The notes under the pieces: model-generated
Database searches by the model: none
What the model was told of the DNA's origin: nothing
The model's input: only the letters and a program-made list of their open reading frames with translations
Source: Mariprofundus sp. KV
GTDB taxonomy: Bacteria > Pseudomonadota > Zetaproteobacteria > Mariprofundales > Mariprofundaceae
Length of the DNA: 64,000 nt
Direction of reading: 5' to 3'
Assembly (NCBI RefSeq): GCF_013387475.1
Contig: NZ_VWNB01000006.1
Coordinates: 62,001-126,000, forward strand
Shown: positions 1 to 64,000 of the stretch, one piece after another
Numbering within the stretch: the first letter of the stretch is position 1
Layout of the letters: the number at the start of each line of letters is the position of its first letter
Program-made: the position numbers and the translations under genes

Positions 1-66
1 GCAGATGAGAGTACACGTGCCGGTGAAGCACAGAACAGGCGTGTTGAGCTTCGTGTAATGAACTAA
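1..66 (+). CDS. OmpA-family protein, C-terminal end only (5' part outside window)
   Basis: Frame 1 is open from the window edge to TAA at 64-66 and encodes the last 21 residues of a protein ending in NRRVELRVMN. The complete OmpA-domain lipoprotein at 475-1131 ends in the same ten residues, so this is the tail of a tandem paralogue. The NRRVE motif is the conserved peptidoglycan-binding end of the OmpA C-terminal domain. A rho-independent terminator follows and resembles the one after the paralogue, so gene plus terminator appear duplicated together. Confidence 0.8.
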   Translation, partial: ADESTRAGEAQNRRVELRVMN

Positions 67-94
67 ACGGCCTCATTAATAAGAGGTGATTTCG

Positions 95-128
95 ATACGG
101 GCCGCACTTGTGTGGCCCGTATTTTTTT
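95..128 (+). terminator. Rho-independent terminator of the truncated OmpA gene
   Basis: A perfect 9-bp stem (atacgggcc with ggcccgtat) around a 10-nt loop runs into seven T residues. It lies 29 nt after the stop codon of the partial OmpA gene. The terminator at 1158 has nearly the same stem. Confidence 0.85.
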
Positions 129-223
129 GCCATAAAGAAAGTTTTATATTCCCATACTATGCGCCACCTTTCGACTACTGATCTTTCTGCTATACTTGGA
201 TAACGTACACAGGAGGCGTATCT

Positions 224-478
224 ATGAGGATTACTTTACTTTTATTCACACTGTTTGCTTTCAGCATGCCGGCCAGCGCTGGCATGTTTTCAACGATTGA
301 TGAGAGGGCAAATCAGATTTCAACACAACTTGAAGGCAACAACAGCTACCATGCACACCTGGCTCGTGAACTGGCCAATATTGCTGTTGAAGAGAAGGGC
401 CAGCACGATGTTACTGCCGCACTCGAATTCATCAGAATGGCCGAAAGCCATGCCGATCAGGCTGGAGGTGCCGAATGA
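224..478 (+). CDS. Small secreted protein preceding an OmpA lipoprotein
   Basis: This encodes an 84-residue protein with a cleavable signal peptide (MRITLLLFTLFAFSMPASA, then GMF), so the mature form of about 65 residues should be periplasmic. The mature part is predicted largely helical and rich in Glu, Ala and His. I do not recognise a family. A strong Shine-Dalgarno sequence (aggaggcg) lies 8 nt before the ATG. The stop codon overlaps the start of the OmpA-domain lipoprotein by 4 bp (ATGA), so the two are translationally coupled and probably act together at the outer membrane or peptidoglycan. Confidence 0.7.
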   Translation: MRITLLLFTLFAFSMPASAGMFSTIDERANQISTQLEGNNSYHAHLARELANIAVEEKGQHDVTAALEFIRMAESHADQAGGAE

Positions 479-1131
479 TCAAACGTATCATAACATTGAC
501 AGCATCTCTCTCACTCGCGGCTTGTGCCGGTTACACTGACATCAATATTGGGGTCGATGAACTGGCAGAAGCCAGAGCAGCCATTGCCGATGCCAAGACA
601 GCCGGTGCTGAGCGCTGTGCTCCGAAACTGCAGGCCCAGGCCGTTGCATCCCTCTACTGGGCAGGCCATGAACTCGAAGAGAGTGGCAACTATGATGCAG
701 GCGATCATGCTGAAGAAGAGGCCATGCTGGTTGCACGGGCCGTTGCAAAAGCCAAAGAAGCCAAAGCAGCGTCCAAAGGCGCTTGCATGCCTGAGATCAT
801 CAAACTTTCCGGCATTCAGTTTCCGCATGACAGTGCGAGACTGACTCCTGCTGCAACTGCTATTCTCGATAACGCGGTCAAAACACTGCAGAAACGCTCC
901 ACAATCAAAGTGGAGGTGGCAGCCCATACCGATAGTTCCGGTAGTAATGAGTACAATCTGGCTCTCTCTGAGCGCCGTGCTGCCAGTGTGATGAACTATC
1001 TGGGAACGCATGGTATCAGTAGCAGCAGACTGACCTCGAAAGGTTATGGTGAATCACAGCCTATCGTTAGCAATGCCACCAAAGAGGGGCGCACAGCAAA
1101 CCGTCGTGTTGAACTGCGTGTCATGAACTAA
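475..1131 (+). CDS. OmpA-family lipoprotein with DUF4398-like N-terminal region
   Basis: This 218-residue protein starts with a lipoprotein signal peptide (lipobox SLAAC, Cys17), so it should be lipidated and outer-membrane anchored. Residues about 25-105 are Ala/Glu-rich helices of the DUF4398 type. Residues about 112-216 form an OmpA C-terminal peptidoglycan-binding domain, with the signature AAHTDSSGSNEYNLALSERR and the closing NRRVE. The family tethers the outer membrane to peptidoglycan. It is coupled by a 4-bp overlap to the preceding small secreted protein. A near-identical C-terminus at the window's left edge shows it is one of at least two tandem copies. Confidence 0.85.
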   Translation: MIKRIITLTASLSLAACAGYTDINIGVDELAEARAAIADAKTAGAERCAPKLQAQAVASLYWAGHELEESGNYDAGDHAEEEAMLVARAVAKAKEAKAASKGACMPEIIKLSGIQFPHDSARLTPAATAILDNAVKTLQKRSTIKVEVAAHTDSSGSNEYNLALSERRAASVMNYLGTHGISSSRLTSKGYGESQPIVSNATKEGRTANRRVELRVMN

Positions 1132-1157
1132 AGCAGTTCTAGCTCTGCATCACCCCG

Positions 1158-1190
1158 ATACGGGTCGCCTCTGGCGGCCCGTATTTTTTT
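1158..1190 (+). terminator. Rho-independent terminator after OmpA lipoprotein
   Basis: A 12-bp stem (atacgggtcgcc with ggcggcccgtat, one G-T pair) with a 3-nt loop is followed by a run of seven T residues. It ends the transcript of the two coupled envelope genes. Confidence 0.9.
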
Positions 1191-1194
1191 GGTT

Positions 1195-1286
1195 CTTCGC
1201 GGAAGTCCGGGAAAACAGTCTTAGTAAATCAAAACTGGAGGCGTATCCTCTCCTGCTATAATGGTAGATTTATCTGTTCATTTCTT
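1195..1286 (+). repeat. Promoter-like repeat, copy 1 (second copy at 28824)
   Basis: This stretch of about 90 bp aligns with 28824-28917. The shared core is ggaaaacagtcttagtaaat, followed by an alignable segment ending in an extended -10 (TGCTATAAT here at 1254-1262, TGCTATGAT in the other copy). Neither copy reads into an obvious gene. Here it leads into the hairpin-rich element at 1281-1615, so it may be the promoter of a non-coding transcript. There is no clear -35; the nearest hexamer, CTGGAG, is weak. Confidence 0.65.
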
Positions 1287-1615
1287 TTCCAGAAAAGAAA
1301 CGAACCAAAGAAAGCTGCCCGGCAATCTGCTTCTCCCTGCGTATTTATCGTTCAATGGGGCGAAACTATTTTCGCCTCTTTCCATTGAACAATAAATACT
1401 CCGGCGCATCTTGGAGCGGGATTAAAAGGCAACTCAATCTTGCGGCTGGAACAGTGTCGTTTGATCCCCCGTTAGCAGGCTGCCGAGACAAATATTCAAA
1501 ATCGGAGAAGAGCGGCGGAGCCGTGGCCGATTTTTAATATGCAGGATCGGGAACCCGAAGGGCTGGCTGGTTCCGGGGGGGCTTTCTTTCGTTCTTTCTT
1601 TGCCATCAAAGAAAG
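1281..1615. repeat. Structured inverted-repeat element, non-coding
   Basis: The element begins and ends with small perfect hairpins (1281-1300, stem tttctttt; 1594-1615, stem ctttctttg). Its ends are imperfect terminal inverted repeats (about 1291-1314 against 1581-1604, both ending aaagaaagc at the inner side). Inside is a long hairpin at 1341-1399, with an 18-bp stem carrying one mismatch and an inner gcgaaa/tttcgc stem, and another at 1494-1538 (aatcgg arms). A 60-codon frame inside has no ribosome binding site and is taken as chance. The layout suggests a MITE-like repeat or a structured RNA. Nothing else is visible in the 670-bp gap apart from the promoter-like repeat before it. Confidence 0.6.
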
Positions 1616-1618
1616 GAC

Positions 1619-1640
1619 AAGTGAATATATATATTCACTT
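1619..1640. repeat. Perfect 22-bp palindrome
   Basis: The sequence from aagtgaatat to atattcactt reads identically on both strands over 22 bp. It sits just outside the inverted-repeat element and about 160 bp before the SulP gene. It could be an operator or the edge of the element. Confidence 0.5.
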
Positions 1641-1801
1641 ACATTGCCTTTGGTTTGATTGAAGCAACTCAGTTCCTATGAGGATCATTCCCGTAATTGC
1701 GCGATGAACCATTTTTTTATCCGCATCGTTTTTGCTGAACGGAAGCCGCCTTGCACTCCTCTGCCCCTCCTTTAGAGTGCCGCCCCCAACAGGAGTACCC
1801 C

Positions 1802-3331
1802 ATGTTTCAGCTCTATTATGATCACGCCGCCAAAGCCAAAGACGATGTTCTCTCCGGTCTCACCGTTGCTCTGGCACTGGTGCCGGAAGCTGTAGCGTTC
1901 GCATTTGTTGCCGGTGTAAACCCGCTGGTTGGTCTCTATGGTGCTTTCCTGATGGGGCTGGTGACATCACTCGTTGGTGGGCGTCCCGGCATGATCTCCG
2001 GTGCCACCGGTGCTATGGCTGTCGTGATGGTAGCCCTGGTTGCCCAGCATGGCGTTGAATACCTGTTTGCCACCATAGTGATCACGGGCCTGATTCAGGT
2101 GGCCTTCGGTGGACTTAAATTCGGTAAATATATCCGCATGGTTCCCTACCCTGTGATGCTCGGCTTTGTGAATGGTCTGGCAATCGTGATCTTCCTGGCC
2201 CAGATGCAGCAGTTTCAGGTTAAAGGGGCTGATGGCATCATGCACTGGCTCTCCGGCCCACCGCTGTTCACCATGCTCGGACTGGTCGCCCTGACCATGG
2301 CGATCATGTTCCTGCTGCCTAAAATCACCCGCGCATTCCCCGGTGGTCTGGCAGCCATTATCACCGTCAGTCTGCTGGTCATTTTCGGTGGTCTGGATAC
2401 CAAATCGGTCGGTGATATCGCCGATATCAGCGGTGGCTTCCCAACCTTCCATATTCCCGATCTGCCGATGAATCTGGAAACCCTCTATATCATCCTTCCC
2501 TACGCTTTCATTCTCGCCGGTGTTGGCCTGATTGAATCCCTGCTGACCATGACCGTGGTGGATGAGATGACCGGCACCCGTGGTCAGGGCAACCGCGTCT
2601 CCATCGGCCAGGGTCTGGCAAATATGGTTAATGGTTTCTTCGGTGGCATGGGTGGTTGTGCGATGATCGGACAGACCATGATCAACGTCTCTTCCGGTGG
2701 CCTGCGCAATCTCTCGGGTATTTCCGCAGCCCTGTTTCTGCTCAGTTTCATCGTATTCGCATCAGATCTGATCGCCATGGTACCTGTTGCAGCCCTTGTC
2801 GGCCTGATGTTCATGGTGGTGATCGGCACCTTTGAGTGGGGTAGTTTCAACCTGTTAAATAAAATCCCGCGTGAAGACTCTTTTGTCGGCATCCTTGTCG
2901 CGGTTGTGACTGTCTTTACCGACCTGGCTATGGCTGTGATTGTCGGTGTAATCGCCACAGCACTGGTGTTTGCCTGGAAGCAGGCGCGTCATGTTTATGC
3001 GGAAACGCTCATCAATGAGGAGGGCAGCAAGATCTACATCCTGCACGGCCCGCTCTTTTTTGCCTCGATTCACCGCTTTAATGAACTGTTTGATGTCGAG
3101 AATGACCCGGACGATGTAATTATCGACTTTGCCTATTCTCGCGTAGCCGATCACTCCGCCATTGAGAGTATTGATAGCCTGGCAGAGAAGTACACCAAGG
3201 TCGGCAAAACCCTGCACCTGCGTCACCTCTCATCTGAATGCAAAGAGCTGTTTGAGCAGGCTGGTGATCTGGTGGAGGTAAATATCAAGGAAGACCCGCA
3301 CTACCACGTCGCCGACGACAAACTGGCTTAA
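1802..3331 (+). CDS. SulP family inorganic anion transporter with STAS domain
   Basis: This 509-residue inner-membrane protein has the SulP layout. An N-terminal segment (DVLSGLTVALALVPEAVAFA) leads into 10-12 hydrophobic segments to about residue 400, followed by a cytoplasmic STAS domain (about 415-500, VIIDFAYSRVADHSAIESI). The family carries sulfate, bicarbonate or other anions, often coupled to Na+ or H+. In an autotroph bicarbonate would be plausible, but substrate cannot be read from sequence. I chose the ATG at 1802 because AGGAG lies 8 nt upstream; an in-frame upstream start at 1751 would add an unconserved leader. It stands alone between the repeat element and the convergent lpoA gene. 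Confidence 0.88.
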   Translation: MFQLYYDHAAKAKDDVLSGLTVALALVPEAVAFAFVAGVNPLVGLYGAFLMGLVTSLVGGRPGMISGATGAMAVVMVALVAQHGVEYLFATIVITGLIQVAFGGLKFGKYIRMVPYPVMLGFVNGLAIVIFLAQMQQFQVKGADGIMHWLSGPPLFTMLGLVALTMAIMFLLPKITRAFPGGLAAIITVSLLVIFGGLDTKSVGDIADISGGFPTFHIPDLPMNLETLYIILPYAFILAGVGLIESLLTMTVVDEMTGTRGQGNRVSIGQGLANMVNGFFGGMGGCAMIGQTMINVSSGGLRNLSGISAALFLLSFIVFASDLIAMVPVAALVGLMFMVVIGTFEWGSFNLLNKIPREDSFVGILVAVVTVFTDLAMAVIVGVIATALVFAWKQARHVYAETLINEEGSKIYILHGPLFFASIHRFNELFDVENDPDDVIIDFAYSRVADHSAIESIDSLAEKYTKVGKTLHLRHLSSECKELFEQAGDLVEVNIKEDPHYHVADDKLA

Positions 3332-3385
3332 CTACAACTGATTATATGCCGATCTGAATGCCCACTTTCGGCCACTACAAGTAAC

Positions 3386-5314
3386 TTAACCGGCAGGAAC
3401 GATCTTGCCCTGGTGGATTCTGAAGACATCGAGCTGTTTCTGACCTACACCAGAATCATCAAAGTGCACATGACCGGTCATGGCAGGGAAACCCTCCTGC
3501 CCATGCAGTTCGCGACTCAATTCTGACTTGGAGAGGCCCAGCCGACTGGTCATCACTGTGGCGATACGCATGGTATCATAGGCCAGCGCCATCAACTCCG
3601 AAGTTTTATCACTACCCCACACCTCGCGATGCACAAAGCGAAAGCGGCGCAGAGACTGATCATCGGTGCCTGCCAGCATCTCAGCAGAAGTACTTGAGGC
3701 CGCAAAGCGGGCTCTTGAAAGGTAGCGGCCACGATCATCCAGCAGATGGCCGTCCTGCCAGCGACTGCTGCCGTAGATCGGCACACCCGAGATATCGGCA
3801 TAGGCCAGCTGTCCGGCCAGCAGTGAAACCTGCTTGCCATCAAGAGCCAGATAGATGGCATCAAAACCGACCGGCAGATGGATCTCCATCTCCATCTCCG
3901 GCATAAACAGTTCCATATCTTCATCAAGTTCAGCCAGCAGCTCTTCGTTATCTGTTGCAGAGCGCAGCTCTCTGAGCCTGCTACGCTGATCCAGCACACC
4001 TCTGTCGAGTTGCAGGGTGTGCAGCACTTCACCACCGAGCGCTTCAAAGGAGGCGGTAAACATCTCGGTCTCAGCCTGATCAGCGGAGTTATCGGTAATC
4101 ACCACCATCTTCTCCGCCTCATGCTGGCGGGCATAATCAGCCATCACATAGACCTGAGCCAGAGGCGAAAGCGTATGCACAAACAGCGATGACGAACGGT
4201 GTGCCAGATCGATGCGACCGGTCAGACTCATCACCGGCAGTCCCGGTTTAAGATAGGGAATCAACGCCTCGGTCGTATCCGAGAGCAGCGGGCCGATAAT
4301 CATATTCACCGATTCATTGGCCAGACGTTTATAGGCTGCCACCGCCATATTGCGGTCAGAGGCGGTATCCTCCACGCGCAGCGTGATGTAAGCACTGCTA
4401 CCGACATCGGCCAGCGCGATACGCAGGCCACGCAGCGCCTCCTGCCCGTAACGGCCATACTGACCGGTCAACGGCAGTAACACACCAATGGTTGCCGCTC
4501 TCATCTCACCCGATGCCCAGGCATGCAACTGGGCAGTAGCACTATGATTAGGCATGGCCGCAGCAAGCAGATCGGCGATCCGTTTTACCGCCTCCCGATC
4601 ACCGGTCATCAGATGAGCACGACCGGCATGCAGATCAAACTGCGCCATCAGCTGGCGAGAGAGCGAACCATCACGGTGAATCTGTTCAATGGTCTCAAGA
4701 GAGGCGCGTCGTGCTGCAAGGCGCAACCAGCTCTCCTGACTGCCACTGTTAATCTCTGCCGCCACCAGAAACCAGTTTACCGCCTCCCGCTCCGGCGCAT
4801 CCTGAGCCACGGCAGGGGCAAGATCGAAAATCGAATCGGCAAGTTCGCGGGTCAGCCGTTTATGCTGCAGCGCCCACTGCATCCGCTCCAGCGCGCGCCC
4901 CGCCTCATCCTGAGTAAGCCACCATCTACCACTCCAGAATGCCGCGTAGGGAACCAGCGCATGGTTGGGATACTTCTGCATCACCGCGGCCACTGCCTCC
5001 AGAGCACCCGGTAGCCGCTTCTCAAGCATCAGCTCGGCTTTGCGGAACTCGGCCTCTTCACTAATAGGAGCCGGCCTATCGGCAATAAGACGATCAAATT
5101 CACTCAGAACTGCTTCGAGATCCGCACCCTCTCTGGCCTTCTGCATCAGCGCCTGAACTTCCGCAGCACTCTGCGGTGCGGCAAGCAGCATTCTGCTGCC
5201 CGGTTTATCACTAACCAGAGATCCGGGCTGTTTGGGTTGACAACCATTGAGCAGAAGCAGTGCGCAAACAGCAAGTAGCGCAACTTTCATCCATGAATAA
5301 GGTGAGGCCGCCAT
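3386..5314 (-). CDS. lpoA: Penicillin-binding protein activator LpoA-like lipoprotein
   Basis: The protein is about 642 residues and carries a lipoprotein signal peptide (lipobox LLNGC). A TPR-like helical N-terminal half spans about residues 45-270. The C-terminal half has a type I periplasmic-binding-protein fold (about 285-630, beginning IGVLLPLTGQYGRYGQEAL). This is the two-domain layout of LpoA, the outer-membrane activator of the peptidoglycan synthase PBP1A. It is divergent from rsmI, matching the yraL/yraM arrangement of gamma-proteobacteria. The start is uncertain. The ATG at 5314 gives a normal 20-25-residue signal peptide; the ATG at 5353 overlaps the rsmI start; the frame stays open to 5434; the Met at 5290 gives a minimal signal. 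Confidence 0.8.
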   Translation of the reverse strand: MAASPYSWMKVALLAVCALLLLNGCQPKQPGSLVSDKPGSRMLLAAPQSAAEVQALMQKAREGADLEAVLSEFDRLIADRPAPISEEAEFRKAELMLEKRLPGALEAVAAVMQKYPNHALVPYAAFWSGRWWLTQDEAGRALERMQWALQHKRLTRELADSIFDLAPAVAQDAPEREAVNWFLVAAEINSGSQESWLRLAARRASLETIEQIHRDGSLSRQLMAQFDLHAGRAHLMTGDREAVKRIADLLAAAMPNHSATAQLHAWASGEMRAATIGVLLPLTGQYGRYGQEALRGLRIALADVGSSAYITLRVEDTASDRNMAVAAYKRLANESVNMIIGPLLSDTTEALIPYLKPGLPVMSLTGRIDLAHRSSSLFVHTLSPLAQVYVMADYARQHEAEKMVVITDNSADQAETEMFTASFEALGGEVLHTLQLDRGVLDQRSRLRELRSATDNEELLAELDEDMELFMPEMEMEIHLPVGFDAIYLALDGKQVSLLAGQLAYADISGVPIYGSSRWQDGHLLDDRGRYLSRARFAASSTSAEMLAGTDDQSLRRFRFVHREVWGSDKTSELMALAYDTMRIATVMTSRLGLSKSELSRELHGQEGFPAMTGHVHFDDSGVGQKQLDVFRIHQGKIVPAG

Positions 5315-5351
5315 TGCAGCATGGGAGTGAGAACGATAACGTATCCAGAAC

Positions 5352-6209
5352 ATGGAATCGCAGACTAAACATCTAACCGCTACTGGCCAACTTTTCATCG
5401 TTGCCACCCCGATCGGAAATCTCGGTGATATCACCTATCGCGCTGTTGAGACACTGAAAAGTGTTGATCTGATTGCCGCCGAAGACACCCGCACCAGTCG
5501 AAAACTGCTGCAACACTGTGGTATCACTACTCCGATGATGGCCGTACATGAGCACAATGAGGAGTACGCCGCCGGTAAACTTCTGCAGCGGCTGCAGCAG
5601 GGAGAGAATATCGCCCTGATCTCCGATGCGGGTACGCCGCTGATCAGTGATCCGGGTTATCGTCTTGTTCGCAAGCTGCGCAGTGAAGGCATTCGCATCA
5701 CACCGATTCCCGGCGCCAGCAGTGTACTTACCGCCCTTTGTGCGGCAGGCCTGCCGACCGATCACTTCCGCTTTGAAGGATTTCTGCCACGCAGTGGCTC
5801 ATCACGCTCAGCTGCCCTGCAGAGGGTAGCCGAATCCTCTGAAACCAATGTTATTCTTGAATCACCGCATCGCCTGCTAAGCAGCCTTAAACATCTGCAA
5901 CCACTACTGGAGGAGGCGCGCGAACTGGTGGTTGCCCGCGAACTGACCAAACTGCATGAGGAGTTTATTGCCGGCACGGTTGCAGAACTTATCGCCCACT
6001 TCTCAGCCTCAGCACCACGTGGCGAGATTGTACTGGTTGTCGCACCGGCCCTGCCGAAGGTGCGCGGTGAGATCAGCGACAGCGATATCCAGAGTCTGCT
6101 GGAAACTGCCGCCATGCAGGTTTTACCCCCCTCTGCCAGAGCCAAAACCGTTGCCAAAGAGCTCGGCATCAACAAATCACGGGTCTATGATCTGATTTCG
6201 GGGCAATGA
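5352..6209 (+). CDS. rsmI: 16S rRNA (cytidine1402-2'-O)-methyltransferase RsmI
   Basis: At 285 residues it matches the usual RsmI length. The N-terminal FIVATPIGNLGDITYRAVE motif and AAEDTRTSRKLL are diagnostic of this tetrapyrrole-methylase-fold family, as are LISDAGTPLISDPG and the later IPGASS. It methylates the ribose of C1402 in the decoding centre using S-adenosylmethionine. It is the first gene of rsmI-yraN-gmhA-(DHS-like), each with 1-4 bp spacing or overlap. It is divergent from lpoA. Confidence 0.93.
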   Translation: MESQTKHLTATGQLFIVATPIGNLGDITYRAVETLKSVDLIAAEDTRTSRKLLQHCGITTPMMAVHEHNEEYAAGKLLQRLQQGENIALISDAGTPLISDPGYRLVRKLRSEGIRITPIPGASSVLTALCAAGLPTDHFRFEGFLPRSGSSRSAALQRVAESSETNVILESPHRLLSSLKHLQPLLEEARELVVARELTKLHEEFIAGTVAELIAHFSASAPRGEIVLVVAPALPKVRGEISDSDIQSLLETAAMQVLPPSARAKTVAKELGINKSRVYDLISGQ

Positions 6210-6568
6210 GCACTTCACAGGGGCGCAGTGGCGAGGATCTGGCCAGTTCATATCTCAGCCGCAGAGGTTACACCATTCTCGGCCGCAACCTCCGCCTTGG
6301 CCGCGGCGAACTTGATATTATCGCCTGCTCTGAAACGCTGCTGCTGTTTGTCGAAGTCAAAACCCATAAAACGCGGGAGTCAGGGTTGCTGGCTGTGAAT
6401 GAAGATAAGTGTGCCCGCCTCTACTCCGCTGCAGAAGCCTGGCTGGCCAAACATCCCGCCTATGCCGGTTTACAATGCCGCTTTGATTTAATCATCGTCA
6501 CCCCTAGGATGGGCTTACCCCGCTGGCTGCCACCACGCATCGAGCACATGAAGGATATTATTAATTAA
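6206..6568 (+). CDS. yraN: YraN family endonuclease-fold protein (UPF0102)
   Basis: The 120-residue protein has the restriction-endonuclease-like core of the UPF0102 family. GRSGEDLASSYLSRRGYTIL is followed by RGELDIIACSE and LLFVEVKTHKTR, which supply the D-(E/x)VK residues expected of that fold. The cellular role is not established. The start overlaps the rsmI stop by 4 bp and the next gene begins one base after its stop, so it is translationally coupled. The neighbourhood matches yraLMNOP of enterobacteria. Confidence 0.88.
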   Translation: MSTSQGRSGEDLASSYLSRRGYTILGRNLRLGRGELDIIACSETLLLFVEVKTHKTRESGLLAVNEDKCARLYSAAEAWLAKHPAYAGLQCRFDLIIVTPRMGLPRWLPPRIEHMKDIIN

Positions 6569-6569
6569 T

Positions 6570-7157
6570 ATGAAACCAGAACTGATCAATCAGGCCATAA
6601 CAGATGGCATCGAACTTCGCAGACAATGTCTGGATATACTCTCCCAGCCGTTGCTGGATGCAGCAGGAGCTATTGTCGATTGCATTGAAGCTGGCGGAAA
6701 GATCCTTGCCTGCGGCAATGGCGGTTCAGCTGCCGATGCCCAGCATTTTGCTGCCGAACTGGTTAACCGTTTTGAGATCAACCGCCGTGGTCTCCCTGCT
6801 GTGGCACTGACCCATGACGCCTCAGTGATCACCAGTATCGCCAATGACTTCTCTTTCGATCAGGTGTTCTCCCGTCAGGTGCAGGCACTGGGCCGCCCCG
6901 GTGATCTGCTACTGGCCATCTCAACCAGTGGCACCTCAAATAATGTATCAGCCGCTGCCGATGCCGCTGCCGAAGCGGGCATGCAGACCATCGCCCTCAC
7001 TGGTCGTGATGGCGGCACGCTCGGCTGCAATGCCAACATCAAATTCCATATCAATATTCCGCACAACTCTACCCCGCGCATTCAGGAGATGCATATCACC
7101 TGCCTGCATATCATCTGCTCCCTTGTTGATCAGCACATGTTTGGAGACAAGCCATGA
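6570..7157 (+). CDS. gmhA: Phosphoheptose isomerase GmhA (SIS domain; DiaA homologue)
   Basis: This is a 195-residue single SIS-domain protein. ACGNGGSAADAQHFAAELVN and AISTSGTSNNV form the sugar-phosphate site, and the late IQEMHITCLHIICSLVD carries the His residues that act in GmhA. It converts sedoheptulose 7-phosphate to D-glycero-D-manno-heptose 7-phosphate, the first step to LPS core heptose. The equivalent slot in E. coli holds diaA, a paralogue that regulates DnaA. I prefer GmhA because an hldE-type nucleotidyltransferase lies 1.6 kb downstream. The last motif has Asp where GmhA usually has Glu, so a DiaA-like role is not excluded. Confidence 0.8.
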   Translation: MKPELINQAITDGIELRRQCLDILSQPLLDAAGAIVDCIEAGGKILACGNGGSAADAQHFAAELVNRFEINRRGLPAVALTHDASVITSIANDFSFDQVFSRQVQALGRPGDLLLAISTSGTSNNVSAAADAAAEAGMQTIALTGRDGGTLGCNANIKFHINIPHNSTPRIQEMHITCLHIICSLVDQHMFGDKP

Positions 7158-8107
7158 CCATTAAACCTCTCTCGTTCACCAAATTGACAACCACGCCGCT
7201 CGCCGATCGCAAAGTGGATAGTGAAGGCATGGATTTTGCCGCCCCCTATAGGGCTGGCAGCGGCCTTGAGAACTTTCTCTGCAGCCTGCCTAATCTCGGC
7301 TGTGCTGCCGACCTCTTCCGCCTGCGCGATGCAATTGTCACCGCCCACCGCCACAACCACCAGGTGATTCTCGCCTGTGGTGGTCATGTCCTTGATTCAG
7401 GTCTGGGACCACTGATCTGCCGCCTGATTGAGCAGCGTATCATCAGTGGACTGGCGCTCACCGGAGCCGCACTGGAGCAGGATGTAGAGATTGCCATTCT
7501 CGGACAGACTGTTTCGCCACGGGAGCGCGAACTCAACAGTGGTAACTACTGCCTGACTGAGGAGACCGGCTGCCTGATCAATGATGCCATCAATTTTGGT
7601 ATCACTGAAAACTGGGGGATCGGCAAGAGTGTCGGCCAACGACTGCTGGAATCAGAGTTTGAACATCTCGATCACTCCATTGTTGCGACTGCCGAACGCT
7701 ATGGCATTCCCGTTACTGTACATCCGGCCATTGGTGCCGATGCCTTTGGCATGCATCCGGCCTCACATGGCGAATCGCTCGGTGCATCCGCGTTCAGGGA
7801 TTTCCGACTGCTGGCCGGTATGCTGGCAGAGTCGAGCCACGGTGTGATCGTCAATGTCGCTTCCAGCGTGATTATGCCGCGTGTACTTCTGCAGGCCGTC
7901 GATGCAGCCCGTAATGTAGGCCAAAATATCGAGGGGGTGACAACTGCGGTGATTGATCCGGCAGCCAGCTGCTCGGCGATTACCGATGTGGTAACACGCC
8001 TGTCGCAACCCGATGGTCAGGGTTACTGGTTGTCCGGCCCGGATGAGATTCTTGTGCCTCTGCTCTTTGCCTCTGTACTGGAAGCTTTAGGTGATGAAGT
8101 GGTATAA
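7154..8107 (+). CDS. Deoxyhypusine-synthase-like NAD-binding-fold protein, function unknown
   Basis: This is a 317-residue soluble protein. Its motif spacing recalls the deoxyhypusine synthase Rossmann-like fold: ACGGHVLDSGLGPLICRLI, LALTGAALEQDVEIAILGQT, VTVHPAIGADAFGMH and GVIVNVASSVIMPRVL. Bacteria with this fold and no eIF5A usually use it for another, often unknown, reaction. Its start overlaps the gmhA stop by 4 bp (ATGA), which strongly suggests a joint function in the heptose branch. Neither a heptose kinase domain nor a GmhB phosphatase is visible nearby. The family assignment is from motif resemblance only, and I assign no reaction. Confidence 0.6.
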   Translation: MTIKPLSFTKLTTTPLADRKVDSEGMDFAAPYRAGSGLENFLCSLPNLGCAADLFRLRDAIVTAHRHNHQVILACGGHVLDSGLGPLICRLIEQRIISGLALTGAALEQDVEIAILGQTVSPRERELNSGNYCLTEETGCLINDAINFGITENWGIGKSVGQRLLESEFEHLDHSIVATAERYGIPVTVHPAIGADAFGMHPASHGESLGASAFRDFRLLAGMLAESSHGVIVNVASSVIMPRVLLQAVDAARNVGQNIEGVTTAVIDPAASCSAITDVVTRLSQPDGQGYWLSGPDEILVPLLFASVLEALGDEVV

Positions 8108-8203
8108 AGCCAGCTAGACCTGCCGTATAAAATCGGCAGCATTGCACAAACCGAATTACTGCTCTGCAACTGTGCCGAGTCATATAGTTTCATGGAGTTT
8201 TTA

Positions 8204-8776
8204 ATGCTAATGCTACGCCCGTTACTTATTCTGTTGATGATGTTCTCACTCTCAGGCTGTTTCGCAGCCGTTGTCGGTGGTACCGCCGCTGTTGGCACCT
8301 CGGTCAATGATGAACGCAGCATCGGCACCCAGCTTGATGATGCATCGCTGACCGCCAAGATTGATGCGCGTCTGATTGCCGAAAGGGATATGCCGTCACG
8401 CTGGGTCAGCGTGCAGGTGATTCATGGTGCCGCCACCCTGACCGGTCACCTGCCCACTCAGCGCCATATCGAACGCGCCATCTTTATCACCAAGTCGATT
8501 CGCGGTGTTCGTTCAGTGCATTCTGAACTGCTGATCGGCACACCCAGGATCGGTTCGATCATGGAGGACAGCTGGATCACCACACAGGTTAAATCCAAAC
8601 TGTTTAACGATGATCAGGTATCCGGTTATGCCATCAAGGTGGAGACGGTGAACGGCAAAGTATACCTGCAGGGTATTGTGAACGATTTTGTACAGCGCGA
8701 GCATGCCAAAAAACTTGCCCTGTCGATCCAGGGTGTTACCGCTGTCATTGATCTGATGCAGGTCGCCCAAAAATGA
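8204..8776 (+). CDS. dolP: BON-domain outer-membrane lipoprotein DolP
   Basis: The product has about 190 residues and a lipoprotein signal (lipobox LSGC). Two BON domains follow, at about residues 45-110 (LTAKIDARLIAERDM, HGAATLTGHL) and 122-188 (ITTQVKSKLFNDDQV, NGKVYLQGIV). This matches DolP/YraP, which binds anionic phospholipids and maintains outer-membrane integrity. I chose the ATG at 8204 because GGAG lies 8 nt upstream; the ATG at 8192 lacks a site. It keeps the yraP position after rsmI-yraN-SIS seen in gamma-proteobacteria. Its stop overlaps the next gene by 4 bp. Confidence 0.85.
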   Translation: MLMLRPLLILLMMFSLSGCFAAVVGGTAAVGTSVNDERSIGTQLDDASLTAKIDARLIAERDMPSRWVSVQVIHGAATLTGHLPTQRHIERAIFITKSIRGVRSVHSELLIGTPRIGSIMEDSWITTQVKSKLFNDDQVSGYAIKVETVNGKVYLQGIVNDFVQREHAKKLALSIQGVTAVIDLMQVAQK

Positions 8777-9246
8777 ACCATGCCGCCGAATGGGAGGCAG
8801 CTCGCAGCCAGGTTGCTGCATGGCGAGAGCAGGGTAAAACCATTGTCTTCACCAACGGCTGTTTCGATCTTCTGCATCCCGGCCACATCGACTATCTGGG
8901 CAAGGCCCGGGCCCTCGGTGATGTGCTGATTGTTGGTCTTAATGATGATGATTCCATTTCCGGACTGAAAGGGCCCAGCCGCCCGATTAACCCGCTGTCA
9001 GACAGAAAATGTATGCTTGCCGCTCTCAAAGCCGTGGATCTGGTTGTCCCCTTTGCTGAACAGACACCGCTTGAGCTGATTAAGACCCTGCTGCCGGATA
9101 TCCTTATCAAAGGCGGTGATTATACACCGGAAGATATCGTGGGCGCCAAAGAGGTTCGCGATAACGGTGGCCATGTTTCGGTTATCACCTTTGTTGATGG
9201 TCACTCCACCACCGCACTGATCAAGCGCATCCAGCAGCTCGGATAA
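8773..9246 (+). CDS. rfaE2: D-glycero-beta-D-manno-heptose 1-phosphate adenylyltransferase (stand-alone HldE C-terminal domain)
   Basis: The 157-residue nucleotidyltransferase has the HxGH-type motif in TNGCFDLLHPGHIDYLGKAR and the later STTALIKRI. It corresponds to the C-terminal half of bifunctional HldE and forms ADP-heptose from heptose 1-phosphate and ATP. The kinase half is not fused and is not seen in this window, so it must be encoded elsewhere. It overlaps dolP by 4 bp and shares the operon with gmhA. Confidence 0.88.
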   Translation: MNHAAEWEAARSQVAAWREQGKTIVFTNGCFDLLHPGHIDYLGKARALGDVLIVGLNDDDSISGLKGPSRPINPLSDRKCMLAALKAVDLVVPFAEQTPLELIKTLLPDILIKGGDYTPEDIVGAKEVRDNGGHVSVITFVDGHSTTALIKRIQQLG

Positions 9247-9328
9247 TTTTCTCAGATGCTCTCTGTTCAACAGCACCACTGAGCAACAAATAACTTGCTG
9301 TGCAATTTGTAATCGTCATCGTTAGCCA

Positions 9329-10498
9329 ATGAGTTCCAGGCTGAATATTGTCGCTGATGCCCACATCTGGGGGGTTGAATCCGCCTTCTCTGAACTGGGC
9401 GGCTTCAATGCCAAACTCACCATGTTAGAGAGCCGCGATATCACCCGTGAAGCACTGCTTGATACCGACATCCTGCTTACTCGCTCATCAACAAAAGTGA
9501 ATGCTGAACTTCTTCAAGGCACGCCCGTAAAATTCGCAGCTACGGCCACCATTGGCGATGACCACTACGACAAACAGTGGCTCGATGATAACGGCATTGT
9601 CTGGGCCAACGCAGCAGGTTCATCCACCGGCTCGGTCATCGAATACATGATCACCTCGCTTCTCCATCTGCATGTCAACGGATTGATCGCTATCCCTGAG
9701 AGCAGCATCGGCATTATCGGGGTTGGCCGCATCGGTTCAGTACTGGCAGAAGTGTGTGAAGCGATCGGCATGAAGGTGCTGCGCAATGATCCTCCACGCG
9801 CCCGCAGTGAGGGAAATGAGGGCTTTTCAACACTGGATGAGCTGCTTGAGCAGGCTGATATCATCAGCCTGCACACGCCGATGATTCGCGACGGAGAAGA
9901 TGCAACCGCCCACTTGCTTAATGCGCAGCAGTTCAACCGTTTCAAAGGTGTTGGCATCTTTAATGCCGCCCGCGGTGGCTGTGTCGACAATGCCGCCCTG
10001 CTGAAGTGGCTGGATGGGGACGCATCCAGATTTGCCGCACTGGACTGCTGGGAGTTTGAGCCCAGGCCCATGATCTCGCTTCTGCAGCACCCGCAGATGG
10101 CTATTGCCACACCCCATATCGCAGGCCATTCACTCGATGGCAAAGCCGCCAATACGCTCTATGTTCACCGGGCCCTGTGCCGCTTTCTGGAGCTTGATGC
10201 TGCATGGGATATGCAGGCGCGCCTGCCCTCTATACCGCCACCGCTACATGTCGACTATGCAGATGATCACTGGTTTTCACTCTATCGGGCTGCCAGTGCC
10301 CTCTACCCCATTATGGATGATCATGATTCGATGAAGGGGTGGGTTGAATGTACCGCAACTGAGCTGCCCCGCGCCTTTACCGGCTACCGCCGTCACTACC
10401 CTGTCAGACGCGCTTGGCAACACGCCTGGGTTCACTTTGACACAACAGATGCGATACTTCTGCAACTTGCAGATGCTTTCGGCATAAAAATTGTTTAA
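9329..10498 (+). CDS. pdxB: Erythronate-4-phosphate dehydrogenase PdxB
   Basis: This 389-residue D-2-hydroxyacid dehydrogenase has an N-terminal substrate part (LTRSSTKVN, ATATIGDDHYD). The NAD-binding core carries GIIGVGRIGSVLAEVCEAIG, and the catalytic region DCWEFEP with TPHIAGHS supplies the His. A C-terminal dimerisation extension follows, as in PdxB rather than in shorter relatives. It oxidises 4-phosphoerythronate in the DXP-dependent pyridoxal 5'-phosphate pathway. It lies 82 bp after the heptose gene and 9 bp before orn. Confidence 0.88.
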   Translation: MSSRLNIVADAHIWGVESAFSELGGFNAKLTMLESRDITREALLDTDILLTRSSTKVNAELLQGTPVKFAATATIGDDHYDKQWLDDNGIVWANAAGSSTGSVIEYMITSLLHLHVNGLIAIPESSIGIIGVGRIGSVLAEVCEAIGMKVLRNDPPRARSEGNEGFSTLDELLEQADIISLHTPMIRDGEDATAHLLNAQQFNRFKGVGIFNAARGGCVDNAALLKWLDGDASRFAALDCWEFEPRPMISLLQHPQMAIATPHIAGHSLDGKAANTLYVHRALCRFLELDAAWDMQARLPSIPPPLHVDYADDHWFSLYRAASALYPIMDDHDSMKGWVECTATELPRAFTGYRRHYPVRRAWQHAWVHFDTTDAILLQLADAFGIKIV

Positions 10499-10507
10499 GG
10501 TGATGCC

Positions 10508-11047
10508 ATGACAATAAATCGACACAATCTGGTCTGGATGGACCTCGAGATGAGCGGTCTTGATCCTGATCGCGAAACCATCCTGGAGATCGCAACCATC
10601 ATCACGGATGGCGAACTGAACATTATCGCTGAGGGGCCGAGTATCGTCATCCATCAGCCTGATGAGGTGCTCGATAACATGGATGAGTGGTGTACACAGC
10701 ATCATGCCCAGTCCGGACTGACAGCCAAAGTACGCAACTCCACCATCAGCATGCGCAAGGCAGAAACTCAGACGCTCAATTTCATCAAAAAATATGTGCC
10801 TGAACGCTGCTCACCGCTGTGTGGCAACTCCATTCATCAGGATCGTCGTTTTCTTGTCCGTTACATGCGCGAACTTGAGGGTTATGTGCATTATCGCAAT
10901 ATCGATGTCAGCACCATCAAAGAGCTTGGCCGTCGCTGGTATCCGAAGGTTCGCACCCCCCTGAAAGATGCTGAACATCTGGCTCTTGCAGATGTGCGCG
11001 AATCAATCAAAGAGCTGGCATTCTACCGCAACAACTACTTCCGCTAA
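10508..11047 (+). CDS. orn: Oligoribonuclease
   Basis: The 179-residue DEDDh exonuclease has motif I as VWMDLEMSGLDPDRETILEIA. Later come GNSIHQDRRFLVRYM (motif II) and HLALADVRESIKEL (motif III, with the His/Asp). It degrades 2-5-nt RNAs and pGpG to mononucleotides, which is essential in many proteobacteria and closes c-di-GMP turnover. AAGGTG lies 5 nt before the start, immediately after pdxB. Confidence 0.95.
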   Translation: MTINRHNLVWMDLEMSGLDPDRETILEIATIITDGELNIIAEGPSIVIHQPDEVLDNMDEWCTQHHAQSGLTAKVRNSTISMRKAETQTLNFIKKYVPERCSPLCGNSIHQDRRFLVRYMRELEGYVHYRNIDVSTIKELGRRWYPKVRTPLKDAEHLALADVRESIKELAFYRNNYFR

Positions 11048-11182
11048 GCGCAGTCAGTCCAAACAGTCTCTATCAAACGATCATGCATTAGAAAATGTGT
11101 GAATCGTCACAGCAACGCATCAAGTGCTGCTGATAATTCGCCATTCAATCAGCCACACTGTGTCTGAAAAGAGGAGTTATCT

Positions 11183-12625
11183 ATGTTATTGCGTCTGTTT
11201 TTTGCAACCTGTCTGACCCTGTCACTGTTAACAGCGGGGTCACTGCAGGCAACACCGATGGATGATGCCAAAGCTGCCATCACCGAAGCTGAAGCTCTAC
11301 GCGCATCGGAATTCGCACCTGCACACTTTAGCAGCGCCACAGCCAGGCTTGCCGAAGCAGAGAACCTGCTGGCCTCCCATAAGGATAGAGGCAGAGTGGA
11401 GATTCTTATTGATGAAGCAATCCTTGCTGCCAGAGAAGCATCAAAACTATCCGAGAAGTTCACCCGCAATTTCCCTGCACTGGTGGACTCACGTGACCGT
11501 CTGAAGCTTGCCGGTGACAACTATGTGCGTGATGATCTTGGTGAGCGCTCTGAAAGAGAGTTTGCCCGTGTCGTTGAAGCGGCAGAGAGCGGCAACCTTA
11601 AGAGTGCAAAACGGGAAGCCAAGATTGCCCGCCTCACCTTCCAGGCCGCACAGACTGTGGCCGCACGCGAACAGTTCGTTCGCCCTATCTCTAAAAGCAT
11701 TGCCGCCGCACGCAAGCAGAAGGCGCGCAACTTCGCCCCTGAAGCATTGAACAGAGCCACTCAGGCTCAGGCCAGCGTGGAAAAACTGATCAAAGCCAAT
11801 CCCGATGCACAGAGTGAAGCCTACTCGATCTCCCAGCAAGGAGAGCAGGCTGCTCAACACGCCATTCGTGTATCCAGACTCGGTACTCAGTTCGATCACA
11901 AACCAGCCACGGTAGAGTCATGGATTGATGCCAGTGATGCACGCATGGCCATCCTTGCCAATGCCCTTGGCCTGCAGCTCGATCGCTCCCAGAGCCCTGA
12001 AGTTCAATTGGCCCTGCTTAAACAGGCTATTGAAGATATGCAATCGGAGCATCTGGCTCAGATTGAAGATGCAGATAAACAGGTGCGCGAGCTCGGTGAG
12101 AAGCTGGCCCGTTATGAGGGTGAACTCTCCGACATGGCCGAAGTACGCCGTAAACTGCAGCTTAAACGTGAAGCAGAAGCCAAGATCAAACGCCTGACTA
12201 AACTCTTTGATCCTGCGATGGTGGAGATTCTGCTCACACCTGATGCCGATGTAATCCTGCGTCTGAAGAAGCTCAACTTCCTCAGTGGCAGTGCTGTGAT
12301 TCCACCTGAAGCCTATGTGATACTGGACAATACAATCAAATCGATCGAAATCTTCCCGGGTCGCGCTGTTCGCGTGGAGGGACATACCGACTTCATGGGC
12401 ACCAATGAGTACAATCAGGAGCTATCAGAGCGCCGTGCCAATGCCGTTCGTGACCACCTGCTACTACAGATGGAGAACAGTGAAAGCCGTGTCTCTGCTA
12501 TTGGTCACGGTGAAGAGAAGCCGATTGCCAACAATGAGACAGCCGCCGGTCGCACCAAAAACCGTCGCATCGATATTGTCCTGATCGCACCGACTGCACC
12601 TGCAGCCAGTGAGGAGCCACAATAA
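11183..12625 (+). CDS. OmpA-family protein with long helical DUF4398-like region
   Basis: This 480-residue protein starts with a signal peptide (cleaved near SLQATP). Several Ala/Glu-rich helical repeats follow (about 25-250), resembling DUF4398. A coiled-coil stretch spans about 265-340 (HLAQIEDADKQVRELGEKLA). The OmpA C-terminal domain (about 350-468) has the GHTDFMGTNEYNQELSERRA signature and NRRIDIV. It should span the periplasm and bind peptidoglycan through its C-terminus. It is a longer relative of the lipoprotein at 475-1131 but has no lipobox. GAGGAG lies 7 nt upstream of the ATG. Confidence 0.82.
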   Translation: MLLRLFFATCLTLSLLTAGSLQATPMDDAKAAITEAEALRASEFAPAHFSSATARLAEAENLLASHKDRGRVEILIDEAILAAREASKLSEKFTRNFPALVDSRDRLKLAGDNYVRDDLGERSEREFARVVEAAESGNLKSAKREAKIARLTFQAAQTVAAREQFVRPISKSIAAARKQKARNFAPEALNRATQAQASVEKLIKANPDAQSEAYSISQQGEQAAQHAIRVSRLGTQFDHKPATVESWIDASDARMAILANALGLQLDRSQSPEVQLALLKQAIEDMQSEHLAQIEDADKQVRELGEKLARYEGELSDMAEVRRKLQLKREAEAKIKRLTKLFDPAMVEILLTPDADVILRLKKLNFLSGSAVIPPEAYVILDNTIKSIEIFPGRAVRVEGHTDFMGTNEYNQELSERRANAVRDHLLLQMENSESRVSAIGHGEEKPIANNETAAGRTKNRRIDIVLIAPTAPAASEEPQ

Positions 12626-12633
12626 AACTGTGG

Positions 12634-12663
12634 TTGGCAGGCAACAGATAGATGGCCTACACT
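12634..12663 (+). promoter_or_regulatory. Predicted sigma70 promoter of the 70-residue protein gene
   Basis: TTGGCA (12634-12639) and TACACT (12658-12663) are separated by 18 bp. The predicted start of transcription falls at about 12670, where an imperfect palindrome begins. Confidence 0.5.
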
Positions 12664-12669
12664 AGTAGT

Positions 12670-12689
12670 GAAGTCAGTTCACTGATTTC
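12670..12689. promoter_or_regulatory. Operator-like palindrome at the predicted transcription start
   Basis: gaagtcagt and actgatttc form an inverted repeat with 8 of 9 positions pairing (one G-T) around tc. Its position at +1 of the predicted promoter would suit a repressor site or a 5' hairpin in the mRNA. Confidence 0.4.
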
Positions 12690-12706
12690 AACTACAGGAG
12701 GCTGAT

Positions 12707-12919
12707 ATGTTCCTGAAAAATGCAAGAAACGGCGATCTGGCCGAGGTAGTCAATGTGAGTGAGTTAATCGATCCCAACGCTTCCTCAGTCACCGTTCGCT
12801 ACCACGCTGGTGAAGAGGCTGGTGATCCCATGGAAGTTGAAAAATCCGGAATGGTCTTCCCATCCGGCGAAGCACTACCTAAATGCTGGCTTGATCCGCA
12901 CTACAGAGCCAGCTTCTGA
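12707..12919 (+). CDS. Conserved small protein, often mislabelled acetyltransferase
   Basis: The 70-residue soluble protein has a pattern I recognise from short conserved proteins of proteobacteria: NGDLAEVVNVSELIDP near the start, then HAGEE, and FPSGEALPKCWLDPHYR at the end. Homologues are sometimes labelled acetyltransferase, but nothing of that fold can fit in this length. Function is unknown. It has a strong ribosome binding site (caggagg, 7 nt before ATG), its own promoter and a terminator, so it is monocistronic. Confidence 0.72.
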   Translation: MFLKNARNGDLAEVVNVSELIDPNASSVTVRYHAGEEAGDPMEVEKSGMVFPSGEALPKCWLDPHYRASF

Positions 12920-12943
12920 TCAGAAGCCTTAACCGCAAACAAA

Positions 12944-12977
12944 AACAGCAGCTCTTAACCCGGCTGCTGTTTTTTTA
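12944..12977 (+). terminator. Rho-independent terminator of the small protein gene
   Basis: A 9-bp stem (aacagcagc with gctgctgtt) is followed by a T7 run, 25 nt after the stop codon. Confidence 0.88.
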
Positions 12978-13070
12978 TCATAATTAACTCAATACCTCCG
13001 TCGACCATTCTCCAGTGTCAAACCCAACCCATCGCAGAGAATAGAATCACGATATCTTTCGTTAATCAGC

Positions 13071-13553
13071 TTATCCTTTGAAATTTGCGATGGCGTATTC
13101 AGTCATCTTTTCAACTGCAAGATCAATGGCACTTTCAAATGACCCCCCAAAAAAACCCCCGCTTATAACAGCATCGGTCTGCATGGAACTAAGTTTATTA
13201 CCATTTTCATCATAAAAGTCTGCCTGAATCAACAGAGTGCCTTGTCCCCAGTTACCAATACCGCCACCCATATATCGCTTGAAACGACTACCTTCATCAA
13301 AGCTGATAAACCGGTACTCCAATCTTAGCTTATTTCCGTTGGCAAATGACTTATGCACTTCAGATCGTAGTCTTTTATCAAAATAAGCCACAAATTCATC
13401 TGGCACTTGAACTGTTGAGTTGGCCTTGGTGACCTCAATTACATCTGTTTTATATATTGTTGTTGTCGGTTCAGTAACAATATTTCTGGCACTACCGCAA
13501 CCTGCAAGCATGATTGATGCTGTGACCAAGCAAAAAAACAATCCTCTTTTCAT
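13071..13553 (-). CDS. DUF4410-like lipoprotein
   Basis: This predicted lipoprotein of 160 residues has its lipobox at MLAGC. A central GGGIGNWGQGTLLIQADFYD region and a C-terminal Gly-rich loop (ISGGFFGGSFESAI) before an amphipathic helix resemble DUF4410 lipoproteins, whose function is unknown. I chose the ATG at 13553 because GGAGAG lies 5 nt upstream; the frame extends to 13658 but without a signal peptide start. The gene is visibly more AT-rich than its neighbours and is flanked by AT-rich spacers, hinting at separate acquisition. Confidence 0.65.
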   Translation of the reverse strand: MKRGLFFCLVTASIMLAGCGSARNIVTEPTTTIYKTDVIEVTKANSTVQVPDEFVAYFDKRLRSEVHKSFANGNKLRLEYRFISFDEGSRFKRYMGGGIGNWGQGTLLIQADFYDENGNKLSSMQTDAVISGGFFGGSFESAIDLAVEKMTEYAIANFKG

Positions 13554-13757
13554 CTGCTCTCTCCAATTAACTTTATTCTTTTTGGCATGATAAGTGACGA
13601 ACGTAATCATTCCTGATGAGAAGAATAGTTGAATAGAAAACGATTGTATGTCCCCCAAATGGGGGACAAGCTGATCAACAGTTACTTGCTGTAGAAATCA
13701 ATGTACGAATTTACCCAGACCCTCTTCGAGGGAGGTCGTGGGCTGGAGCCGCTCAGA

Positions 13758-15128
13758 TCAGGCTTTTTTCCAGGTGGTTCCGGCAGCGGTATCCTCCAGC
13801 ACGATACCCTCTGCGGCCAGTTCATTGCGGATGGCATCAGCTCGGGCGAAGTCACGGGCTTTCTTGGCTTCTGCACGTTCAGCGATCAGTGCGTCGATCC
13901 GATCAGTATCGGATTCACCACCCTGGAACCACTCATTCACATCATGCCGGGCAATGCCGAGCAATTTGGTGATGGCGGTAAACTGGCCGATAAGCTCAGC
14001 AACATCAGATTTTTCATTGAGTCCTTTATTCAGCGCACGACTCAGATCAAACAGTACCGCCAGTGCTTCAGTGGTGTTGAAATCATCATTCATCGCATCA
14101 ACAAAACGCGCAGGTAGTGCAGCATCTACAATAGCTGCAGTCTCAGCAATGCGTTTTCTTGTCTCATAGATGCGGTCGAGTGCTGTTTTAGCCTCATCAA
14201 GTGCCCGGTCTGAGAAATCCAGAGGCGAGCGGTAGTGGGTGCCGAGCATAAACATACGCAACACTTCAGGATGATAGGTTTTCAGTACTTCGCGGATGGT
14301 GAAGAAGTTGCCGAGTGACTTGGACATCTTCTCGGAGTTGATATTCACAAAGCCGTTATGCAGCCAGTAGCGGGCAAAGTTGCCGTCGTTGGCAGCACAG
14401 GCCTGCGCTATCTCATTCTCATGATGCGGAAATTTCAGATCCATGCCGCCACCATGAATATCGAAGGTGGAGCCCAGGTGTGAACAGCTCATCGCTGAGC
14501 ACTCAATATGCCAGCCGGGGCGGCCACGGCCCCACGGAGAGTCCCATGCCGGCTCTTCAGGTTTAGCCATCTTCCAAAGCACAAAATCGAGCGGGTCACG
14601 TTTTGTATTATCCACATCAACACGACTGCCCGACTCCAGATCATCAATGTTTTTTCCTGACAATTTACCGTAAGCAGCGAACTCACGCACCGCATAGAGC
14701 ACATCACCGGAAGCGGAGACATAAGCACAACCGCGCTGCACAAGTGCCTCGATCATGGCAATCATCTCATCCATATGGGCAGTGGCACGCGGTTCATGGG
14801 TAGGCCGATCACAGCCCAGCGCATCAGCATCCTCGTAAAAGGCTGCAATCATCTCGTTGGTAAGCTGATCAATAGCAATGCCACGCTCAGCCGCACGGGC
14901 AATAATTTTATCATCTACATCGGTGAAGTTACGCACATAGTCGACGTCATATCCGATCTGCTTCAGCCAGCGGTTGATGATATCAAAGACGATCATCACG
15001 CGGGCATGGCCGACATGGCAGTAGTCATAAACCGTTACACCGCAGACATACATGCCTACCTTGCCCTCAACCAGAGGTGTGAACGTCTCCTTATTACGAC
15101 TGATCGTATTATATACCTGTAAACTCAT
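13758..15128 (-). CDS. cysS: Cysteinyl-tRNA synthetase
   Basis: This is a 456-residue class I synthetase. Zn-binding starts at CGVTVYD, the HIGH motif is HVGH at about residue 37, and WHIECSAM and HHENEIAQ contribute Zn and substrate ligands. KMSKS is exact in EKMSKSLGNFFTI. It charges tRNA-Cys. The start overlaps the gltX stop by 4 bp, so both synthetases are translated from one message. Confidence 0.95.
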   Translation of the reverse strand: MSLQVYNTISRNKETFTPLVEGKVGMYVCGVTVYDYCHVGHARVMIVFDIINRWLKQIGYDVDYVRNFTDVDDKIIARAAERGIAIDQLTNEMIAAFYEDADALGCDRPTHEPRATAHMDEMIAMIEALVQRGCAYVSASGDVLYAVREFAAYGKLSGKNIDDLESGSRVDVDNTKRDPLDFVLWKMAKPEEPAWDSPWGRGRPGWHIECSAMSCSHLGSTFDIHGGGMDLKFPHHENEIAQACAANDGNFARYWLHNGFVNINSEKMSKSLGNFFTIREVLKTYHPEVLRMFMLGTHYRSPLDFSDRALDEAKTALDRIYETRKRIAETAAIVDAALPARFVDAMNDDFNTTEALAVLFDLSRALNKGLNEKSDVAELIGQFTAITKLLGIARHDVNEWFQGGESDTDRIDALIAERAEAKKARDFARADAIRNELAAEGIVLEDTAAGTTWKKA

Positions 15129-16561
15129 GATCCCGCCTGCCCCTCTAAACAGAGATGTTTCGCACCCTCAAGTCTGGCCACAATATTTTCACTACCGAGA
15201 AATGCCACCACATCACTCATCTCAGGCCCGTGTAGTGCACCGCTGAGTGCGACTCGCAGCGGCATAAACAGCGCCTTACCTTTACAGCCGGTTTTCTCTT
15301 TCACACCTGCAGTCAATCCCTGCCAACTCTGCGCATCAACGGATTGCCATACATCCAGTGCATGCTGATAAAATTCAGCACCCGCTTCGCAAAGTACAGG
15401 CAGAGCCTCAGCCTCCAGTGGCGCATCAATATCAAGCAGCCGCTGAAACAGTGCAGCATCACTGGCGCGTTCAAGATTTCTCTCAATCAGGGCGGCAAAC
15501 TCAACCAGTCGCTGCGGATGCACCTCCGGTACAAATGGTCTGATCATCGGAATCAGAAGTTCACTATCAAGCTCATGCAGCAGGCGTGTATGCCATCGCC
15601 ACATCTCATCATCCGACCAGCGTACCGAGCTGGTTGAGACGTGTTCAGCATCAAAATGGGCAGCAATGGCCGCTGAATCGTGCAGAGTATCGGGCATATT
15701 CGGGTGTCCGAGTCTGGCCATCGTCTGCACCAGTGCGGCAGGAATAAGTCCCTCTTCGCGCAGTTCAGCGACTGAGTGGCTACCACTGCGTTTGGATAGC
15801 TTTGCCCCATCCTGACCGAGCAGTAACCCGTGATGAAAATAGATCGGCGGCTGATAACCGAGACTGCTGAGTAACCAGACCTGATAGGCGGAGTTGGTCA
15901 GGTGATCATCGCCGCGCAGTACGTGCGTGATACCATCAACAGCATCATCCACAGCATTGGGCAGCAGGAAGGTGAAGCTGCCATCAGAACGCACCACTAC
16001 CGGATCATCAAGATCACGCCGGGCAAAGGTGACATCGCCATGCAGAGCATCAGGTACAATCACTTCACCCTCTTCGGCATGGATCGCCAGGCGCCAGACA
16101 AAGGGTTCACTAGCGGCACGCTCGGCTACCTGCTCAGCATCGAGATGCCGACAACGACCGGCATAACGGGGTGGCAGACCACGGGATGTAGCAAGTTTGC
16201 GGTCGAGATTGAGTTTGGATTCACTGCAGAAACAGCGATAGGCCAATCCCCTGGCAGCCAGCCTCTCAAGGGCATCAGCGTGTTTGGCGGCATGCTCAGA
16301 CTGAAACAGCACATCACCATGCCAATCCACACCCAGCCAGCTCAGATCCGCTTTAATCGCCTCGATATATTCAATTTGTGAACGATCCTGATCGGTATCT
16401 TCGAAGCGCAGCAGAAAAGAGCCGCCATGTTTGCGGGCATAGAGCCAGTTGAGCAGCGCAGTACGCACATTACCCAGATGCAGCAGCCCTGTCGGTGATG
16501 GTGCAAAGCGGGTGGTTACCTGTAAGGCGTTAGGGGCGAGGGGTGAGGCGACATGGCTCAC
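15125..16561 (-). CDS. gltX: Glutamyl-tRNA synthetase
   Basis: This 478-residue class I synthetase has TRFAPSPTGLLHLGNVRTAL (HIGH variant HLGN) near the N-terminus. FCSESKLNLDRKLA carries a reduced Zn-region, and the KMSKS equivalent is AKLSKRSGS. GTG is the likely start, because it overlaps the stop of the S23-family gene by 4 bp (GTGA). The N-terminal dozen residues before VTTRFAPS are unconserved. Confidence 0.93.
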   Translation of the reverse strand: MSHVASPLAPNALQVTTRFAPSPTGLLHLGNVRTALLNWLYARKHGGSFLLRFEDTDQDRSQIEYIEAIKADLSWLGVDWHGDVLFQSEHAAKHADALERLAARGLAYRCFCSESKLNLDRKLATSRGLPPRYAGRCRHLDAEQVAERAASEPFVWRLAIHAEEGEVIVPDALHGDVTFARRDLDDPVVVRSDGSFTFLLPNAVDDAVDGITHVLRGDDHLTNSAYQVWLLSSLGYQPPIYFHHGLLLGQDGAKLSKRSGSHSVAELREEGLIPAALVQTMARLGHPNMPDTLHDSAAIAAHFDAEHVSTSSVRWSDDEMWRWHTRLLHELDSELLIPMIRPFVPEVHPQRLVEFAALIERNLERASDAALFQRLLDIDAPLEAEALPVLCEAGAEFYQHALDVWQSVDAQSWQGLTAGVKEKTGCKGKALFMPLRVALSGALHGPEMSDVVAFLGSENIVARLEGAKHLCLEGQAGS

Positions 16562-16920
16562 GCATCACCTCTTTTTTGAAGCGAATTAATCAGGCCACCG
16601 AGCAAACCAAACAGTATATTCATCTCATCCATCACTTTTTCCATGTTTGAAACATACCCCAGACGCTGAGCGATCAGCAATTGTGTTTCAATCTCACACA
16701 ATGAACCACGTGCGATATAGAGAAACCTGAGAAACTCCTTTTCTCCACTTCGTCCTGCTCCCTCTGCAATGTTACTTGGCACTGAAACAGCTGCCCTCTC
16801 TATTTGAGAAGTCAGACCGAATTTCTCATGATCCGGAAAACCCGAGGTGATCTGATAAACAGTTTCAACAAAGTTCATGGCTTCCTGCCATGCACGTAAC
16901 TCATGATGAGAGCGTTTCAC
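16558..16920 (-). CDS. Four-helix-bundle (S23/IVP family) protein
   Basis: The 120-residue protein has the signature of the S23 or intervening-sequence protein family: LRAWQEAMNFVETVYQIT, FGLTSQIERAAVSVPSNIAE and a LYIARGSLCEIETQL helix. Relatives are encoded inside 23S rRNA intervening sequences or, as Avd, in diversity-generating retroelements. Stand-alone copies are common and of unknown function. It is inserted between ftsB and gltX and overlaps both neighbours by 4 bp. No reverse transcriptase or variable repeat is nearby. Confidence 0.85.
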   Translation of the reverse strand: MKRSHHELRAWQEAMNFVETVYQITSGFPDHEKFGLTSQIERAAVSVPSNIAEGAGRSGEKEFLRFLYIARGSLCEIETQLLIAQRLGYVSNMEKVMDEMNILFGLLGGLINSLQKRGDA

Positions 16921-17252
16921 CGCTTGCTCCCCTCACGCTTCACGCCTGACACCTCACTGCTTCTGCCTTCCGGCATAATCAACATGATCTCATCGGGGTA
17001 GACATATCCCAACTCACGGTGCACCAGCTCCTCAAGTGCATCAGGATCATTTCTCAGCCGAAGCACCTCTTCGGCCAGTCGCTCCCGATCAGCCAGAAGC
17101 TCTTCAAGCTCCTGCCTGAGCATGCCGGTCTGCATCGCCTCCTGGCGATAGACCAGATAGCCGTGATCGGAAAAAATCAGGCTCCAGGTCATGTAACAGA
17201 GGGCAACGCCGGAGAGTCCCCAGAAGAGCCAGCGACCTGCCAATTTCACCAC
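16917..17252 (-). CDS. ftsB: Septum formation initiator FtsB/DivIC family
   Basis: This 111-residue bitopic protein has one transmembrane helix near the N-terminus (WLFWGLSGVALCYMTWSLIF). A periplasmic coiled coil of Leu/Glu heptads follows (about 40-75), then the family end (LVHRELGYVYPDEIMLIMPE). FtsB links FtsL and FtsQ in the divisome. Its place after eno is the usual one in proteobacteria. A GTG start is likely. Confidence 0.85.
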   Translation of the reverse strand: MVKLAGRWLFWGLSGVALCYMTWSLIFSDHGYLVYRQEAMQTGMLRQELEELLADRERLAEEVLRLRNDPDALEELVHRELGYVYPDEIMLIMPEGRSSEVSGVKREGSKR

Positions 17253-17296
17253 TTCAGATACTCACTGCGCCAACAGGCGCGGCCTTCTCTCCCCAA

Positions 17297-18580
17297 TCAG
17301 GAAGAGAGACCGAAAGCAGCATGGCCGGCGAAACGTGCAGCACTACCAAGCTCCTCTTCAATACGCAGCAGCTGATTATATTTTGCCATACGATCTGAGC
17401 GCGATGCCGAACCGGTCTTGATCTGACCGGTTGAGAGTGCCACGGCCAGATCAGCAATAGTTGCATCCTCGGTCTCACCCGAGCGGTGGCTCATCATGCA
17501 GCGGTAGCCTGCATCGTGTGCCATGTTCACCGCAGCGATCGTCTCGGTCAGCGTGCCGATCTGGTTGACCTTCACCAGCAGCGCGTTGGCAATACCCTTA
17601 TCGATGCCCTCTTTGAGAATCGCAGGATTGGTTACAAACAGATCATCACCGACCAGCTGCACACGTTTGCCGACACGTTCAGTCAACAGTTTCCAGCCAT
17701 CCCAGTCATTCTCGTCCAGACCATCTTCAATGGAGACAATCGGATACTGTCTGCAGAGTGAGTCAATCAGATCAACCATACCTGCAGCGTCAAGCTTGCG
17801 GTTGCCTTCACCGGCCAGCACATACATGCCGTCACGGTAGAATTCAGATGCAGCCATATCCGAACAGATCACAATATCGGAGCCAGCCTTCAGGCCTGCT
17901 TTCTCAATCGCTTCAAGGATAACGGTGATACCCTCTTCATTGGATCCGAGATTCGGGGCAAAACCGCCCTCATCACCCACGGCAGTGATATGACCACCGG
18001 CTTTAAGTACAGATTTCAGCGCATGGAAAACTTCAGCACCCATATCCATCGATTCAGCGAATGAGGATGCACCGGCAGGTGCGATCATGTACTCCTGAAA
18101 ATCGATACTGTTATCAGCGTGGGAACCGCCATTGATCACGTTCATGCACGGAACCGGCATCAGATTGGCATCAGCGCCACCGAGATAACGGAACAGCGAC
18201 TGGCCATTCTCTGTGGCCTGTGCCTTGGCTACAGCCATCGATACACCGAGAATCGCATTCGCACCCAGACGTCCTTTGTTTGCTGTACCATCAAGCTTAA
18301 TCAGTGCGTTATCCAGAGCCGCCAGATCAGCTGCATCCATACCTTTCACAGCCGCTGCAATAGCACCATTGACATTGGCCACAGCATTTTTAACACCTTT
18401 ACCTTCAAGGCGGGAGCCGCCATCGCGCAGCTCTACGGCTTCGCGCGAACCTGTGGAGGCACCACTTGGAACTGCTGCACGTGCAAAGGCACCACCAGCC
18501 AGTGTTACATCAACCTCAACGGTTGGGTTACCACGAGAATCAAAAATTTCCCGTCCATGGACTTTTACAATTTCACTCAC
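17297..18580 (-). CDS. eno: Enolase
   Basis: At 427 residues it has the standard length. Diagnostic stretches are [19 protein letters not shown], the metal ligands in [14 protein letters not shown] and [10 protein letters not shown], and the catalytic Lys region [33 protein letters not shown] and [10 protein letters not shown] close the site. It interconverts 2-phosphoglycerate and phosphoenolpyruvate. It lies between kdsA and ftsB, the usual pyrG-kdsA-eno-ftsB order. Confidence 0.97.
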
Positions 18581-18665
18581 TCTCTTATCTCCTGTGTCCG
18601 ACCCGATTGCCGAACATCTTTCTTTCGTTTCAATTTATTTCGGCAGGTCATCCTGACCGGTGCCG

Positions 18666-19489
18666 TTAACTCTCTTTGGCGATCTCATCCAACCGTTTCA
18701 GGCGGTTCAGCAGCTTCGGCAGATCAGCCAGGGCCAGCGAATTGGGACCATCGGAGAGTGCTTTATCCGGATCCGGATGCACCTCCATAAATAGTGCTGC
18801 AATGCCTGTGGCCACAGCAGCCTGTGACAGACCCGGCACAAATTCGCGATTACCGCCGGTTGCACCACCAAGGCCACCCGGCTGTTGTACCGAATGGGTG
18901 GCATCAAAAACAAGTGGTGCGCCAAACTCTTTCATCACCAGCAGCGAGCGCATATCCGACACAAGATTATTGTAGCCAAAACTTGCGCCTCGCTCACAGA
19001 GCATGATCTGGTTATTACCGGTCGCCAGCGCCTTATCGAGCACATGTTTCATATCCCAGGGAGCCAGAAACTGCCCCTTCTTGATATTCACAGGTTTACC
19101 GGTCTCTGCCACAGCCTGAATAAAATCGGTCTGACGACAGAGAAATGCCGGGGTCTGTAGTATGTCGGCGACCTCGGCCACTGCTTTAGCCTGCTCAGGC
19201 GTATGCACATCAGTGATAATCGGCAGACCGAGATCATCCTTAACCCGTTGCAGAATCTTCAGCCCCTCATCAAGACCGGGGCCTCGAAAACCATCTTTGC
19301 TTGTACGGTTGGCTTTATCAAAGCTCGATTTGAACACCAGCGGCACACCCGCATCTGCAGCGATCGCAGCAATCGCTTCGGCTGTTTTCAGGGTAAAGGA
19401 TTCACCTTCAATGACACATGGCCCGGCAAAAAGAACCAATGGCAGATGATTGGCGATCCTGATGTCGCCTACAGAGACGACTGAAGCCA

Positions 19490-19490
<1 letters not shown>
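18666..19490 (-). CDS. kdsA: 3-deoxy-D-manno-octulosonate 8-phosphate synthase
   Basis: This 274-residue TIM-barrel enzyme condenses phosphoenolpyruvate with arabinose 5-phosphate to KDO 8-phosphate for lipid A and [35 protein letters not shown] and [14 protein letters not shown]-like segments are typical. The Cys in AGPC is the metal ligand of the metal-dependent class; the E. coli enzyme has Asn there. The gene overlaps the pyrG stop by one base and is followed by eno. Confidence 0.94.
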
Positions 19491-21175
<1,685 letters not shown>

Positions 21176-21190
21176 TTAACAGACGGGCGG

Positions 21191-24100
21191 TCAGCACCAT
21201 TTTCTGGCATTGCGGAACATGCGCATCCACGGGCCATCCTCTCCCCAGCCTTGCGGCTTCCAGGAGTACTGGGAACTACGGAACAGACGCTCGGGATGCG
21301 GCATCATAATCGTGAAACGGCCATCGGCAGTGGTAAAACCGGTCAAACCATTCGGCGAGCCGTTCGGGTTATGCGGATAGCTTGTTGCAGCGGCACCATC
21401 AGGGCCAAGATAACGCAGTGCCGAGAGGGCATTGGCCTGCTGATCAGCTGTAGCAAATTCAGCTCTGCCCTCGCCATGAGCGACGACCAGCGGCATTTTC
21501 GAGCCAGCCATACCATCAAGGAAGATCGAAGGCGACTGGAGCACCTCCACCTGCAGCAGGCGCGCCTCGAACTGCTCTGAGCGGTTACGCTCAAAACTCG
21601 GCCAGTTTTCAGCACCCGGAATAATGGTTTTCAGACCACTCATCATCTGACAGCCGTTACAGACACCCAGCGCAAACGAGTCACTGCGATGGAAGAAGGC
21701 ATCAAACTGATCACGCGCCCGCCCATTAAACATCACCGAGTTGGCCCAGCCGCGCCCGGCACCGAGCACATCACCAAAGGAGAAACCACCACAGGCCACC
21801 AGCCCCTGAAACTCATCAAGGCTGCGACGTCCTGCAATGACATCGGACATATGCAGATCGACACAATCAAAACCGGCCCGATCAAAGGCAGCAGCCATCT
21901 CAACCTGACCGTTTACCCCCTGCTCTCGAAGCACAGCCATTTTCGGCCTCGCCTTACCAATATAGGGGGCAGTGATATCCTCTTGCGGATCAAAAGTAAG
22001 TTCTGAAAACAGTCCGTCATCTTCGGTATTCGCGATCGCGTTAAATGCCTCTTCAGCACAGGATGGGTTATCACGCAGTGCCTGCATACGGAAGCTGGTC
22101 TCAGCCCATAACTGCTGCAGAACCTGTACATTTTCACTGTAAACAGCGTGATCATGGCAAGCCATAACAATGCGCCCATCGTTGCGCGGATGACCGATAA
22201 TATGAGCCACATGGGCAAGCCCATGATCAGCAAGAAGCACCAGTACCCTTTCACGATCAGCACGGCGGATCTGAATCACAGCCCCCAACTCTTCGGAGAA
22301 GAGGACGCGTGCCTCATCACCGCTCTGGTCACCCATCAATGTCTCCAGATGAATTTTCAGACCTGTACGGGCAGCAAAGGCCATCTCCGCCAGTGCGGCA
22401 AACAGACCACCATCAGAGCGATCATGGTACGCCAGCAGAAGCCCTTCACTATTCAAACACTGGATACCATTGAAAAAGGCTTTCAGCAGTGCCGCATCAT
22501 CAACATCAGGGACGGCTTCACCGGTCACACCATAAACCTGCGCCAGTGCAGAGCCACCCAGACGATGCTGGCCATCACCCAGATCAAGCAGAATCAGATC
22601 GCTGTCACCCTGATCCAGTTGCAGTTCAGGCGTGAGTGTTTTACGGATATCAGAGACCGGAGCAAATGCAGAGATAATCAGCGACAGCGGTGAGAACATC
22701 TCACGCTTGCCATCTTCATGTTGCCAGACCGATTTCATTGAGAGTGAATCTTTACCCACAGGGATGGAGATACCGAGTTCAGGACAGAGCTCCATACCCA
22801 CCGCTTTCACGGTATCAAACAGACGCGCATCCTCACCTTCGTGACCACAAGCCGCCATCCAGTTGGCCGAGAGCTTGATGTCACCGATTTTTTCAACCGC
22901 TGCGGCAGCAACATTGGTCAGCGCCTCACCAATTGCCATGCGGCCGGAGGCCGGCGCATCGAGAACGGCAATGGGGGTGCGTTCACCCATGCACATCGCT
23001 TCACCTGTATAGTTCGTATAATCGGTTGCAGTTACCGCCACATCTGCGACCGGCACCTGCCATCTGCCAACCATCTGATCACGGGCTACAAGGCCGGTGA
23101 TGGAGCGGTCACCAATGGTGATCAGAAACTCTTTACTGCCCACCGCAGGCAGACGCATGACGCGCTGAACCGCCTCATTCAGATCAATGGCACTCAGATC
23201 CAGAACTTCATGTTTGCTTGGTGTGTGGGTGACCTCACGCACCATCTTCGGCGGCTTACCAAGCAGCACATTCAGTGAGATATCAACCGGCTGATTATCA
23301 AATTCAGGATCATGAACCGTAAGATCGCGCTGCTCTCTGGCTTCACCAAGCACAGCAAACAGGCAGCGCTCACGCTCACACAGCTCTGTAAACAGGGCGC
23401 GAGATTCAGGTGCAATGGCCAGCATGTAGCGCTCCTGCGCCTCATTACACCAGATCTGCATCGGGCTCATGCCCGGCTCCATATTGTGCACAGCACGCAG
23501 ATCAACCCAGCCGCCACGGCCTGCATCATCAATCAATTCAGGCACGGCATTGGAGAGACCACCGGCACCGATATCATGGATAAAGAGAATCGGGTTGTTA
23601 TCACCCATCTGCCAGCAGCGATCCAGAACCTCCTGACAACGACGCTCCATCTCAGGGTTGCCGCGCTGTACGGAATCAAAATCAAGGGACTCGGCATTGG
23701 CACCTGTATCCATACTCGATGCAGCACCACCACCAAGACCGATCAACATGGCCGGACCACCCAACTGAATAATCAGACTGCCAACCGGCACCTCTTTTTT
23801 ATAGACATGGCGGGCATCGATATTACCAACACCACCGGCGATCATGATCGGTTTGTGATAACCACGCAGCTCCCCTGCCACCTCCTGCTCATAGGTGCGG
23901 AAATAACCGGCAAGGTTCGGACGGCCAAATTCATTGTTAAAGGCTGCAGCACCAATCGGACCATCAATCATAATATCGAGTGCCGAGACAATACGATCGG
24001 GCTTGCCGTAATCGACCTCCCACGGCTGCTCAAATCCGGGAATGCGAAGATTGGAAACGGAGAAACCGCACAGACCCGCCTTCGGCTTGGAGCCGATGCC

Positions 24101-25081
24101 GGTCGCCCCCTCATCGCGAATCTCGCCACCGGAACCGGTAGCAGCACCGGCAAACGGAGAGATGGCCGTAGGATGATTGTGCGTCTCCACCTTCATCAGA
24201 ATGTGCAGATCATCATCATGTGCTTTGTAGTGGCCATCGCGATCCGGATAGAAGCGTTTAGACTTGCCGCCTTCAATCACCGAGGAGTTATCACTATAAG
24301 CGACCAGCGTGCCTTCAGGATTAAGCTGATGGGTATTGCGAATCATCGCAAACAGGGAGCGATCCATTGGCTCGCCATCGATCACCCAGTCGGCATTAAA
24401 AATCTTGTGGCGGCAGTGCTCGGAGTTGGCCTGGGCAAACATCATCAACTCGGCATCGGAGGGGTTGCGCTCAAGGCGCGTGAAATTCTCAAGCAGATAA
24501 TCGATCTCATCTTCGGCCAGCGCCAGCCCCAGTTCTCGATTGGCCGTTTCAAGGGCTGCACGACCACCGCCCAGCAGGTCTATTTTGACCAGCGGTGCCG
24601 GTGCATGATGGGCAAAGAGAAGATCAAGTTCATTGACATCGGAGAGTACCGACTCAGTCATGCGATCATGCAGCAGCGCGGAGACCTCGGCATGCAGCTC
24701 GTGTGGCACACCACTGATATGGTAGACAATACCACGCTCCAGACGAACCAGCGCGTCCAGGCCACAGAGACCTGCAATATCGGTAGCCTTGGATGACCAC
24801 GGGCTGATCGTGCCGATACGCGGCACCACAATAAACAGGTTATCGGCTGCATGATCGCCAAACAGATCGACCTCATCACCCAGCAGCTCGGCAAGACGTT
24901 TCGTATCATCAGCAGCCCAGCCGGCAGCCACCTCTGCTACATGGATAAAGTCGGCCTGAATCGCTGTATCGGCAACTCCCAGCGCTTTTATCGCGGCAAG
25001 CAGCTTATCTCGCCGAAAGTCGGAGAGCGCGCTTTTACCTTTGAGTGTAATAATCGGGGTTGAGGAGGTCTGATCGGTCAT
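21191..25081 (-). CDS. purL: Phosphoribosylformylglycinamidine synthase, large fused form
   Basis: This is a single-chain enzyme of 1296 residues, as in gamma- and beta-proteobacteria. An N-terminal PurS-like part and a linker ([20 protein letters not shown]) precede two AIRS-type ATP-binding halves ([25 protein letters not shown]). A C-terminal PurQ glutaminase follows ([16 protein letters not shown], nucleophile in GVCNGCQMM, His/Glu in HPERLFR). It converts FGAR plus glutamine to FGAM in purine synthesis. It sits between rplS and pyrG with no obvious riboswitch in the 130-bp spacer. Confidence 0.97.
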
Positions 25082-25152
25082 ATCCGCATCCTATGATCTC
25101 ACGAACGGAAACCAAGCAGAAAATTCAAGGTGTATGATGGCCTGTGAGAAAA

Positions 25153-25178
25153 AGAAAAAGGGGAGCCGAAGCCCCCCT
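25153..25178 (-). terminator. Rho-independent terminator of rplS
   Basis: On the minus strand GGGGGGC and GCTCCCC form a 7-bp stem with a TTCG tetraloop, followed by TTTTTC. It separates rplS from purL. Confidence 0.85.
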
Positions 25179-25213
25179 TTAAATCCTGTTGCCTGATAAC
25201 AACCGGTCTGGTC

Positions 25214-25582
25214 TTAGTAGCGACGCTCGCGGATACGGGCAGCCTTACCACGCAGATCACGCAGGTAGTAGAGCTTGGCACGACGAACACGGCCGTGACG
25301 AACTACAGTAATACTCTCCAACATCGGAGAGTGCAGCGGGAATACACGCTCAACACCAACACTGTTGGAAATCTTGCGGACAGTGAAGCTGCTGGAGATG
25401 CCTTTGTTATGACGGGCGATAACAACACCCTCATAGGCCTGCAGACGTTCAGTCCTCACTACGCCATTTTTGGTGTCTTTAAAATCGATAAGACGTACGT
25501 TTACGCGGACGGTATCGCCCTCACGGAAAGACGGGATATCATCACGTAGCTGATCTTTAGTTACATCATCCAGTGCACGCAT
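25214..25582 (-). CDS. rplS: 50S ribosomal protein L19
   Basis: The 122-residue protein shows the L19 consensus: [15 protein letters not shown], the central [35 protein letters not shown] and a basic tail with [19 protein letters not shown]. In most bacteria rplS follows trmD. Here trmD, rimM and rpsP lie about 33 kb away, and the gene is preceded only by the RNA methyltransferase. Confidence 0.97.
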
Positions 25583-25625
25583 TTTGTTTTGCCTCCAAAC
25601 TTAACCACTGTCGGGCCTATATTTT

Positions 25626-26156
25626 TCAACCTTTTTTCAAGCGATCCAGATAAATCGCCAAGGCAGCCCGTACAGAAAGGTGGCGCACTTTACCGATACC
25701 TTCTATCGGTGACAACCATCCATTTGCATCTGGCATGTTTTCGCTATCCAGACCCCAACCTGTTCCCAGCACAATCAGGTGTTTTCCAGCCATTCTCGGG
25801 ATCTCTGAGGGCTCAATCGTCTGCCCCTGCGGCGGCGTCGCTGAGGTGTACCAGAGCTTGTAGTCATCCAATCCAGGAATCTCCTCAATGGATTTGACGC
25901 AGCGAATCGCCTGCAATACCTCACGGCGGCCGGGATTACGCTCACCGCCTGCCCCATTGAGATAGTAATCTGTCATGTCGTGAATCAGCGCATGCATGCC
26001 ATCGGCCGGATGCACCAGGAAGACCGGTGCCACATCATAAAAGGCACAGCAGCGTGCAAAATCGTGCACATCAATCGAGGTAATGGCGGTGGTTCCCGTC
26101 TCCCCTGTGCGGGTAAGGATAGGATGATGAACCAGTGCTACAGCAATTTCAGACAT
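25626..26156 (-). CDS. SPOUT-type RNA methyltransferase (Methyltrn_RNA_4 family)
   Basis: This 176-residue protein starts IAVALVHHPILTRTGETGTTA, with ITSIDVHDFARCCAFYDV and, later, LIVLGTGWGL followed by GKVRHLSVRAALAIYLDRL. The pattern matches the small TrmD-like, SAM-binding RNA methyltransferases usually encoded between trmD and rplS in delta-proteobacteria and deep-branching bacteria. The RNA target is unknown. Its 43-bp spacing from rplS keeps half of that ancestral arrangement. Confidence 0.8.
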   Translation of the reverse strand: MSEIAVALVHHPILTRTGETGTTAITSIDVHDFARCCAFYDVAPVFLVHPADGMHALIHDMTDYYLNGAGGERNPGRREVLQAIRCVKSIEEIPGLDDYKLWYTSATPPQGQTIEPSEIPRMAGKHLIVLGTGWGLDSENMPDANGWLSPIEGIGKVRHLSVRAALAIYLDRLKKG

Positions 26157-26217
26157 GGCGGCAGCTTAAACGCTCTTCTTTCCTACGCAAAGAAGATGAT
26201 GAACAGGCAGGCCTGAT

Positions 26218-26895
26218 CTATTTCCGATTTACAGGCTGCTGCGGAGTCTGCGGTAATTTGTAATCCTTCAGCTTGGTTGGCAAGGCCTTCTTCTTTCTGG
26301 CCTTTATCTTCTCAATTCGACGCAGGTTCTGCTGCGTATAGATCTGATAGAAAGCATTAAAAGCCAGCAGCCCTACCAGTGCACCGAAGATGTGTACCTG
26401 CCAGGGGGGGATATAACCGCGCGGCATATCCAGAGATGGTGGCATCAGCCCCAGATACTCCACGGCAACCTTTCCGATCAGCACCGCCAGAAGTGCATAA
26501 CCGAGAACGAACTGCAGATTAAAACCTCTGCTCTCAACAATCAGGTACCAGCTAACCACCATCCAGAGCATCATCACCATCGCCGACGCACCACGAAAAT
26601 ACTCCATAGCCGGCACCATCAGAACCACCAGCGCCGTAATCACCGGCATGGCAAACACAAGCGCGATCAGCAGGTGCAGCACCCTGGTAAAGCGGCCGAC
26701 GACAAGTGCGAGAAAAAAGAGCGTGCCGACGTCGGTTATCATATGACCACGGGAGTAGTGAACCAGATGCGCGCTCCACAGCCGCCACCATTCACCATTA
26801 AGAATGGCAAAGCGGTCAAATGCCAGCCGATCAAACTGATCGGGAACAAGAAACCAGAGAGCCGCAGTGGCGAGGATAAAGAGCAGACCAACCAT
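26218..26895 (-). CDS. Rhombosortase-like rhomboid membrane protein
   Basis: This 225-residue polytopic protein has about six hydrophobic helices. LNGEWWRLWSAHLVHYSRGH near residue 32 corresponds to the rhomboid L1 region. FRGASAM holds the expected catalytic Ser (GAS), and WQVHIFGALVG holds the His. The compact layout and NGEWWRL start resemble rhombosortases, which cleave GlyGly-CTERM proteins, but no such substrate is visible here. A Lys/Arg-rich cytoplasmic tail (IEKIKARKKKALPTK) follows the last helix. It is divergent from the cvfB-like gene. Confidence 0.7.
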   Translation of the reverse strand: MVGLLFILATAALWFLVPDQFDRLAFDRFAILNGEWWRLWSAHLVHYSRGHMITDVGTLFFLALVVGRFTRVLHLLIALVFAMPVITALVVLMVPAMEYFRGASAMVMMLWMVVSWYLIVESRGFNLQFVLGYALLAVLIGKVAVEYLGLMPPSLDMPRGYIPPWQVHIFGALVGLLAFNAFYQIYTQQNLRRIEKIKARKKKALPTKLKDYKLPQTPQQPVNRK

Positions 26896-27021
26896 GAGCC
26901 AAGAGTACGTCTTTAGATGTTTGGCGCAATGATACCCGTGTCACTGCAGGGGTTAACTCTTCGATGCAGTCGGGCCGTTTTACGTGTACCTTCGCCCTAT
27001 TCTTCTACAGGGATGTATTTT

Positions 27022-27879
27022 ATGACAGATATCGGCCGACTGAACAGACTGAAAGTGGTGAAAGAGCTGGATTTCGGTGTCTATCTCGATGGCGGTGAGC
27101 TGGGCGAAATTCTGATGCCAATCCGTTATGTGCCTGTGCCGTGCAATATTGGCGACGAGCTTGAAGTTTTTGTCTATCGTGATTCCGAAGATCGACTGAT
27201 CGCCACGACAGAAAAACCTTTCGCCATGGTTGGAGAGTTTGCCCTGCTCAAGGTTGTCTCTGTCACCAGCATGGGGGCCTTTCTTAACTGGGGGCTGATG
27301 AAAGATCTGCTGGTACCGTTCGGAGAGCAGAAACCGCGCATGGAGGAGGGTAAATCCTACGTTGTGCGCATCTATCTCGATGAGGAGAGCAATCGCATTG
27401 TCGGCTCGGCCAGACTCGATGATTTCCTCTACCGAGAATCCGAGGGCGAACTTGAGGCGGGAGAAGAGGTCTCCATCTTTATCTCCAACAAGAGTGATCT
27501 CGGTTATCAGGTGATTGTTAATGACACCTACTGGGGCCTGCTGCACAACAATGAGGTTGCGGTACCTCCCCGCCGCGGAGAGCGCCTGACCGGTTACATC
27601 AAAAACATTCGAGAGGATGGTCGCATCGACCTCTGTCTGCACAGCCAGCCAAGTGAGAAGACCGATGATGTTTCTCAGTTGATTATCCGTGCACTCAGAA
27701 AAAATGACGGTTTTATCACCACCACCGACAAAAGTTCGCCAGAAGAGATTCAACAGCAGTTCGGCGTCAGCAAAAAGATGTATAAAAAGGCCGTGGGTGC
27801 CCTCTATAAAAAGAAACAGATCACAATTGAGACCGATGGCATTCGTCTGCTCAATGCATGGGGCAGGAAAGAGAGTTAA
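27022..27879 (+). CDS. CvfB/YitL-type S1 RNA-binding protein
   Basis: The 285-residue protein consists of consecutive S1-like beta-barrel modules: GRLNRLKVVKELDFGVYLDG, then ALLKVVSVTSMGAFLNWG, then RLTGYIKNIREDGRIDLCL. A C-terminal winged-helix follows (EIQQQFGVSKKMYKKAVGAL). This is the layout of CvfB (YitL), an RNA-binding regulator described in Gram-positives and widespread in proteobacteria. I chose the ATG at 27022 because AGGGA is 8 nt upstream; the longer frame from 26917 lacks conservation. Confidence 0.85.
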   Translation: MTDIGRLNRLKVVKELDFGVYLDGGELGEILMPIRYVPVPCNIGDELEVFVYRDSEDRLIATTEKPFAMVGEFALLKVVSVTSMGAFLNWGLMKDLLVPFGEQKPRMEEGKSYVVRIYLDEESNRIVGSARLDDFLYRESEGELEAGEEVSIFISNKSDLGYQVIVNDTYWGLLHNNEVAVPPRRGERLTGYIKNIREDGRIDLCLHSQPSEKTDDVSQLIIRALRKNDGFITTTDKSSPEEIQQQFGVSKKMYKKAVGALYKKKQITIETDGIRLLNAWGRKES

Positions 27880-27962
27880 CGCTGGCAGTAACGGCAACCC
27901 TCAGCAGCTATACGTGCCAGAGAGGACAGATTTCAATCAAATTCCACCCCTTCGGAGGTTTT

Positions 27963-28790
27963 ATGAGCGATAAAAACAAGACCCGCAGCATGGCGCTGTT
28001 TTGCGATTTCGAGAATGTTGCTCTCGGGGTGCAGGATGCAAAGTATGCTGCCTTCGATATTCAGAAAGTGATGGAACGTCTACTCCTTAAAGGCAACATC
28101 GTCGTTAAGAAGGCCTACTGCGACTGGGAGCGCTACAAGAAATTTAAAGCCCCCATGCATGAGGCCTCCTTCGAACTGATTGAAATTCCTCATGTGCGCC
28201 AGAGCGGTAAAAACTCTGCGGATATACGCATGGTCGTTGATGCCCTCGACCTCTGTTACACCAAATCGCATGTGGATACCTTTGTTATCATCTCGGGCGA
28301 CTCCGATTTTTCACCACTGGTATCCAAGCTGCGCGAAAATGACAAGGTGGTGATCGGTGTCGGCGTAAAGAACTCGACATCCGACCTGCTCACCTCCAAC
28401 TGTGATGAGTTTATCTATTACGATGATCTGGTTCGCGACTCCGAAACCAGAGGTAAAGCCAAACGCAAGCGCAGCAGTACCAAGCCCAGGAGCAAGGCCG
28501 CCAGCCCGGATGTAAAAGAGGATCCCGAAACGCTGAAACAGGAGGGGATCGATCTGGTGATGGCAACGCTGGAGGATCTGTTTAAAGAGCGCGGCGAAGA
28601 GGAGAAGGTGTGGGGTTCGATGGTCAAACAGACACTGAAACGGCGTCAGCCCGGCTTCTCCGAGAGCTACCACGGCTTCCGCAGCTTCGGCCAGCTGCTC
28701 GATGAAGCGCAGGCGCGTGGCCTGCTGGTGCTTGAACTGGATGAAAAGTCTGGGGGTTACATCATCAAAAGCTTCTCGCAAGACGAATAA
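27963..28790 (+). CDS. NYN-domain (LabA-like) protein with C-terminal OST-HTH/LOTUS domain
   Basis: In this 275-residue protein residues about 10-155 form a NYN (PIN-like) domain. The acidic residues typical of the nuclease site occur in MALFCDFENVALGV, SADIRMVVDALDL and VIISGDSDFSPLVSKLRE. A basic linker (KAKRKRSSTKPRSK) leads to a C-terminal winged-helix OST-HTH module (about 195-270, VWGSMVKQTLKRRQPGFSES). Such proteins are thought to act on RNA. GGAGG lies 5 nt before the ATG at 27963; the frame is open further upstream but unconserved. It follows the cvfB-like gene by 83 bp. Confidence 0.85.
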   Translation: MSDKNKTRSMALFCDFENVALGVQDAKYAAFDIQKVMERLLLKGNIVVKKAYCDWERYKKFKAPMHEASFELIEIPHVRQSGKNSADIRMVVDALDLCYTKSHVDTFVIISGDSDFSPLVSKLRENDKVVIGVGVKNSTSDLLTSNCDEFIYYDDLVRDSETRGKAKRKRSSTKPRSKAASPDVKEDPETLKQEGIDLVMATLEDLFKERGEEEKVWGSMVKQTLKRRQPGFSESYHGFRSFGQLLDEAQARGLLVLELDEKSGGYIIKSFSQDE

Positions 28791-28823
28791 CACCCTGCCC
28801 GGCCTCCGCAACAGGGCAAAAGA

Positions 28824-28917
28824 GCTTCATCGTGGAAGCCCTGGAAAACAGTCTTAGTAAATCAGAACTGAAGGCGCGTTCTCTCTTGCTATGATGGTGG
28901 TATTTTTTTCATCTCTT
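28824..28917 (+). repeat. Promoter-like repeat, copy 2 (first copy at 1195)
   Basis: This copy aligns over about 90 bp with 1195-1286, sharing ggaaaacagtcttagtaaat and the extended -10 (TGCTATGAT, 28887-28895). Downstream it reads into a stretch with small hairpins (gggcc/ggccc near 28925-28940, cgagc/gctcg near 28952-28966) and no open reading frame. It then meets the minus-strand sRNA terminator at 29054. Confidence 0.65.
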
Positions 28918-29053
28918 TTAATTCGGGCCGTCATGGCCCTCACCCTGCAGACGAGCTAAAGCTCGACCAAACGGCTCCTGCCTTTTTGTCCAAAAAAGAG
29001 AGCAGCAAAAACAATTCAGTAGCTGTGCGGATAATCTGTAATTGTGCGACGAA

Positions 29054-29086
29054 CAAAAAAAAGGCCCCGGGGGAGGGTCCGGGGCC
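29054..29086 (-). terminator. Rho-independent terminator of the locus A minus-strand sRNA
   Basis: On the minus strand an 8-bp perfect stem (GGCCCCGG with CCGGGGCC) around ACCCTCCC is followed by a run of eight or nine T. The T-run lies only on the minus side, fixing the direction of transcription. Confidence 0.85.
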
Positions 29087-29195
29087 ATATTTGCACTTCT
29101 CAACACGAGTATAAATCAGTATCCGGAGGGTTAGGAGGGAGGGGAGGGAAAACCGACTCCGGACAACCCGTACGTTAGTGCGACTGTGTGATACC
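29054..29195 (-). ncRNA. Candidate minus-strand sRNA with C/U-rich loop (locus A)
   Basis: Read on the minus strand, a hairpin with the 7-bp stem TCCGGAG/CTCCGGA (29122-29128 with 29157-29163) exposes a 28-nt loop. The loop is dominated by CCCUCCCCUCCCUCC, and short GGUU/AACC arms can close inside it. About 35 nt later comes a rho-independent terminator, ggccccgg/ccggggcc, whose own loop is ACCCUCCC, followed by eight or nine T. The template strand in the hairpin has four G-tracts of three or more. It is homologous to the candidate at 32104-32225. The 5' end is not defined by sequence. Confidence 0.6.
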
Positions 29196-29262
29196 ACTAT
29201 GAATTGCCCATGAAAAAAAATTCATGCTTACTGTTGCAGATTAATGTGCCACTTTTGCAATG

Positions 29263-29279
29263 TTGGCATCATATATGCT
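29263..29279 (+). promoter_or_regulatory. Sigma54-like promoter upstream of 6S-like RNA A
   Basis: TTGGCATCATATATGCT has GG at 29265-29266 and GC at 29277-29278 with exactly 10 nt between, the -24/-12 spacing of sigma54 promoters. The TGGCA part matches consensus; the -12 block is ATGCT instead of TTGCT. The paralogous RNA at 51957 has the same GG-N10-GC at the same distance. No convincing sigma70 -35 is found at the right spacing. Confidence 0.45.
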
Positions 29280-29289
29280 CATAGATTGA

Positions 29290-29467
29290 TAACGGTTCGT
29301 TACACTGGTTTTATGGCTTATAAGGTTGGGCCGATGCGTACTGAACGGGAGCTCGTCTATCCTCGCTGTGTGAATCCCGAATTCGGGATACCTGATGCGG
29401 GGATGCTGCGCCCACCTTTTCGTAAAGGGTTCAGATCGTTATAGGCCATAATACCAGTGCAATGATC
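29290..29467 (+). ncRNA. ssrS: 6S-like regulatory RNA, copy A
   Basis: This RNA of about 175 nt is closed by a long stem: 29298-29317 pairs with 29445-29464 (cgttacactggttttatggc against gccataataccagtgcaatg). The second copy at 51957 has a different sequence in the same stem but still pairs, so the stem is supported by compensatory change. The 3' part contains CCCACCUUUUCGUAAAGGGUUCA-like sequence, matching the conserved CACCUU...AAGGGUUCA hairpin of proteobacterial 6S RNA. The 5' part has GGGCCGAUGCGUACUGAACG. 6S RNA binds sigma70 holoenzyme as a promoter mimic. A 66-codon frame across it is chance. Confidence 0.72.
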
Positions 29468-29477
29468 ACGACAACTT

Positions 29478-29526
29478 AACGAAGGCCTGCCTCTCCCCCT
29501 CCCCCCCCCAGGCAGGCCTTTTCGTT
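29478..29526 (+). terminator. C/U-loop terminator hairpin A (downstream of 6S-like RNA A)
   Basis: An 11-bp perfect stem (aaggcctgcct with aggcaggcctt) encloses a 17-nt loop made only of C and T (29493-29509). It is followed by TTCGTT, which can also pair with AACGAA before the stem. The same stem occurs at 32339 and 52141, each with a pure or nearly pure C/T loop. It should end the 6S-like transcript or form its own small 3' RNA. Confidence 0.8.
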
Positions 29527-29590
29527 TCCCTCGTAAAACTTACACAGTCACATGCTCAAAAAAAGGAGAAGCAGAGCTCGCCTTTAACGA

Positions 29591-31987
29591 TCAGTTATCA
29601 GCCAATGCCTTGGCGAAGGCGGCCTCCAAAGCGCTCATTGGCTTTTTCTTGTTGCGTTCCAGCTTCTGTTTCACCTGATCTTTGGCCGTTTTAGGCTTGT
29701 TGGGGCGCGAAGCTTTCTGATGTGAGCTGTTCGAACGTGGCCGGTCACCCTCTTTGCCACCACGACCACGAGAAGTGCGACCACCTTCTGAACGGGGCTC
29801 TTTCTCAACTGCCCCCGGCTGATCATCCAGACGCATGGTCAGGGATATGCGCTTACGCTTGGCATCCACTTCCAGCACCTTCACCTGCACCACTGCACCG
29901 GTCTTGACCACCTTACGGGGATCATCGACAAACTGACTGGTCAGCGCGGAGATGTGGACAAGTCCGTCCTGATGCACACCGATATCAACAAATGCGCCGA
30001 AATTGGCAACGTTGGTCACCACTCCTTCCAGGATCATGCCTTCACGCAGATCGCGTATCTCTTTTACTCCAGACTTGAACTTCGCGGTCTTAAACTCAGG
30101 ACGAGGATCACGGCCAGGCTTCTCCAACTCCAGCAGAATATCGGAGACGGTGATCTGCCCAAATTTCTCATCCGCATAATCGGCTGCTTTCAGCTGCTGC
30201 AGAAACTCGCGGTTACCCATCAGTTCAGCCACCGCCCGGCCTGTTCGGGCCACGATCTTCTCCACCACAGGATAGGCCTCCGGATGCACCGCAGAGGCAT
30301 CCAGTGGATTATTACCCTTATTGATACGCAAAAATCCGGCTGCCTGCTCAAAGCTTTTCGGCCCGATGCCCTGCACTTTGAGAAGCTGCTGGCGATTGTT
30401 GAAAGCCCCCTTCTCATCACGGAAACGAACAATATTTTCTGCCATCGAACGACTCAAACCTGCCACATGGGTCAGCAGTGCTGCCGAGGCTGTATTGATA
30501 TCTACACCGACGTGGTTCACACAATCCTCAACTACGCCATCCAGACTGCGAGCCAACTGACTCTGGCTGACATCGTGCTGATACTGACCGACTCCAATCG
30601 ATTTCGGCTCAATCTTCACCAGTTCTGCCAGCGGATCCTGTAGCCTGCGGGCAATGGATACTGCCCCGCGCAGGGATACATCCAGATCAGGAAACTCCTG
30701 AGCTGCTGCTGCAGAGGCTGAATAGACCGATGCACCGGCTTCAGAAACCGTCACCTGGGTAAGATGCAGCTGCGCAAAGCGTTCGCGCAGCTCTTTCACC
30801 AGCGTCTCGGTTTCACGCGAGGCTGTACCGTTACCGATTGCAACCAGATCCACATGGTGTTTATCGGCCAGCACAGCCAGTGCCGCAATCGCCTCATCCC
30901 AGCGTTTGGCCGGGGCGTGCGGATAGATGGTCGTGGTATCAAGCACTCTGCCGGTAGGGTCGACCACTGCCACCTTCACACCGGTACGCAGACCCGGATC
31001 AAGCCCCATCGTGGCACGCTGTCCGGCCGGTGCAGCCAGCAGAAGATCGCGCAGGTTATTGGCAAACACCCTGATCGCCTCCTCCTCAGCCTTCTGGCGC
31101 AACTCGATAAACAGGTCGAGCTCAAGGCGCATCAACAGCTTCACCTTCCATGCCCAGCGCACGGTCTCCAGCAACCAGCTATCGGCAGCCCTGCCGCGAT
31201 CACTGATTCGGAAATGGCTGGCTATTGCAGATTCACAGTGACCGGCCGTTGTACGGCTTTCAGCCTCATGATCCTCAAGCATCTTCACGCTGAGAATGCC
31301 ATCGTTGCGCCCACGAAACAGCGCCAGCGCCCGATGCGATGGAATGCGTTTCAGCGGTTCACGATAATCAAAGTAATCGGCGAACTTGGCACCCTCCTCC
31401 TCTCTGCCGGTGATGACCGTGCTGACCAGCAGTGCATGTTTACTGAGGTAGTCACGCAAGCGACCGATCAGGTCGGCATCTTCACCGAACTTCTCCATCA
31501 GGATTTGACGTGCACCATCAAGGGCAAGCTCACCACTCTCGATGCTGTGCTCAAGATTGATGTATGACTCTGCCAGAGTCGTCGGATTCTGCGCAGGATC
31601 GGCCAGCAGTAATTCAGCGAGAGGCTCAAGACCCGCCTCTCGGGCGATCTGCGCCTTGGTGCGGCGCTTTGGCTTATAGGGAAGATAGAGATCCTCCAGA
31701 CGCGCCATGGTTTCAGCCGCCTTGATCACCTTCTCCAGCTCAGGGGTAAGCTTCTCCTGCTCTGAGATCGATTTGAGGATTGTAGCCCGGCGCGACTCCA
31801 GGTCGCGCAGGTAACGCAGGCGCTCTTCAAGATAACGCAGCTGGGTATCATCCAGCCCGCCGGTCACCTCTTTACGATAACGGGCAATAAACGGCACCGT
31901 TGCACCACCATCCAGAAGCCCGACAGCTGCCACAATCTGGCGCTCGTTGACGTTCAACTCTTTGGCGATCCGCAGTTCAATTCGCAT
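29591..31987 (-). CDS. tex: Tex family RNA-binding transcription accessory protein
   Basis: The 798-residue protein has the Tex layout. N-terminal helices contain [21 protein letters not shown] YqgF/RNase H-like domain (about 320-450) contains [17 protein letters not shown]. Helix-hairpin-helix repeats (about 500-600) include [17 protein letters not shown] and [22 protein letters not shown]-terminal S1 domain (about 645-715) reads [27 protein letters not shown] basic, low-complexity tail ([13 protein letters not shown], then Lys-rich) ends it. Tex binds nucleic acid and affects transcription and virulence genes in several pathogens. It lies between two loci of C/U-loop RNAs. Confidence 0.95.
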
Positions 31988-32103
31988 GGTTTCTCCCGAA
32001 ACAAAACAGTGTGTAGCAGCATCCTCGGCAACCCCGAAGTCGGCGGCAGTTTATAGCCAGTTTTTGAGAAAGAAACGGGCAATACTCTCTGCCACTTTTA
32101 GAT

Positions 32104-32137
32104 ATAATAAAAAGGCCCCGACATCAGTCGGGGCCTT
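32104..32137 (-). terminator. Rho-independent terminator of the locus C minus-strand sRNA
   Basis: On the minus strand AAGGCCCCGAC and GTCGGGGCCTT form an 11-bp perfect stem with a TGAT loop, followed by TTTTTATTAT. The plus strand lacks a T-run, so the transcript is minus-strand. Confidence 0.88.
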
Positions 32138-32225
32138 ACTATTCTCCATCAGGAGAACGAATGTCCGGAGAAATCGAGGGAGGGGAGGGAGGGTGATCGG
32201 CTCCGGACAACCGGGACAATGCGCA
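32104..32225 (-). ncRNA. Candidate minus-strand sRNA with C/U-rich loop (locus C)
   Basis: On the minus strand an 8-bp perfect stem GTCCGGAG/CTCCGGAC (32163-32170 with 32201-32208) exposes a 30-nt loop containing CCCUCCCUCCCCUCCC. A small hairpin (UUCUCC-UGAU-GGAGAA) follows, then a strong terminator. It is homologous to the locus A candidate: both share GUUGUCCGGAG and the loop type, but the downstream spacers differ. The opposite DNA strand in the loop reads GGGAGGGGAGGGAGGG, an ideal intramolecular G-quadruplex pattern. No open reading frame is present. Confidence 0.62.
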
Positions 32226-32289
32226 GTTGCGGGTTAGCCTCTTGTGAATCAACCATGAAGATTACTTCATCCGCTCAAAGAGGTTTAGT

Positions 32290-32317
32290 TTGCTTATCTA
32301 TATATACTATCTATACT
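32290..32317 (+). promoter_or_regulatory. Predicted sigma70 promoter of the short C/U-loop RNA
   Basis: TTGCTT (32290-32295) and TATACT (32312-32317) are separated by 16 bp. The predicted start at about 32324 lies only 15 nt before the C/U-loop hairpin, giving a transcript of roughly 55-60 nt. Confidence 0.5.
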
Positions 32318-32323
32318 AGTAAC

Positions 32324-32380
32324 ACCAACAAGTTACCGAAGGCCTGCCACCCTCCCCTCCCCCGGCAGGCCTTTTCGTTT
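32324..32380 (+). ncRNA. Candidate short RNA ending in C/U-loop hairpin (locus C)
   Basis: From the predicted start, a 15-nt leader (ACACCAACAAGUUACC-like) runs straight into the stem aaggcctgcc/ggcaggcctt (32339-32348 with 32364-32373). The 15-nt loop is ACCCUCCCCUCCCCC, followed by TTCGTTT. The stem is identical to those at 29482 and 52141. Unlike the other two loci there is no 6S-like body in front, so the hairpin with its leader would be the whole RNA. Confidence 0.5.
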
Positions 32381-32406
32381 ATCCTTCCTCAGTTATGCAC
32401 AGCCTG

Positions 32407-33774
32407 TCAGCGAAAGGTGGCTCGCCACTCACCAAAATCATCGCGGAAGACCCGGTAATCAACGACTGTATCAAAGGCAAGCTTCTGCTCATTGCCTTTT
32501 GCAACCTCCAGATCACAGACCCCTTTTACCTGCAACCTGTAGGGCCAGTATTCATGGGTTGTATTAAAGCGGCCCTGCCTGATGATGCGTATAGTGGAGA
32601 TCTTCACATCTTCAGCATAACCCTGATGCACATCTCTCAACCAGCTTAGCGGAATGCCATTATCCACACTCTTCTGAACCAGACCTCTGAGCTCGAAAAA
32701 CTCCGGCGCTATATATGATCTGGCCCTCGCAGCCATATCGCGGGCATGACGGAACCCGGGTACAAAACGGTCGGCCTTGTCAAAGGCAATAGCCGCCTGA
32801 TCAAACTCCTGACGATCCATCAAACGCTCACCCTCGCGGTAGGACCTGCGAGCATCCTCGCGATTGGCAAGGTCGGTGTAGTGAGTAGCCAGTTGCGTCG
32901 CATCGCGGAAATCGGGGACAAAGCCGAGTGCGGCGGTAAAAGCTGCGGCTGCATCCCTGTAGTGGTGTGCCTCTGCCAGCCGTTCACCCTGCAGATAGTT
33001 GGCAAGCGCATCCTCCTGGTCAGCGATTGCCATGTATTTCATGGACAACTGATGGGCATCTTTAAAACCGCGAATAAAGGCATCGGCTCTGGCAAAGGCA
33101 GTGGCGGCAGCGCGGTGGTCATGGGTGCGGATCGCCTGCCCCCCTTTTGCATACTCGATTCTCGCATCAGCCAGATCGGCAAGGTGTTTGGTCTCAGCGG
33201 CCAGTTTGATGGCATCCCTGTAACCACTCACAAAGGAGAGGGCCTGGTTAAACTCCTGTGTTGCCTGACGATAATCTCTGGCCGCCTGATAGCGCTTACC
33301 ATTGCCGTAATGGCCTGCAGCAGCCCGCTCATAAGCCTCATCACGCAGGGCTGCCACATCGTGCTGGCGAATTGCCAACAGCTGGTTCATCGCTGCTCGC
33401 CTGGCCCTGGTCACCTGCACTTTTTGTGCATAGGTGCGCATCGCATCCTGAATGCTCTGTACGGTACGATTCATGTCGATGATGCGATCATAACCATAAG
33501 CAGCCCGGTCCCAGTTGGCCGCAGCCCTGTAGTGGTCTATCTCTGTCAGCTTCTGCGCAAATGCATGTTCTGCAATGGCGGGAAACAGGGCGATGGCTTT
33601 ATGGTTGCCAATCTCTGCATGAAGCGAGTGTGAGGCCTGATCAAAAGCCGAGGCATAATCCCCCTTCTGCATACTCTGCTCGGCCAGCTTCTGATTTTTC
33701 TCTGATACCGATGCACAGCTGACGAGTAACAATAACGCCGCAAGGATCACCATAACCTGTTTCATCAACTGCAT
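32407..33774 (-). CDS. Lipoprotein with repeated helical motifs
   Basis: The product is a 455-residue predicted lipoprotein (lipobox LLVSC). After it, helical units recur, each ending in a GYRDA or GFRHA-type motif: SFVSGYRDAIKLA, AFIRGFKDAHQLS, GFVPDFRDATQLA and RFVPGFRHARDMA, at about 47-residue intervals. They look like TPR-related repeats. The C-terminal 110 residues are a different, unrecognised domain. I chose the ATG at 33774 because GGAGGT lies 7 nt upstream. Function is unknown; the repeats suggest protein binding in the periplasm. Confidence 0.72.
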   Translation of the reverse strand: MQLMKQVMVILAALLLLVSCASVSEKNQKLAEQSMQKGDYASAFDQASHSLHAEIGNHKAIALFPAIAEHAFAQKLTEIDHYRAAANWDRAAYGYDRIIDMNRTVQSIQDAMRTYAQKVQVTRARRAAMNQLLAIRQHDVAALRDEAYERAAAGHYGNGKRYQAARDYRQATQEFNQALSFVSGYRDAIKLAAETKHLADLADARIEYAKGGQAIRTHDHRAAATAFARADAFIRGFKDAHQLSMKYMAIADQEDALANYLQGERLAEAHHYRDAAAAFTAALGFVPDFRDATQLATHYTDLANREDARRSYREGERLMDRQEFDQAAIAFDKADRFVPGFRHARDMAARARSYIAPEFFELRGLVQKSVDNGIPLSWLRDVHQGYAEDVKISTIRIIRQGRFNTTHEYWPYRLQVKGVCDLEVAKGNEQKLAFDTVVDYRVFRDDFGEWRATFR

Positions 33775-33795
33775 CTGACCACCTCCAATCATCAC

Positions 33796-34067
33796 ATTGC
33801 CGACAATACATCAGAGTTTGATAAGCAACAGTCCATTTTTCACCCCCTTAAGCGTTGCCACTCCACCACGGAAAAACCATGGTGGGCCATTTTGCCACAC
33901 ATGTGTGTCACTTTGTTGACGAAAGGGCCTTGCACGCCACCATTGCCCGCATGAATACAAACGTTTCACGTAAGAAGATTGCACCTTTCGGTTGGCTAGT
34001 GGCCCGCCGAACTGCTTCCCTGTGTCCAAGCGTATTCTGATTCACTAAAGAAATTACTGCTGCTGAA
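33796..34067. other. Intergenic stretch without a recognised gene
   Basis: A 29-codon frame starting ATGAATACAAACG (33951-34040) is open but has no ribosome binding site. A TTGACG hexamer at 33916 lacks a good -10. The segment runs into a strong terminator at 34068 on the plus strand, so an unrecognised short transcript may end there. I can support nothing more. Confidence 0.3.
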
Positions 34068-34106
34068 ACGGCCACGGGTTTTGCTGAATCCGTGGCCGTT
34101 TTTTTT
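34068..34106 (+). terminator. Rho-independent terminator of an unidentified transcript
   Basis: acggccacgg and ccgtggccgt form a 10-bp perfect stem with a 12-nt loop, followed by T8. No gene on the plus strand precedes it within 5 kb, so it must end a small RNA or leader. Confidence 0.85.
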
Positions 34107-34126
34107 GGTCTGCATTTTAAAACTTT

Positions 34127-34230
34127 TACCACGAAGGCACAGAGACACAAAGTAAGAGCAGAGACTTAGATTGTTCTCTCATACATCTTCTTCATAGGGT
34201 CTCTTTGTGCCCTTTGTGTCTTCGTGGTTA
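34127..34230. repeat. Palindromic repeat of the CCACGAAGGCACAGAG type, copy 1
   Basis: The left arm (taccacgaaggcacagagac, continuing acaaag) at 34127-34152 pairs imperfectly with the right arm at 34203-34230 (ctttgtg...cttcgtggtta). The same family occurs at 43425-43549. The spacer of about 50 bp differs between copies. Such repeats are widespread in environmental bacteria and are non-coding. Confidence 0.75.
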
Positions 34231-34250
34231 TTCATAAACAGGAGAAAACC

Positions 34251-35144
34251 ATGTCTGTGCCATCGGCGTATTTAGGCGTCATTATCATCTGGAGCACCAC
34301 CCCGCTTGCCATTCTGTGGAGCAGCCAGGAGGTCGGATTTGTTTTCGGTGTTACCAGCCGAATGCTGATCGGCGCTGTGCTGGCACTCATTGTGGCAGCA
34401 CTACTGGGTTCCGGACTTAAATGGCACCGTCGCGCCCTGCTCGCCTACACTGCGGCGGCTATCGGTATCTATGGCGGCATGATCAGCGCCTATTGGTCTG
34501 CTCAATTTATTCCGACAGGCTGGATCTCTGTCATCTTCGGCCTGTCGCCGCTGTTTACTGCTTTGATGGCGCAGCTGTGGCTTAAAAGTGAGACGCTGAC
34601 CGCAACGAAAAGCATTGGCATGCTGACAGGGCTTATTGGCCTGGCGATGATCTTCGGCAGCAGCCTTGAGCTTAACGATCAAGCGGCCCTGGGTGTGGCT
34701 GGCATGTTGATCTCAGTAATCATCCATTGTGGTAGTGCAGTATGGATCAAGCGTATCAATGCAGAGCTGCCTGCCATTGTCATGACCAGTGGCGGACTGC
34801 TGTTTGCAGCACCACTGTTTCTGATGACATGGTTTTTTGCCGGGGCTGAACTGCCTGGTGAAATATCCATTCGCACATTCGCTGCGATCGGCTACCTTGC
34901 CCTGCTCGGTTCAGTATTGGGATTTGCTCTCTACTACTATGTACTGAGCAAGGTGGAGGCGACCAAAGTTGCGCTATTGACCCTGATCACACCCCTCAGT
35001 GCTCTGGGGCTGGGTCATCTGTTTAACAATGAGCCGATAACCCTGAACATCATCGCGGGAACAGTTTTGATTCTCTCTGGTCTTGCTGTCTTTGAATTCA
35101 GCAATCAGGCCGGACGCATCAGAGCCCGTTTCCTGCGTTACTAA
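34251..35144 (+). CDS. EamA/DMT family transporter
   Basis: The 297-residue protein has ten hydrophobic helices arranged as two EamA repeats. The first begins AYLGVIIIWSTTPLAI; the second includes GYLALLGSVLGFALYYYVLS and LITPLSALGLGHLFNNEPI. The family exports small metabolites such as amino acids; the substrate is unknown. I chose the ATG at 34251 because AGGAG lies 8 nt before it. The palindromic repeat just upstream probably lies in its leader. Confidence 0.85.
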   Translation: MSVPSAYLGVIIIWSTTPLAILWSSQEVGFVFGVTSRMLIGAVLALIVAALLGSGLKWHRRALLAYTAAAIGIYGGMISAYWSAQFIPTGWISVIFGLSPLFTALMAQLWLKSETLTATKSIGMLTGLIGLAMIFGSSLELNDQAALGVAGMLISVIIHCGSAVWIKRINAELPAIVMTSGGLLFAAPLFLMTWFFAGAELPGEISIRTFAAIGYLALLGSVLGFALYYYVLSKVEATKVALLTLITPLSALGLGHLFNNEPITLNIIAGTVLILSGLAVFEFSNQAGRIRARFLRY

Positions 35145-35178
35145 GTACAGTCAGGGCTCTGCAGTGTCAGAGCCCTGA

Positions 35179-37257
35179 TCACCCATCACGAGCCGCAATC
35201 ATCTCGCCTACGGCTGCTGCTAATGCAGAGATCTGGAATGGCTTATTCATCACGCAACTCTGTTGAGTATCTTCAGCCAGCAGACGCCTCTGTTCAGCCC
35301 CTCCCTCATAACCACTGATATAGATTGCCGGCATATTCTGATCTATAGCCCTGACCGCATCAATAAAGTCGATGCCACCCATTTTCGGCATCACAATATC
35401 GGTAATAATCAGTGCAATCTCCTTTGCCCTGGATTGAAACAGCTGTAGCGCCTCTTCGCCATCGCCAGCCTCAATCACCTGATAGCCATGGCTCTCCAGC
35501 ACCTCGCGCAGGGTATGACGCAGGGATGCCTCATCATCGACCAATAGAATAAGTCCACCTATTGATGCAGCAGTAGAAACATGTTCTTCCAACACATCAC
35601 GCTGCCCCTCACTTTCACTCAGTGGCAGATAGATTGAAAAGGTGGTACTCCACCCCTCATCGGCTCCAGCCTCAATCACGCCACCATGTCCACTGACGGC
35701 ACCATAGACCATCGCCAGACCTAACCCCGTACCTTCGCCAACCCCTTTGGTGGTATAAAAGGGCTCAAATATTTTGGATGCCTGCTCCGGATCTATGCCC
35801 ACCCCGTTATCTGAAACGCTGATTCTGGCAAAATGATCTCCCTGCAGGTCAGGATGCCGTTTACGAAAAATATCATTGGCATAAAAACGACTGAGTGTGC
35901 AGCGAGTCTTTGGCTTCTGAACGTTCGCCACGGCATCACAGGCATTACCCACCAGATTCATCATCACCTGTTGAAACTGTGTTGCATTCCCATAGATAAA
36001 CAGTTCGTCATCACAGAAATCTGTTTCATGTACAATGTTTTCAGGAATAATCGATTTCGCCAGTCGGTACCCATCCCGCATAAATTTATTAAGCGAGAAG
36101 ATACGTTTCTCAAGCTGATCCTTTCTGGCAAAGGTAAGCAGCTGCTGAATCATCTCCGAGCCCTGATCGGTAAGTGCATCCACACTGCTTAATCGCTCAG
36201 CACACCTCTTCTGATCATCCATTTCGCCTCTTGCCAGATAGGTGTGACCTTTAACTGCCGCCAGAATATTATTGAAATCATGGGCGATACCGCCAACGAG
36301 CGTCCCGAGTGCCTCCATCTTTTGAGACTGCAACAGCTGCTCTTCGAGCTCCTGACGCTCCGTCATATCCTGCTGCACACTAACATAGGCAGCAATCTCA
36401 CCCTGATCGTTAAGAATGGGTGAAACTGTCATCGCCACCGGATAAAAGCTGCCATCCTTACGGCGATCTATCAGCGTGCCGCGCCAGGTCTGACCCGATA
36501 CAATCGTTTGCCATAACTGCTGATAGACCGATGCATCCTGAGCTGAACTTTTCAGCATCGAAGGCTTTTTACCCATCAACTCCTGTGCCGAATAACCTGA
36601 TACCCGCTCCAGTGCCGGATTCACATACTCGATAATCCCATTGCGATCGGTCAGCAAGATCAGCTCATCAGCATGCTCAACAACCTGAGACAGCTTCTCC
36701 AGCAACCGCTGCGATTTCACCTGACTGGTGACATTGATGATGGTGGCGGTATAGGCGTGGCAGCCCAGCGATGCGTCAAAATGCCCCTGGTGATTCCAGT
36801 GGAACTCCACCTTGGATTTTTCGCCTGTTTTGGAGTTAAAAGATCCCGATACTGCCTGAGTTAATCTACCACTCTCTACCAGTTGTGCGAATGACGTCTG
36901 CAGTGAGCTTCGACAAAGATCACTCGAGCAGAACTTCCACAGGTGGGAACCCAGCAACTCATCTTTACTACATCCAAGGATGTCGCATATCTTTTGATTG
37001 GCAAACAGTAATTGGCCTGAGCTGTTGCATTGAACAACGCCATAGGGCATCGCATCGAGAATGGAACGGCACTGGGCAAGACTCGTTTGCACACGATCTT
37101 TGGCCAGGCCAATCAGGAACCCGGCTACGCCACCAACCATCATAGGCACCAGAAATCTGAATATCTCATCCTCATGCCCTGTGCCATGCAGAGCAATCCG
37201 GCCAAACAATGGCACTATCGTCATGCCCACAAGGGCGTATTTTATTCGTTTCTGCAT
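35179..37257 (-). CDS. Hybrid sensor histidine kinase with two PAS domains and receiver
   Basis: The product has about 692 residues. One or two N-terminal hydrophobic helices are followed by PAS 1 (about 75-180, SILDAMPYGVVQCNSSGQL) and PAS 2 (about 195-315, LILLTDRNGIIEYVNPALE). The histidine kinase core has the phosphoacceptor in GGIAHDFNNILAAVKGHTYL and ATPase motifs DNGVGIDPEQASKIFEPFYT and GTGLGLAMVYG. The C-terminal receiver (about 570-685) has its Asp in LIITDIVMPKMGG. This is the HDFNN subtype of phosphorelay kinases. The ATG at 37257 has GGGGA upstream; a GTG at 37290 is possible. No partner regulator is adjacent. Confidence 0.9.
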   Translation of the reverse strand: MQKRIKYALVGMTIVPLFGRIALHGTGHEDEIFRFLVPMMVGGVAGFLIGLAKDRVQTSLAQCRSILDAMPYGVVQCNSSGQLLFANQKICDILGCSKDELLGSHLWKFCSSDLCRSSLQTSFAQLVESGRLTQAVSGSFNSKTGEKSKVEFHWNHQGHFDASLGCHAYTATIINVTSQVKSQRLLEKLSQVVEHADELILLTDRNGIIEYVNPALERVSGYSAQELMGKKPSMLKSSAQDASVYQQLWQTIVSGQTWRGTLIDRRKDGSFYPVAMTVSPILNDQGEIAAYVSVQQDMTERQELEEQLLQSQKMEALGTLVGGIAHDFNNILAAVKGHTYLARGEMDDQKRCAERLSSVDALTDQGSEMIQQLLTFARKDQLEKRIFSLNKFMRDGYRLAKSIIPENIVHETDFCDDELFIYGNATQFQQVMMNLVGNACDAVANVQKPKTRCTLSRFYANDIFRKRHPDLQGDHFARISVSDNGVGIDPEQASKIFEPFYTTKGVGEGTGLGLAMVYGAVSGHGGVIEAGADEGWSTTFSIYLPLSESEGQRDVLEEHVSTAASIGGLILLVDDEASLRHTLREVLESHGYQVIEAGDGEEALQLFQSRAKEIALIITDIVMPKMGGIDFIDAVRAIDQNMPAIYISGYEGGAEQRRLLAEDTQQSCVMNKPFQISALAAAVGEMIAARDG

Positions 37258-37421
37258 CCAGCAATTCCCCGGGATGCTATTCCTTAACACTCCCGTATAA
37301 CTTCACATAAACATATTCTAAATTGATATCATATTGGCACATTACATCTAACCACCATACAGACAACCGTCACCAGCCGCGGCATATTGTCGCAGACCTC
37401 ACTCGATTACAGCATCAAAGC

Positions 37422-37835
37422 TTACTGTGCGTGTCTGCCAATCAACTGACGATAGGCCAGAATAAATATCACCGTCCAGATGGTGGAACGCAGTGTCATT
37501 GCTGCTACTGTGCGCATCTCATAGGCACCATCAGCAAAGATATGCAGGCCAAAAGCGGCAAAAACCAACAATGTGGCAACTGCAATCACCAGAGCGAGAC
37601 CCGCAGCCCATGGCTTGCGCAGGGCGAGACCGACACCCGCAATCAGATAGACAAACCCAGCAGTAAAGTTAAACCAGAGCACAAAGGGTACATAGTTGCC
37701 TGCTGCAACCCTGTAACTCTCATCACCGAACAGTACTTGCCCGCCTGATTTGATGGTTAAGATGCCAAAGATGATGGCTACGGCGGCGGCAAGCCAGATG
37801 ATCACTTTACTGGTCATGGATAGACTCTGATTCAT
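37422..37835 (-). CDS. Four-helix inner-membrane protein, unknown function
   Basis: This 137-residue protein has four hydrophobic helices: IIWLAAAVAIIFGIL, FTAGFVYLIAGVGLAL, LVIAVATLLVFAAFG and TIWTVIFILAYRQL. I do not recognise a family. It starts 6 nt after the DUF2892 stop, making it the last gene of the MarR-cytochrome-DUF2892 operon, so it may act in the same membrane process. The start could also be the Met at 37817. Confidence 0.65.
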   Translation of the reverse strand: MNQSLSMTSKVIIWLAAAVAIIFGILTIKSGGQVLFGDESYRVAAGNYVPFVLWFNFTAGFVYLIAGVGLALRKPWAAGLALVIAVATLLVFAAFGLHIFADGAYEMRTVAAMTLRSTIWTVIFILAYRQLIGRHAQ

Positions 37836-37840
37836 ATGAA

Positions 37841-38074
37841 TCAGCTTTCGCAGCTGCCACAGGCACCACCGGGTTTCACACCCAGCTTGATAAGGATCTT
37901 CTCCATCAGGCACCAGCGGGTAAAGCCGGACTGAAAGAGGTTGGCACCCACAAACAGGGTGAACCAGAGCCAGGTCGGCTCGTTCAGCACTGAGCCGTTA
38001 TAGATTGAGCTCAGGGTTACTGAGAGCATGATAAAAAATCCTGCGATAATTCGAATTACGCGTTCTGTAGTCAT
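37841..38074 (-). CDS. DUF2892 family small membrane protein
   Basis: The 77-residue protein has the DUF2892 pattern: TTERVIRIIAGFFIMLSVTL, a second helix WLWFTLFVGANLFQSGFT, then RWCLMEKILIKLGVK and a C-terminal GGACGSC Cys cluster. Relatives are fused to or found with rhodanese and sulfur or heavy-metal genes (YgaP type). It has the same AAGGAGAATATA leader before its start as the cytochrome gene ahead of it. Confidence 0.82.
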   Translation of the reverse strand: MTTERVIRIIAGFFIMLSVTLSSIYNGSVLNEPTWLWFTLFVGANLFQSGFTRWCLMEKILIKLGVKPGGACGSCES

Positions 38075-38089
38075 TATATTCTCCTTTCT

Positions 38090-38566
38090 CTACTTATTGA
38101 TTGTTACTTCAGGCAGCTGGAAGCTGGCGTGGCAGGCGATGCAGTTGTTCATGGTTTCAGCCAGCTTCAGCTGAATCTTCTTAGACGGCTCTCCTGCCCT
38201 GGCCATATTGGCGATATCATCAAAGGCGTAGTGGGTGCCAAAGCCAAGTTTTTTAAACTCCAGTGGCAATTTGGCACGAAGTCTGAAATCGACGGTAGCG
38301 ATGGCAGCACTGCCGATGGGGCGAGCCGCCGCCTCTACAGCTGCCAGATCATCATTGGCCAGTGCCTCAACAACCGTTTGGGTTGTCTCGAGCAGCAGCC
38401 TCATCTCCTCCAGCACAGCCTGTCGCTCTGCCGGTTCAAGAATGACAGCCGTGCGGCCATCTTCTGCTTTCTCTGTGTTGCCGAGTACAATCACCTTGAA
38501 TGCCCCCGCAGCCAATATTGTTAGCAACACTCCAATGGCGATCCAGTGCGGTGTAGTTTTTTTCAT
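38090..38566 (-). CDS. Membrane-anchored or secreted cytochrome c' -like protein
   Basis: The 158-residue protein has an N-terminal hydrophobic signal or anchor (WIAIGVLLTILAAGAFKVIV). Helices follow, and a single haem-binding CIACH motif lies 10 residues from the C-terminus. One haem site at the very end of a helical domain is the hallmark of class II cytochromes c (c' type). It could bind NO or carry electrons. The ATG at 38566 has AAGGAG 7 nt upstream. It is the second gene of the MarR operon, 22 bp after the regulator. Confidence 0.8.
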   Translation of the reverse strand: MKKTTPHWIAIGVLLTILAAGAFKVIVLGNTEKAEDGRTAVILEPAERQAVLEEMRLLLETTQTVVEALANDDLAAVEAAARPIGSAAIATVDFRLRAKLPLEFKKLGFGTHYAFDDIANMARAGEPSKKIQLKLAETMNNCIACHASFQLPEVTINK

Positions 38567-38588
38567 TATATTCTCCTTGTCTCTTTGA

Positions 38589-39044
38589 TTATCTGATTGC
38601 AATTAATCGTTCTGAAATCGCTTTCAGTGTTTTGATGGTAATCGCCTTCTCTGCATCGGGAATATCACTGAGCACCTCCAGCTGGAAATCTCGTACCAGC
38701 GGAATCATCACTGCCAGCGCCTGATGCCCCGCATCAGTCAATCCCACGCGAAAGCAGCGCCGATCATCCGGGCATGGATTGCGCTCCACCAATCCCTTCT
38801 TCACCAGCCCGTCGATACGGCGGGTGATGGTGGTTTTATCACGCATCAAAAGCTGTGTGATCTCCACCTGTGTCATCGGCCCCTGCTTCATCAGGCGAAA
38901 CAGAATGCCGAAATCCTGAGCCGCCAACGGGTAGCCGTTGGCACTGAAACGTCTGGCAATCTCTTCGGTCATCAGAAATGCCGTGCGATTCACATTCAGG
39001 CCGATCGCCTGCTCCAGCTGAAAATCCAGAATTGATTCACTCAT
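38589..39044 (-). CDS. MarR family transcriptional regulator
   Basis: The 151-residue winged-helix regulator has the recognition region TQVEITQLLMRDKTTITRRI and the wing VERNPCPDDRRCFRVGLTDAG. Flanking dimerisation helices are present. It heads the operon with the cytochrome c' -like gene, DUF2892 and a membrane protein, which it probably controls. The ATG at 39044 has CAGGAG 7 nt before it. The ligand is unknown. Confidence 0.9.
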   Translation of the reverse strand: MSESILDFQLEQAIGLNVNRTAFLMTEEIARRFSANGYPLAAQDFGILFRLMKQGPMTQVEITQLLMRDKTTITRRIDGLVKKGLVERNPCPDDRRCFRVGLTDAGHQALAVMIPLVRDFQLEVLSDIPDAEKAITIKTLKAISERLIAIR

Positions 39045-39165
39045 ACTTCTCTCCTGTGGGCCGAACCTTACGCACTTTAGTTGCATGTTACAACTATTGT
39101 ATTATGCATCTTATTGCTTGCGCTATCCGCTATGCATTATGAAGCGATCCATTCAGAGTGGCGCC

Positions 39166-40011
39166 ATGCTCAGCTATCAACACTCCTACCATGCCGGCAA
39201 TCACGCCGATCTGTTGAAACATATCATTCTCGGCGATGTGGTGGCCGGCATGTTCAATAAAGAGAAGCCAATGTTTATGCTCGATGCCTTTGCCAGCCGT
39301 GGCATCTATGCACTGGATTCAGAGCAGGCGCTGAAGAACAGGGAGTTTGAGAGCGGTATCGGCAAACTCTGGGAGCTGCGTAATCATGCCAGCCCACAAG
39401 GGGTAGCGCGCTGGTTCAAGCTGATCGCCGCAGAAAATCCGGAGGGTGGATTCAACCGCTTTCCCGGCTCCACCGCGCTGCTGCATCATATGGCTCGAGA
39501 AGGGGATCGCCTCACTGCCTGCGATCTGCATCCGCAGGAGTTTGATAAACTGCGTGGCTCATTTCAGGCCAATCGCAGATTCAGCCTGCTTAAGCGAGAC
39601 GCCTTTGAGGCACTCAAAGCGCTATTGCCGCCGAAAGAGAAACGCGGCCTGATCTTTCTTGATCCCTCCTATGAGGTGAAAGAGGAGTATCGGTCTATCG
39701 CCAAAGCGGTAATTGAGGCGCACCGCCGATTTGCAACCGGTGTTTATGTGATCTGGTATCCGCTGCTACCGGCTCAGCGCCACCTTGATCTGTTCAGAGC
39801 GCTGAAATCTTCAGGCATGCGAAAAATCCTGCGCATTGAACTCGATTGCGGCGACTGCTTTCCCGAGATGCAGATGTATGGCTCAGGCATGCTGATCGTT
39901 AATCCCCCCTGGCATGCTGAAAAGCCGATGCAGGATTCACTGGACTGGATCTGTGAACACCTGACCGCTGGCAGAGGAACAAAGCAGTATGGCTGGCTGG
40001 TGCCTGAGTAG
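39166..40011 (+). CDS. rlmJ: 23S rRNA (adenine2030-N6)-methyltransferase RlmJ
   Basis: At 281 residues it has the RlmJ length. The start MLSYQHSYHAGNHADLLKHI is the family signature. YPGSTALL-like sequence appears as FPGSTALLHHMAREGD, then the catalytic LIFLDPSYEVKEEY (DPPY variant) and VNPPWH. It methylates A2030 of 23S rRNA. The upstream in-frame extension to 39085 is unconserved, and the ATG at 39166 begins the signature. Confidence 0.92.
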   Translation: MLSYQHSYHAGNHADLLKHIILGDVVAGMFNKEKPMFMLDAFASRGIYALDSEQALKNREFESGIGKLWELRNHASPQGVARWFKLIAAENPEGGFNRFPGSTALLHHMAREGDRLTACDLHPQEFDKLRGSFQANRRFSLLKRDAFEALKALLPPKEKRGLIFLDPSYEVKEEYRSIAKAVIEAHRRFATGVYVIWYPLLPAQRHLDLFRALKSSGMRKILRIELDCGDCFPEMQMYGSGMLIVNPPWHAEKPMQDSLDWICEHLTAGRGTKQYGWLVPE

Positions 40012-40106
40012 CGCAACGCGCACAACAACTATTGCCTGAAAGGGCACGCCAATCGATAATGATGACGCCTTAAATCCGGGTGATAAAATATGATCGTGGG
40101 TACCAA

Positions 40107-40751
40107 ATGATCCAAACAGTGACTACCGACAACGGCTCATCGAACAAATTCGACCGAATCGTATCTGATCTGATCGAGACGGGGCTATCTATCTGCGATG
40201 ATTTTCTCTCACCGCTGCTGGTCGCCAGCATCTCCAGAGAGGCTCATGAACTGTATAATGAGGGTGCCTTCCGCCATGCCAGGGTTGGACGCGGAGCTTC
40301 CATGCAGTTGCGTCCGGAGATCCGAAATGACCGGGTGCTATGGCTGGAGAGTGAGAAGCCGACTGCCGTTCAGCTCCCCTATCTCCTCGATCTGGAGACG
40401 CTGCGCAGAGAGATTAACCGCAACCTCTATCTGGGACTGTTCGAATTCGAAGGACACTTTGCACTCTATCCACCGGGCGCCTCCTATGACATCCACTACG
40501 ACCGCTTTATCGGATCAATGCAGCGCGTTGTCACCTGCATCCTCTACCTTAATCAGGAGTGGCAGGAGGAGGATGGCGGCGCACTGAAGATATATGAGGG
40601 AAACGATGCCAGCGACCTGCCCCTGCCCATGCAGATTCTGCCGCTGGGCGGCAGATTGGTCACCTTTATCAGCGAGCGGTTCCCGCATGAGGTGCTGCCA
40701 TCAAGGCGCGATCGTCTGAGCCTGACCGGCTGGTTCCGTATTCGTTCATAA
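40107..40751 (+). CDS. 2OG-Fe(II) oxygenase, prolyl-hydroxylase-like
   Basis: The 214-residue protein has a double-stranded beta-helix core with the metal ligands HYD (in YDIHYDRFIGS) and His of FPHEVLPS. The 2-oxoglutarate-binding Arg lies in DRLSLTGWFR. VTCILYLNQEWQEEDGG is typical of the PHD/SM-20 group. Some bacterial members hydroxylate ribosomal proteins or EF-Tu; the target here is unknown. The ATG at 40107 is chosen over the GTG at 40080; both have weak ribosome binding sites. Confidence 0.85.
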   Translation: MIQTVTTDNGSSNKFDRIVSDLIETGLSICDDFLSPLLVASISREAHELYNEGAFRHARVGRGASMQLRPEIRNDRVLWLESEKPTAVQLPYLLDLETLRREINRNLYLGLFEFEGHFALYPPGASYDIHYDRFIGSMQRVVTCILYLNQEWQEEDGGALKIYEGNDASDLPLPMQILPLGGRLVTFISERFPHEVLPSRRDRLSLTGWFRIRS

Positions 40752-40770
40752 CTCCCCTGCGGGGAGCGAA

Positions 40771-41052
40771 TTATCTATACAGGCAGAGGTAGGCGGACTG
40801 GCCGATGGAGCGAACGCCGAAGCTCACACCCTTCTCAACAGTGAACTGATCACCGGCCACGTAGGAGACCCAGACATCGGTGCCCGGATGTTTAACATCG
40901 AGTTGACCGGAGGTGACCGACATAATCTCTCTGGATGAGGTGCCGAATTCGTACTCACCCTCAGCCATGACACCGATCGTTGCAGGCCCATCTGCTGTTG
41001 CAAATGCGATGGATTTCACATTGCCATCGAAGTATTCGTTGGTTCTGAACAT
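40771..41052 (-). CDS. ppnP: Pyrimidine/purine nucleoside phosphorylase PpnP
   Basis: The 93-residue cupin-like protein matches the PpnP (formerly DUF1255) family. It starts [13 protein letters not shown], with [26 protein letters not shown] and [18 protein letters not shown]. It phosphorolyses several nucleosides to the base and ribose 1-phosphate. It is preceded by a hairpin-rich segment of about 185 bp. Confidence 0.9.
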
Positions 41053-41074
41053 AAGATATTCCTTTATCAGTTGA

Positions 41075-41237
41075 TTTAAGGATACTCTGAAAAAGTCAGA
41101 GTATCCGAGCAGGCTATGGATGGCCTGCCAACATCATGCACTCTCAGTGCTTGATGTTGTGAGCAAAGGAATAATGACACTTTTTCCTTTGCCTGCTGAA
41201 TACCTACACGGATGTAGTTATTCAGAGCATCCTTAAA
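41075..41237. repeat. Nested palindromic element between speB and ppnP
   Basis: The outer arms tttaaggatactctga (41075-41090) and tcagagcatccttaaa (41222-41237) are inverted repeats with one mismatch in 16. Between them are five consecutive hairpins: 41080-41106 (11-bp perfect stem), 41109-41128, 41129-41159, 41163-41192 and 41196-41225. The left outer arm can pair either locally or with the far end, and agcaggc/gcctgct forms a further inner shell. There is no open reading frame. It may be a MITE-like insertion or a structured leader of ppnP. Confidence 0.7.
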
Positions 41238-41239
41238 TT

Positions 41240-42082
41240 TTAAGCGATGTCGCTGCCAGCCAGCAGCAGCATCTCACGTACCGCCTTGGCCGCCAGCACT
41301 GAAGAGCAGCCGGAGCTATCCAGCATCGGTGCAAGCTCAACCGCATCGAGCGCAACAATATCAACCGCATGCATCACCTTGATAAAGCGGTTGAATGTCC
41401 ACCAGTCGATGCCACCCGGTTCGGGGGTACCGGTACCGGAGAAGCAGGCCGGATCGAAAACATCCAGATCAACAGTCAGGTAAACCGGCCGCTCAGCGAT
41501 CCACTCAACCAGCTCATCGAGATCATCAGCCCGGAATGTGGTCAGCGTACCGAAACTGTTCATCACCTCATACTCACGTTTGGTGCCCGAGCGGATACCG
41601 AGCTGGCGAATATTCTCATCACCAATCAATTCGGAGATACGACGCATCACACAGGCGTGGGAGAGCTCAGTACCGAGATAATCTTCACGCTGATCGGCAT
41701 GGGCATCCAGCTGTACCACCACCAGATCGGGATACTTCTCATAGACCATCTCAACCGCAGGCAGTGTCACCAGATGTTCGCCACCAAGAATAAAGGGGAT
41801 CACATCATCATTCAGACACTCATCCACCGTTTCCCTGATAATGGCGAGCACCGATTTGGTATCGCCCATCGGCAGTTCAAGATCGCCCGCATCGGCGTAG
41901 TGAATCGATTCCAGATCACTATCGAGGTAGGGGGAGTAGGTCTCAACACCATCAGAAGCGTCGCGAATGGCGGCAGGGCCGAATCTTGCGCCGGGGCGGA
42001 ATGAGACGGTACCGTCAAACGGGGCGCCGATAATGCGAATATCGTGGGGCTCTTTCAGATCCCGATCAGTAAAATCAAACAT
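41240..42082 (-). CDS. speB: Agmatinase
   Basis: This 280-residue ureohydrolase has the Mn ligands of the family in GGEHLV, DAHADQRED and DLDVFDPA. The C-terminal EVNP-like segment is ALDAVELAPMLDSSG. It cleaves agmatine to putrescine and urea. It is divergent from the carboxynorspermidine dehydrogenase gene and works after SpeA, encoded at 56.7-58.6 kb. Confidence 0.9.
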   Translation of the reverse strand: MFDFTDRDLKEPHDIRIIGAPFDGTVSFRPGARFGPAAIRDASDGVETYSPYLDSDLESIHYADAGDLELPMGDTKSVLAIIRETVDECLNDDVIPFILGGEHLVTLPAVEMVYEKYPDLVVVQLDAHADQREDYLGTELSHACVMRRISELIGDENIRQLGIRSGTKREYEVMNSFGTLTTFRADDLDELVEWIAERPVYLTVDLDVFDPACFSGTGTPEPGGIDWWTFNRFIKVMHAVDIVALDAVELAPMLDSSGCSSVLAAKAVREMLLLAGSDIA

Positions 42083-42202
42083 GGCGCCATGATAATCGTA
42101 TAATTCACTCCCGCATAGATGCAGACTAGTCGCAGGCCGCTTGCGGTATTAGATTACTCAGCCGCCAGCAAGGCGAAAACATTTCAGATGAAGGTCTCTA
42201 TT

Positions 42203-43417
42203 ATGAAAAAGGTTCTGATTATCGGTGCAGGTGGCGTCGGCCGCGTGGTGGCTCATAAATGTGCTCAGAATGAGGATGTCTTCTCCGACATCTGTCTGGC
42301 CAGCCGCACCCAGTCCAAATGTGACCAGATTGCTCTGGAGGTGCGTGAGAAGACCGGCCGCACCATCCAGACCGCAGCGGTGGATGCCGATAATGTGCCT
42401 GAGCTGGTTGCGCTGATCAAACAGGTACAACCGTTTATGATTATCAATGTGGCCCTGCCCTATCAGGATCTGACCATTATGGATGCCTGCCTGGAGACCG
42501 GCGTTCACTATCTCGATACCGCCAACTATGAACCGCTGGATGAGGCGAAGTTCGAGTACAGCTGGCAGTGGGCCTACCGCGAGCGTTTTGAAAAAGCGGG
42601 ACTGATGGCGCTGCTCGGCTCCGGCTTTGATCCGGGTGTCACCAATGTCTTCTCCGCCTATATGCAGAAGCACCATTTCGATACGATGGATTATGTCGAT
42701 ATCCTCGACTGCAACGGTGGCGATCACGGTTACGCTTTTGCCACCAACTTCAATCCTGAGATCAATATCCGCGAAGTGAGCAGCAATGGCCGCTACTTCG
42801 AGAATGGCGAGTGGATTGAGACCAGACCGATGCAGTATAAAAAGCAGTTTGATTTTGATCAGGTGGGCCCGAAGAACATGTACCTGCTCTACCATGAGGA
42901 GATGGAGTCGCTCGCCATCAACCTCAAAGGTGTCAAACGCATGCGTTTCTGGATGACCTTCGGTGATGCTTATCTCAAGCATCTGGAGGTGTTCCGCAAT
43001 ATCGGTCTGGATTCGATTGAGCCGATCATGTTTGAAGGGCGCGAGATCGTGCCGATCCAGTTCCTCAAAGCGCTGCTGCCCGATCCGGCGTCTCTCGGCC
43101 CGCGCACGGTTGGCAAAACCAATATCGGCGTCATCGTCAAAGGCTTCAAAGATGGCAAACCGGCATCGCGTTATATCTATAACATCTGTGATCATCAGGA
43201 GTGTTATAAGGAGACCAATGCGCAGGCTGTCTCCTACACCACCGGTGTGCCTGCCATGATCGGTGCGATGATGATGTGTCAGGGCAACTGGATGAAGGCC
43301 GGCGTCTATAATATGGAGGAGTTTGATCCCGATCCATTCATGGCTGCTCTCAACGAGCATGGCCTGCCGTGGACCGATATCGAAACCGACATCGATGTCG
43401 ATGCGCTACCTGAATGA
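42203..43417 (+). CDS. Carboxynorspermidine/carboxyspermidine dehydrogenase
   Basis: The 404-residue saccharopine-dehydrogenase-like protein starts MKKVLIIGAGGVGRVVAHKC (NAD(P)-binding). NVALPYQDLTIMDACLETGV, GSGFDPGVTNVFSAY and a CNGGDHG segment follow, as in carboxynorspermidine dehydrogenases. It reduces the Schiff base formed from aspartate semialdehyde and a diamine, here probably putrescine made by SpeB, giving carboxyspermidine. I chose the ATG at 42203 because GAAGGT lies 9 nt before it. The decarboxylase follows after 135 bp that hold a palindromic repeat. Confidence 0.92.
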   Translation: MKKVLIIGAGGVGRVVAHKCAQNEDVFSDICLASRTQSKCDQIALEVREKTGRTIQTAAVDADNVPELVALIKQVQPFMIINVALPYQDLTIMDACLETGVHYLDTANYEPLDEAKFEYSWQWAYRERFEKAGLMALLGSGFDPGVTNVFSAYMQKHHFDTMDYVDILDCNGGDHGYAFATNFNPEINIREVSSNGRYFENGEWIETRPMQYKKQFDFDQVGPKNMYLLYHEEMESLAINLKGVKRMRFWMTFGDAYLKHLEVFRNIGLDSIEPIMFEGREIVPIQFLKALLPDPASLGPRTVGKTNIGVIVKGFKDGKPASRYIYNICDHQECYKETNAQAVSYTTGVPAMIGAMMMCQGNWMKAGVYNMEEFDPDPFMAALNEHGLPWTDIETDIDVDALPE

Positions 43418-43424
43418 GCAGTCA

Positions 43425-43549
43425 AAACCCACCACTAAGACACGAAAGCACAAAGTTTTCAAATAAACAAGACAAGGCTGCATTCTGTCCAGGACATTCA
43501 TATCACTTGGGTTTTCTTTGTGTCTCTGTGCCTTTGTGGTTAAGGGTTT
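43425..43549. repeat. Palindromic repeat of the CCACGAAGGCACAGAG type, copy 2
   Basis: The left arm (aaacccaccactaagacacg, then aaagcacaaag, to 43455) pairs with the right arm at 43516-43549 (ctttgtgtctctgtgccttt, then gtggttaagggttt). It belongs to the same family as 34127-34230. It fills the spacer between the polyamine dehydrogenase and decarboxylase genes, and its right end abuts the ribosome binding region of the latter. Confidence 0.78.
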
Positions 43550-43552
43550 AAG

Positions 43553-44686
43553 ATGAGTTTTGATATCGAACAGATCCCCTCCCCCTGTTATCTGCTGGAG
43601 GAGGAGAAGCTGATCGCCAACCTCGAGATCATTAAGCGGGTACAGGCGGAGTCCGGTGCCAGGGTAATTCTGGCGCTGAAAGGTTTTTCCATGTGGTCGA
43701 CCTTTGATCTGGTAAAACAGTATCTGCCCGGCTGTACGGCCAGCTCCCTCTATGAGTTGAAGCTGGCCGATGAGAAGTTCGGGCGTGAAAACCATATCTA
43801 CTCTGCTGCCTATCGCGAAGATGAGTTTGCCGAGATCTGCCAGCTTGCCGGTCATATCGTCTTCAATTCGGTTAATCAGTGGAACCGGTTCAGCAGACAG
43901 GCCATTGATGCTGGTGTCTCCTGTGGCATCCGTGTGAATCCGGGTATCGCCGAGGTAGAGACTGATCTCTATAACCCCTGCTTTTCAGGCTCCCGCCTTG
44001 GCGTACGCCCTGAGCATCTGAAGGGGGCATCACTCTCCGGCATTGAGGGGATGCATGCGCATGCGCTGTGCGAAAACATGGCCGACTCCTCGATTGCCCT
44101 GATCGATGCCTTTGAAGAGAAGTTTGCCGATTACATCCCGTGGCTGAAATGGGTCAATTTCGGCGGCGGTCATCTGATGACCCACGCCGACTACGATGTG
44201 GATAAGCTGATTGAGCGCATCAAAACCTTCAAAGCCAAATGGAACAAGCAGGTCTATCTCGAACCCGGAGGTGCCATCGCCTGGCGCACCGGCCCGCTGA
44301 TTACATCCGTACTCGATATTGTACCCACCGATGGTCTGGATGTGGTGATTCTCGATATCTCCGCCACAGCACACATGCCCGACGTGCTGGAGATGCCCTA
44401 TCGCCCCACCATCACCGATGCCGGAGCAGCAGGAGAGAAACCCCACACCTATCGTCTGGGCGGCACCTCCTGCCTTGCCGGTGATGTGATTGGAGACTAC
44501 GCATTTGATGCGCCGCTTGAGATTGGCAGCCGTCTGGTCTTTGAAGATATGATCCACTATACGATGGTGAAAACCACGATGTTCAACGGTGTCCGCCATC
44601 CCGATATCGGCATCTGGCACACAGATGAGACATTCGAACTGGTACGCCGTTTTACCTATGAAGATTTCCGCGACCGCCTCTCCTGA
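43553..44686 (+). CDS. nspC: Carboxynorspermidine decarboxylase
   Basis: This 377-residue PLP enzyme has the alanine-racemase fold. The PLP Lys is in ARVILALKGFSMWSTFDL, followed by GIRVNPGIAEVETDLYNPC, WVNFGGGHLMTHADYD, the Gly-rich LEPGGAIAW, and GTSCLAGDVIGDY with the active-site Cys. It decarboxylates carboxyspermidine and carboxynorspermidine. With SpeA, SpeB and the dehydrogenase it completes a spermidine route that needs no S-adenosylmethionine decarboxylase. Confidence 0.93.
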   Translation: MSFDIEQIPSPCYLLEEEKLIANLEIIKRVQAESGARVILALKGFSMWSTFDLVKQYLPGCTASSLYELKLADEKFGRENHIYSAAYREDEFAEICQLAGHIVFNSVNQWNRFSRQAIDAGVSCGIRVNPGIAEVETDLYNPCFSGSRLGVRPEHLKGASLSGIEGMHAHALCENMADSSIALIDAFEEKFADYIPWLKWVNFGGGHLMTHADYDVDKLIERIKTFKAKWNKQVYLEPGGAIAWRTGPLITSVLDIVPTDGLDVVILDISATAHMPDVLEMPYRPTITDAGAAGEKPHTYRLGGTSCLAGDVIGDYAFDAPLEIGSRLVFEDMIHYTMVKTTMFNGVRHPDIGIWHTDETFELVRRFTYEDFRDRLS

Positions 44687-44968
44687 TCAGGGCCTTCTGT
44701 CGGGGTCTCGTCGGTTATCAAATACAGCATGCACGACAAGCGCTTGCTGCTCGATGCTATAAAATATTGAAAAAGGGAATCGTCTGATCACGCGTCCGCG
44801 AATATCGCCATAGAGAATGCGAAATTTCGCCGGGTTTTCTAATATGGAATGGATGCTGTTTTCAACGCAATCCAAGAACTCAAATCCAAGTCCACGCCTT
44901 TGTCTTTCGTACCAGATAAACGCCAGTTCCAGATCTCGTCTGGCTCTACTGGTATAGCGCAGTTTCAC
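44687..44968 (-). CDS. ParE/RelE-family toxin
   Basis: The 93-residue protein has the ParE/RelE fold pattern: RYTSRARRDLELAFIWYERQ, LGFEFLDCVENSIHSILENP, then VIRRFPFSIFYSIE and VVHAVFDNRRDP. Its start overlaps the antitoxin stop by 4 bp. Toxins of this group poison gyrase or cleave mRNA on ribosomes; which applies here is not decidable. The stop codon abuts the end of nspC, the two genes being convergent. Confidence 0.88.
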   Translation of the reverse strand: MKLRYTSRARRDLELAFIWYERQRRGLGFEFLDCVENSIHSILENPAKFRILYGDIRGRVIRRFPFSIFYSIEQQALVVHAVFDNRRDPDRRP

Positions 44969-45192
44969 TTGTAGCTGGCTCTTAGTTCCTCATGAACTGA
45001 TTGCCAATCGTGCAGCTCCTGCTCACCGTCCTTGAATGACTGATAACGTTTGTCTAGCTCCTGCTTCTGCCACTCCGGCATCGGAAGTTCATCATTACCC
45101 TTGGCAATCGAGTCCCAGATATCTTCCACAAGCAGCAACTTATCCGACAACGCCAAAGCACTAATCTCGTCTCGAATCTCTTCAGCCCGCAT
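44965..45192 (-). CDS. Antitoxin of the TIGR02574 addiction-module family
   Basis: The 75-residue protein begins RAEEIRDEISALALSDKLLL and continues VEDIWDSIA, then MPEWQKQELDKRYQ. This is the characteristic pattern of the addiction-module component partnered with ParE-like toxins. AGGTG lies 6 nt before the ATG at 45192; a GTG at 45198 is less likely. It binds and neutralises the toxin encoded next and probably represses the operon. Confidence 0.88.
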   Translation of the reverse strand: MRAEEIRDEISALALSDKLLLVEDIWDSIAKGNDELPMPEWQKQELDKRYQSFKDGEQELHDWQSVHEELRASYK

Positions 45193-45275
45193 AAACACAC
45201 CTCGTTACTGAAGCAGTATAGGCTGATAGGGATGAGATGAACAACAGTTACTGATTTTGAAACTGCTAAGCAGAG

Positions 45276-45455
45276 CGCCGCATATAGATGGTGAAATCAT
45301 CAGTCAGGTAATCACTGCGCAGCTGTCAATCAGGTGTGATGGTTCTGCAAAACTCCATGATCTCGTCCGGTTCAAAAGCAATCAGTTGACCAACCAGCGA
45401 GGCATCAAACCCTTGGCTATCGGGCATATTAAACGACACACCTTTGCGACATAGC
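45276..45455 (-). pseudogene. Broken partial copy of the methyltransferase gene 3' end
   Basis: This segment aligns over about 180 bp with the 3' end of the methyltransferase gene at 46449-46630, in the same orientation, with clearly more than 80 percent identity by eye. On the minus strand it would encode FEPDEIMEFCRTITPD, then an in-frame TGA where the intact gene has TGT, then QLRSDYLTDDFTIYMRR. The N-terminal two thirds are missing. The two copies form a direct repeat flanking the GGDEF gene. Confidence 0.85.
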
Positions 45456-45514
45456 TTAGGAGACCGCCATAACCACCCATAGGATTAGCGCTTATGTTTA
45501 TCGGCATCCGCCTT

Positions 45515-45529
45515 GCTATAATGGGCGGG
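45515..45529 (+). promoter_or_regulatory. Extended -10 promoter placing transcription start at the GGDEF GTG
   Basis: TGCTATAAT (45514-45522 region) is an extended -10 with a perfect TATAAT at 45517-45522. Counting 7 nt gives +1 at 45529, the G of the predicted GTG start. The message would then be leaderless. The same TGCTATAAT occurs in the repeat at 1254. Confidence 0.5.
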
Positions 45530-46434
45530 TGATTTTAAATCCGGGCAAAAACCTACAAATTCCGACCTTGATTCAGCGCTCTCTTAGGGTACGAATCGCG
45601 CTCATTCTGCTTGCCGCATTCTCAATCGGAGCAGCAGCTCTGATTCTCCTTATTGATGGCCGGAATCAAACGCTCATCACGCTCTTTATTCTTCTGCTTG
45701 TGATACTCACTATCTGGCTCTGCCTGCATCGGCTGGTGATCAGCCCGATCCTTCGCTTACAAAAACTGGCACGCAAAATTGGCACTGATGAAGACCGCAG
45801 TGAGGTGGAGTTCTCTCCACGTCGCGATGAGATCGGCAGCATTGGCACCACCCTTCTGGCCACTGAAAAAGAGAGTGAGCGACAGCGTCAGGAGCTCCTT
45901 GCGCTGGCCAACAGAATGGATAAAGAGCGCAGGCATGACCCGCTCACCAAACTCCACAACCGTCGCCATCTCTATCTGGAAGGCCCAAAGCAGTTCTCCA
46001 TGGCTCACCGCTTAAACTACGCCATCTCGGTGATGATGATTGATCTGGATCATTTTAAGCAGGTAAACGACAGCTACGGCCATGCTGCAGGTGACACCGT
46101 ACTGATCGAGGTTGCTGCAACCCTTCTAAAACATTGCCGCACCTACGATATTCTTATCCGCTTCGGCGGTGAAGAGTTCACACTGGTGCTGGTGAACTGT
46201 GACCATGCACAGTCACTACAGGCGGCTGAACGCATACGCCAAGATATCGCCTCCCTTAAGATATCCCACGAACAGCACACCTCAATTCCCATCACCAGCA
46301 GCATTGGCGTTTGCAGCGCTAAAGGCATGGACATGGAGAGGATGATTATCATTGCTGATGAGTGTGTGTATAAGGCCAAGGAGTCCGGCCGCAACTGTGT
46401 TCGTCATGCCGAAATTGCTACACAACCGGATTAA
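45529..46434 (+). CDS. Membrane-bound diguanylate cyclase (GGDEF)
   Basis: The 301-residue protein has two N-terminal transmembrane helices (IALILLAAFSIGAAALILLI and TLFILLLVILTIWLCL) with almost no periplasmic loop. A HAMP-like linker spans about 65-120. The GGDEF domain (about 130-290) carries MIDLDHFKQVNDSYGHAAGD and the active site RFGGEEF. An inhibitory RxxD site (RTYD) lies just before it, so product inhibition is likely. It makes c-di-GMP. There is no ribosome binding site before the GTG, consistent with a leaderless message. It lies between the intact and broken methyltransferase copies. Confidence 0.88.
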   Translation: MILNPGKNLQIPTLIQRSLRVRIALILLAAFSIGAAALILLIDGRNQTLITLFILLLVILTIWLCLHRLVISPILRLQKLARKIGTDEDRSEVEFSPRRDEIGSIGTTLLATEKESERQRQELLALANRMDKERRHDPLTKLHNRRHLYLEGPKQFSMAHRLNYAISVMMIDLDHFKQVNDSYGHAAGDTVLIEVAATLLKHCRTYDILIRFGGEEFTLVLVNCDHAQSLQAAERIRQDIASLKISHEQHTSIPITSSIGVCSAKGMDMERMIIIADECVYKAKESGRNCVRHAEIATQPD

Positions 46435-46442
46435 TTGAAATT

Positions 46443-47102
46443 TTAGACGCGGCGCATGTAGATGGTGAAATCATCGGTCAGGTAATCACTGCGCAGCTGA
46501 CAATCAGGTGTAATCGTTGTGCAGAACTCCATGATCTCGTCCGGTTCAAAAGCAATCAGCTGGCCAACCAGCGAGGCATCAAGCCCCAGACTGTCGAGCA
46601 TATTAAACGCCACACCCTTGCGACATAACCTGAACATGCGCGTTATCACGCGCCTTGCATAATCACCGTTATCACCCAGATCCCAGTTCAATGTCCCTGA
46701 GAGAAAGACCCAATCAAAGGATTGCAGCGGCCAGTCGAAATCAAAGATCTCACCCTGCAGCAGATTCAGTTCCGGATTAAGTTCAATGGCTCTGCCCAGA
46801 ATATCGGGCGAGAGATCAATGCCGGTATACGCCACGGCGACATCACGCCCTTTCAGCCAGCTGTAGAGATCAGCAAATCCACAACCGACATCGAGCAATG
46901 AATCCCCGCCAGACACTCCAATCTCAGCCAGCACTTTGAAGCGGACTTTCTGCGTCCCGCGCGAACCCCAGTGGAGTGACTCAGGAGAGTAACCAAACTC
47001 AGAGTAACTATGCTCATGCCGCTGGATCAGCCGCCTCCGCTGCACCCCATCCATCCCCTGGTAGACCTCACTTTCCCCATAGGGTACAAATATCCGCCTC
47101 AT
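46443..47102 (-). CDS. Class I SAM-dependent methyltransferase
   Basis: The product has about 219 residues. Motif I is SLLDVGCGFADLYSWL, followed by YTGIDLSPDILGRA (acidic end of strand 2) and DFDWPLQSFDWVFLSGTLNW (motif II). The substrate is unknown. The frame begins at a GTG at 47111; the ATG at 47102 gives MRRIFVPYGESEV. A truncated copy of its 3' end lies 1.2 kb downstream at 45276-45455. It is convergent with the GGDEF gene, with 8 bp between stops. Confidence 0.8.
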   Translation of the reverse strand: MRRIFVPYGESEVYQGMDGVQRRRLIQRHEHSYSEFGYSPESLHWGSRGTQKVRFKVLAEIGVSGGDSLLDVGCGFADLYSWLKGRDVAVAYTGIDLSPDILGRAIELNPELNLLQGEIFDFDWPLQSFDWVFLSGTLNWDLGDNGDYARRVITRMFRLCRKGVAFNMLDSLGLDASLVGQLIAFEPDEIMEFCTTITPDCQLRSDYLTDDFTIYMRRV

Positions 47103-47188
47103 GGCCGCCACTCTATGCTGCGTTATGAAAGGAAGGTAGCCGCTTCATTTTACTTCACATTTCACGTTACAAAACAGATCATGCAGCC

Positions 47189-47569
47189 ATGAAACAGCGC
47201 ATACGATTGGCTACTCACAGCTCTCCATTGGCACTAAAATATGCCCAAAAAGTTGCTACGAACATCAAAGCAATTAATCCGCATATTCAGGTGGAGATGG
47301 TTAGGGTATCAACCAAGTCAGACACCTACTACTATGAATCACCATCAGAGATCGGCGGAAAATGCCTCTATCTAAACGAAGTTATTCAGGCGGTTCGCGA
47401 TGGCCATGCCGATATCGCATCGCATGTCATTGAGGAGACCCCGCACAGCAAAATCGACTGGCCCAGAGGCTGGCTCAGCGTCAAGTGTAAAGAGGATGAA
47501 GGCGAAACCATTCACGTCTTCGCTGGGCCAAAACAGATCCCCGAAAGGTTCTGGAGAAGTAAGACCTGA
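47189..47569 (+). CDS. Truncated, divergent porphobilinogen deaminase-like protein (domain 1 only)
   Basis: The 126-residue product resembles only the first domain of HemC, which is normally about 310 residues. RIRLATHSSPLALKYAQKVA replaces the usual RIATR-SPLAL, and IGGKCLYLNEVIQAVRDGHADIASHVIEE parallels IGGKGLFVKE..DGRADIAVHSMKD. In that stretch the Lys-Asp pair, whose Asp is the catalytic residue in HemC, reads Glu-Glu. Domains 2 and 3 and the cofactor Cys are absent. It is therefore unlikely to be an active deaminase; a decaying paralogue or a repurposed binding domain is possible. It precedes hemF by 80 bp. Confidence 0.7.
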   Translation: MKQRIRLATHSSPLALKYAQKVATNIKAINPHIQVEMVRVSTKSDTYYYESPSEIGGKCLYLNEVIQAVRDGHADIASHVIEETPHSKIDWPRGWLSVKCKEDEGETIHVFAGPKQIPERFWRSKT

Positions 47570-47649
47570 TCCAAGTCTGGTATCCCCATTGTTGAAGCAG
47601 AAGGGCATCACCTCCATAGTTCAGCCCCATTCTACACAGAGGTAATTTG

Positions 47650-48687
47650 ATGAAACGAATTCCAGCAAAATCGACAAGTGCGACAAAAGGGCATGAACTG
47701 GTTTCATCACTGCAGAGCCGATTTGTGGCCGGGCTTGAGAAACTGGCAGGTGAACTTGGCAGTGCGCAGCGCTTCTCACCTGTGGAGTGGTTCCGCGATG
47801 AGGGCGTGCATGGCGGTGGTATCCGCTATGAGACGGCCGATGGTGATCTCTTTGGTCGCGGATCAGTCAATGTGTCGCAGGTGCATTATGATGATAACCC
47901 GCAGAAGAAACTGGGTTCGGCCTCGGCGATCTCCACCATCATCCATCCGGTCAATGCGCTGGCGCCTTCGGTACACATCCATATCAGCTGGACCGAGATG
48001 AAGGATGGCAGCGGCTACTGGCGCATGATGGCCGATCTGAATCCATCCAATGATAATGTGGCAGACAAGAACACCTTCCTGAGTGCCCTGCAAGAGGCTG
48101 CTCCAACGCAGTTTGCAGAGGCAGAGCAGCAGGGGGATCGCTACTTCTATATTCCGGCCCTGAACCGTCATCGCGGCATCGCCCACTTCTATCTGGAGAA
48201 CTACGCTACCGACAATGCCGAAGCTGATTACCAGCTGGCCAGAGCTGTCGGTGAAGCGGCCATCGACACCTATCTCGATATTCTCGGTAGAACATTGAAG
48301 AGCGGAGCGGTGGCAACAGATGCCGAGAAAGCGGCACAGCTCGCCTACCACACCCTCTACCTCTTCCAGGTACTAACACTCGATCGCGGCACCACCACAG
48401 GCCTTCTGGTACACGATCAGAACGATGTCGGCATCATGGGATCGATCCCTGCTTATGTGGATCGTGACCTGCTCAGATCATGGGTGGATCGTATGCAGCC
48501 GCCTCAGCATCAGCTGCTCAATGCGCTGGTTGCAGCCCTGCCCGATAGCACTCCGGCACTGGTGGATACCGAAGTAAAACGCAGGCTCGCTGCTGTGGTA
48601 CGTAACCACTACCGCGCCCATCCTGAGGCGATCGATATGCAGGCCAGCGGCAACACCGTTCCGCCAACGGTAAGAAACCATAGTTAA
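47650..48687 (+). CDS. hemF: Coproporphyrinogen III oxidase, oxygen-dependent type
   Basis: The 345-residue protein shows HemF landmarks: the Gly/Arg-rich VEWFRDEGVHGGGIRYETAD, VNVSQVHYDD, HPVNALAPSVHIHISWTE and MADLNPS, then RGIAHFYLENY and GLLVHDQNDVGIMGSIP near the end. It is a divergent branch compared with the E. coli protein, with a longer C-terminal part. It oxidises coproporphyrinogen III to protoporphyrinogen IX using O2, which suits an aerobic or microaerobic bacterium. GAGGT lies 8 nt before the ATG at 47650. Confidence 0.82.
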   Translation: MKRIPAKSTSATKGHELVSSLQSRFVAGLEKLAGELGSAQRFSPVEWFRDEGVHGGGIRYETADGDLFGRGSVNVSQVHYDDNPQKKLGSASAISTIIHPVNALAPSVHIHISWTEMKDGSGYWRMMADLNPSNDNVADKNTFLSALQEAAPTQFAEAEQQGDRYFYIPALNRHRGIAHFYLENYATDNAEADYQLARAVGEAAIDTYLDILGRTLKSGAVATDAEKAAQLAYHTLYLFQVLTLDRGTTTGLLVHDQNDVGIMGSIPAYVDRDLLRSWVDRMQPPQHQLLNALVAALPDSTPALVDTEVKRRLAAVVRNHYRAHPEAIDMQASGNTVPPTVRNHS

Positions 48688-48777
48688 TATCAGGTGATCT
48701 AACCCGCCATAGCCTCTGGCATCAGCCACAAAAAAGGCAGATGATAGCGCTGCAAACCGCAGGCAAAAGGAGTGAAT

Positions 48778-49698
48778 ATGCAACTGGCAATGGTGGGAAT
48801 GGGCCGCATGGGCGGCAATATGGCGACACGACTGGCACTGGCCGGTCATCGTGTCACTGCATTCGATATTGATCTCAAGACAGCAGAGGCCGTTGCAGCC
48901 GGCCACCATGAGATCACTCCGGTAGCCGACTTTGCAACACTGATCTCTACCCTGCCTGCGCCGCGCAGTATCTGGCTGATGGTGCCGCATCAGGTTGTTG
49001 ATACAACGATCACAGCACTTCTCGAGGCCGGGCTTGAGGCGGGCGATCTGATTATCGATGGCGGCAACTCCAACTACAAAGAGGGGCAACAGCGAGCCGC
49101 CATGCTTGAGGAGCATGGCATCGGTTTTGCCGACTGCGGCACCTCCGGTGGCGTCTGGGGACTGAAGAACGGTTATAGCCTGATGATCGGCGGCAGTGAT
49201 GCGGCCATTGCACGCATCGCACCGGCATTGACTGCACTGGCCGCCAACAGTGGTAAAGGCTGGGCGCATGTCGGCCCTGTTGGAGCAGGCCACTTCGTCA
49301 AGATGGTCCACAACGGCATTGAGTACGGCATGATGCAGGCCTTCGCTGAAGGCTTTGAGCTGATGCAGGCTAAATCAGAGTTCGATCTTGATATGCAGCA
49401 GATCGCCCAGGTCTGGCAGAAGGGCTCGGTGGTGAGTTCATGGCTGCTCGATCTGACAGCCGATGCACTGCAGCAGGATGGTGATCTCAGCAGCCTCTCC
49501 GACTGGATGGATGACTCCGGCGAAGGGCGCTGGACGGTCAACGAGTCGATCGACCTCGGCATTCCGACACCGGTGCTGACACTGGCGCTGCAGATGCGCT
49601 TTCGCAGCCGCCAGGAGAACGCCTTTGCAGGCAAAGTTGTTAATGCCATGCGCGCCGGATTCGGCGGCCACCCTATCAAACCGGCAGAGAAATCATGA
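48778..49698 (+). CDS. gnd: 6-phosphogluconate dehydrogenase, short (GndA/YqeC-like) form
   Basis: At 306 residues this is the short form rather than the 470-residue enzyme. The dinucleotide site is LAMVGMGRMGGNMATRLALA, and the catalytic region includes DCGTSGGVWGLKNGY and VGAGHFVKMVHNGIEYGMMQ. Short forms usually prefer NAD. It oxidatively decarboxylates 6-phosphogluconate to ribulose 5-phosphate. AAGGAG lies 6 nt before the ATG at 48778. Its stop overlaps the zwf start by 4 bp. Confidence 0.9.
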   Translation: MQLAMVGMGRMGGNMATRLALAGHRVTAFDIDLKTAEAVAAGHHEITPVADFATLISTLPAPRSIWLMVPHQVVDTTITALLEAGLEAGDLIIDGGNSNYKEGQQRAAMLEEHGIGFADCGTSGGVWGLKNGYSLMIGGSDAAIARIAPALTALAANSGKGWAHVGPVGAGHFVKMVHNGIEYGMMQAFAEGFELMQAKSEFDLDMQQIAQVWQKGSVVSSWLLDLTADALQQDGDLSSLSDWMDDSGEGRWTVNESIDLGIPTPVLTLALQMRFRSRQENAFAGKVVNAMRAGFGGHPIKPAEKS

Positions 49699-51215
49699 GC
49701 AGCGCATCAGTTCCACAACCTGAGCCCTGCAACATTGTTATCTTCGGTGCCTCCGGGGATCTGACCAAACGCAAACTGCTGCCTGCACTGGCACGCATGC
49801 ACCACTGGAATCTGATTGCCCCGAACTCACGCATCACAGGTATCGTACGTAATCATGAGTGGGATATTGATCACTGGCGCAGCTATGTGCATGAGGCGCT
49901 GCAGCAGTTTCGCCCCGACTGCCTGAGTGATGCATCAGCCTGGCAATCGATCAACGACATGCTGGCACTGACGGTTGGTGATCTCTCCGATGCCCAGACC
50001 TATGAACGGCTGCGCGAAACCCTGATCAGCGCCGATGGTAAAACCAATGTCCTCTTCTACCTCGCCATTCCTCCTGAGTGGTATGAGCGCGTCGCCTCCA
50101 ACCTCAATGCGGCAGGACTACTGGATGAGAGCAACGGCTTTCGCCGCATCGTCATCGAGAAACCGTTCGGCAGCGATCTCGCCTCGGCCCGTGAACTCAA
50201 CCGCACGCTGCGCGAACATATGAAAGAGCGGCAGATCTACCGTATCGACCACTACCTAGGCAAAGAGGGGGTACAGAATCTGATGGTGTTCCGTTTCGCC
50301 AACACCGTGTTTGAGCCGCTCTGGAACCGCAACTACATCGATCATGTGCAGATCTCCGTATCCGAGAGTCTGGGGGTGGAGTATCGGGCCGGATATTATG
50401 AGAAAGCCGGTGCACTGGTTGATATGATTCAGAGCCATCTGATTCAGGTGATGACACTGGTGGCGATGGAGTCGCCGGTCTCTCTCGATGGTGATGCCGT
50501 ACGTGATGAGAAGGTGAAGGTGCTCAAGGCGGTACGCCCGATTCCGGCTGACCGGGTCAGTGAATTTGCCGTCCGTGCCCAGTACGCTGGCGGTACGGTT
50601 GAAGGCAAACGTATCCCGGCCTACCGCGATGAGCCCGGCGTCGATCCCGACTCCACGATTGAGACCTTTGCCGCCATCAAACTCTATATCGATAACTGGC
50701 GCTGGCAGGATGTGCCGTTCCTGCTGCGCACCGGTAAGCGACTGCCCAACCGTGTCTCTGAGATCGCCATACGCTTTAAACGGCCACCGATGAATCTCTT
50801 CTCCCAGAGTAGTCGTCAGCTGCCACAAAATGAGCTTATCTTCCGCCTGCATCCCGATGAGGGGATGGTCTATCTGCTCAATGCCAAGCTTCCCGGCCTC
50901 AACGACCAGCTGCGTGAGCTGGCACTGGATGCCCCCTATGCCGTGGCCGGTGCCGACTCTCCGGAGGCCTATGAGACACTGCTGCACGATGCCCTGCTCG
51001 GCCAGAATGCGCTCTTCTCCCGCGCCGATGAGGTTGAGGAGTCCTGGCGCATCGTCACCCCGGTGATGGATGCCTGGAAGCAGAAACAGAGCATCCGCTT
51101 CTATGAGGCGGGCAGCTGGGATATCCCTGAAATCGAAACCATGATGCAGGGGTGTGTGGGCTGCTGGCGCGATCTCTCGGAGCTGCACCAGCATGGATAT
51201 TCGAAAAGCGCCTGA
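49695..51215 (+). CDS. zwf: Glucose-6-phosphate 1-dehydrogenase
   Basis: The protein has 506 residues. The NADP site is IFGASGDLTKRKLLPALARM, and the active-site signature with the catalytic His is YRIDHYLGKEGVQNLM. EKPFG and WRWQDVPFLLRTGKRLP are also characteristic. It oxidises glucose 6-phosphate to 6-phosphogluconolactone. It overlaps gnd by 4 bp at its start and pgl by 23 bp at its end, making a compact oxidative pentose phosphate operon. Confidence 0.95.
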   Translation: MSSASVPQPEPCNIVIFGASGDLTKRKLLPALARMHHWNLIAPNSRITGIVRNHEWDIDHWRSYVHEALQQFRPDCLSDASAWQSINDMLALTVGDLSDAQTYERLRETLISADGKTNVLFYLAIPPEWYERVASNLNAAGLLDESNGFRRIVIEKPFGSDLASARELNRTLREHMKERQIYRIDHYLGKEGVQNLMVFRFANTVFEPLWNRNYIDHVQISVSESLGVEYRAGYYEKAGALVDMIQSHLIQVMTLVAMESPVSLDGDAVRDEKVKVLKAVRPIPADRVSEFAVRAQYAGGTVEGKRIPAYRDEPGVDPDSTIETFAAIKLYIDNWRWQDVPFLLRTGKRLPNRVSEIAIRFKRPPMNLFSQSSRQLPQNELIFRLHPDEGMVYLLNAKLPGLNDQLRELALDAPYAVAGADSPEAYETLLHDALLGQNALFSRADEVEESWRIVTPVMDAWKQKQSIRFYEAGSWDIPEIETMMQGCVGCWRDLSELHQHGYSKSA

Positions 51216-51900
51216 TCCGGGCGCGCTTGCCCGGCAGGCGGCTGCATATATTGCCGCCCGAATCACGGCGGTATTAAATCAGCGTGAGCTCTGCCATCTG
51301 GCACTGGCTGGCGGCAACACCCCCGGAGCCACCTATGCCCTGCTGCACGATATGGCGCTGCCGTGGTCACGTCTGCACTTCTGGTTTGGTGATGAGCGCT
51401 GCCTGCCGAGCGGCGATGCGCAACGTAACGACACGATGGTCAAAGCGGTGCTGCTGGCAGGTCTGCCGCTCTCAGCCTCGCAACTGCATAATATTGCGGC
51501 AGAACTCGGCCCGGAAGCCGCTGCCCGGCAATACTCTCAAGCGCTGAGTCACATCGAGCGACTGGATATTGTGCTGCTCGGACTTGGTGAAGATGGTCAT
51601 ACCGCCAGCCTCTTTCCTGACAACCCGGCTCTGGCCATGCAGACCCGGGCAGTCGCTGTTCACCATGCCCCCAAACCACCATCGCAGCGGGTTTCACTGA
51701 GCATGAAGAGCATCAGAGATGCCGGTGAACGTGTTGTCATAGCGGCAGGCGAGGATAAGCGCGAGGCTCTGGCTCGTATCCTTGCCGGTGAAAAGCTGCC
51801 AGCCGCTATGGTTGGTTCGGCAATATGGTTCGTTGATGAGGCAGCTATTGCCGGTCTGTGCAGCGACGCTGTTATTCAGGAGCGGCCGGAAAACGGGTAG
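51193..51900 (+). CDS. pgl: 6-phosphogluconolactonase
   Basis: The 235-residue protein has the DevB/Pgl motifs: LALAGGNTPGATYALL, LHFWFGDERCLPSGDAQRND and LGLGEDGHTASLFPDNP. It hydrolyses 6-phosphogluconolactone between Zwf and Gnd. I chose the ATG at 51193, inside the zwf end, because the family starts about there and GGAG lies 10 nt upstream. The longer frame to 51154 is a zwf shadow. A 6S-like RNA begins 57 bp downstream. Confidence 0.92.
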   Translation: MDIRKAPDPGALARQAAAYIAARITAVLNQRELCHLALAGGNTPGATYALLHDMALPWSRLHFWFGDERCLPSGDAQRNDTMVKAVLLAGLPLSASQLHNIAAELGPEAAARQYSQALSHIERLDIVLLGLGEDGHTASLFPDNPALAMQTRAVAVHHAPKPPSQRVSLSMKSIRDAGERVVIAAGEDKREALARILAGEKLPAAMVGSAIWFVDEAAIAGLCSDAVIQERPENG

Positions 51901-51929
51901 AGGCAACGCTGCAAGCGGCATCGCCTGCT

Positions 51930-51946
51930 TTGGCACTGTTTATGCT
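51930..51946 (+). promoter_or_regulatory. Sigma54-like promoter upstream of 6S-like RNA B
   Basis: TTGGCACTGTTTATGCT has GG (51932-51933) and GC (51944-51945) separated by exactly 10 nt. TGGCAC is a full -24 match; the -12 block is ATGCT against TTGCT. The arrangement matches that before 6S-like RNA A. Confidence 0.5.
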
Positions 51947-51956
51947 CATAGATTAT

Positions 51957-52130
51957 TACTAGTTCGTTGCACCGGCGTGGTGGTTATTAACTCTGGGCCG
52001 ATGCCTACTGAACGGGAGCTTACAGATCCAGATTGTGTGCATCCCCGAACCGGGATACCTGATATCGGATTGCGGCACCCACCTTTTGCGAGGGTTCAGT
52101 ATTAAGGTCATCACGCCGTGCAACGACAAA
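51957..52130 (+). ncRNA. ssrS: 6S-like regulatory RNA, copy B
   Basis: The RNA is homologous to copy A at 29290. The closing stem is cgttgcaccggcgtg (51965-51979) with cacgccgtgcaacg (52112-52125), different in sequence from copy A but still paired. The 3' part has CCCACCUUUUGCGAGGGUUCA-like sequence, as in proteobacterial 6S RNA. The region GGGCCGAUGCCUACUGAACG is nearly identical to copy A, and a hairpin ccccgaaccgggat-like lies at the distal end. It sits directly after pgl and is followed by a C/U-loop hairpin. Two 6S RNAs in one genome are known in some bacteria. Confidence 0.75.
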
Positions 52131-52139
52131 GAGTCCTCC

Positions 52140-52181
52140 GAAGGCCTGCCGCCCCCCCCTCCCCCGGCAGGCCTTTTCGTC
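52140..52181 (+). terminator. C/U-loop terminator hairpin B (downstream of 6S-like RNA B)
   Basis: The stem aaggcctgcc/ggcaggcctt (52141-52150 with 52166-52175) is identical to those at 29482 and 32339. The 15-nt loop is GCCCCCCCCUCCCCC, followed by TTCGT. It ends the 6S-like transcript or forms a separate 3' RNA. Confidence 0.8.
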
Positions 52182-52244
52182 TCCACACCACTGCTACAGA
52201 GCAACAGGCCGGTGAGATGGCACTATCTGTGCTTTAATAGTGGT

Positions 52245-52949
52245 ATGCAGATGCTGGAGAATATTCCGACTACCAAGCTGGTCGCCCACCGTGGTGACCG
52301 CGCCGGTGGTATTGAGAACACACTGGCCGCTTTTGAATATGCGGCAGCCCGTGGCGCTCGCTATGCCGAGTGTGATATCCAGTTCACCCGCGATCTGGTT
52401 GCCGTGGTCATCCATGACAACCGGCTTGAACGGCTCTGCAACCGTCCTGATGTGAAGGTGGTGCAGACGGAGCTGGCAGATCTGCAACAGATCTGCAGCG
52501 ACCATTTCAAACTCTGTGATCTGAGTGAACTGCTCAGCTGGCTGCAGAAGGTGCCGCAGCTGACCCTGTTTATCGAGATCAAACCTCCCATCCGGCGCAG
52601 ACTCACCGCCAGAGCCATCGCCAGACGACTGGCCGACCAGATTCCCGCCCCACTGTTGCAACAGGTTGTGCTGATCAGTCAGAACGCCGATATCATCGAT
52701 GCCTGCAACAACCATATCGGCTGCCGCACCGGCTGGGTTGCCGAAAGCCCTCGTCAACCATCCACCGCATTCGATTACATCTTCATGTCCAGCCAGCAGA
52801 GCAACACGATCTCAAGCTGGCAGGCTCGTGGCATCAGGGTGGGGCTCTACACCGTCAATGATTTAAGCCAGGCGCGCGCACTGCTGGCAGCCGGTGCAGA
52901 CCTGATTGAAACCGACCAATTCAGCTGTTTGGCAGAGACCCGTGGCTGA
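52245..52949 (+). CDS. ugpQ: Glycerophosphodiester phosphodiesterase
   Basis: The 234-residue GDPD TIM-barrel protein has LVAHRGDRAGGIENTLAAF (the HRG...ENT signature) and the metal ligands in AECDIQFTRD and HDNRLERL, with LFIEIKPP and ETDQFS at the end. It releases glycerol 3-phosphate from glycerophosphodiesters. The ATG at 52245 is chosen; the frame further upstream crosses the 6S-like RNA. It overlaps the following glycerol-3-phosphate dehydrogenase gene by 8 bp, so product is passed on. Confidence 0.88.
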   Translation: MQMLENIPTTKLVAHRGDRAGGIENTLAAFEYAAARGARYAECDIQFTRDLVAVVIHDNRLERLCNRPDVKVVQTELADLQQICSDHFKLCDLSELLSWLQKVPQLTLFIEIKPPIRRRLTARAIARRLADQIPAPLLQQVVLISQNADIIDACNNHIGCRTGWVAESPRQPSTAFDYIFMSSQQSNTISSWQARGIRVGLYTVNDLSQARALLAAGADLIETDQFSCLAETRG

Positions 52950-54099
52950 TTACGATGTGCTGATTATCGGTGCCGGCATCTACGGCTGCGGTGCGGCTCA
53001 GGCGGCGGCTGCCAGCGGTTACACAACCCGCATCATTGAGAAGAACCGTATCGCCTCGGGCACCAGTAGTCAGTCTACCAAGCTTATCCATGGCGGTCTG
53101 CGCTATCTGGAGCAGGCCAACCTGAAGCTGGTCTATGAGGCACTGGCCGAGCGGGAGCATCTGCTCAGGCTGGCGCCTGAGCTGGTCAGCCGCGAGTGGT
53201 TCTATATTCCGGTCTATGAGGATAGCAGACGCCCGGTCTGGATGATCCGCGCCGGGCTGCTGCTCTACTGGCTGCTCTCCGCTGGTCGCTCCCGCTTCAG
53301 ACAGATTCCCCGCCAGCAGTGGAGCGAGCTTCTTCCTGGACTTAATCAGGCGCGATTAAAAGCCGTGCTGGCCTATGAGGATGCTGCCACAGATGATGCC
53401 GCGCTCACCCTGGCAGTAGCCGAATCGGCAAAACAGTTCGGCTGTGAAATCTCCGAATCGACCTCTCTGCAGCGGGCAACTTATGATGGTTCCTGCTGGC
53501 ATCTGAAACTCAGCAGTGGTGAGATGATCAGCGCACGGATTCTGATCAATGCGACAGGAGCCTGGATCAACAGGCTCGGCAACAGAATTAAACCGGCCCC
53601 GCCCCGGCAGGCGATGCATCTGGTGCAGGGCAGCCATCTGATGCTTAATCGGCACTGCCCCGGTTTTATCTACAGCGAATCTGTGGATGGCAGGGTGATG
53701 TTCTTCCGCCCCTGGCAGGGCAAGACACTGGCAGGTACCACCGAAACCCCCTATAGCGATGACCCCGCCAGGATCAAACCGACAGGTGAGGAGATCGCCT
53801 CTATTCTGGCCAGCTACAACCACTACTTCCCGCAAATGCAGTGCAAAAAAAGTGATATCATCGGAACCTACTGCGGCCTGCGTGTTCTACCTGAGAGTGA
53901 GGGCGGAGCCTTTGCTGCCAGCCGCGAAACGATACTGCGCTGTGACAATGAGAAACAGCCGACCTATATCGCCATATACGGCGGCAAACTGACCACCTAT
54001 CGACGGGAGTCGGCGAGAGTGGTCAAGCTGATCGGCAGAACTGTGCCACCACCCCATCTGGCCGATACCAGGAAGATTCCGTTAACCAGAAGTGAATAA
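52942..54099 (+). CDS. glpD: FAD-dependent glycerol-3-phosphate dehydrogenase, short form
   Basis: The 385-residue protein starts with an FAD-binding Rossmann motif, VLIIGAGIYGCGAAQAAAAS. SGTSSQSTKLIHGGLRYLEQ and YGGKLTTYRRES follow, as in GlpD. Full GlpD is about 500 residues; here the C-terminal helical cap (DAO_C) is missing, yet the FAD domain is intact. It should oxidise glycerol 3-phosphate to dihydroxyacetone phosphate and feed electrons to quinone. The GTG at 52942 is the likely start, overlapping ugpQ by 8 bp; an upstream TTG start would add 12 unconserved residues. Confidence 0.83.
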   Translation: MADYDVLIIGAGIYGCGAAQAAAASGYTTRIIEKNRIASGTSSQSTKLIHGGLRYLEQANLKLVYEALAEREHLLRLAPELVSREWFYIPVYEDSRRPVWMIRAGLLLYWLLSAGRSRFRQIPRQQWSELLPGLNQARLKAVLAYEDAATDDAALTLAVAESAKQFGCEISESTSLQRATYDGSCWHLKLSSGEMISARILINATGAWINRLGNRIKPAPPRQAMHLVQGSHLMLNRHCPGFIYSESVDGRVMFFRPWQGKTLAGTTETPYSDDPARIKPTGEEIASILASYNHYFPQMQCKKSDIIGTYCGLRVLPESEGGAFAASRETILRCDNEKQPTYIAIYGGKLTTYRRESARVVKLIGRTVPPPHLADTRKIPLTRSE

Positions 54100-54144
54100 C
54101 CCTGCCTCTGCACCGCTCTTCTGCCATCTTATGACCGCATCGGC

Positions 54145-54738
54145 CTATGCCGGATCAAGCCTCTCAAGCTTGCGCAACTCAATCGGCATCGCCCTGATCT
54201 TTTCATAGACTCGCCGGTTGCGACGGATCGGCCACCAGTCGTAGAGGTATATCTGGATCGGCCGCCACATCGCCACCCAGCCACAGATCATCAGCCCCTC
54301 TTCGACAATATCGCGCATTAACCCTGCCTGCAGCGCCGTCGTGAGCAGTTCGCGTGCAAAGAGACAGCCGAAGAGAAAGAGCAGGCCGATCATCAGCGAA
54401 GTGCGCCCCTGCAGCAGCATAAAGCGCAGGTTCATATCGGCATGGTGGGCACGGTAATCGAAATAGTTTGCAATCGCTTCAGGGATCGAAGCGGCATCTT
54501 GACACTCATCTTCAGGCAGATAGATCACCAGCTTCAGCGCCACTGCCAGTGGAAAATCCATCACGGTATCGACAATGTAGTTCTCGGCATCACTATCCAG
54601 ATCCTTCTCAATAAAAGGCGCCGGATCGAGTGAATTAAACAGTTGCCTGGCCTGGCTCAACCGGAGTTCAACCAGATAGTGCTCATCCTCACGGCTGTAG
54701 TGGGCAGCAAGGCGTCGCGTGGTAGAGAAGAGACGCAT
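54145..54738 (-). CDS. Hypothetical protein with two membrane helices
   Basis: This 197-residue protein has a soluble N-terminal part of about 105 residues, acidic in the middle (IEKDLDSDAENYIVDT). Two hydrophobic segments follow (SLMIGLLFLFGCLFARELL and EEGLMICGWVAMWRPIQIYL), then a basic tail (PIRRNRRVYEKIRAMP). I do not recognise a family. It is transcribed towards the glpD gene and appears monocistronic. Confidence 0.6.
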   Translation of the reverse strand: MRLFSTTRRLAAHYSREDEHYLVELRLSQARQLFNSLDPAPFIEKDLDSDAENYIVDTVMDFPLAVALKLVIYLPEDECQDAASIPEAIANYFDYRAHHADMNLRFMLLQGRTSLMIGLLFLFGCLFARELLTTALQAGLMRDIVEEGLMICGWVAMWRPIQIYLYDWWPIRRNRRVYEKIRAMPIELRKLERLDPA

Positions 54739-54925
54739 CGGCGCTACCTTGAACAGAGCAAGGCTAAAGGTTGAGTGTGAACGAAAAGCGTAGTCATGAC
54801 TGATAACCTCACCTGCATGATCACTTCACAGGATAACCCACAGACAGCGGCTCTGCCAACTCCTGCGACAGGCAGGCCTGTGCAGAGCAGAATATCCAAG
54901 CTCATCGCCGGATTTTCTACCAACA

Positions 54926-54956
54926 TTAAAAAGGCCCGCAGGGTAAGCTGCGAGCC
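54926..54956 (-). terminator. Rho-independent terminator of the rhlE-ferredoxin transcript
   Basis: On the minus strand GGCTCGCAG and CTGCGGGCC form a 9-bp stem (one T-G pair), followed by TTTTTAATG. It lies 36 bp after the small ferredoxin-like gene. Confidence 0.82.
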
Positions 54957-54992
54957 TGTTCATATTCAGCCTGAGAGGAGAGCGAAAAAGCC

Positions 54993-55199
54993 TTACAGCT
55001 TCTCGATCACCTTCTCCATGGTTGCCTTATGTATAAAACGATCGCCCACCCGGATAGCAGGCGCATGCGGACAGAGGCTCTGGCAATCCAGATCCTCCAC
55101 CTCATGACCCATTTTTCTCAGCTCCTCTGCCATATCCCTGCCACCGAAATCACTGCAGCGGGGGCCATAACAGACTCCGATCACAGATTTACAGCTCAT
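54993..55199 (-). CDS. Thioredoxin-like [2Fe-2S] ferredoxin domain protein
   Basis: The 68-residue protein has a cluster motif CYGPRC (C-x4-C) near residue 10 and CQSLC (C-x3-C) about 35 residues later, then PHAPAIRVGDRFI. This spacing matches the thioredoxin-like [2Fe-2S] domain of NuoE and small ferredoxins. The partner is unknown. AAGGA lies 8 nt before the ATG at 55199. It begins 6 nt after the rhlE stop on the same strand, so it is co-transcribed with the helicase. Confidence 0.82.
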   Translation of the reverse strand: MSCKSVIGVCYGPRCSDFGGRDMAEELRKMGHEVEDLDCQSLCPHAPAIRVGDRFIHKATMEKVIEKL

Positions 55200-55204
55200 C
55201 AGAA

Positions 55205-56485
55205 TCAATCCTTCTTGGCTGCCGCCCGCTCATTTCTGCCGGGACGACGGCCACGCGTGCTATGCGGCTTGCGTGGTGAACTCGGGTCATGCCTGCGGTG
55301 ATCAGGCCTTCTGCGCTGCTGCTGTTTCGGCAGCTCGGTCGACTCGTTCTCACCCGGCTCAAATCCCGGAATAACCACTTTCGGAATCGACTTTTTAATC
55401 AGCTTCTCAATATCAGCCAGCAGCTTCTTCTCATCTGCTGAAACCAGCGACAGCGACTCACCTGAGTTGCCGGCACGGCCGGTACGGCCAATGCGGTGCA
55501 CATAATCCTCAGAGACATTAGGCAGCTCAAAGTTCACCACATGCGGCAGCTGATCAATATCAAGGCCACGGGCAGCAATATCGGTTGCCACCAGCACACG
55601 GATGTCGCCGGCTTTAAAGGCGGCCAGTGCTTTGGTACGGGCCGTCTGGCTCTTGTTACCGTGAATCGCTGCAGCCTGAATACCATCACTCTCCAGCTGT
55701 GTGGTCAGTTTATTGGCACCATGCTTGGTTTTGGTGAAGACCAGCACCTGCTGCCAGTCACCCTCTTTAATCAGGTGCGCCAGCAGGAATCGCTTCTTGG
55801 CTTTGCTTACCGGATGCACCACCTGAGTGACCTGATGGGCCGTCTCGTTACGAGCCACCTCAACAAACACAGGGTCATGTAAAAAGCCGCTTGCCAGCTG
55901 TTTGATCTCGCTGGAGAAGGTCGCTGAGAAGAGCAGGTTCTGACGCCTGTTCGGCAGCAGCTTGAGCACCTTGCGGATATCGTGGATAAAACCCATATCG
56001 AGCATGCGGTCAGCCTCATCAAGCACAAAAAACTCAACATGGCTGAGATCGCATTTACGCTGACCGATCAGATCCAGCAGGCGACCGGGTGTCGCAACAA
56101 GGATATCAACACCGCGCTGCAGCTTCTGAATCTGGGGATTGATGCCAACACCGCCGAAGACAACGGTGGAGCGCAGCGTGAGATGTTTGCCGTAAGTAGC
56201 GATACTCTCGCCCACCTGCGCAGCAAGCTCTCGTGTCGGGGTAAGTACCAGAGCGCGAATCGGACGCCTGTTGTGGCGTTCGGGGTGCGCCTTCTGCATC
56301 AGCTGCAGCATAGGCAGGGTAAAACCTGCGGTTTTGCCGGTGCCGGTCTGTGCGCCTGCAAGAATATCGTGGCCCGCAAGCACAACCGGGATCGATTTTT
56401 CCTGTACCGGTGTTGGCGTGGTATAGCCCTCTTCACGCACAGCGCGAAGCAGTTCGGCTGAAAGGCCGAGGTCGTCAAATGTCAT
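55205..56485 (-). CDS. rhlE: DEAD-box RNA helicase, RhlE type
   Basis: In this 426-residue protein the motifs run in order: Q-motif ([14 protein letters not shown]), [44 protein letters not shown] and [11 protein letters not shown] basic, disordered tail ([13 protein letters not shown]...GRRPGRNER) follows. It remodels RNA in ribosome assembly or decay. A structured leader lies at 56530-56641, just upstream on its strand, and may control it. Confidence 0.92.
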
Positions 56486-56529
56486 CTGTTTCTAATTCCG
56501 TGGCACCCGAAGCTGTAACTCACTGAAAG

Positions 56530-56641
56530 TGTTGGGTACCTGTTTTATTTTCCGAATCGCCGACCATCAGTGACTGGTCGGGCAGATGAAGCAGAGAGTG
56601 TCCCCGCTTCAGGAGCGCCTCACCCTGCGTATTACCCAACA
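56530..56641 (-). promoter_or_regulatory. Structured RNA leader upstream of rhlE
   Basis: A perfect 9-bp stem (tgttgggta at 56530-56538 with tacccaaca at 56633-56641) encloses about 94 nt. Inside are a 7-bp perfect hairpin (ccgacca/tggtcgg, 56560-56581) and a smaller one (gaagc/gcttc, 56588-56610). On the minus strand it ends about 45 nt before the rhlE ATG. The layout is a closed multi-branch junction, as in riboswitches or autoregulatory leaders. I cannot match it to a known class. Confidence 0.5.
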
Positions 56642-56670
56642 AAGTACAATCTTATTTTTATTACGATCTT

Positions 56671-58590
56671 TTAATATCCGCTGACAGAAGGAGGCAGCTG
56701 CTCCTCCAGATAGGTGTAACCGGCCAGCCCCTCTTTGTAGAAGCGCAGGAAGACACTCGACTCGGCAGCGCTCAGGCGTCCTTCGCTGCGCGCCTGTGTG
56801 AGCTGGCGGCGCATGCGATCAATCAGCACCTTCTCATTGAACTGCACATAATCGAGCACTTCAGCCACGCTTTCGCCCTCTACAATCTGCTCCAGCTCAT
56901 AGTGATCACCATCCATGCGCACATGCACCGCATGGGTATCACCAAAGAGATTATGCAGATCCCCGAGAATCTCCTGATAGGCACCGGTCAGAAAGACACC
57001 GATAAGGTAGTCATCACCGTTATGCATCGGATGCAGCGGCAGCGTTTCTGAGTGGCCGCCCTCCAGTGCAAAGTTCTGAATCTTGCCATCGGAATCACAG
57101 GTGATATCGACCAGAATGCTCTGCCGGTCAGGCTCTTCGTCGAGGCGGTGAATCGGCACCACAGGAAAGAGCTGATCAATCGCCCAGGAGTCTGGCAGTG
57201 ACTGGAACAGTGAGAAGTTGCAGAAATAGCGATCTGCCATCTGGGTGCGAATACCCGGAATCAGCTCGTCAACCTCATCATCGTCAAGCTTATCAATCAG
57301 CACGGTTAACATGTGCCAGTAGAGCTCATCTGCCTGTGCCCGTTCGGCCAGAGAACAGTGACCCAGCACGAAGAGCCTGTTCACATCCTCACGCAGGGAG
57401 ACCACATCATGTAATGCTTCACGCGCTTCGATCTTGTCAAAGTCGACATAGGTATTCCAGAGTTGGCGCAGCTGCATTGGCGCCTCATCATCCGGCTCAT
57501 GCTCAGGCAGACGACTACTACGCTTGGTTACACCCAGCACATCGATCACCATCACCGCATGGTGGGCCACCAGTGCCCGTCCCGATTCAGAGATGATGTG
57601 CGGATGCGGCAGCTCCTCATCATCACAGACCGCCTTCAGCGACCAGACAATATCGTTGGCATACTCCTGCAGTGAGTAATCCACCGAGGTGTGGGTGCCG
57701 GAGATCGAGCCATCATAGTTTACGCCCAGACCACCACCGACATCCATGAACTCAATCGGGGCCCCCAGCTTGCGCAGCTCAACATAGAAACGCGCCGCCT
57801 CCTGCATCGCCTGCTTGATACGACGTATACGCGGCACCTGTGAGCCGATATGGAAATGCAACAGACGCAGGGCATCCAGTTTGCCCGCCTCTTTCAGCTT
57901 GCTGACCACCTCAACCAGCTCTGACGCAGCCAGACCGAACTTGGAGCGGTCACCACCGGAATCTTCCCACTTGCCCTGACTGGTTGCAGCCAGACGGCAA
58001 CGCAGGCCGATCAACGGCTCAACATTAAGGCGCCTGGATGCTTCGAGAATCATATCCAGCTCGTTGGACTTCTCGACCACGATAAATACCTGCTTACCCA
58101 TCTTGCGACCTATCATGGCCAGCTCGATAAACTCGCGATCCTTGTAACCGTTGCAGACAATCAACCCTTCAACATCTTCAAGCATGGCCAGTGTAGCGTG
58201 CAGCTCAGGCTTGGATCCGGCCTCAAGTCCCCAGTTAAACTCGGAACCGAACTCGATGATCTCTTCTACCACCTGACGCTGCTGATTCACCTTGATCGGA
58301 TAGACACCGTAGTAGCGTCCCTCATAACCGGACTCTTCGCGTGCGATTGTAAAACGCTGATGAATCTGGGACATGCGCTGCTTGAGGATGTCGGAAAAGC
58401 GCAGCAACAGCGGTGGATAGAGGTCGCGCTTGGCCAGCTCATCACAGAGCTGCTTCAGATCAACCTGATGCTCACCATCGGGAATCGCCACCATATGGCC
58501 GGCATCGTTGATGCCGAAAAAACCGTTGCCCCAACCCTCAACCTGATAAAGTTCAGCTGCGCGTTCGGTGCTCCACTCACTATTGGCCAT
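56671..58590 (-). CDS. speA: Biosynthetic arginine decarboxylase
   Basis: The 639-residue PLP enzyme has the SpeA layout. The PLP Lys lies in YYGVYPIKVNQQRQVVEEI. LEAGSKPELHATLAML, RSKFGLAASELVEVV, LRLLHFHIGSQVPRI and FMDVGGGLGVNYDGS follow. It decarboxylates arginine to agmatine, the substrate of SpeB encoded at 41.2 kb. I chose the ATG at 58590 because GAGGAG lies 8 nt upstream; it overlaps the trmD end by 11 bp. It occupies the place after trmD where rplS usually stands. Confidence 0.93.
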   Translation of the reverse strand: MANSEWSTERAAELYQVEGWGNGFFGINDAGHMVAIPDGEHQVDLKQLCDELAKRDLYPPLLLRFSDILKQRMSQIHQRFTIAREESGYEGRYYGVYPIKVNQQRQVVEEIIEFGSEFNWGLEAGSKPELHATLAMLEDVEGLIVCNGYKDREFIELAMIGRKMGKQVFIVVEKSNELDMILEASRRLNVEPLIGLRCRLAATSQGKWEDSGGDRSKFGLAASELVEVVSKLKEAGKLDALRLLHFHIGSQVPRIRRIKQAMQEAARFYVELRKLGAPIEFMDVGGGLGVNYDGSISGTHTSVDYSLQEYANDIVWSLKAVCDDEELPHPHIISESGRALVAHHAVMVIDVLGVTKRSSRLPEHEPDDEAPMQLRQLWNTYVDFDKIEAREALHDVVSLREDVNRLFVLGHCSLAERAQADELYWHMLTVLIDKLDDDEVDELIPGIRTQMADRYFCNFSLFQSLPDSWAIDQLFPVVPIHRLDEEPDRQSILVDITCDSDGKIQNFALEGGHSETLPLHPMHNGDDYLIGVFLTGAYQEILGDLHNLFGDTHAVHVRMDGDHYELEQIVEGESVAEVLDYVQFNEKVLIDRMRRQLTQARSEGRLSAAESSVFLRFYKEGLAGYTYLEEQLPPSVSGY

Positions 58591-59266
58591 GCTCAGACTC
58601 CTCATCACGACGTTTACTGCTGCGCAGATTTGCCTGCTCATAACGCCACGCCTCTATTTTGGCATGGTTACCGGAGAGTAACACATCGGGAACCTGCTTA
58701 CCCTCGAACACTTCAGGACGGGTATAGTGCGGCCAGTCGAGTATGCCCTCCTCACTAAAGGAGTCGAGCACCGCAGATTCCGGGCTACCCAACACCTCAG
58801 GCAAAAGACGAATCACCGCATCAAGCAGGCAGATGGCCGCTGGTTCTCCACCGGAGAGCACATAATCACCAAGTGAAATCTCTTCATCGACATAGTCACA
58901 GATGCGCTCATCAAAACCTTCGTAACGTCCACAGAGCAGGGTAATACCGGCTTTTTCAGTAAACTCCAGCGCTTTGGCCTGCGTGAAACGGCTACCTGAG
59001 GGGGTGAGCATCACCACATGGGTATCGGGGTGACGCAAGCGCGCTTCGCGAATCGAGGCCACCACGGGTTCAGGTTTCATCAGCATACCCGGACCACCAC
59101 CATAGGGGGTATCATCAACCCGGCTGTGTTTATCAGTGGCAAAATCACGAATCTGGATGGTATCGACCTGCACAAGGCCAGATGCTATCGCCCGTTTGGG
59201 GATCGAGCAGGCCAGCGGTGAATCAAAAAATTCAGGAAAGAGGGTCAGGATCTGGGCGTGAAACAT
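58580..59266 (-). CDS. trmD: tRNA (guanine37-N1)-methyltransferase
   Basis: This 228-residue SPOUT methyltransferase has the knot region in DDTPYGGGPGMLMKPEPVV, LLCGRYEGFDERICDYVDEE and DYVLSGGEPAA. It methylates G37 next to the anticodon and prevents frameshifting. Its start overlaps the end of rimM by 22 bp, and speA overlaps its end by 11 bp. Confidence 0.95.
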   Translation of the reverse strand: MFHAQILTLFPEFFDSPLACSIPKRAIASGLVQVDTIQIRDFATDKHSRVDDTPYGGGPGMLMKPEPVVASIREARLRHPDTHVVMLTPSGSRFTQAKALEFTEKAGITLLCGRYEGFDERICDYVDEEISLGDYVLSGGEPAAICLLDAVIRLLPEVLGSPESAVLDSFSEEGILDWPHYTRPEVFEGKQVPDVLLSGNHAKIEAWRYEQANLRSSKRRDEESEHGQ

Positions 59267-59796
59267 ACGTCCATCCCATCCGGAAGATCGACAACAATAA
59301 TGCCCTCTTCGAGATCAACTTCGACAATAGTCTCTTCAATAAACGGTATCAGCCATTCACCCTGAACTTCAGCATCTTCAGGGGTACGAATCAGCAGATT
59401 ATCCTGCGCACCATACTCCTCAAGTGCCTCGACAGTGCCGAGCAGCGCTTCACTACCCTCGCACAGCACCTCGCAGCCGATCAGGTCTTCCCAGAGGAAC
59501 TCATCCTCATCAACCTCGACTTCAGAGGTCGGAACCCAGACTTTCAGCCCTTTAAAGCGCTCTGCACTATTGCAGTCACTGATACCATCGACTTCAGCCA
59601 GCATACGTTTACCGTGCTGCCAGCAGCGTTTAATCTCATAAGATTTTGCCGACTCCGCAGTTTTTCCCAGCCACCAACAAGAATACCCGGCGACCGCGTT
59701 AGCGGGCCGGGTATGCGAGAACACGATCAGCGTACCCTTGAGACCATGTGTCCCTAGAATATCGCCAACGTGCAGATATGATGAATCGAGCGCCAT
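59245..59796 (-). CDS. rimM: Ribosome maturation factor RimM
   Basis: The product has about 183 residues. The N-terminal RimM barrel starts LHVGDILGTHGLKGTLIVFS, and the C-terminal PRC-barrel-like half includes LIGCEVLCEGSEALLGTVEA and IPFIEETIVEVDLEEG. It assists 30S head assembly and binds S19. I chose the ATG at 59796 (GAGG 10 nt upstream); a TTG immediately before is possible. It lies between rpsP and trmD as usual. Confidence 0.92.
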   Translation of the reverse strand: MALDSSYLHVGDILGTHGLKGTLIVFSHTRPANAVAGYSCWWLGKTAESAKSYEIKRCWQHGKRMLAEVDGISDCNSAERFKGLKVWVPTSEVEVDEDEFLWEDLIGCEVLCEGSEALLGTVEALEEYGAQDNLLIRTPEDAEVQGEWLIPFIEETIVEVDLEEGIIVVDLPDGMDVCFTPRS

Positions 59797-59836
59797 CAAC
59801 CAAAGCCCTCAGTCAGGCTTCGTTGATCGGAATCAA

Positions 59837-60076
59837 TTAAGCTGACGCTTTGGCGATCAGGCTGGCTACACGGTCAGAAACCTGTGCGCCCTGATCAGTC
59901 CATGCTTTCACACGGTCCAGGTCGAGCTTGATCACTTCAGGATCAGTACATGGATCAAAATAGCCAAGCTTCTCGATGAATGCACCATCGCGACGCTTAC
60001 GCTCGTCCATGACTACTACAGAATAAAATGGGCGCTTCTTGCGTCCACCGCGGCTCAAACGAATAACAGTTGCCAT
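59837..60076 (-). CDS. rpsP: 30S ribosomal protein S16
   Basis: At 79 residues it fits S16 exactly: [40 protein letters not shown], then [24 protein letters not shown] lies 8 nt before the start. It leads the rpsP-rimM-trmD-speA transcript, downstream of ffh. Confidence 0.97.
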
Positions 60077-60271
60077 CTATGTAAAACCTCCAAAAAACAG
60101 GCGGCGCACTATAGTCGGGTCAGGGGGCAGGGGCAAGGAGTCAGATGCATTTATTTTCAGCGATTCAATTTCCTCTGTCAGCAATAGGGATAATGGGAAT
60201 CCAGATCCAACACCATCTACTCATCTTATCTGTTTTCCTTAGTGCCCTTTGCCCCTTTGTGGTGAAAAGGA

Positions 60272-61636
60272 CTACATCCTCGGCATGCCCGGTGGCATAC
60301 CACCACCGCCACCGAATTTACCCATCATCTGAGCCAGCATGCGTTTGCCTTTGCCACCCTTCATCTTTTTCATCATGCGCTGCATCTGCATAAACTGCTT
60401 GAGCATACGATTGAGCTCAGGCACAGAGGTGCCGGAACCCATAGCGATACGGCGCTTGCGACTGCCGTTCATCAGCTTGGGATACTTGCGCTCCTTGGCT
60501 GTCATGGAATAGACCATCGCCTGCATACGCTTGACCGGTTTATCATCGATCTGATCCAGTGCCTCCTGTGGCAGCTTCATGCCCGGCATCATCTTCAGCA
60601 TACCGGCCATGCCACCCATGTTCTGCATCTGGCCCAGCTGCTCGGCAAAATCATTAAGATCGAACTGCCCCTTGTTCATCCTGTCGGCGGCTTTCTGCGC
60701 CTGCTCATGATCAACAGAGGATTGAATCTTCTCAACCAGACCAACCACATCACCCTGACCGAGGATGCGCCCTGCCATACGTTGCGGATCAAACAGCTCG
60801 AAGGCATCGACCTTCTCACCGGTACCGACATAACGGATCGGCACACCAGTACTGTGGGCCACGGAGAGTGCAGCACCACCGCGCACATCGGCATCGGTTT
60901 TGGTCAGAATACAGCCGGACATATTCACCGCTGAGTGGAACTGCTCGGCAATCTGCAGGGCGGTCTGACCGGTCATGGCATCCAGTACCAGCAAGCGCTC
61001 GGTAGCACCAACGGCAGCGGCAACCTCCCTGATCTCACGCATCAGCTCATCATCAACCACCTGACGACCGGCGGTATCGAGAATCAGTACATGGTGGCCG
61101 TCACGACCGGCCTGCTTCACAGCAGATCTGGCCATGGCAGCAGCACTGTGACCCTCACCGGCGATATATTGCACATCCACCTGACCAGCCAGCACCTGCA
61201 GCTGTTCACGAGCAGCAGGACGCGTTGCATCCACAGAGGTGAGCGCCACTTTTTTACCCTGACCTACCAGCAGACGGGCAAGTTTACCCGCCGTGGTTGT
61301 TTTACCTGCACCCTGCAGACCACAGAGCAGAATAACTGAAGGAATTTTAGAGAGATCAAGATCGCGGCGCTGACCACCGAGCAGATCGGCAAGCGCATCA
61401 TTCAATATTTTGATGATCACCTGACCCGGCTGCAGGCTCTTGGCCACCTCGGCGCCAAGTGCACGTTCACGCACCTCACTCATCAGGTGACGGGTAACCG
61501 GCAGCGCCACATCCGCCTCAAGCAGTGCCAGACGCATCTCACGCAGCGTTGCATCCAGATCAGCCTCGGATACACGCGCAGCTCCGCGCAGCTTGTGGGC
61601 AATATCTCCGAGCTTTTCACTTAAACGACTAAACAT
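60272..61636 (-). CDS. ffh: Signal recognition particle protein Ffh
   Basis: In this 454-residue protein the NG GTPase domain has LLCGLQGAGKTTTAGKLARL, DTAGR and CILTKTDADVRGG. The Met-rich M domain (about 330-440) contains GSGTSVPELNRMLKQFMQMQ and ends with a Gly/Met tail. It binds 4.5S RNA and targets nascent membrane proteins. The 195-bp spacer to rpsP holds only a degenerate trace of the CCACGAAGG-type repeat (right arm near 60241-60263). Confidence 0.96.
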   Translation of the reverse strand: MFSRLSEKLGDIAHKLRGAARVSEADLDATLREMRLALLEADVALPVTRHLMSEVRERALGAEVAKSLQPGQVIIKILNDALADLLGGQRRDLDLSKIPSVILLCGLQGAGKTTTAGKLARLLVGQGKKVALTSVDATRPAAREQLQVLAGQVDVQYIAGEGHSAAAMARSAVKQAGRDGHHVLILDTAGRQVVDDELMREIREVAAAVGATERLLVLDAMTGQTALQIAEQFHSAVNMSGCILTKTDADVRGGAALSVAHSTGVPIRYVGTGEKVDAFELFDPQRMAGRILGQGDVVGLVEKIQSSVDHEQAQKAADRMNKGQFDLNDFAEQLGQMQNMGGMAGMLKMMPGMKLPQEALDQIDDKPVKRMQAMVYSMTAKERKYPKLMNGSRKRRIAMGSGTSVPELNRMLKQFMQMQRMMKKMKGGKGKRMLAQMMGKFGGGGGMPPGMPRM

Positions 61637-61742
61637 CTCTCTCTCCTGCTAACCCGTTATAACCGCGGCAAACGGGCTGGCCATTCTGTGTCAGTAATGT
61701 GTTGGGTCAATCCTCGGTTTTTGATTCTTTATTTATTAGCCT

Positions 61743-61761
61743 ATAATGAGAATCACTATAA
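61743..61761. promoter_or_regulatory. Fur-box-like palindrome
   Basis: The sequence ATAATGAGAATCACTAT matches the 19-bp Fur consensus GATAATGATAATCATTATC at about 16 positions. It overlaps the start codon of the desaturase remnant, so it may once have controlled that gene. Whether it is active is unknown. Confidence 0.4.
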
Positions 61762-61925
61762 CATTTCCACCAATTATCCTCATCGCTATTACATCCCTGT
61801 TTCTGATCTGGGAGCGTCTTTTCTCAGGTCGAAAGTTGCCTTATGCCTCCGGGTGGCTGCTTCCCGTCAAAACAGGCATTCGCTCGGATTCTAAAATGAA
61901 GTACAAACAGTTTGAAACCTCTTGA
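61746..61925 (+). pseudogene. Truncated N-terminus of a sterol desaturase/fatty-acid-hydroxylase-like protein
   Basis: The 59-codon frame MRITITFPPIILIAITSLFL continues IWERLFSGRKLPYASGWLL. The combination of one membrane helix followed by WERL-GRKLP-GW is typical of the first 45 residues of the sterol desaturase family. After PVKTGI the sequence turns unconserved and stops at 61923-61925. The catalytic His-box region is absent, so the gene is truncated. A Fur-like box overlaps the start. The assignment rests on a short motif. Confidence 0.5.
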
Positions 61926-61982
61926 AAAATGGCCTAATTTTTGCTTCATTTAAACGATCAATATTGTTTGTGGGGAACCAGC

Positions 61983-64000
61983 ATGGCGAAAAAGAGTAAT
62001 ACAAAGGGCGATTCCATTCCCGCAAAGAAGAATGATAGTCGGCCAACCTATTACGTAGGCATTGGTGCCTCGGCCGGTGGACTGGAGGCGATTGAAGATT
62101 TTTTCAAACAGGCGCCTGAAGATGCAGGCATGGCCTATGTTGTGATTCAGCATCTCTCACCAACCCATAAAAGTATGATGGTTGAGTTACTCTCCCGCCA
62201 CACTGAGATGCCGGTACTGCGAGCTGAAGATGGCATGGATGTAGAGCGTGACACGATCTACCTGATTCCACCCAATAAGACCTTAAGTATTTTTCACGAC
62301 AAGCTGTTGCTCTCGGAAGTGGATCATTCGCGTGAACTGAATCTTCCGATTGATATCTTCTTCCGCTCGCTGGCAGAGGATCAGGAGGAGAAGGCGATCG
62401 CTATTGTGCTCTCCGGCACAGGTAGTGATGGCACCCGGGGAATCCGGAATGTCAAGGAGAAGCTGGGTATGGTGATGGTGCAGGAGCCATCCTCCGCGAA
62501 ATTTGATGGTATGCCGAAGAGTGCGATAGCCACCGGCCTGTGTGATTATATTCTGCCTCCTAATGAGATGCCGGGTCAGCTGATGGAGTATGCCAAGCAC
62601 CCCTATGCCAGCCGCTCCAAGATATCAGAGACTGTGTTAACCGATGAGGATGGGCTGACGCGTATCTTCTATCAGTTAAGAGAGAAAACAGCTGTTGATT
62701 TTACACTCTACAAACCGAGCACGCTGGTGCGCCGCATTGAGCGTCGCATGCTGGTCAATCAGATGCATGATCTGCCAGATTATGTACGTTTTCTGGAGTC
62801 CAATCAGACCGAAGTGATGACCCTGTATAGAGAGATGCTGATTGGCGTGACAAGCTTCTTTCGCGACTCCAAAGCATATGAGCTACTGGAAAAAACATTC
62901 CTGCCTGAGTTGATTCGTAAAAAAGAGGGGCAGGAGCTGCGCATCTGGGTGGCAGGCTGTTCTACCGGCGAAGAGGCCTATTCACTGGCCATGCTCTGCC
63001 ATGATTGCATTGAACGGTTGGAGATTTCAGTGAAGGTGAAAATCTTTGCCACTGATGTCGATCGCGATGCCATTATAAGGGCCGGCAACGGCGTCTATCC
63101 GGAGTCGATCGCTGCTGATGTGCCAGATCGCCTGTTGGGGAAATATTTTTATCGACATGAAGATAGCTTCCACATCATTCGCCAGATTCGTGAGATGGTG
63201 GTCTTTGCGCAGCAGAATCTGGTGAAGGATCCGCCATTTACCAATATGGATATGGTCACCTGCCGCAACCTGTTGATCTATCTGCAGCCGATTCTGCAGC
63301 GCAAGGCGCTGGAGATGTTTAACTTCTCGCTCAGGCCGGAGGGCATTCTGTTTCTCGGTGCGAGTGAAACCACCGGTGAGATGTTCGAATACTTCGAGTC
63401 ACTGGATAACAAATGGAAAATCTTCCGCTCTCGCGGCAAGCGTCGCGAACGCTCACTCACCGATGCTGATTCGATGCTGTATCGCAAAACAATAACCAGC
63501 ATGCCCTATTCGAGCACTCCGCTACCGCGCAGCTATTCGCAAAGATTGCAGGAGGAGGAGCGGATTCTTGATCGGCTGTTGCAGTCGATCACTGGCAGTG
63601 CCCTGACCCTGGCACTGGCGGTCAATGAGCAGATGGAGCTGCAGTATGTAGCTGGTGACACGGATGGTTTTTTCAAACTGCCGTCAGGCAAGATTGAAAA
63701 CAATATCGCCAAGATGGCGGTAAAGGATCTCTCGATTCCGCTCTCTACCGGTATTCAGAAAGCCTTCGCCAAGGGTGAAGAGGTACTCTACTCCAACATC
63801 TCCATTGAGCATCGCAGTGGCCCTAAAGTGTATGATATGCGGGTAAAACAGCTGGCCAAGAAGAAGGGGCAGGCGCCACTGGTTGGCGTGTTCCTGAATG
63901 AGAACAGAAAAATTCCGGTCATAGAAGAGAATGGTGATGCCTCGCATGTTTATGATGTCAGCAAAGAGGCGCAGCAGCGTATCATCGATCTGGAGCAGTC
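61983..64000 (+). CDS. CheB-CheR fusion protein with further C-terminal part (runs off window)
   Basis: The frame is open from ATG 61983 (GGGGA 6 nt upstream) to the window edge, giving at least 672 residues. Residues about 20-205 are a CheB methylesterase domain (VGIGASAGGLEAIEDFF with the catalytic Ser, QHLSPTHKSMM with His, LSGTGSDGTRG with Asp). Residues about 220-480 are a CheR methyltransferase (TSFFRDSKAYELLE, WVAGCSTGEEAYSLAMLC, ATDVDRDAI, TCRNLLIYL). A PAS-like or linker region follows. Such fusions usually continue into PAS and histidine kinase or GGDEF modules. No receiver precedes CheB, so control must be by another route. Confidence 0.92.
   Translation, partial: MAKKSNTKGDSIPAKKNDSRPTYYVGIGASAGGLEAIEDFFKQAPEDAGMAYVVIQHLSPTHKSMMVELLSRHTEMPVLRAEDGMDVERDTIYLIPPNKTLSIFHDKLLLSEVDHSRELNLPIDIFFRSLAEDQEEKAIAIVLSGTGSDGTRGIRNVKEKLGMVMVQEPSSAKFDGMPKSAIATGLCDYILPPNEMPGQLMEYAKHPYASRSKISETVLTDEDGLTRIFYQLREKTAVDFTLYKPSTLVRRIERRMLVNQMHDLPDYVRFLESNQTEVMTLYREMLIGVTSFFRDSKAYELLEKTFLPELIRKKEGQELRIWVAGCSTGEEAYSLAMLCHDCIERLEISVKVKIFATDVDRDAIIRAGNGVYPESIAADVPDRLLGKYFYRHEDSFHIIRQIREMVVFAQQNLVKDPPFTNMDMVTCRNLLIYLQPILQRKALEMFNFSLRPEGILFLGASETTGEMFEYFESLDNKWKIFRSRGKRRERSLTDADSMLYRKTITSMPYSSTPLPRSYSQRLQEEERILDRLLQSITGSALTLALAVNEQMELQYVAGDTDGFFKLPSGKIENNIAKMAVKDLSIPLSTGIQKAFAKGEEVLYSNISIEHRSGPKVYDMRVKQLAKKKGQAPLVGVFLNENRKIPVIEENGDASHVYDVSKEAQQRIIDLEQ

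Follow-up and report, generated by a model that had tools for sequence, protein, structure and literature searches.

Pyrimidine-loop hairpins at 6S RNA paralogs and small RNAs of Mariprofundus suggest a class-wide regulatory RNA set in Zetaproteobacteria

The window analyzed here, a stretch of 64,000 nucleotides from Mariprofundus sp. KV, contains three plus-strand hairpins that share the stem AAGGCCTGCC-loop-GGCAGGCCTT and a trailing TTCGT, together with two putative 6S RNA genes and two candidate small RNAs on the minus strand (table 1). The hairpins had been listed in a preliminary description of this DNA, and their coordinates, common stem and tail were all borne out by the sequence and by folding against shuffles. 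The folding energies of hairpins 1, 2 and 3 were -22.2, -19.9 and -21.6 kcal/mol (z = -5.6, -4.7 and -4.7), and each hairpin folded better than 200 of 200 shuffles. Within the 2.53-Mb genome, the exact stem is confined to these three places in the window, and it was absent from the reversed-genome control. When 1344 strong hairpins with loops of 9-34 nt were collected from this genome, their overall loop composition was close to that of random genomic segments. No genome-wide surplus of C/U loops was found among these hairpins, the signal being confined to the families described here, and nearly all long C-rich loops were concentrated in the 23-kb stretch that carries the three hairpins.

Table 1. 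Features of the window (positions count from its first nucleotide).
Feature	Position	Strand	Details
C/U-loop small RNA, copy 1 (candidate)	29056-29165	-	hairpin 29165-29120, loop TCGGTTTTCCCTCCCCTCCCTCCTAACC; terminator 29086-29063, loop also C/U-rich; model R1 89.4 bits
Sigma-54-like motif of 6S paralog A	29264-29278	+	TGGCATCATATATGC, -24/-12 spacing; 35 nt upstream of the 6S match
6S RNA (SsrS) paralog A (putative)	29299-29464	+	full-length RF00013 match at 38.8 bits; E 1.6e-4 to 2.3e-6, varying with the search space
Hairpin 1, putative C/U-loop terminator of 6S paralog A	29482-29520	+	loop TCTCCCCCTCCCCCCCCCA, 19 nt (17 if one extra pair forms), then TTTTCGTTT
C/U-loop small RNA, copy 2 (candidate), upstream of tex	32107-32209	-	hairpin 32209-32162, loop CCGATCACCCTCCCTCCCCTCCCTCGATTT; terminator 32137-32112; model R1 104.5 bits
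Sigma-70-like promoter of the site-2 RNA (predicted)	32290-32317	+	TTGCTT-16-TATACT, read from sequence; divergent from copy 2
Hairpin 2, C/U-loop terminator hairpin on its own, with no 6S body	32339-32373	+	loop ACCCTCCCCTCCCCC, 15 nt
Sigma-54-like motif of 6S paralog B	51931-51945	+	TGGCACTGTTTATGC, sequence motif
6S RNA paralog B (putative)	51961-52130	+	RF00013 full length, 43.1 bits
Hairpin 3, putative C/U-loop terminator of 6S paralog B	52141-52175	+	loop GCCCCCCCCTCCCCC, 15 nt (13 if one extra pair forms)

A 158-nt element lies 5' of both hairpins 1 and 3 (73% mutual identity), and more copies of it were found on C24 and C27. Using the 6S RNA covariance model RF00013 (gathering cut-off 46.4 bits), we found four 6S genes in the genome, all of which matched model positions 1-187 with 38.8-60.5 bits (E = 2.3e-6 to 1.5e-11). 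The C27 copy scored above the cut-off (60.5 bits); the C24 copy (44.7 bits) and the two window copies fell just below it, so a gathering-threshold Rfam scan of the window returned zero matches. Extra 6S copies of other species did exceed the cut-off (e.g., 58.8, 56.9 and 51.9 bits). The C27 copy has a zapA-like gene on one side and a gene for 5-formyltetrahydrofolate cyclo-ligase on the other (identities read from translations), the usual place of ssrS. On covariance-model evidence, the 6S bodies of the extra copies are assigned to 6S RNA, and with three of the four in this genome scoring under the Rfam cut-off, such copies escape annotation.

Considering that hairpins 1 and 3 start about 10-20 nt past the 6S 3' ends on the same strand, we read them as the intrinsic terminators of the extra 6S RNA genes. 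The three sites, previously pictured as one set of free-standing RNAs of 50-60 nt, are thus not equivalent. At sites 1 and 3, the hairpin comes after a 6S paralog and would form the end of a transcript of about 210-230 nt. The original picture holds better for site 2, where the RF00013 search found no 6S body upstream and which probably yields a minimal RNA some 50 nt long. The divergent arrangement of hairpin 2 and a minus-strand small RNA recurs in the tex region of G054 and G046. Upstream of the extra 6S genes, the motif TGGC-N7-NTGC was present 30-37 nt before the 6S match in 16 of the 30 genes read, where its frequency in the genome predicts about 0.5, and an RpoN-box protein is encoded in the genome. 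It is possible that this motif belongs to a sigma-70 promoter instead, with TTGGCA as the -35 element.

The clearest stand-alone C/U-loop small RNAs are the minus-strand copies rather than the three hairpins first noted. They occupy the same intergenic regions as hairpins 1 and 2 and had been missed in the preliminary description. In both of them, a stem of the TGTCCGGAG/CTCCGGACA type encloses a long C/U loop and is followed by a GGCCCC terminator. This fold is backed by paired changes at three pairs, with 99% of cells paired (seven sequences). The covariance model R1 found five good copies in the genome, two in the window and the others at C24:137139, C24:189740 and C28:95177; it also matched most of the Zetaproteobacteria genera tested, and its best match outside the class reached 40.4 bits. 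Orthologues of copy 2 lie upstream of tex in Mariprofundus ferrooxydans PV-1 and others, and the closest Tex proteins are those of Zetaproteobacteria (84% for MAG CG1_02_53_45 and 77% for M. ferrooxydans PV-1). The C24 small RNA adjoins the C24 6S paralog. In stem-only searches, TCCGGAG stems carried C/U loops genus-wide, and TCTGGCGC stems always had C/U-rich loops of drifting sequence in four genera; related C/U loops of drifting sequence were found in genera g1, g6, g9 and g13. By these model matches, the genome has five small RNAs composed of one C/U-loop hairpin plus a terminator, of a kind spread across the class, and they are assigned to no known family.

The preliminary description had proposed that the loops keep their pyrimidine composition while their sequence drifts, so we searched the stem alone, with any loop allowed, in 78 Zetaproteobacteria genomes. 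6S RNA was detected in 74 of the 78, and genomes of this genus carry as many as five copies. Exact-stem hairpins adjoined a 6S copy in 42 cases; in nearly all of them, the terminator shares the strand of the 6S gene and lies about 9-27 nt past its 3' end. All 42 loops were pyrimidine-rich on the 6S strand (minimum 0.76; C 68%, T 24%, A 6%, G 2%) and 41 were distinct, although the linked copies are related by descent, so that these counts overstate independence and are not independent trials. CCTCC was present in 33 of the 42 (20.1 ± 2.8 when each loop was shuffled) and CCTCCC in 32 (14.7 ± 2.7 shuffled); two of the linked hairpins had loops of only 6 nt (CTCATC). Over the 25 copies whose full sequence was read, pyrimidines made up 89% of the loops on average, against 48% of the spacers immediately upstream, and the stem stayed paired through G-C to A-U changes. 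Another 18 exact-stem sites did not adjoin a 6S match; some of them had ordinary loops, and site-2-like copies were found in four genomes. Outside the class, the same stem occurred 11 times in 221 other Pseudomonadota, and none of the 11 carried a C/U loop. The uniform pyrimidine richness across species and genera, the near-complete divergence of the loops, the excess of CCUCC over shuffles and the absence of such loops on this stem outside the class together argue that the loop is under selection to stay C/U, typically with CCUCCC, while its sequence drifts. Random loops on the same stem, which had been named as the observation that would reduce the hairpins to plain terminators, were not found among the 6S-linked copies. 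A random repeat, or mere copying, was rejected, as the loops are too divergent and the stem carries ordinary loops outside the class.

There are three other explanations of these loops. First of all, the hairpins may be plain intrinsic terminators of duplicated 6S genes, in which a founder's C/U loop drifts by C-tract slippage without function. The hairpins sit directly 3' of 6S genes with a short U tract after them, C tracts are prone to slippage, and the duplicated copies share ancestry. Nevertheless, we consider this account unlikely: the loops have diverged almost completely and are still about 92% pyrimidine, against 48% in the neighboring spacers, CCTCC is kept above the shuffled level, and unrelated small RNAs of the same genomes carry like loops on different stems. 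In addition, other 6S copies end in ordinary tetraloops. Second, instead of mRNA, the loops might bind or titrate a protein that prefers unpaired pyrimidines (Rho, ribosomal protein S1, or a cold-shock or KH-type protein). Rho prefers YC dinucleotides, and a composition conserved more strictly than the exact sequence is what a YC- or C-rich reader would lead one to expect; but CCTCCC is kept beyond composition in the 6S-linked loops and is present in 24 of 24 TCCGGAG-stem loops, which makes this reading somewhat less probable still than functionless terminators. Finally, a G-quadruplex in the G-rich template strand that halts RNA polymerase and aids termination is very improbable, since four C tracts of at least three occur in 11 of the 24 TCCGGAG-stem loops but in just 2 of the 42 6S-linked loops.

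The preferred reading, that the C/U loops are antisense elements, has parallels in described RNA systems. Helicobacter is not known to have Hfq. The RepG loop of Helicobacter pylori targets a G-repeat in the leader of tlpB by base-pairing (PMC8295292). RepG resembles the RNAs described here in its C/U-rich terminator-hairpin loop and in a host without detectable Hfq; in contrast, the Zetaproteobacteria RNAs are multicopy, their loop is joined to a 6S body or a second hairpin, any G-repeat target of theirs is hypothetical, and no sequence relation is claimed. Neither the genome of Mariprofundus sp. KV nor any of the 78 Zetaproteobacteria gave a match to Hfq (PF17209) above the cut-off, and the positive controls were detected, which strengthens the parallel with RepG drawn earlier. 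The ar14/cuckoo RNAs of Alphaproteobacteria (NfeR1, CcsR) have C/U loops with an anti-Shine-Dalgarno sequence (PMC10746234; PMC3927594), and NfeR1 acts independently of Hfq (PMC10746234). They consist of three hairpins with variable stems and one identical, ultraconserved CCUCCUCCC, whereas the Zetaproteobacteria RNAs have one or two hairpins with conserved stems and drifting loops. The window loops are without CCTCCTCCC, and no identical CCUCCUCCC in three hairpin loops was found. The ar14/cuckoo model (cut-off 58.8 bits) gave 22.5 bits for the minus-strand RNA and 24.9 bits near site 3, and membership of that family was rejected. BSnc120 was also rejected (31.2 bits, mostly the terminator). 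With Hfq undetected in the class, a pairing mode free of Hfq is needed, as for RepG and NfeR1, and by analogy the RNAs may work like RepG and ar14. As for 6S RNA itself (RF00013), of which second copies are described, e.g., Bacillus 6S-1/6S-2, the likeness lies in the full-length model match and in one copy at the usual ssrS place; here, by contrast, there are up to five copies per genome, and the extra ones are free-standing, many of them having a sigma-54-like motif as well as a C/U-loop terminator.

In folds of the full-length transcripts, the C/U loop was predicted to be single-stranded (mean 0.88). The loops paired better with ribosome-binding than with coding windows; loop 2, for example, paired at -14 kcal/mol or below with 188 of 2024 ribosome-binding windows and 52 of 2024 coding windows, and G-rich 7-mers complementary to the loop were found in about 90 ribosome-binding windows, both analyses being biased by start choices that favored Shine-Dalgarno matches; this shows at most that targets exist, as any C/U-rich loop would match purine-rich sites. 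The mean overlap of the loops with the exact 16S anti-Shine-Dalgarno sequence presumed for this host was no better than with shuffles (4.86 versus 4.73 ± 0.13), and beyond CCUCC there was no enrichment of the exact sequence over shuffled loops. That overlap speaks against the antisense reading, as do the two linked hairpins with 6-nt loops and the C24 copy with its orthologues, one group of extra 6S genes that has an ordinary terminator, with an ordinary loop in the C24 copy. A search of the genome for the 16S sequence GGATCACCTCC gave a single site, which does not seem to be the 3' end of an rRNA.

Ordinary 6S RNA binds sigma-70 RNA polymerase. We put a probability of roughly 0.6 on the reading that these hairpins are part of a set of regulatory RNAs with pyrimidine loops, shared across the class, in which the loops would pair with Shine-Dalgarno sequences and the paralogs would bind the polymerase. 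Judged from sequence and folding, the RNAs are most likely Hfq-independent antisense RNAs, some of them fused to 6S RNA. The exposed C/U loops would pair with G-rich Shine-Dalgarno sequences (GGAGG/GGGAGG) and might block translation without Hfq, as RepG and ar14 RNAs do, and the paralog 6S bodies would bind sigma-70 RNA polymerase like ordinary 6S RNA. Provided that these RNAs are transcribed and under sigma-54 control, as we infer, a 6S paralog, in many cases preceded by a sigma-54-like promoter, could reduce the expression of growth genes at the level of transcription as well as of translation. A more elaborate version, put forward only tentatively and on balance doubtful, makes them two-part RNAs with sigma-54-type promoters, in which a 6S body sequesters sigma-70 polymerase and a 3' loop blocks ribosome-binding sites, and which together with the stand-alone small RNAs would form a network, independent of Hfq, for the joint lowering of transcription and translation.

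Zetaproteobacteria are marine iron-oxidizing bacteria. In the open-access literature searched, we found no work joining 6S RNA with Zetaproteobacteria, although an earlier description may exist elsewhere, and no small-RNA work on marine iron oxidizers; the single Mariprofundus paper that mentions sRNA concerns saliva integrons. Our results suggest that the C/U-loop 6S terminators and the neighboring small RNAs form an undescribed regulatory RNA system across the class. If true, 6S RNA would here be joined to an antisense element, and a whole class of bacteria without Hfq would have an anti-Shine-Dalgarno RNA system; it would also become testable how small RNAs find targets without Hfq when the seed loop keeps its composition but not its exact sequence.

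When model R1, the covariance model of the stand-alone C/U-loop small RNAs, was searched against the source genome (G000), we found three further such RNAs outside the window (table). Hfq (PF17209) was above cut-off in none of the 78 Zetaproteobacteria genomes, the sole weak match (G006) being below it.

Upstream of the tex-region small RNAs by 40-90 nt, a block was kept among orthologues and was frequently palindromic (ATGAA-N6-TTCAT); it is perhaps a promoter or regulator site. The window also held two repeat pairs. The 73-nt repeat contains AACAGTCTTAGTAAATCA plus a -10 resembling TGCTATAATGGT and has the look of a promoter, or of the start of a small RNA, that was duplicated. The 179-nt direct repeats were spaced 1174 nt apart.

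Features in and beyond the window
Feature	Position	Strand	Remark
73-nt repeat pair	1193-1265; 28826-28898		85%
Conserved block near tex-region small RNA	32210-32255	-	orthologues elsewhere
Direct repeats, 179 nt each	45275-45453; 46449-46627		90% identity
GDPD gene, longest ORF	52035-52949		
Stand-alone C/U-loop small RNA	G000:C24:137139-137220		R1 match
Stand-alone C/U-loop small RNA	G000:C24:189740-189819		R1 match
Stand-alone C/U-loop small RNA	G000:C28:95177-95261		R1 match

The longest GDPD ORF overlapped both 6S paralog B and hairpin 3, its terminator; the real gene start is probably near window position 52239. At loci L216 (G046) and L222 (G050), extra 6S genes were arranged in tandem, with as many as three in a stretch of about 5.3 kb, and every one of these genes ended in a separate C/U-loop terminator.

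Follow-up and report, generated by a model that had tools for sequence, protein, structure and literature searches.

In the window, i.e., the 64,000-nucleotide stretch of Mariprofundus sp. KV DNA analysed here, ppnP and a speB-like gene, the named relatives of which place the genome with Mariprofundus, are encoded on the minus strand on either side of a palindromic element. The first-pass annotation had described at 41075-41237 a nested palindrome in which outer inverted repeats enclose five consecutive hairpins. This architecture was confirmed, the coordinates being correct within one base: the outer repeats (41075-41090 and 41222-41237) pair at 15 of 16 positions, and positions 41080-41225 consist of five consecutive hairpins. 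The biological unit extends from 41076 to 41236, with TTAA at either side; its ends were set by the alignment of copies and by the flank duplication. The features of the locus are the following:

40771..41052, minus strand: ppnP (pyrimidine/purine nucleoside phosphorylase; PF06865), left of the element, which is antisense to it
41076..41236, plus strand: whole element, 161 bp when the two target-site duplications are counted and 153 bp when they are not; full-length match to model R1, 179 bits
41076..41079, no strand: left target-site duplication TTAA (YTAR), from flank comparison
41080..41106, plus strand: hairpin 1, left terminal inverted repeat GGATACTCTGA and its own inverted copy
41109..41128, plus strand: hairpin 2, loop AUGGAU at 41116-41121, CsrA-type; closing pair U-G here and C-G in most copies
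41129..41159, plus strand: hairpin 3, loop GUAA or GCAA in many relatives, not in the window copy
41163..41192, plus strand: hairpin 4, YNRCRY-type loop in most copies
41196..41225, plus strand: hairpin 5, loop ACGGAU at 41208-41213, C-G closed; CsrA-type site CACGGATG
41217..41232, minus strand: right terminal inverted repeat, inward reading GGATGCTCTGAATAAC, common to the ends of resident multicopy IS elements
41233..41236, no strand: right target-site duplication TTAA (YTAR), from flank comparison
41240..42082, minus strand: speB-like gene (agmatinase family; TIGR01230 above cut-off, PF00491), right of the element, with its stop codon facing it

The 153-bp element contains no open reading frame of 60 amino acids, and the plus strand of the window copy is antisense to both the speB-like gene and ppnP. 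The predicted RNA fold of the 41060-41250 region reached -78.6 kcal/mol, compared to -42.8 +/- 3.9 kcal/mol for dinucleotide shuffles (z = -9.1; 0 of 200 shuffles as good). The left outer arm can also form an alternative, perfect 11-bp local hairpin (41080-41090 with 41096-41106), and the two exclusive folds that had been proposed from the single sequence were recovered at -71.3 kcal/mol for the local hairpins and -68.0 kcal/mol for the paired outer arms, a difference of ~3 kcal/mol in favour of the former. The alternative outer pairing is explained by the presence of terminal inverted repeats.

The first-pass annotation had offered two readings of this palindrome, a foldback transposable element or a switching leader for ppnP. 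A BLASTN search for copies and target-site duplications, which it had named as a check, yielded 29 matches to the element in the 2.53-Mb genome, and a covariance model detected ~43 distinct loci at E <= 0.01, with 30 at scores of at least 57 bits. The boundaries of the copies are sharp (YTAR/GG...CC/YTAR; TTAA/153 bp/TTAA for the window copy), and the 4-bp flanks are identical in 22 of the 37 intact-ended copies, compared to 6.8 expected from random reassignment of the flanks (none of 10000 shuffles reached the observed count). In the nearest relative (G001; 88-89% identity over speB and ppnP) the orthologous spacer is devoid of the element, which is also absent before ppnP in G008 and G012. 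The ends are those of resident insertion sequences: the 16-bp GGATRCTCTGAATAAC is common to the element and to the ends of multicopy IS elements of the same genome, and the end 15-mer, with up to 3 mismatches allowed, occurs 143 times (16 for the control), many of these occurrences lying 110-127 bp from contig ends. As these contig ends read YTAR followed by GGATACTCTGAATAACTCG... and then by the transposase start MDQLSFAEAEYDHKRRKTRREAFL, multicopy IS elements with the same ends broke the assembly; the bodies of these IS copies are masked, and the cognate IS5-type transposase of this genome was therefore read at its N-terminus only. A second multicopy repeat has GGATGCTCTGAATAACCCC ends. L135, a complete relative in G016, has ends of this kind, is flanked by a CTAG duplication and encodes a transposase of the IS5 family (NF033581). 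These data make it well supported, from sequence comparison, that the element is a mobile, non-autonomous IS5-type MITE. The transposable-element alternative was therefore upheld by the many copies, the 4-bp YTAR duplications, the resident IS5-type ends and the empty orthologous sites, but its foldback part was not: the element is an IS5-type MITE instead of a classical foldback element. An IS630/Tc1 origin with TA duplication was dropped, as the genome has no DDE_3 transposase and the flanks match over 4 bp.

Several side observations were made on these repeats. Contigs C2, C5-C11, C22, C24, C26 and C28 of the same genome break ~110-200 bp inside at least two multicopy repeats that have the ends of the element, of which one starts an IS5-type transposase and the other begins with GGATGCTCTGAATAACCCC. 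Variant copies at L034, L098, L122, L123 and L017 have ~40-80 extra bases between hairpins, other copies have lost internal hairpins (L125), and the hairpins thus seem modular. Copies are mostly intergenic, often directly at stop codons, they decay at many loci, and they adjoin dozens of other genes; one of them adjoins an SAH riboswitch (L181, 1695-1769; RF01057, 55.3 bits).

Alignment of 57 copies from the same genome and ~20 relatives showed that the 54 pairs of the five helices are standard in 92.8% of cases. Changes on both sides of a pair were found in 170 cells, whereas shuffles gave 46.5 and slid controls 27-52; in a more diverse set of 58 copies, which was fitted to the model and hence favours the structure, 395 such cells were found against 101.6 in shuffles. 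For both alignments, 0 of 500 shuffles had covariation as high. Among non-Watson-Crick cells, G-U exceeds A-C on the plus strand (135:74; 126:65 in the 58-copy set, or 27 pairs against 13, p 0.04; 27:10 in distant members), although these counts, like the covariation cells, come from related sequences and are hence non-independent. The G-U excess indicates that the folding strand is the plus strand, be it RNA or single-stranded DNA.

Hairpins 2 and 5 have loops that read ANGGAN and are C-G closed, so that two hairpins carry A(N)GGA(N) loops. In both loops, column diversity is low at the A, G, G and A positions and high at both N positions. Among the 58 copies, GGA is present in loop 2 of 47 and in loop 5 of 50, compared to 2 in loop 3 and 0 in loop 4; the hairpin 3 loop is often GUAA or GCAA (GNRA-like). 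Neither the covariation of the stems nor the conservation of the GGA loops could be seen by the first-pass annotation in one sequence. The published Rsm/CsrA site is CANGGANG, usually in a penta- or hexaloop (PMC6849547), and the ANGGAN loops of hairpins 2 and 5 match it in sequence. CsrA motifs are generally paired because CsrA is a dimer, and the TwoAYGGAY RNA was proposed to bind CsrA by the same paired-motif argument (PMC4333381). From these matches, we strongly infer that the element RNA would bind CsrA. At the Rfam gathering score the window had no match, and a permissive search returned sub-threshold matches only, the best being to RsmY (22.4 versus 57 bits, in L110). Regarding the hairpin 4 loop (YNRCRY; window 41175-41180), its positions 1 and 5 seem by eye to covary (C with G, U with A), and its hexaloop, with a free sixth base, has a layout like that of the iron-responsive-element hexaloop, a resemblance only; viral contigs gave no match to the hairpin 4 pattern, and none was found in plasmids.

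The genome encodes two csrA genes, and the product of one of them keeps MLILTRK and NREE, the positions of which we take to correspond to the RNA-contacting residues of E. coli CsrA. Among Mariprofundaceae genomes at least 85% complete, the element is carried by 31 of the 41 that have csrA and by 0 of the 9 without detectable csrA (Fisher ~4e-5, kinship ignored). The exceptions, in which the element is present and no csrA was found, are the metagenome-assembled G067 and G073 (74% and 69% complete). Outside the Mariprofundaceae, csrA is present in 10 of 10 hosts; one distant host, G169, has nine csrA homologues.

Model R1 found the family in 44 of 100 relatives. With the broader model R2, a phylum-wide sample of 399 genomes gave 48 that carry it, with a patchy distribution covering the Mariprofundaceae, one other family of the same order and six families elsewhere. 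The distant members, from other Pseudomonadota families, have unrelated stems and different ends: at twenty loci (in G171, G057, G040, G048 and others) global identity is 0.58-0.71, compared to 0.53-0.60 for shuffles. They nevertheless keep the five-hairpin plan, with GGA in 21/21 for loop 2 and 21/21 for loop 5 (as the search models contain the GGA columns, this comparison is not entirely blind) and GYAA in 17/21 for loop 3. The G057 copies have GAGCCYGTCGCAG ends with, by eye, apparent 4-bp repeats, and at L176, L181 and L186 of the Mariprofundus sp. KV genome hairpins 2-5 are kept where IS5-type ends are not recognisable. As members with other or no recognisable ends keep the structure, the hairpin core seems older than, or separable from, the transposon vehicle.

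We consider it fairly probable that the element is a non-autonomous IS5-type MITE carrying as its payload a conserved RNA of five hairpins, two of which are predicted to bind CsrA. The IS5-type ends, the YTAR duplication, the dispersed copies, the empty sites, the covarying stems and the ANGGAN loops are established at the sequence level. A resident IS5 transposase would move the element, and transcription of the plus strand would mostly start at promoters of neighbouring genes and read through the copy; the resulting RNA would fold and present two sites to CsrA. It could then titrate CsrA as a decoy dispersed over the genome and also provide a CsrA site locally, within the host transcript. 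The few copies that are transcribed, or from which new copies arise, would be those in which the structure is maintained. At the window locus, a copy inserted between speB and ppnP, antisense to both, and it probably has no function specific to ppnP. A wider proposal, which we put forward only tentatively, is that RNAs with two CsrA hairpins, dispersed by transposases, form a superfamily present in several Pseudomonadota families with different transposon ends. With tens of copies and two sites per copy, such RNAs may constitute a distributed, genome-wide CsrA sponge and thereby shape the Csr network of the hosts.

The arrangement of copies relative to genes bears on these proposals. Between co-directional genes, 29 copies are antisense and 14 sense (ORF-based gene calls); a cis-regulatory role sought from gene orientation thus found no sense bias, and the antisense excess would fit selection against CsrA sites in messages. 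It would also suit an IS5 MITE of the ordinary type, in which the hairpins act at the DNA level: a transposase or a protein of the host would recognise the folded plus strand (at a replication fork or in a cruciform), as happens in REP or attC systems, with the GGA loops as recognition letters. The element is certainly mobile, and folded single-stranded DNA would produce the same wobble bias. However, IS5-type DDE transposases act on double-stranded ends, and five internal hairpins are therefore not needed for transposition; moreover, hairpins 2-5 persist in members whose ends differ or are not recognisable, the loop motif agrees with a known RNA site even in its variable positions, the hairpin 3 loops are often of the GNRA-like type, and genomes lacking csrA lack the element. 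We thus regard the DNA-level explanation as unlikely. Covariation could also be mimicked in a functionless, neutral MITE by template switching at quasi-palindromes during replication, a known mutational process that copies arm onto arm, and decay of copies at many loci would agree with neutrality. Such a process predicts freely drifting loops and no strand bias of wobble pairs, whereas the GGA loops are conserved when the other loops are not, the G-U counts are biased, and the five-hairpin plan persists despite unrelated stem sequences; this disfavoured explanation appears improbable.

The intergenic position of most copies, often at stop codons, and the high stability of the hairpins might alternatively denote a REP/BIME-like structure of 3'-UTRs or spacers with a role in transcript protection or termination, its CsrA-like loops being incidental. 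Yet landing at stop codons is accounted for by the YTAR target, which contains TAA and TAG, the last hairpin is followed by the transposon end and not by a T-run, and incidental loops would not persist in 21/21 distant members, so that we give this explanation very little credence. As to the switching leader for ppnP, a riboswitch-like device for which the two exclusive folds of similar energy could argue, it did not hold: the element is missing before ppnP in G001, G008 and G012, dozens of copies lie beside other genes, the element has no Rfam riboswitch match, and its conserved loops are on the strand antisense to ppnP. The element is hence not conserved in sense orientation upstream of ppnP, and the empty sites and dispersed copies refute a ppnP-specific device, to which we attach almost no probability. 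A very divergent member of the structural family was observed in the speB-ppnP spacer of M. erugo (L059, 4844-5004) and of G002 (L211), in the opposite orientation.

The MITE with a CsrA-type payload resembles several known systems. With IS5-family MITEs it shares IS5-type ends, a 4-bp YTAR duplication, the absence of an ORF, dispersed copies and a cognate IS in the same genome, but its interior is a structurally constrained five-hairpin module, also found with other ends, instead of an IS remnant. As in CsrB/CsrC and RsmX/Y/Z, GGA lies in hairpin loops with a CANGGANG / CAGGAUG consensus and several sites per RNA; however, each of these RNAs has many sites and is encoded by a dedicated single-copy gene under its own promoter, whereas the element is transposable and repeated, has two sites and no recognised promoter, and matches no Rfam family. 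The TwoAYGGAY RNA (RF01731) likewise has two hairpins with AYGGAY loops and is a proposed CsrA ligand, but it was described from Clostridia (PMC4333381), the element gave no match to its covariance model, and the element has five hairpins and is transposable. QMITE1 and QMITE2 of Coxiella burnetii are also bacterial MITE families, with ~50 copies, some of which are transcribed as small RNAs; they are long palindromes not found in other genomes, with no mention of CsrA (PMC5896051).

Our literature search found no relevant paper linking MITEs, dispersed repeats or transposable elements with CsrA, and no paper on MITEs in Mariprofundus. The vehicle, an IS5 MITE, and the loop motif, that of CsrA-binding RNAs, are thus each known in kind; neither their combination nor the RNA family itself turned up in Rfam or in the literature searched. 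The usual view is that MITEs are empty vehicles and that CsrA sponges are encoded by dedicated sRNA genes; a transposable CsrA-type RNA payload, if true, would join the two, and a post-transcriptional network could gain sites by transposition. To our knowledge, no CsrA antagonist has been described in Zetaproteobacteria, for which the element provides a candidate CsrA ligand and a concrete structured-RNA family absent from Rfam, testable with one protein and one RNA. In this iron-oxidising bacterium, the element has the appearance of a CsrA-binding RNA for which transposition is the means of spreading through genomes.
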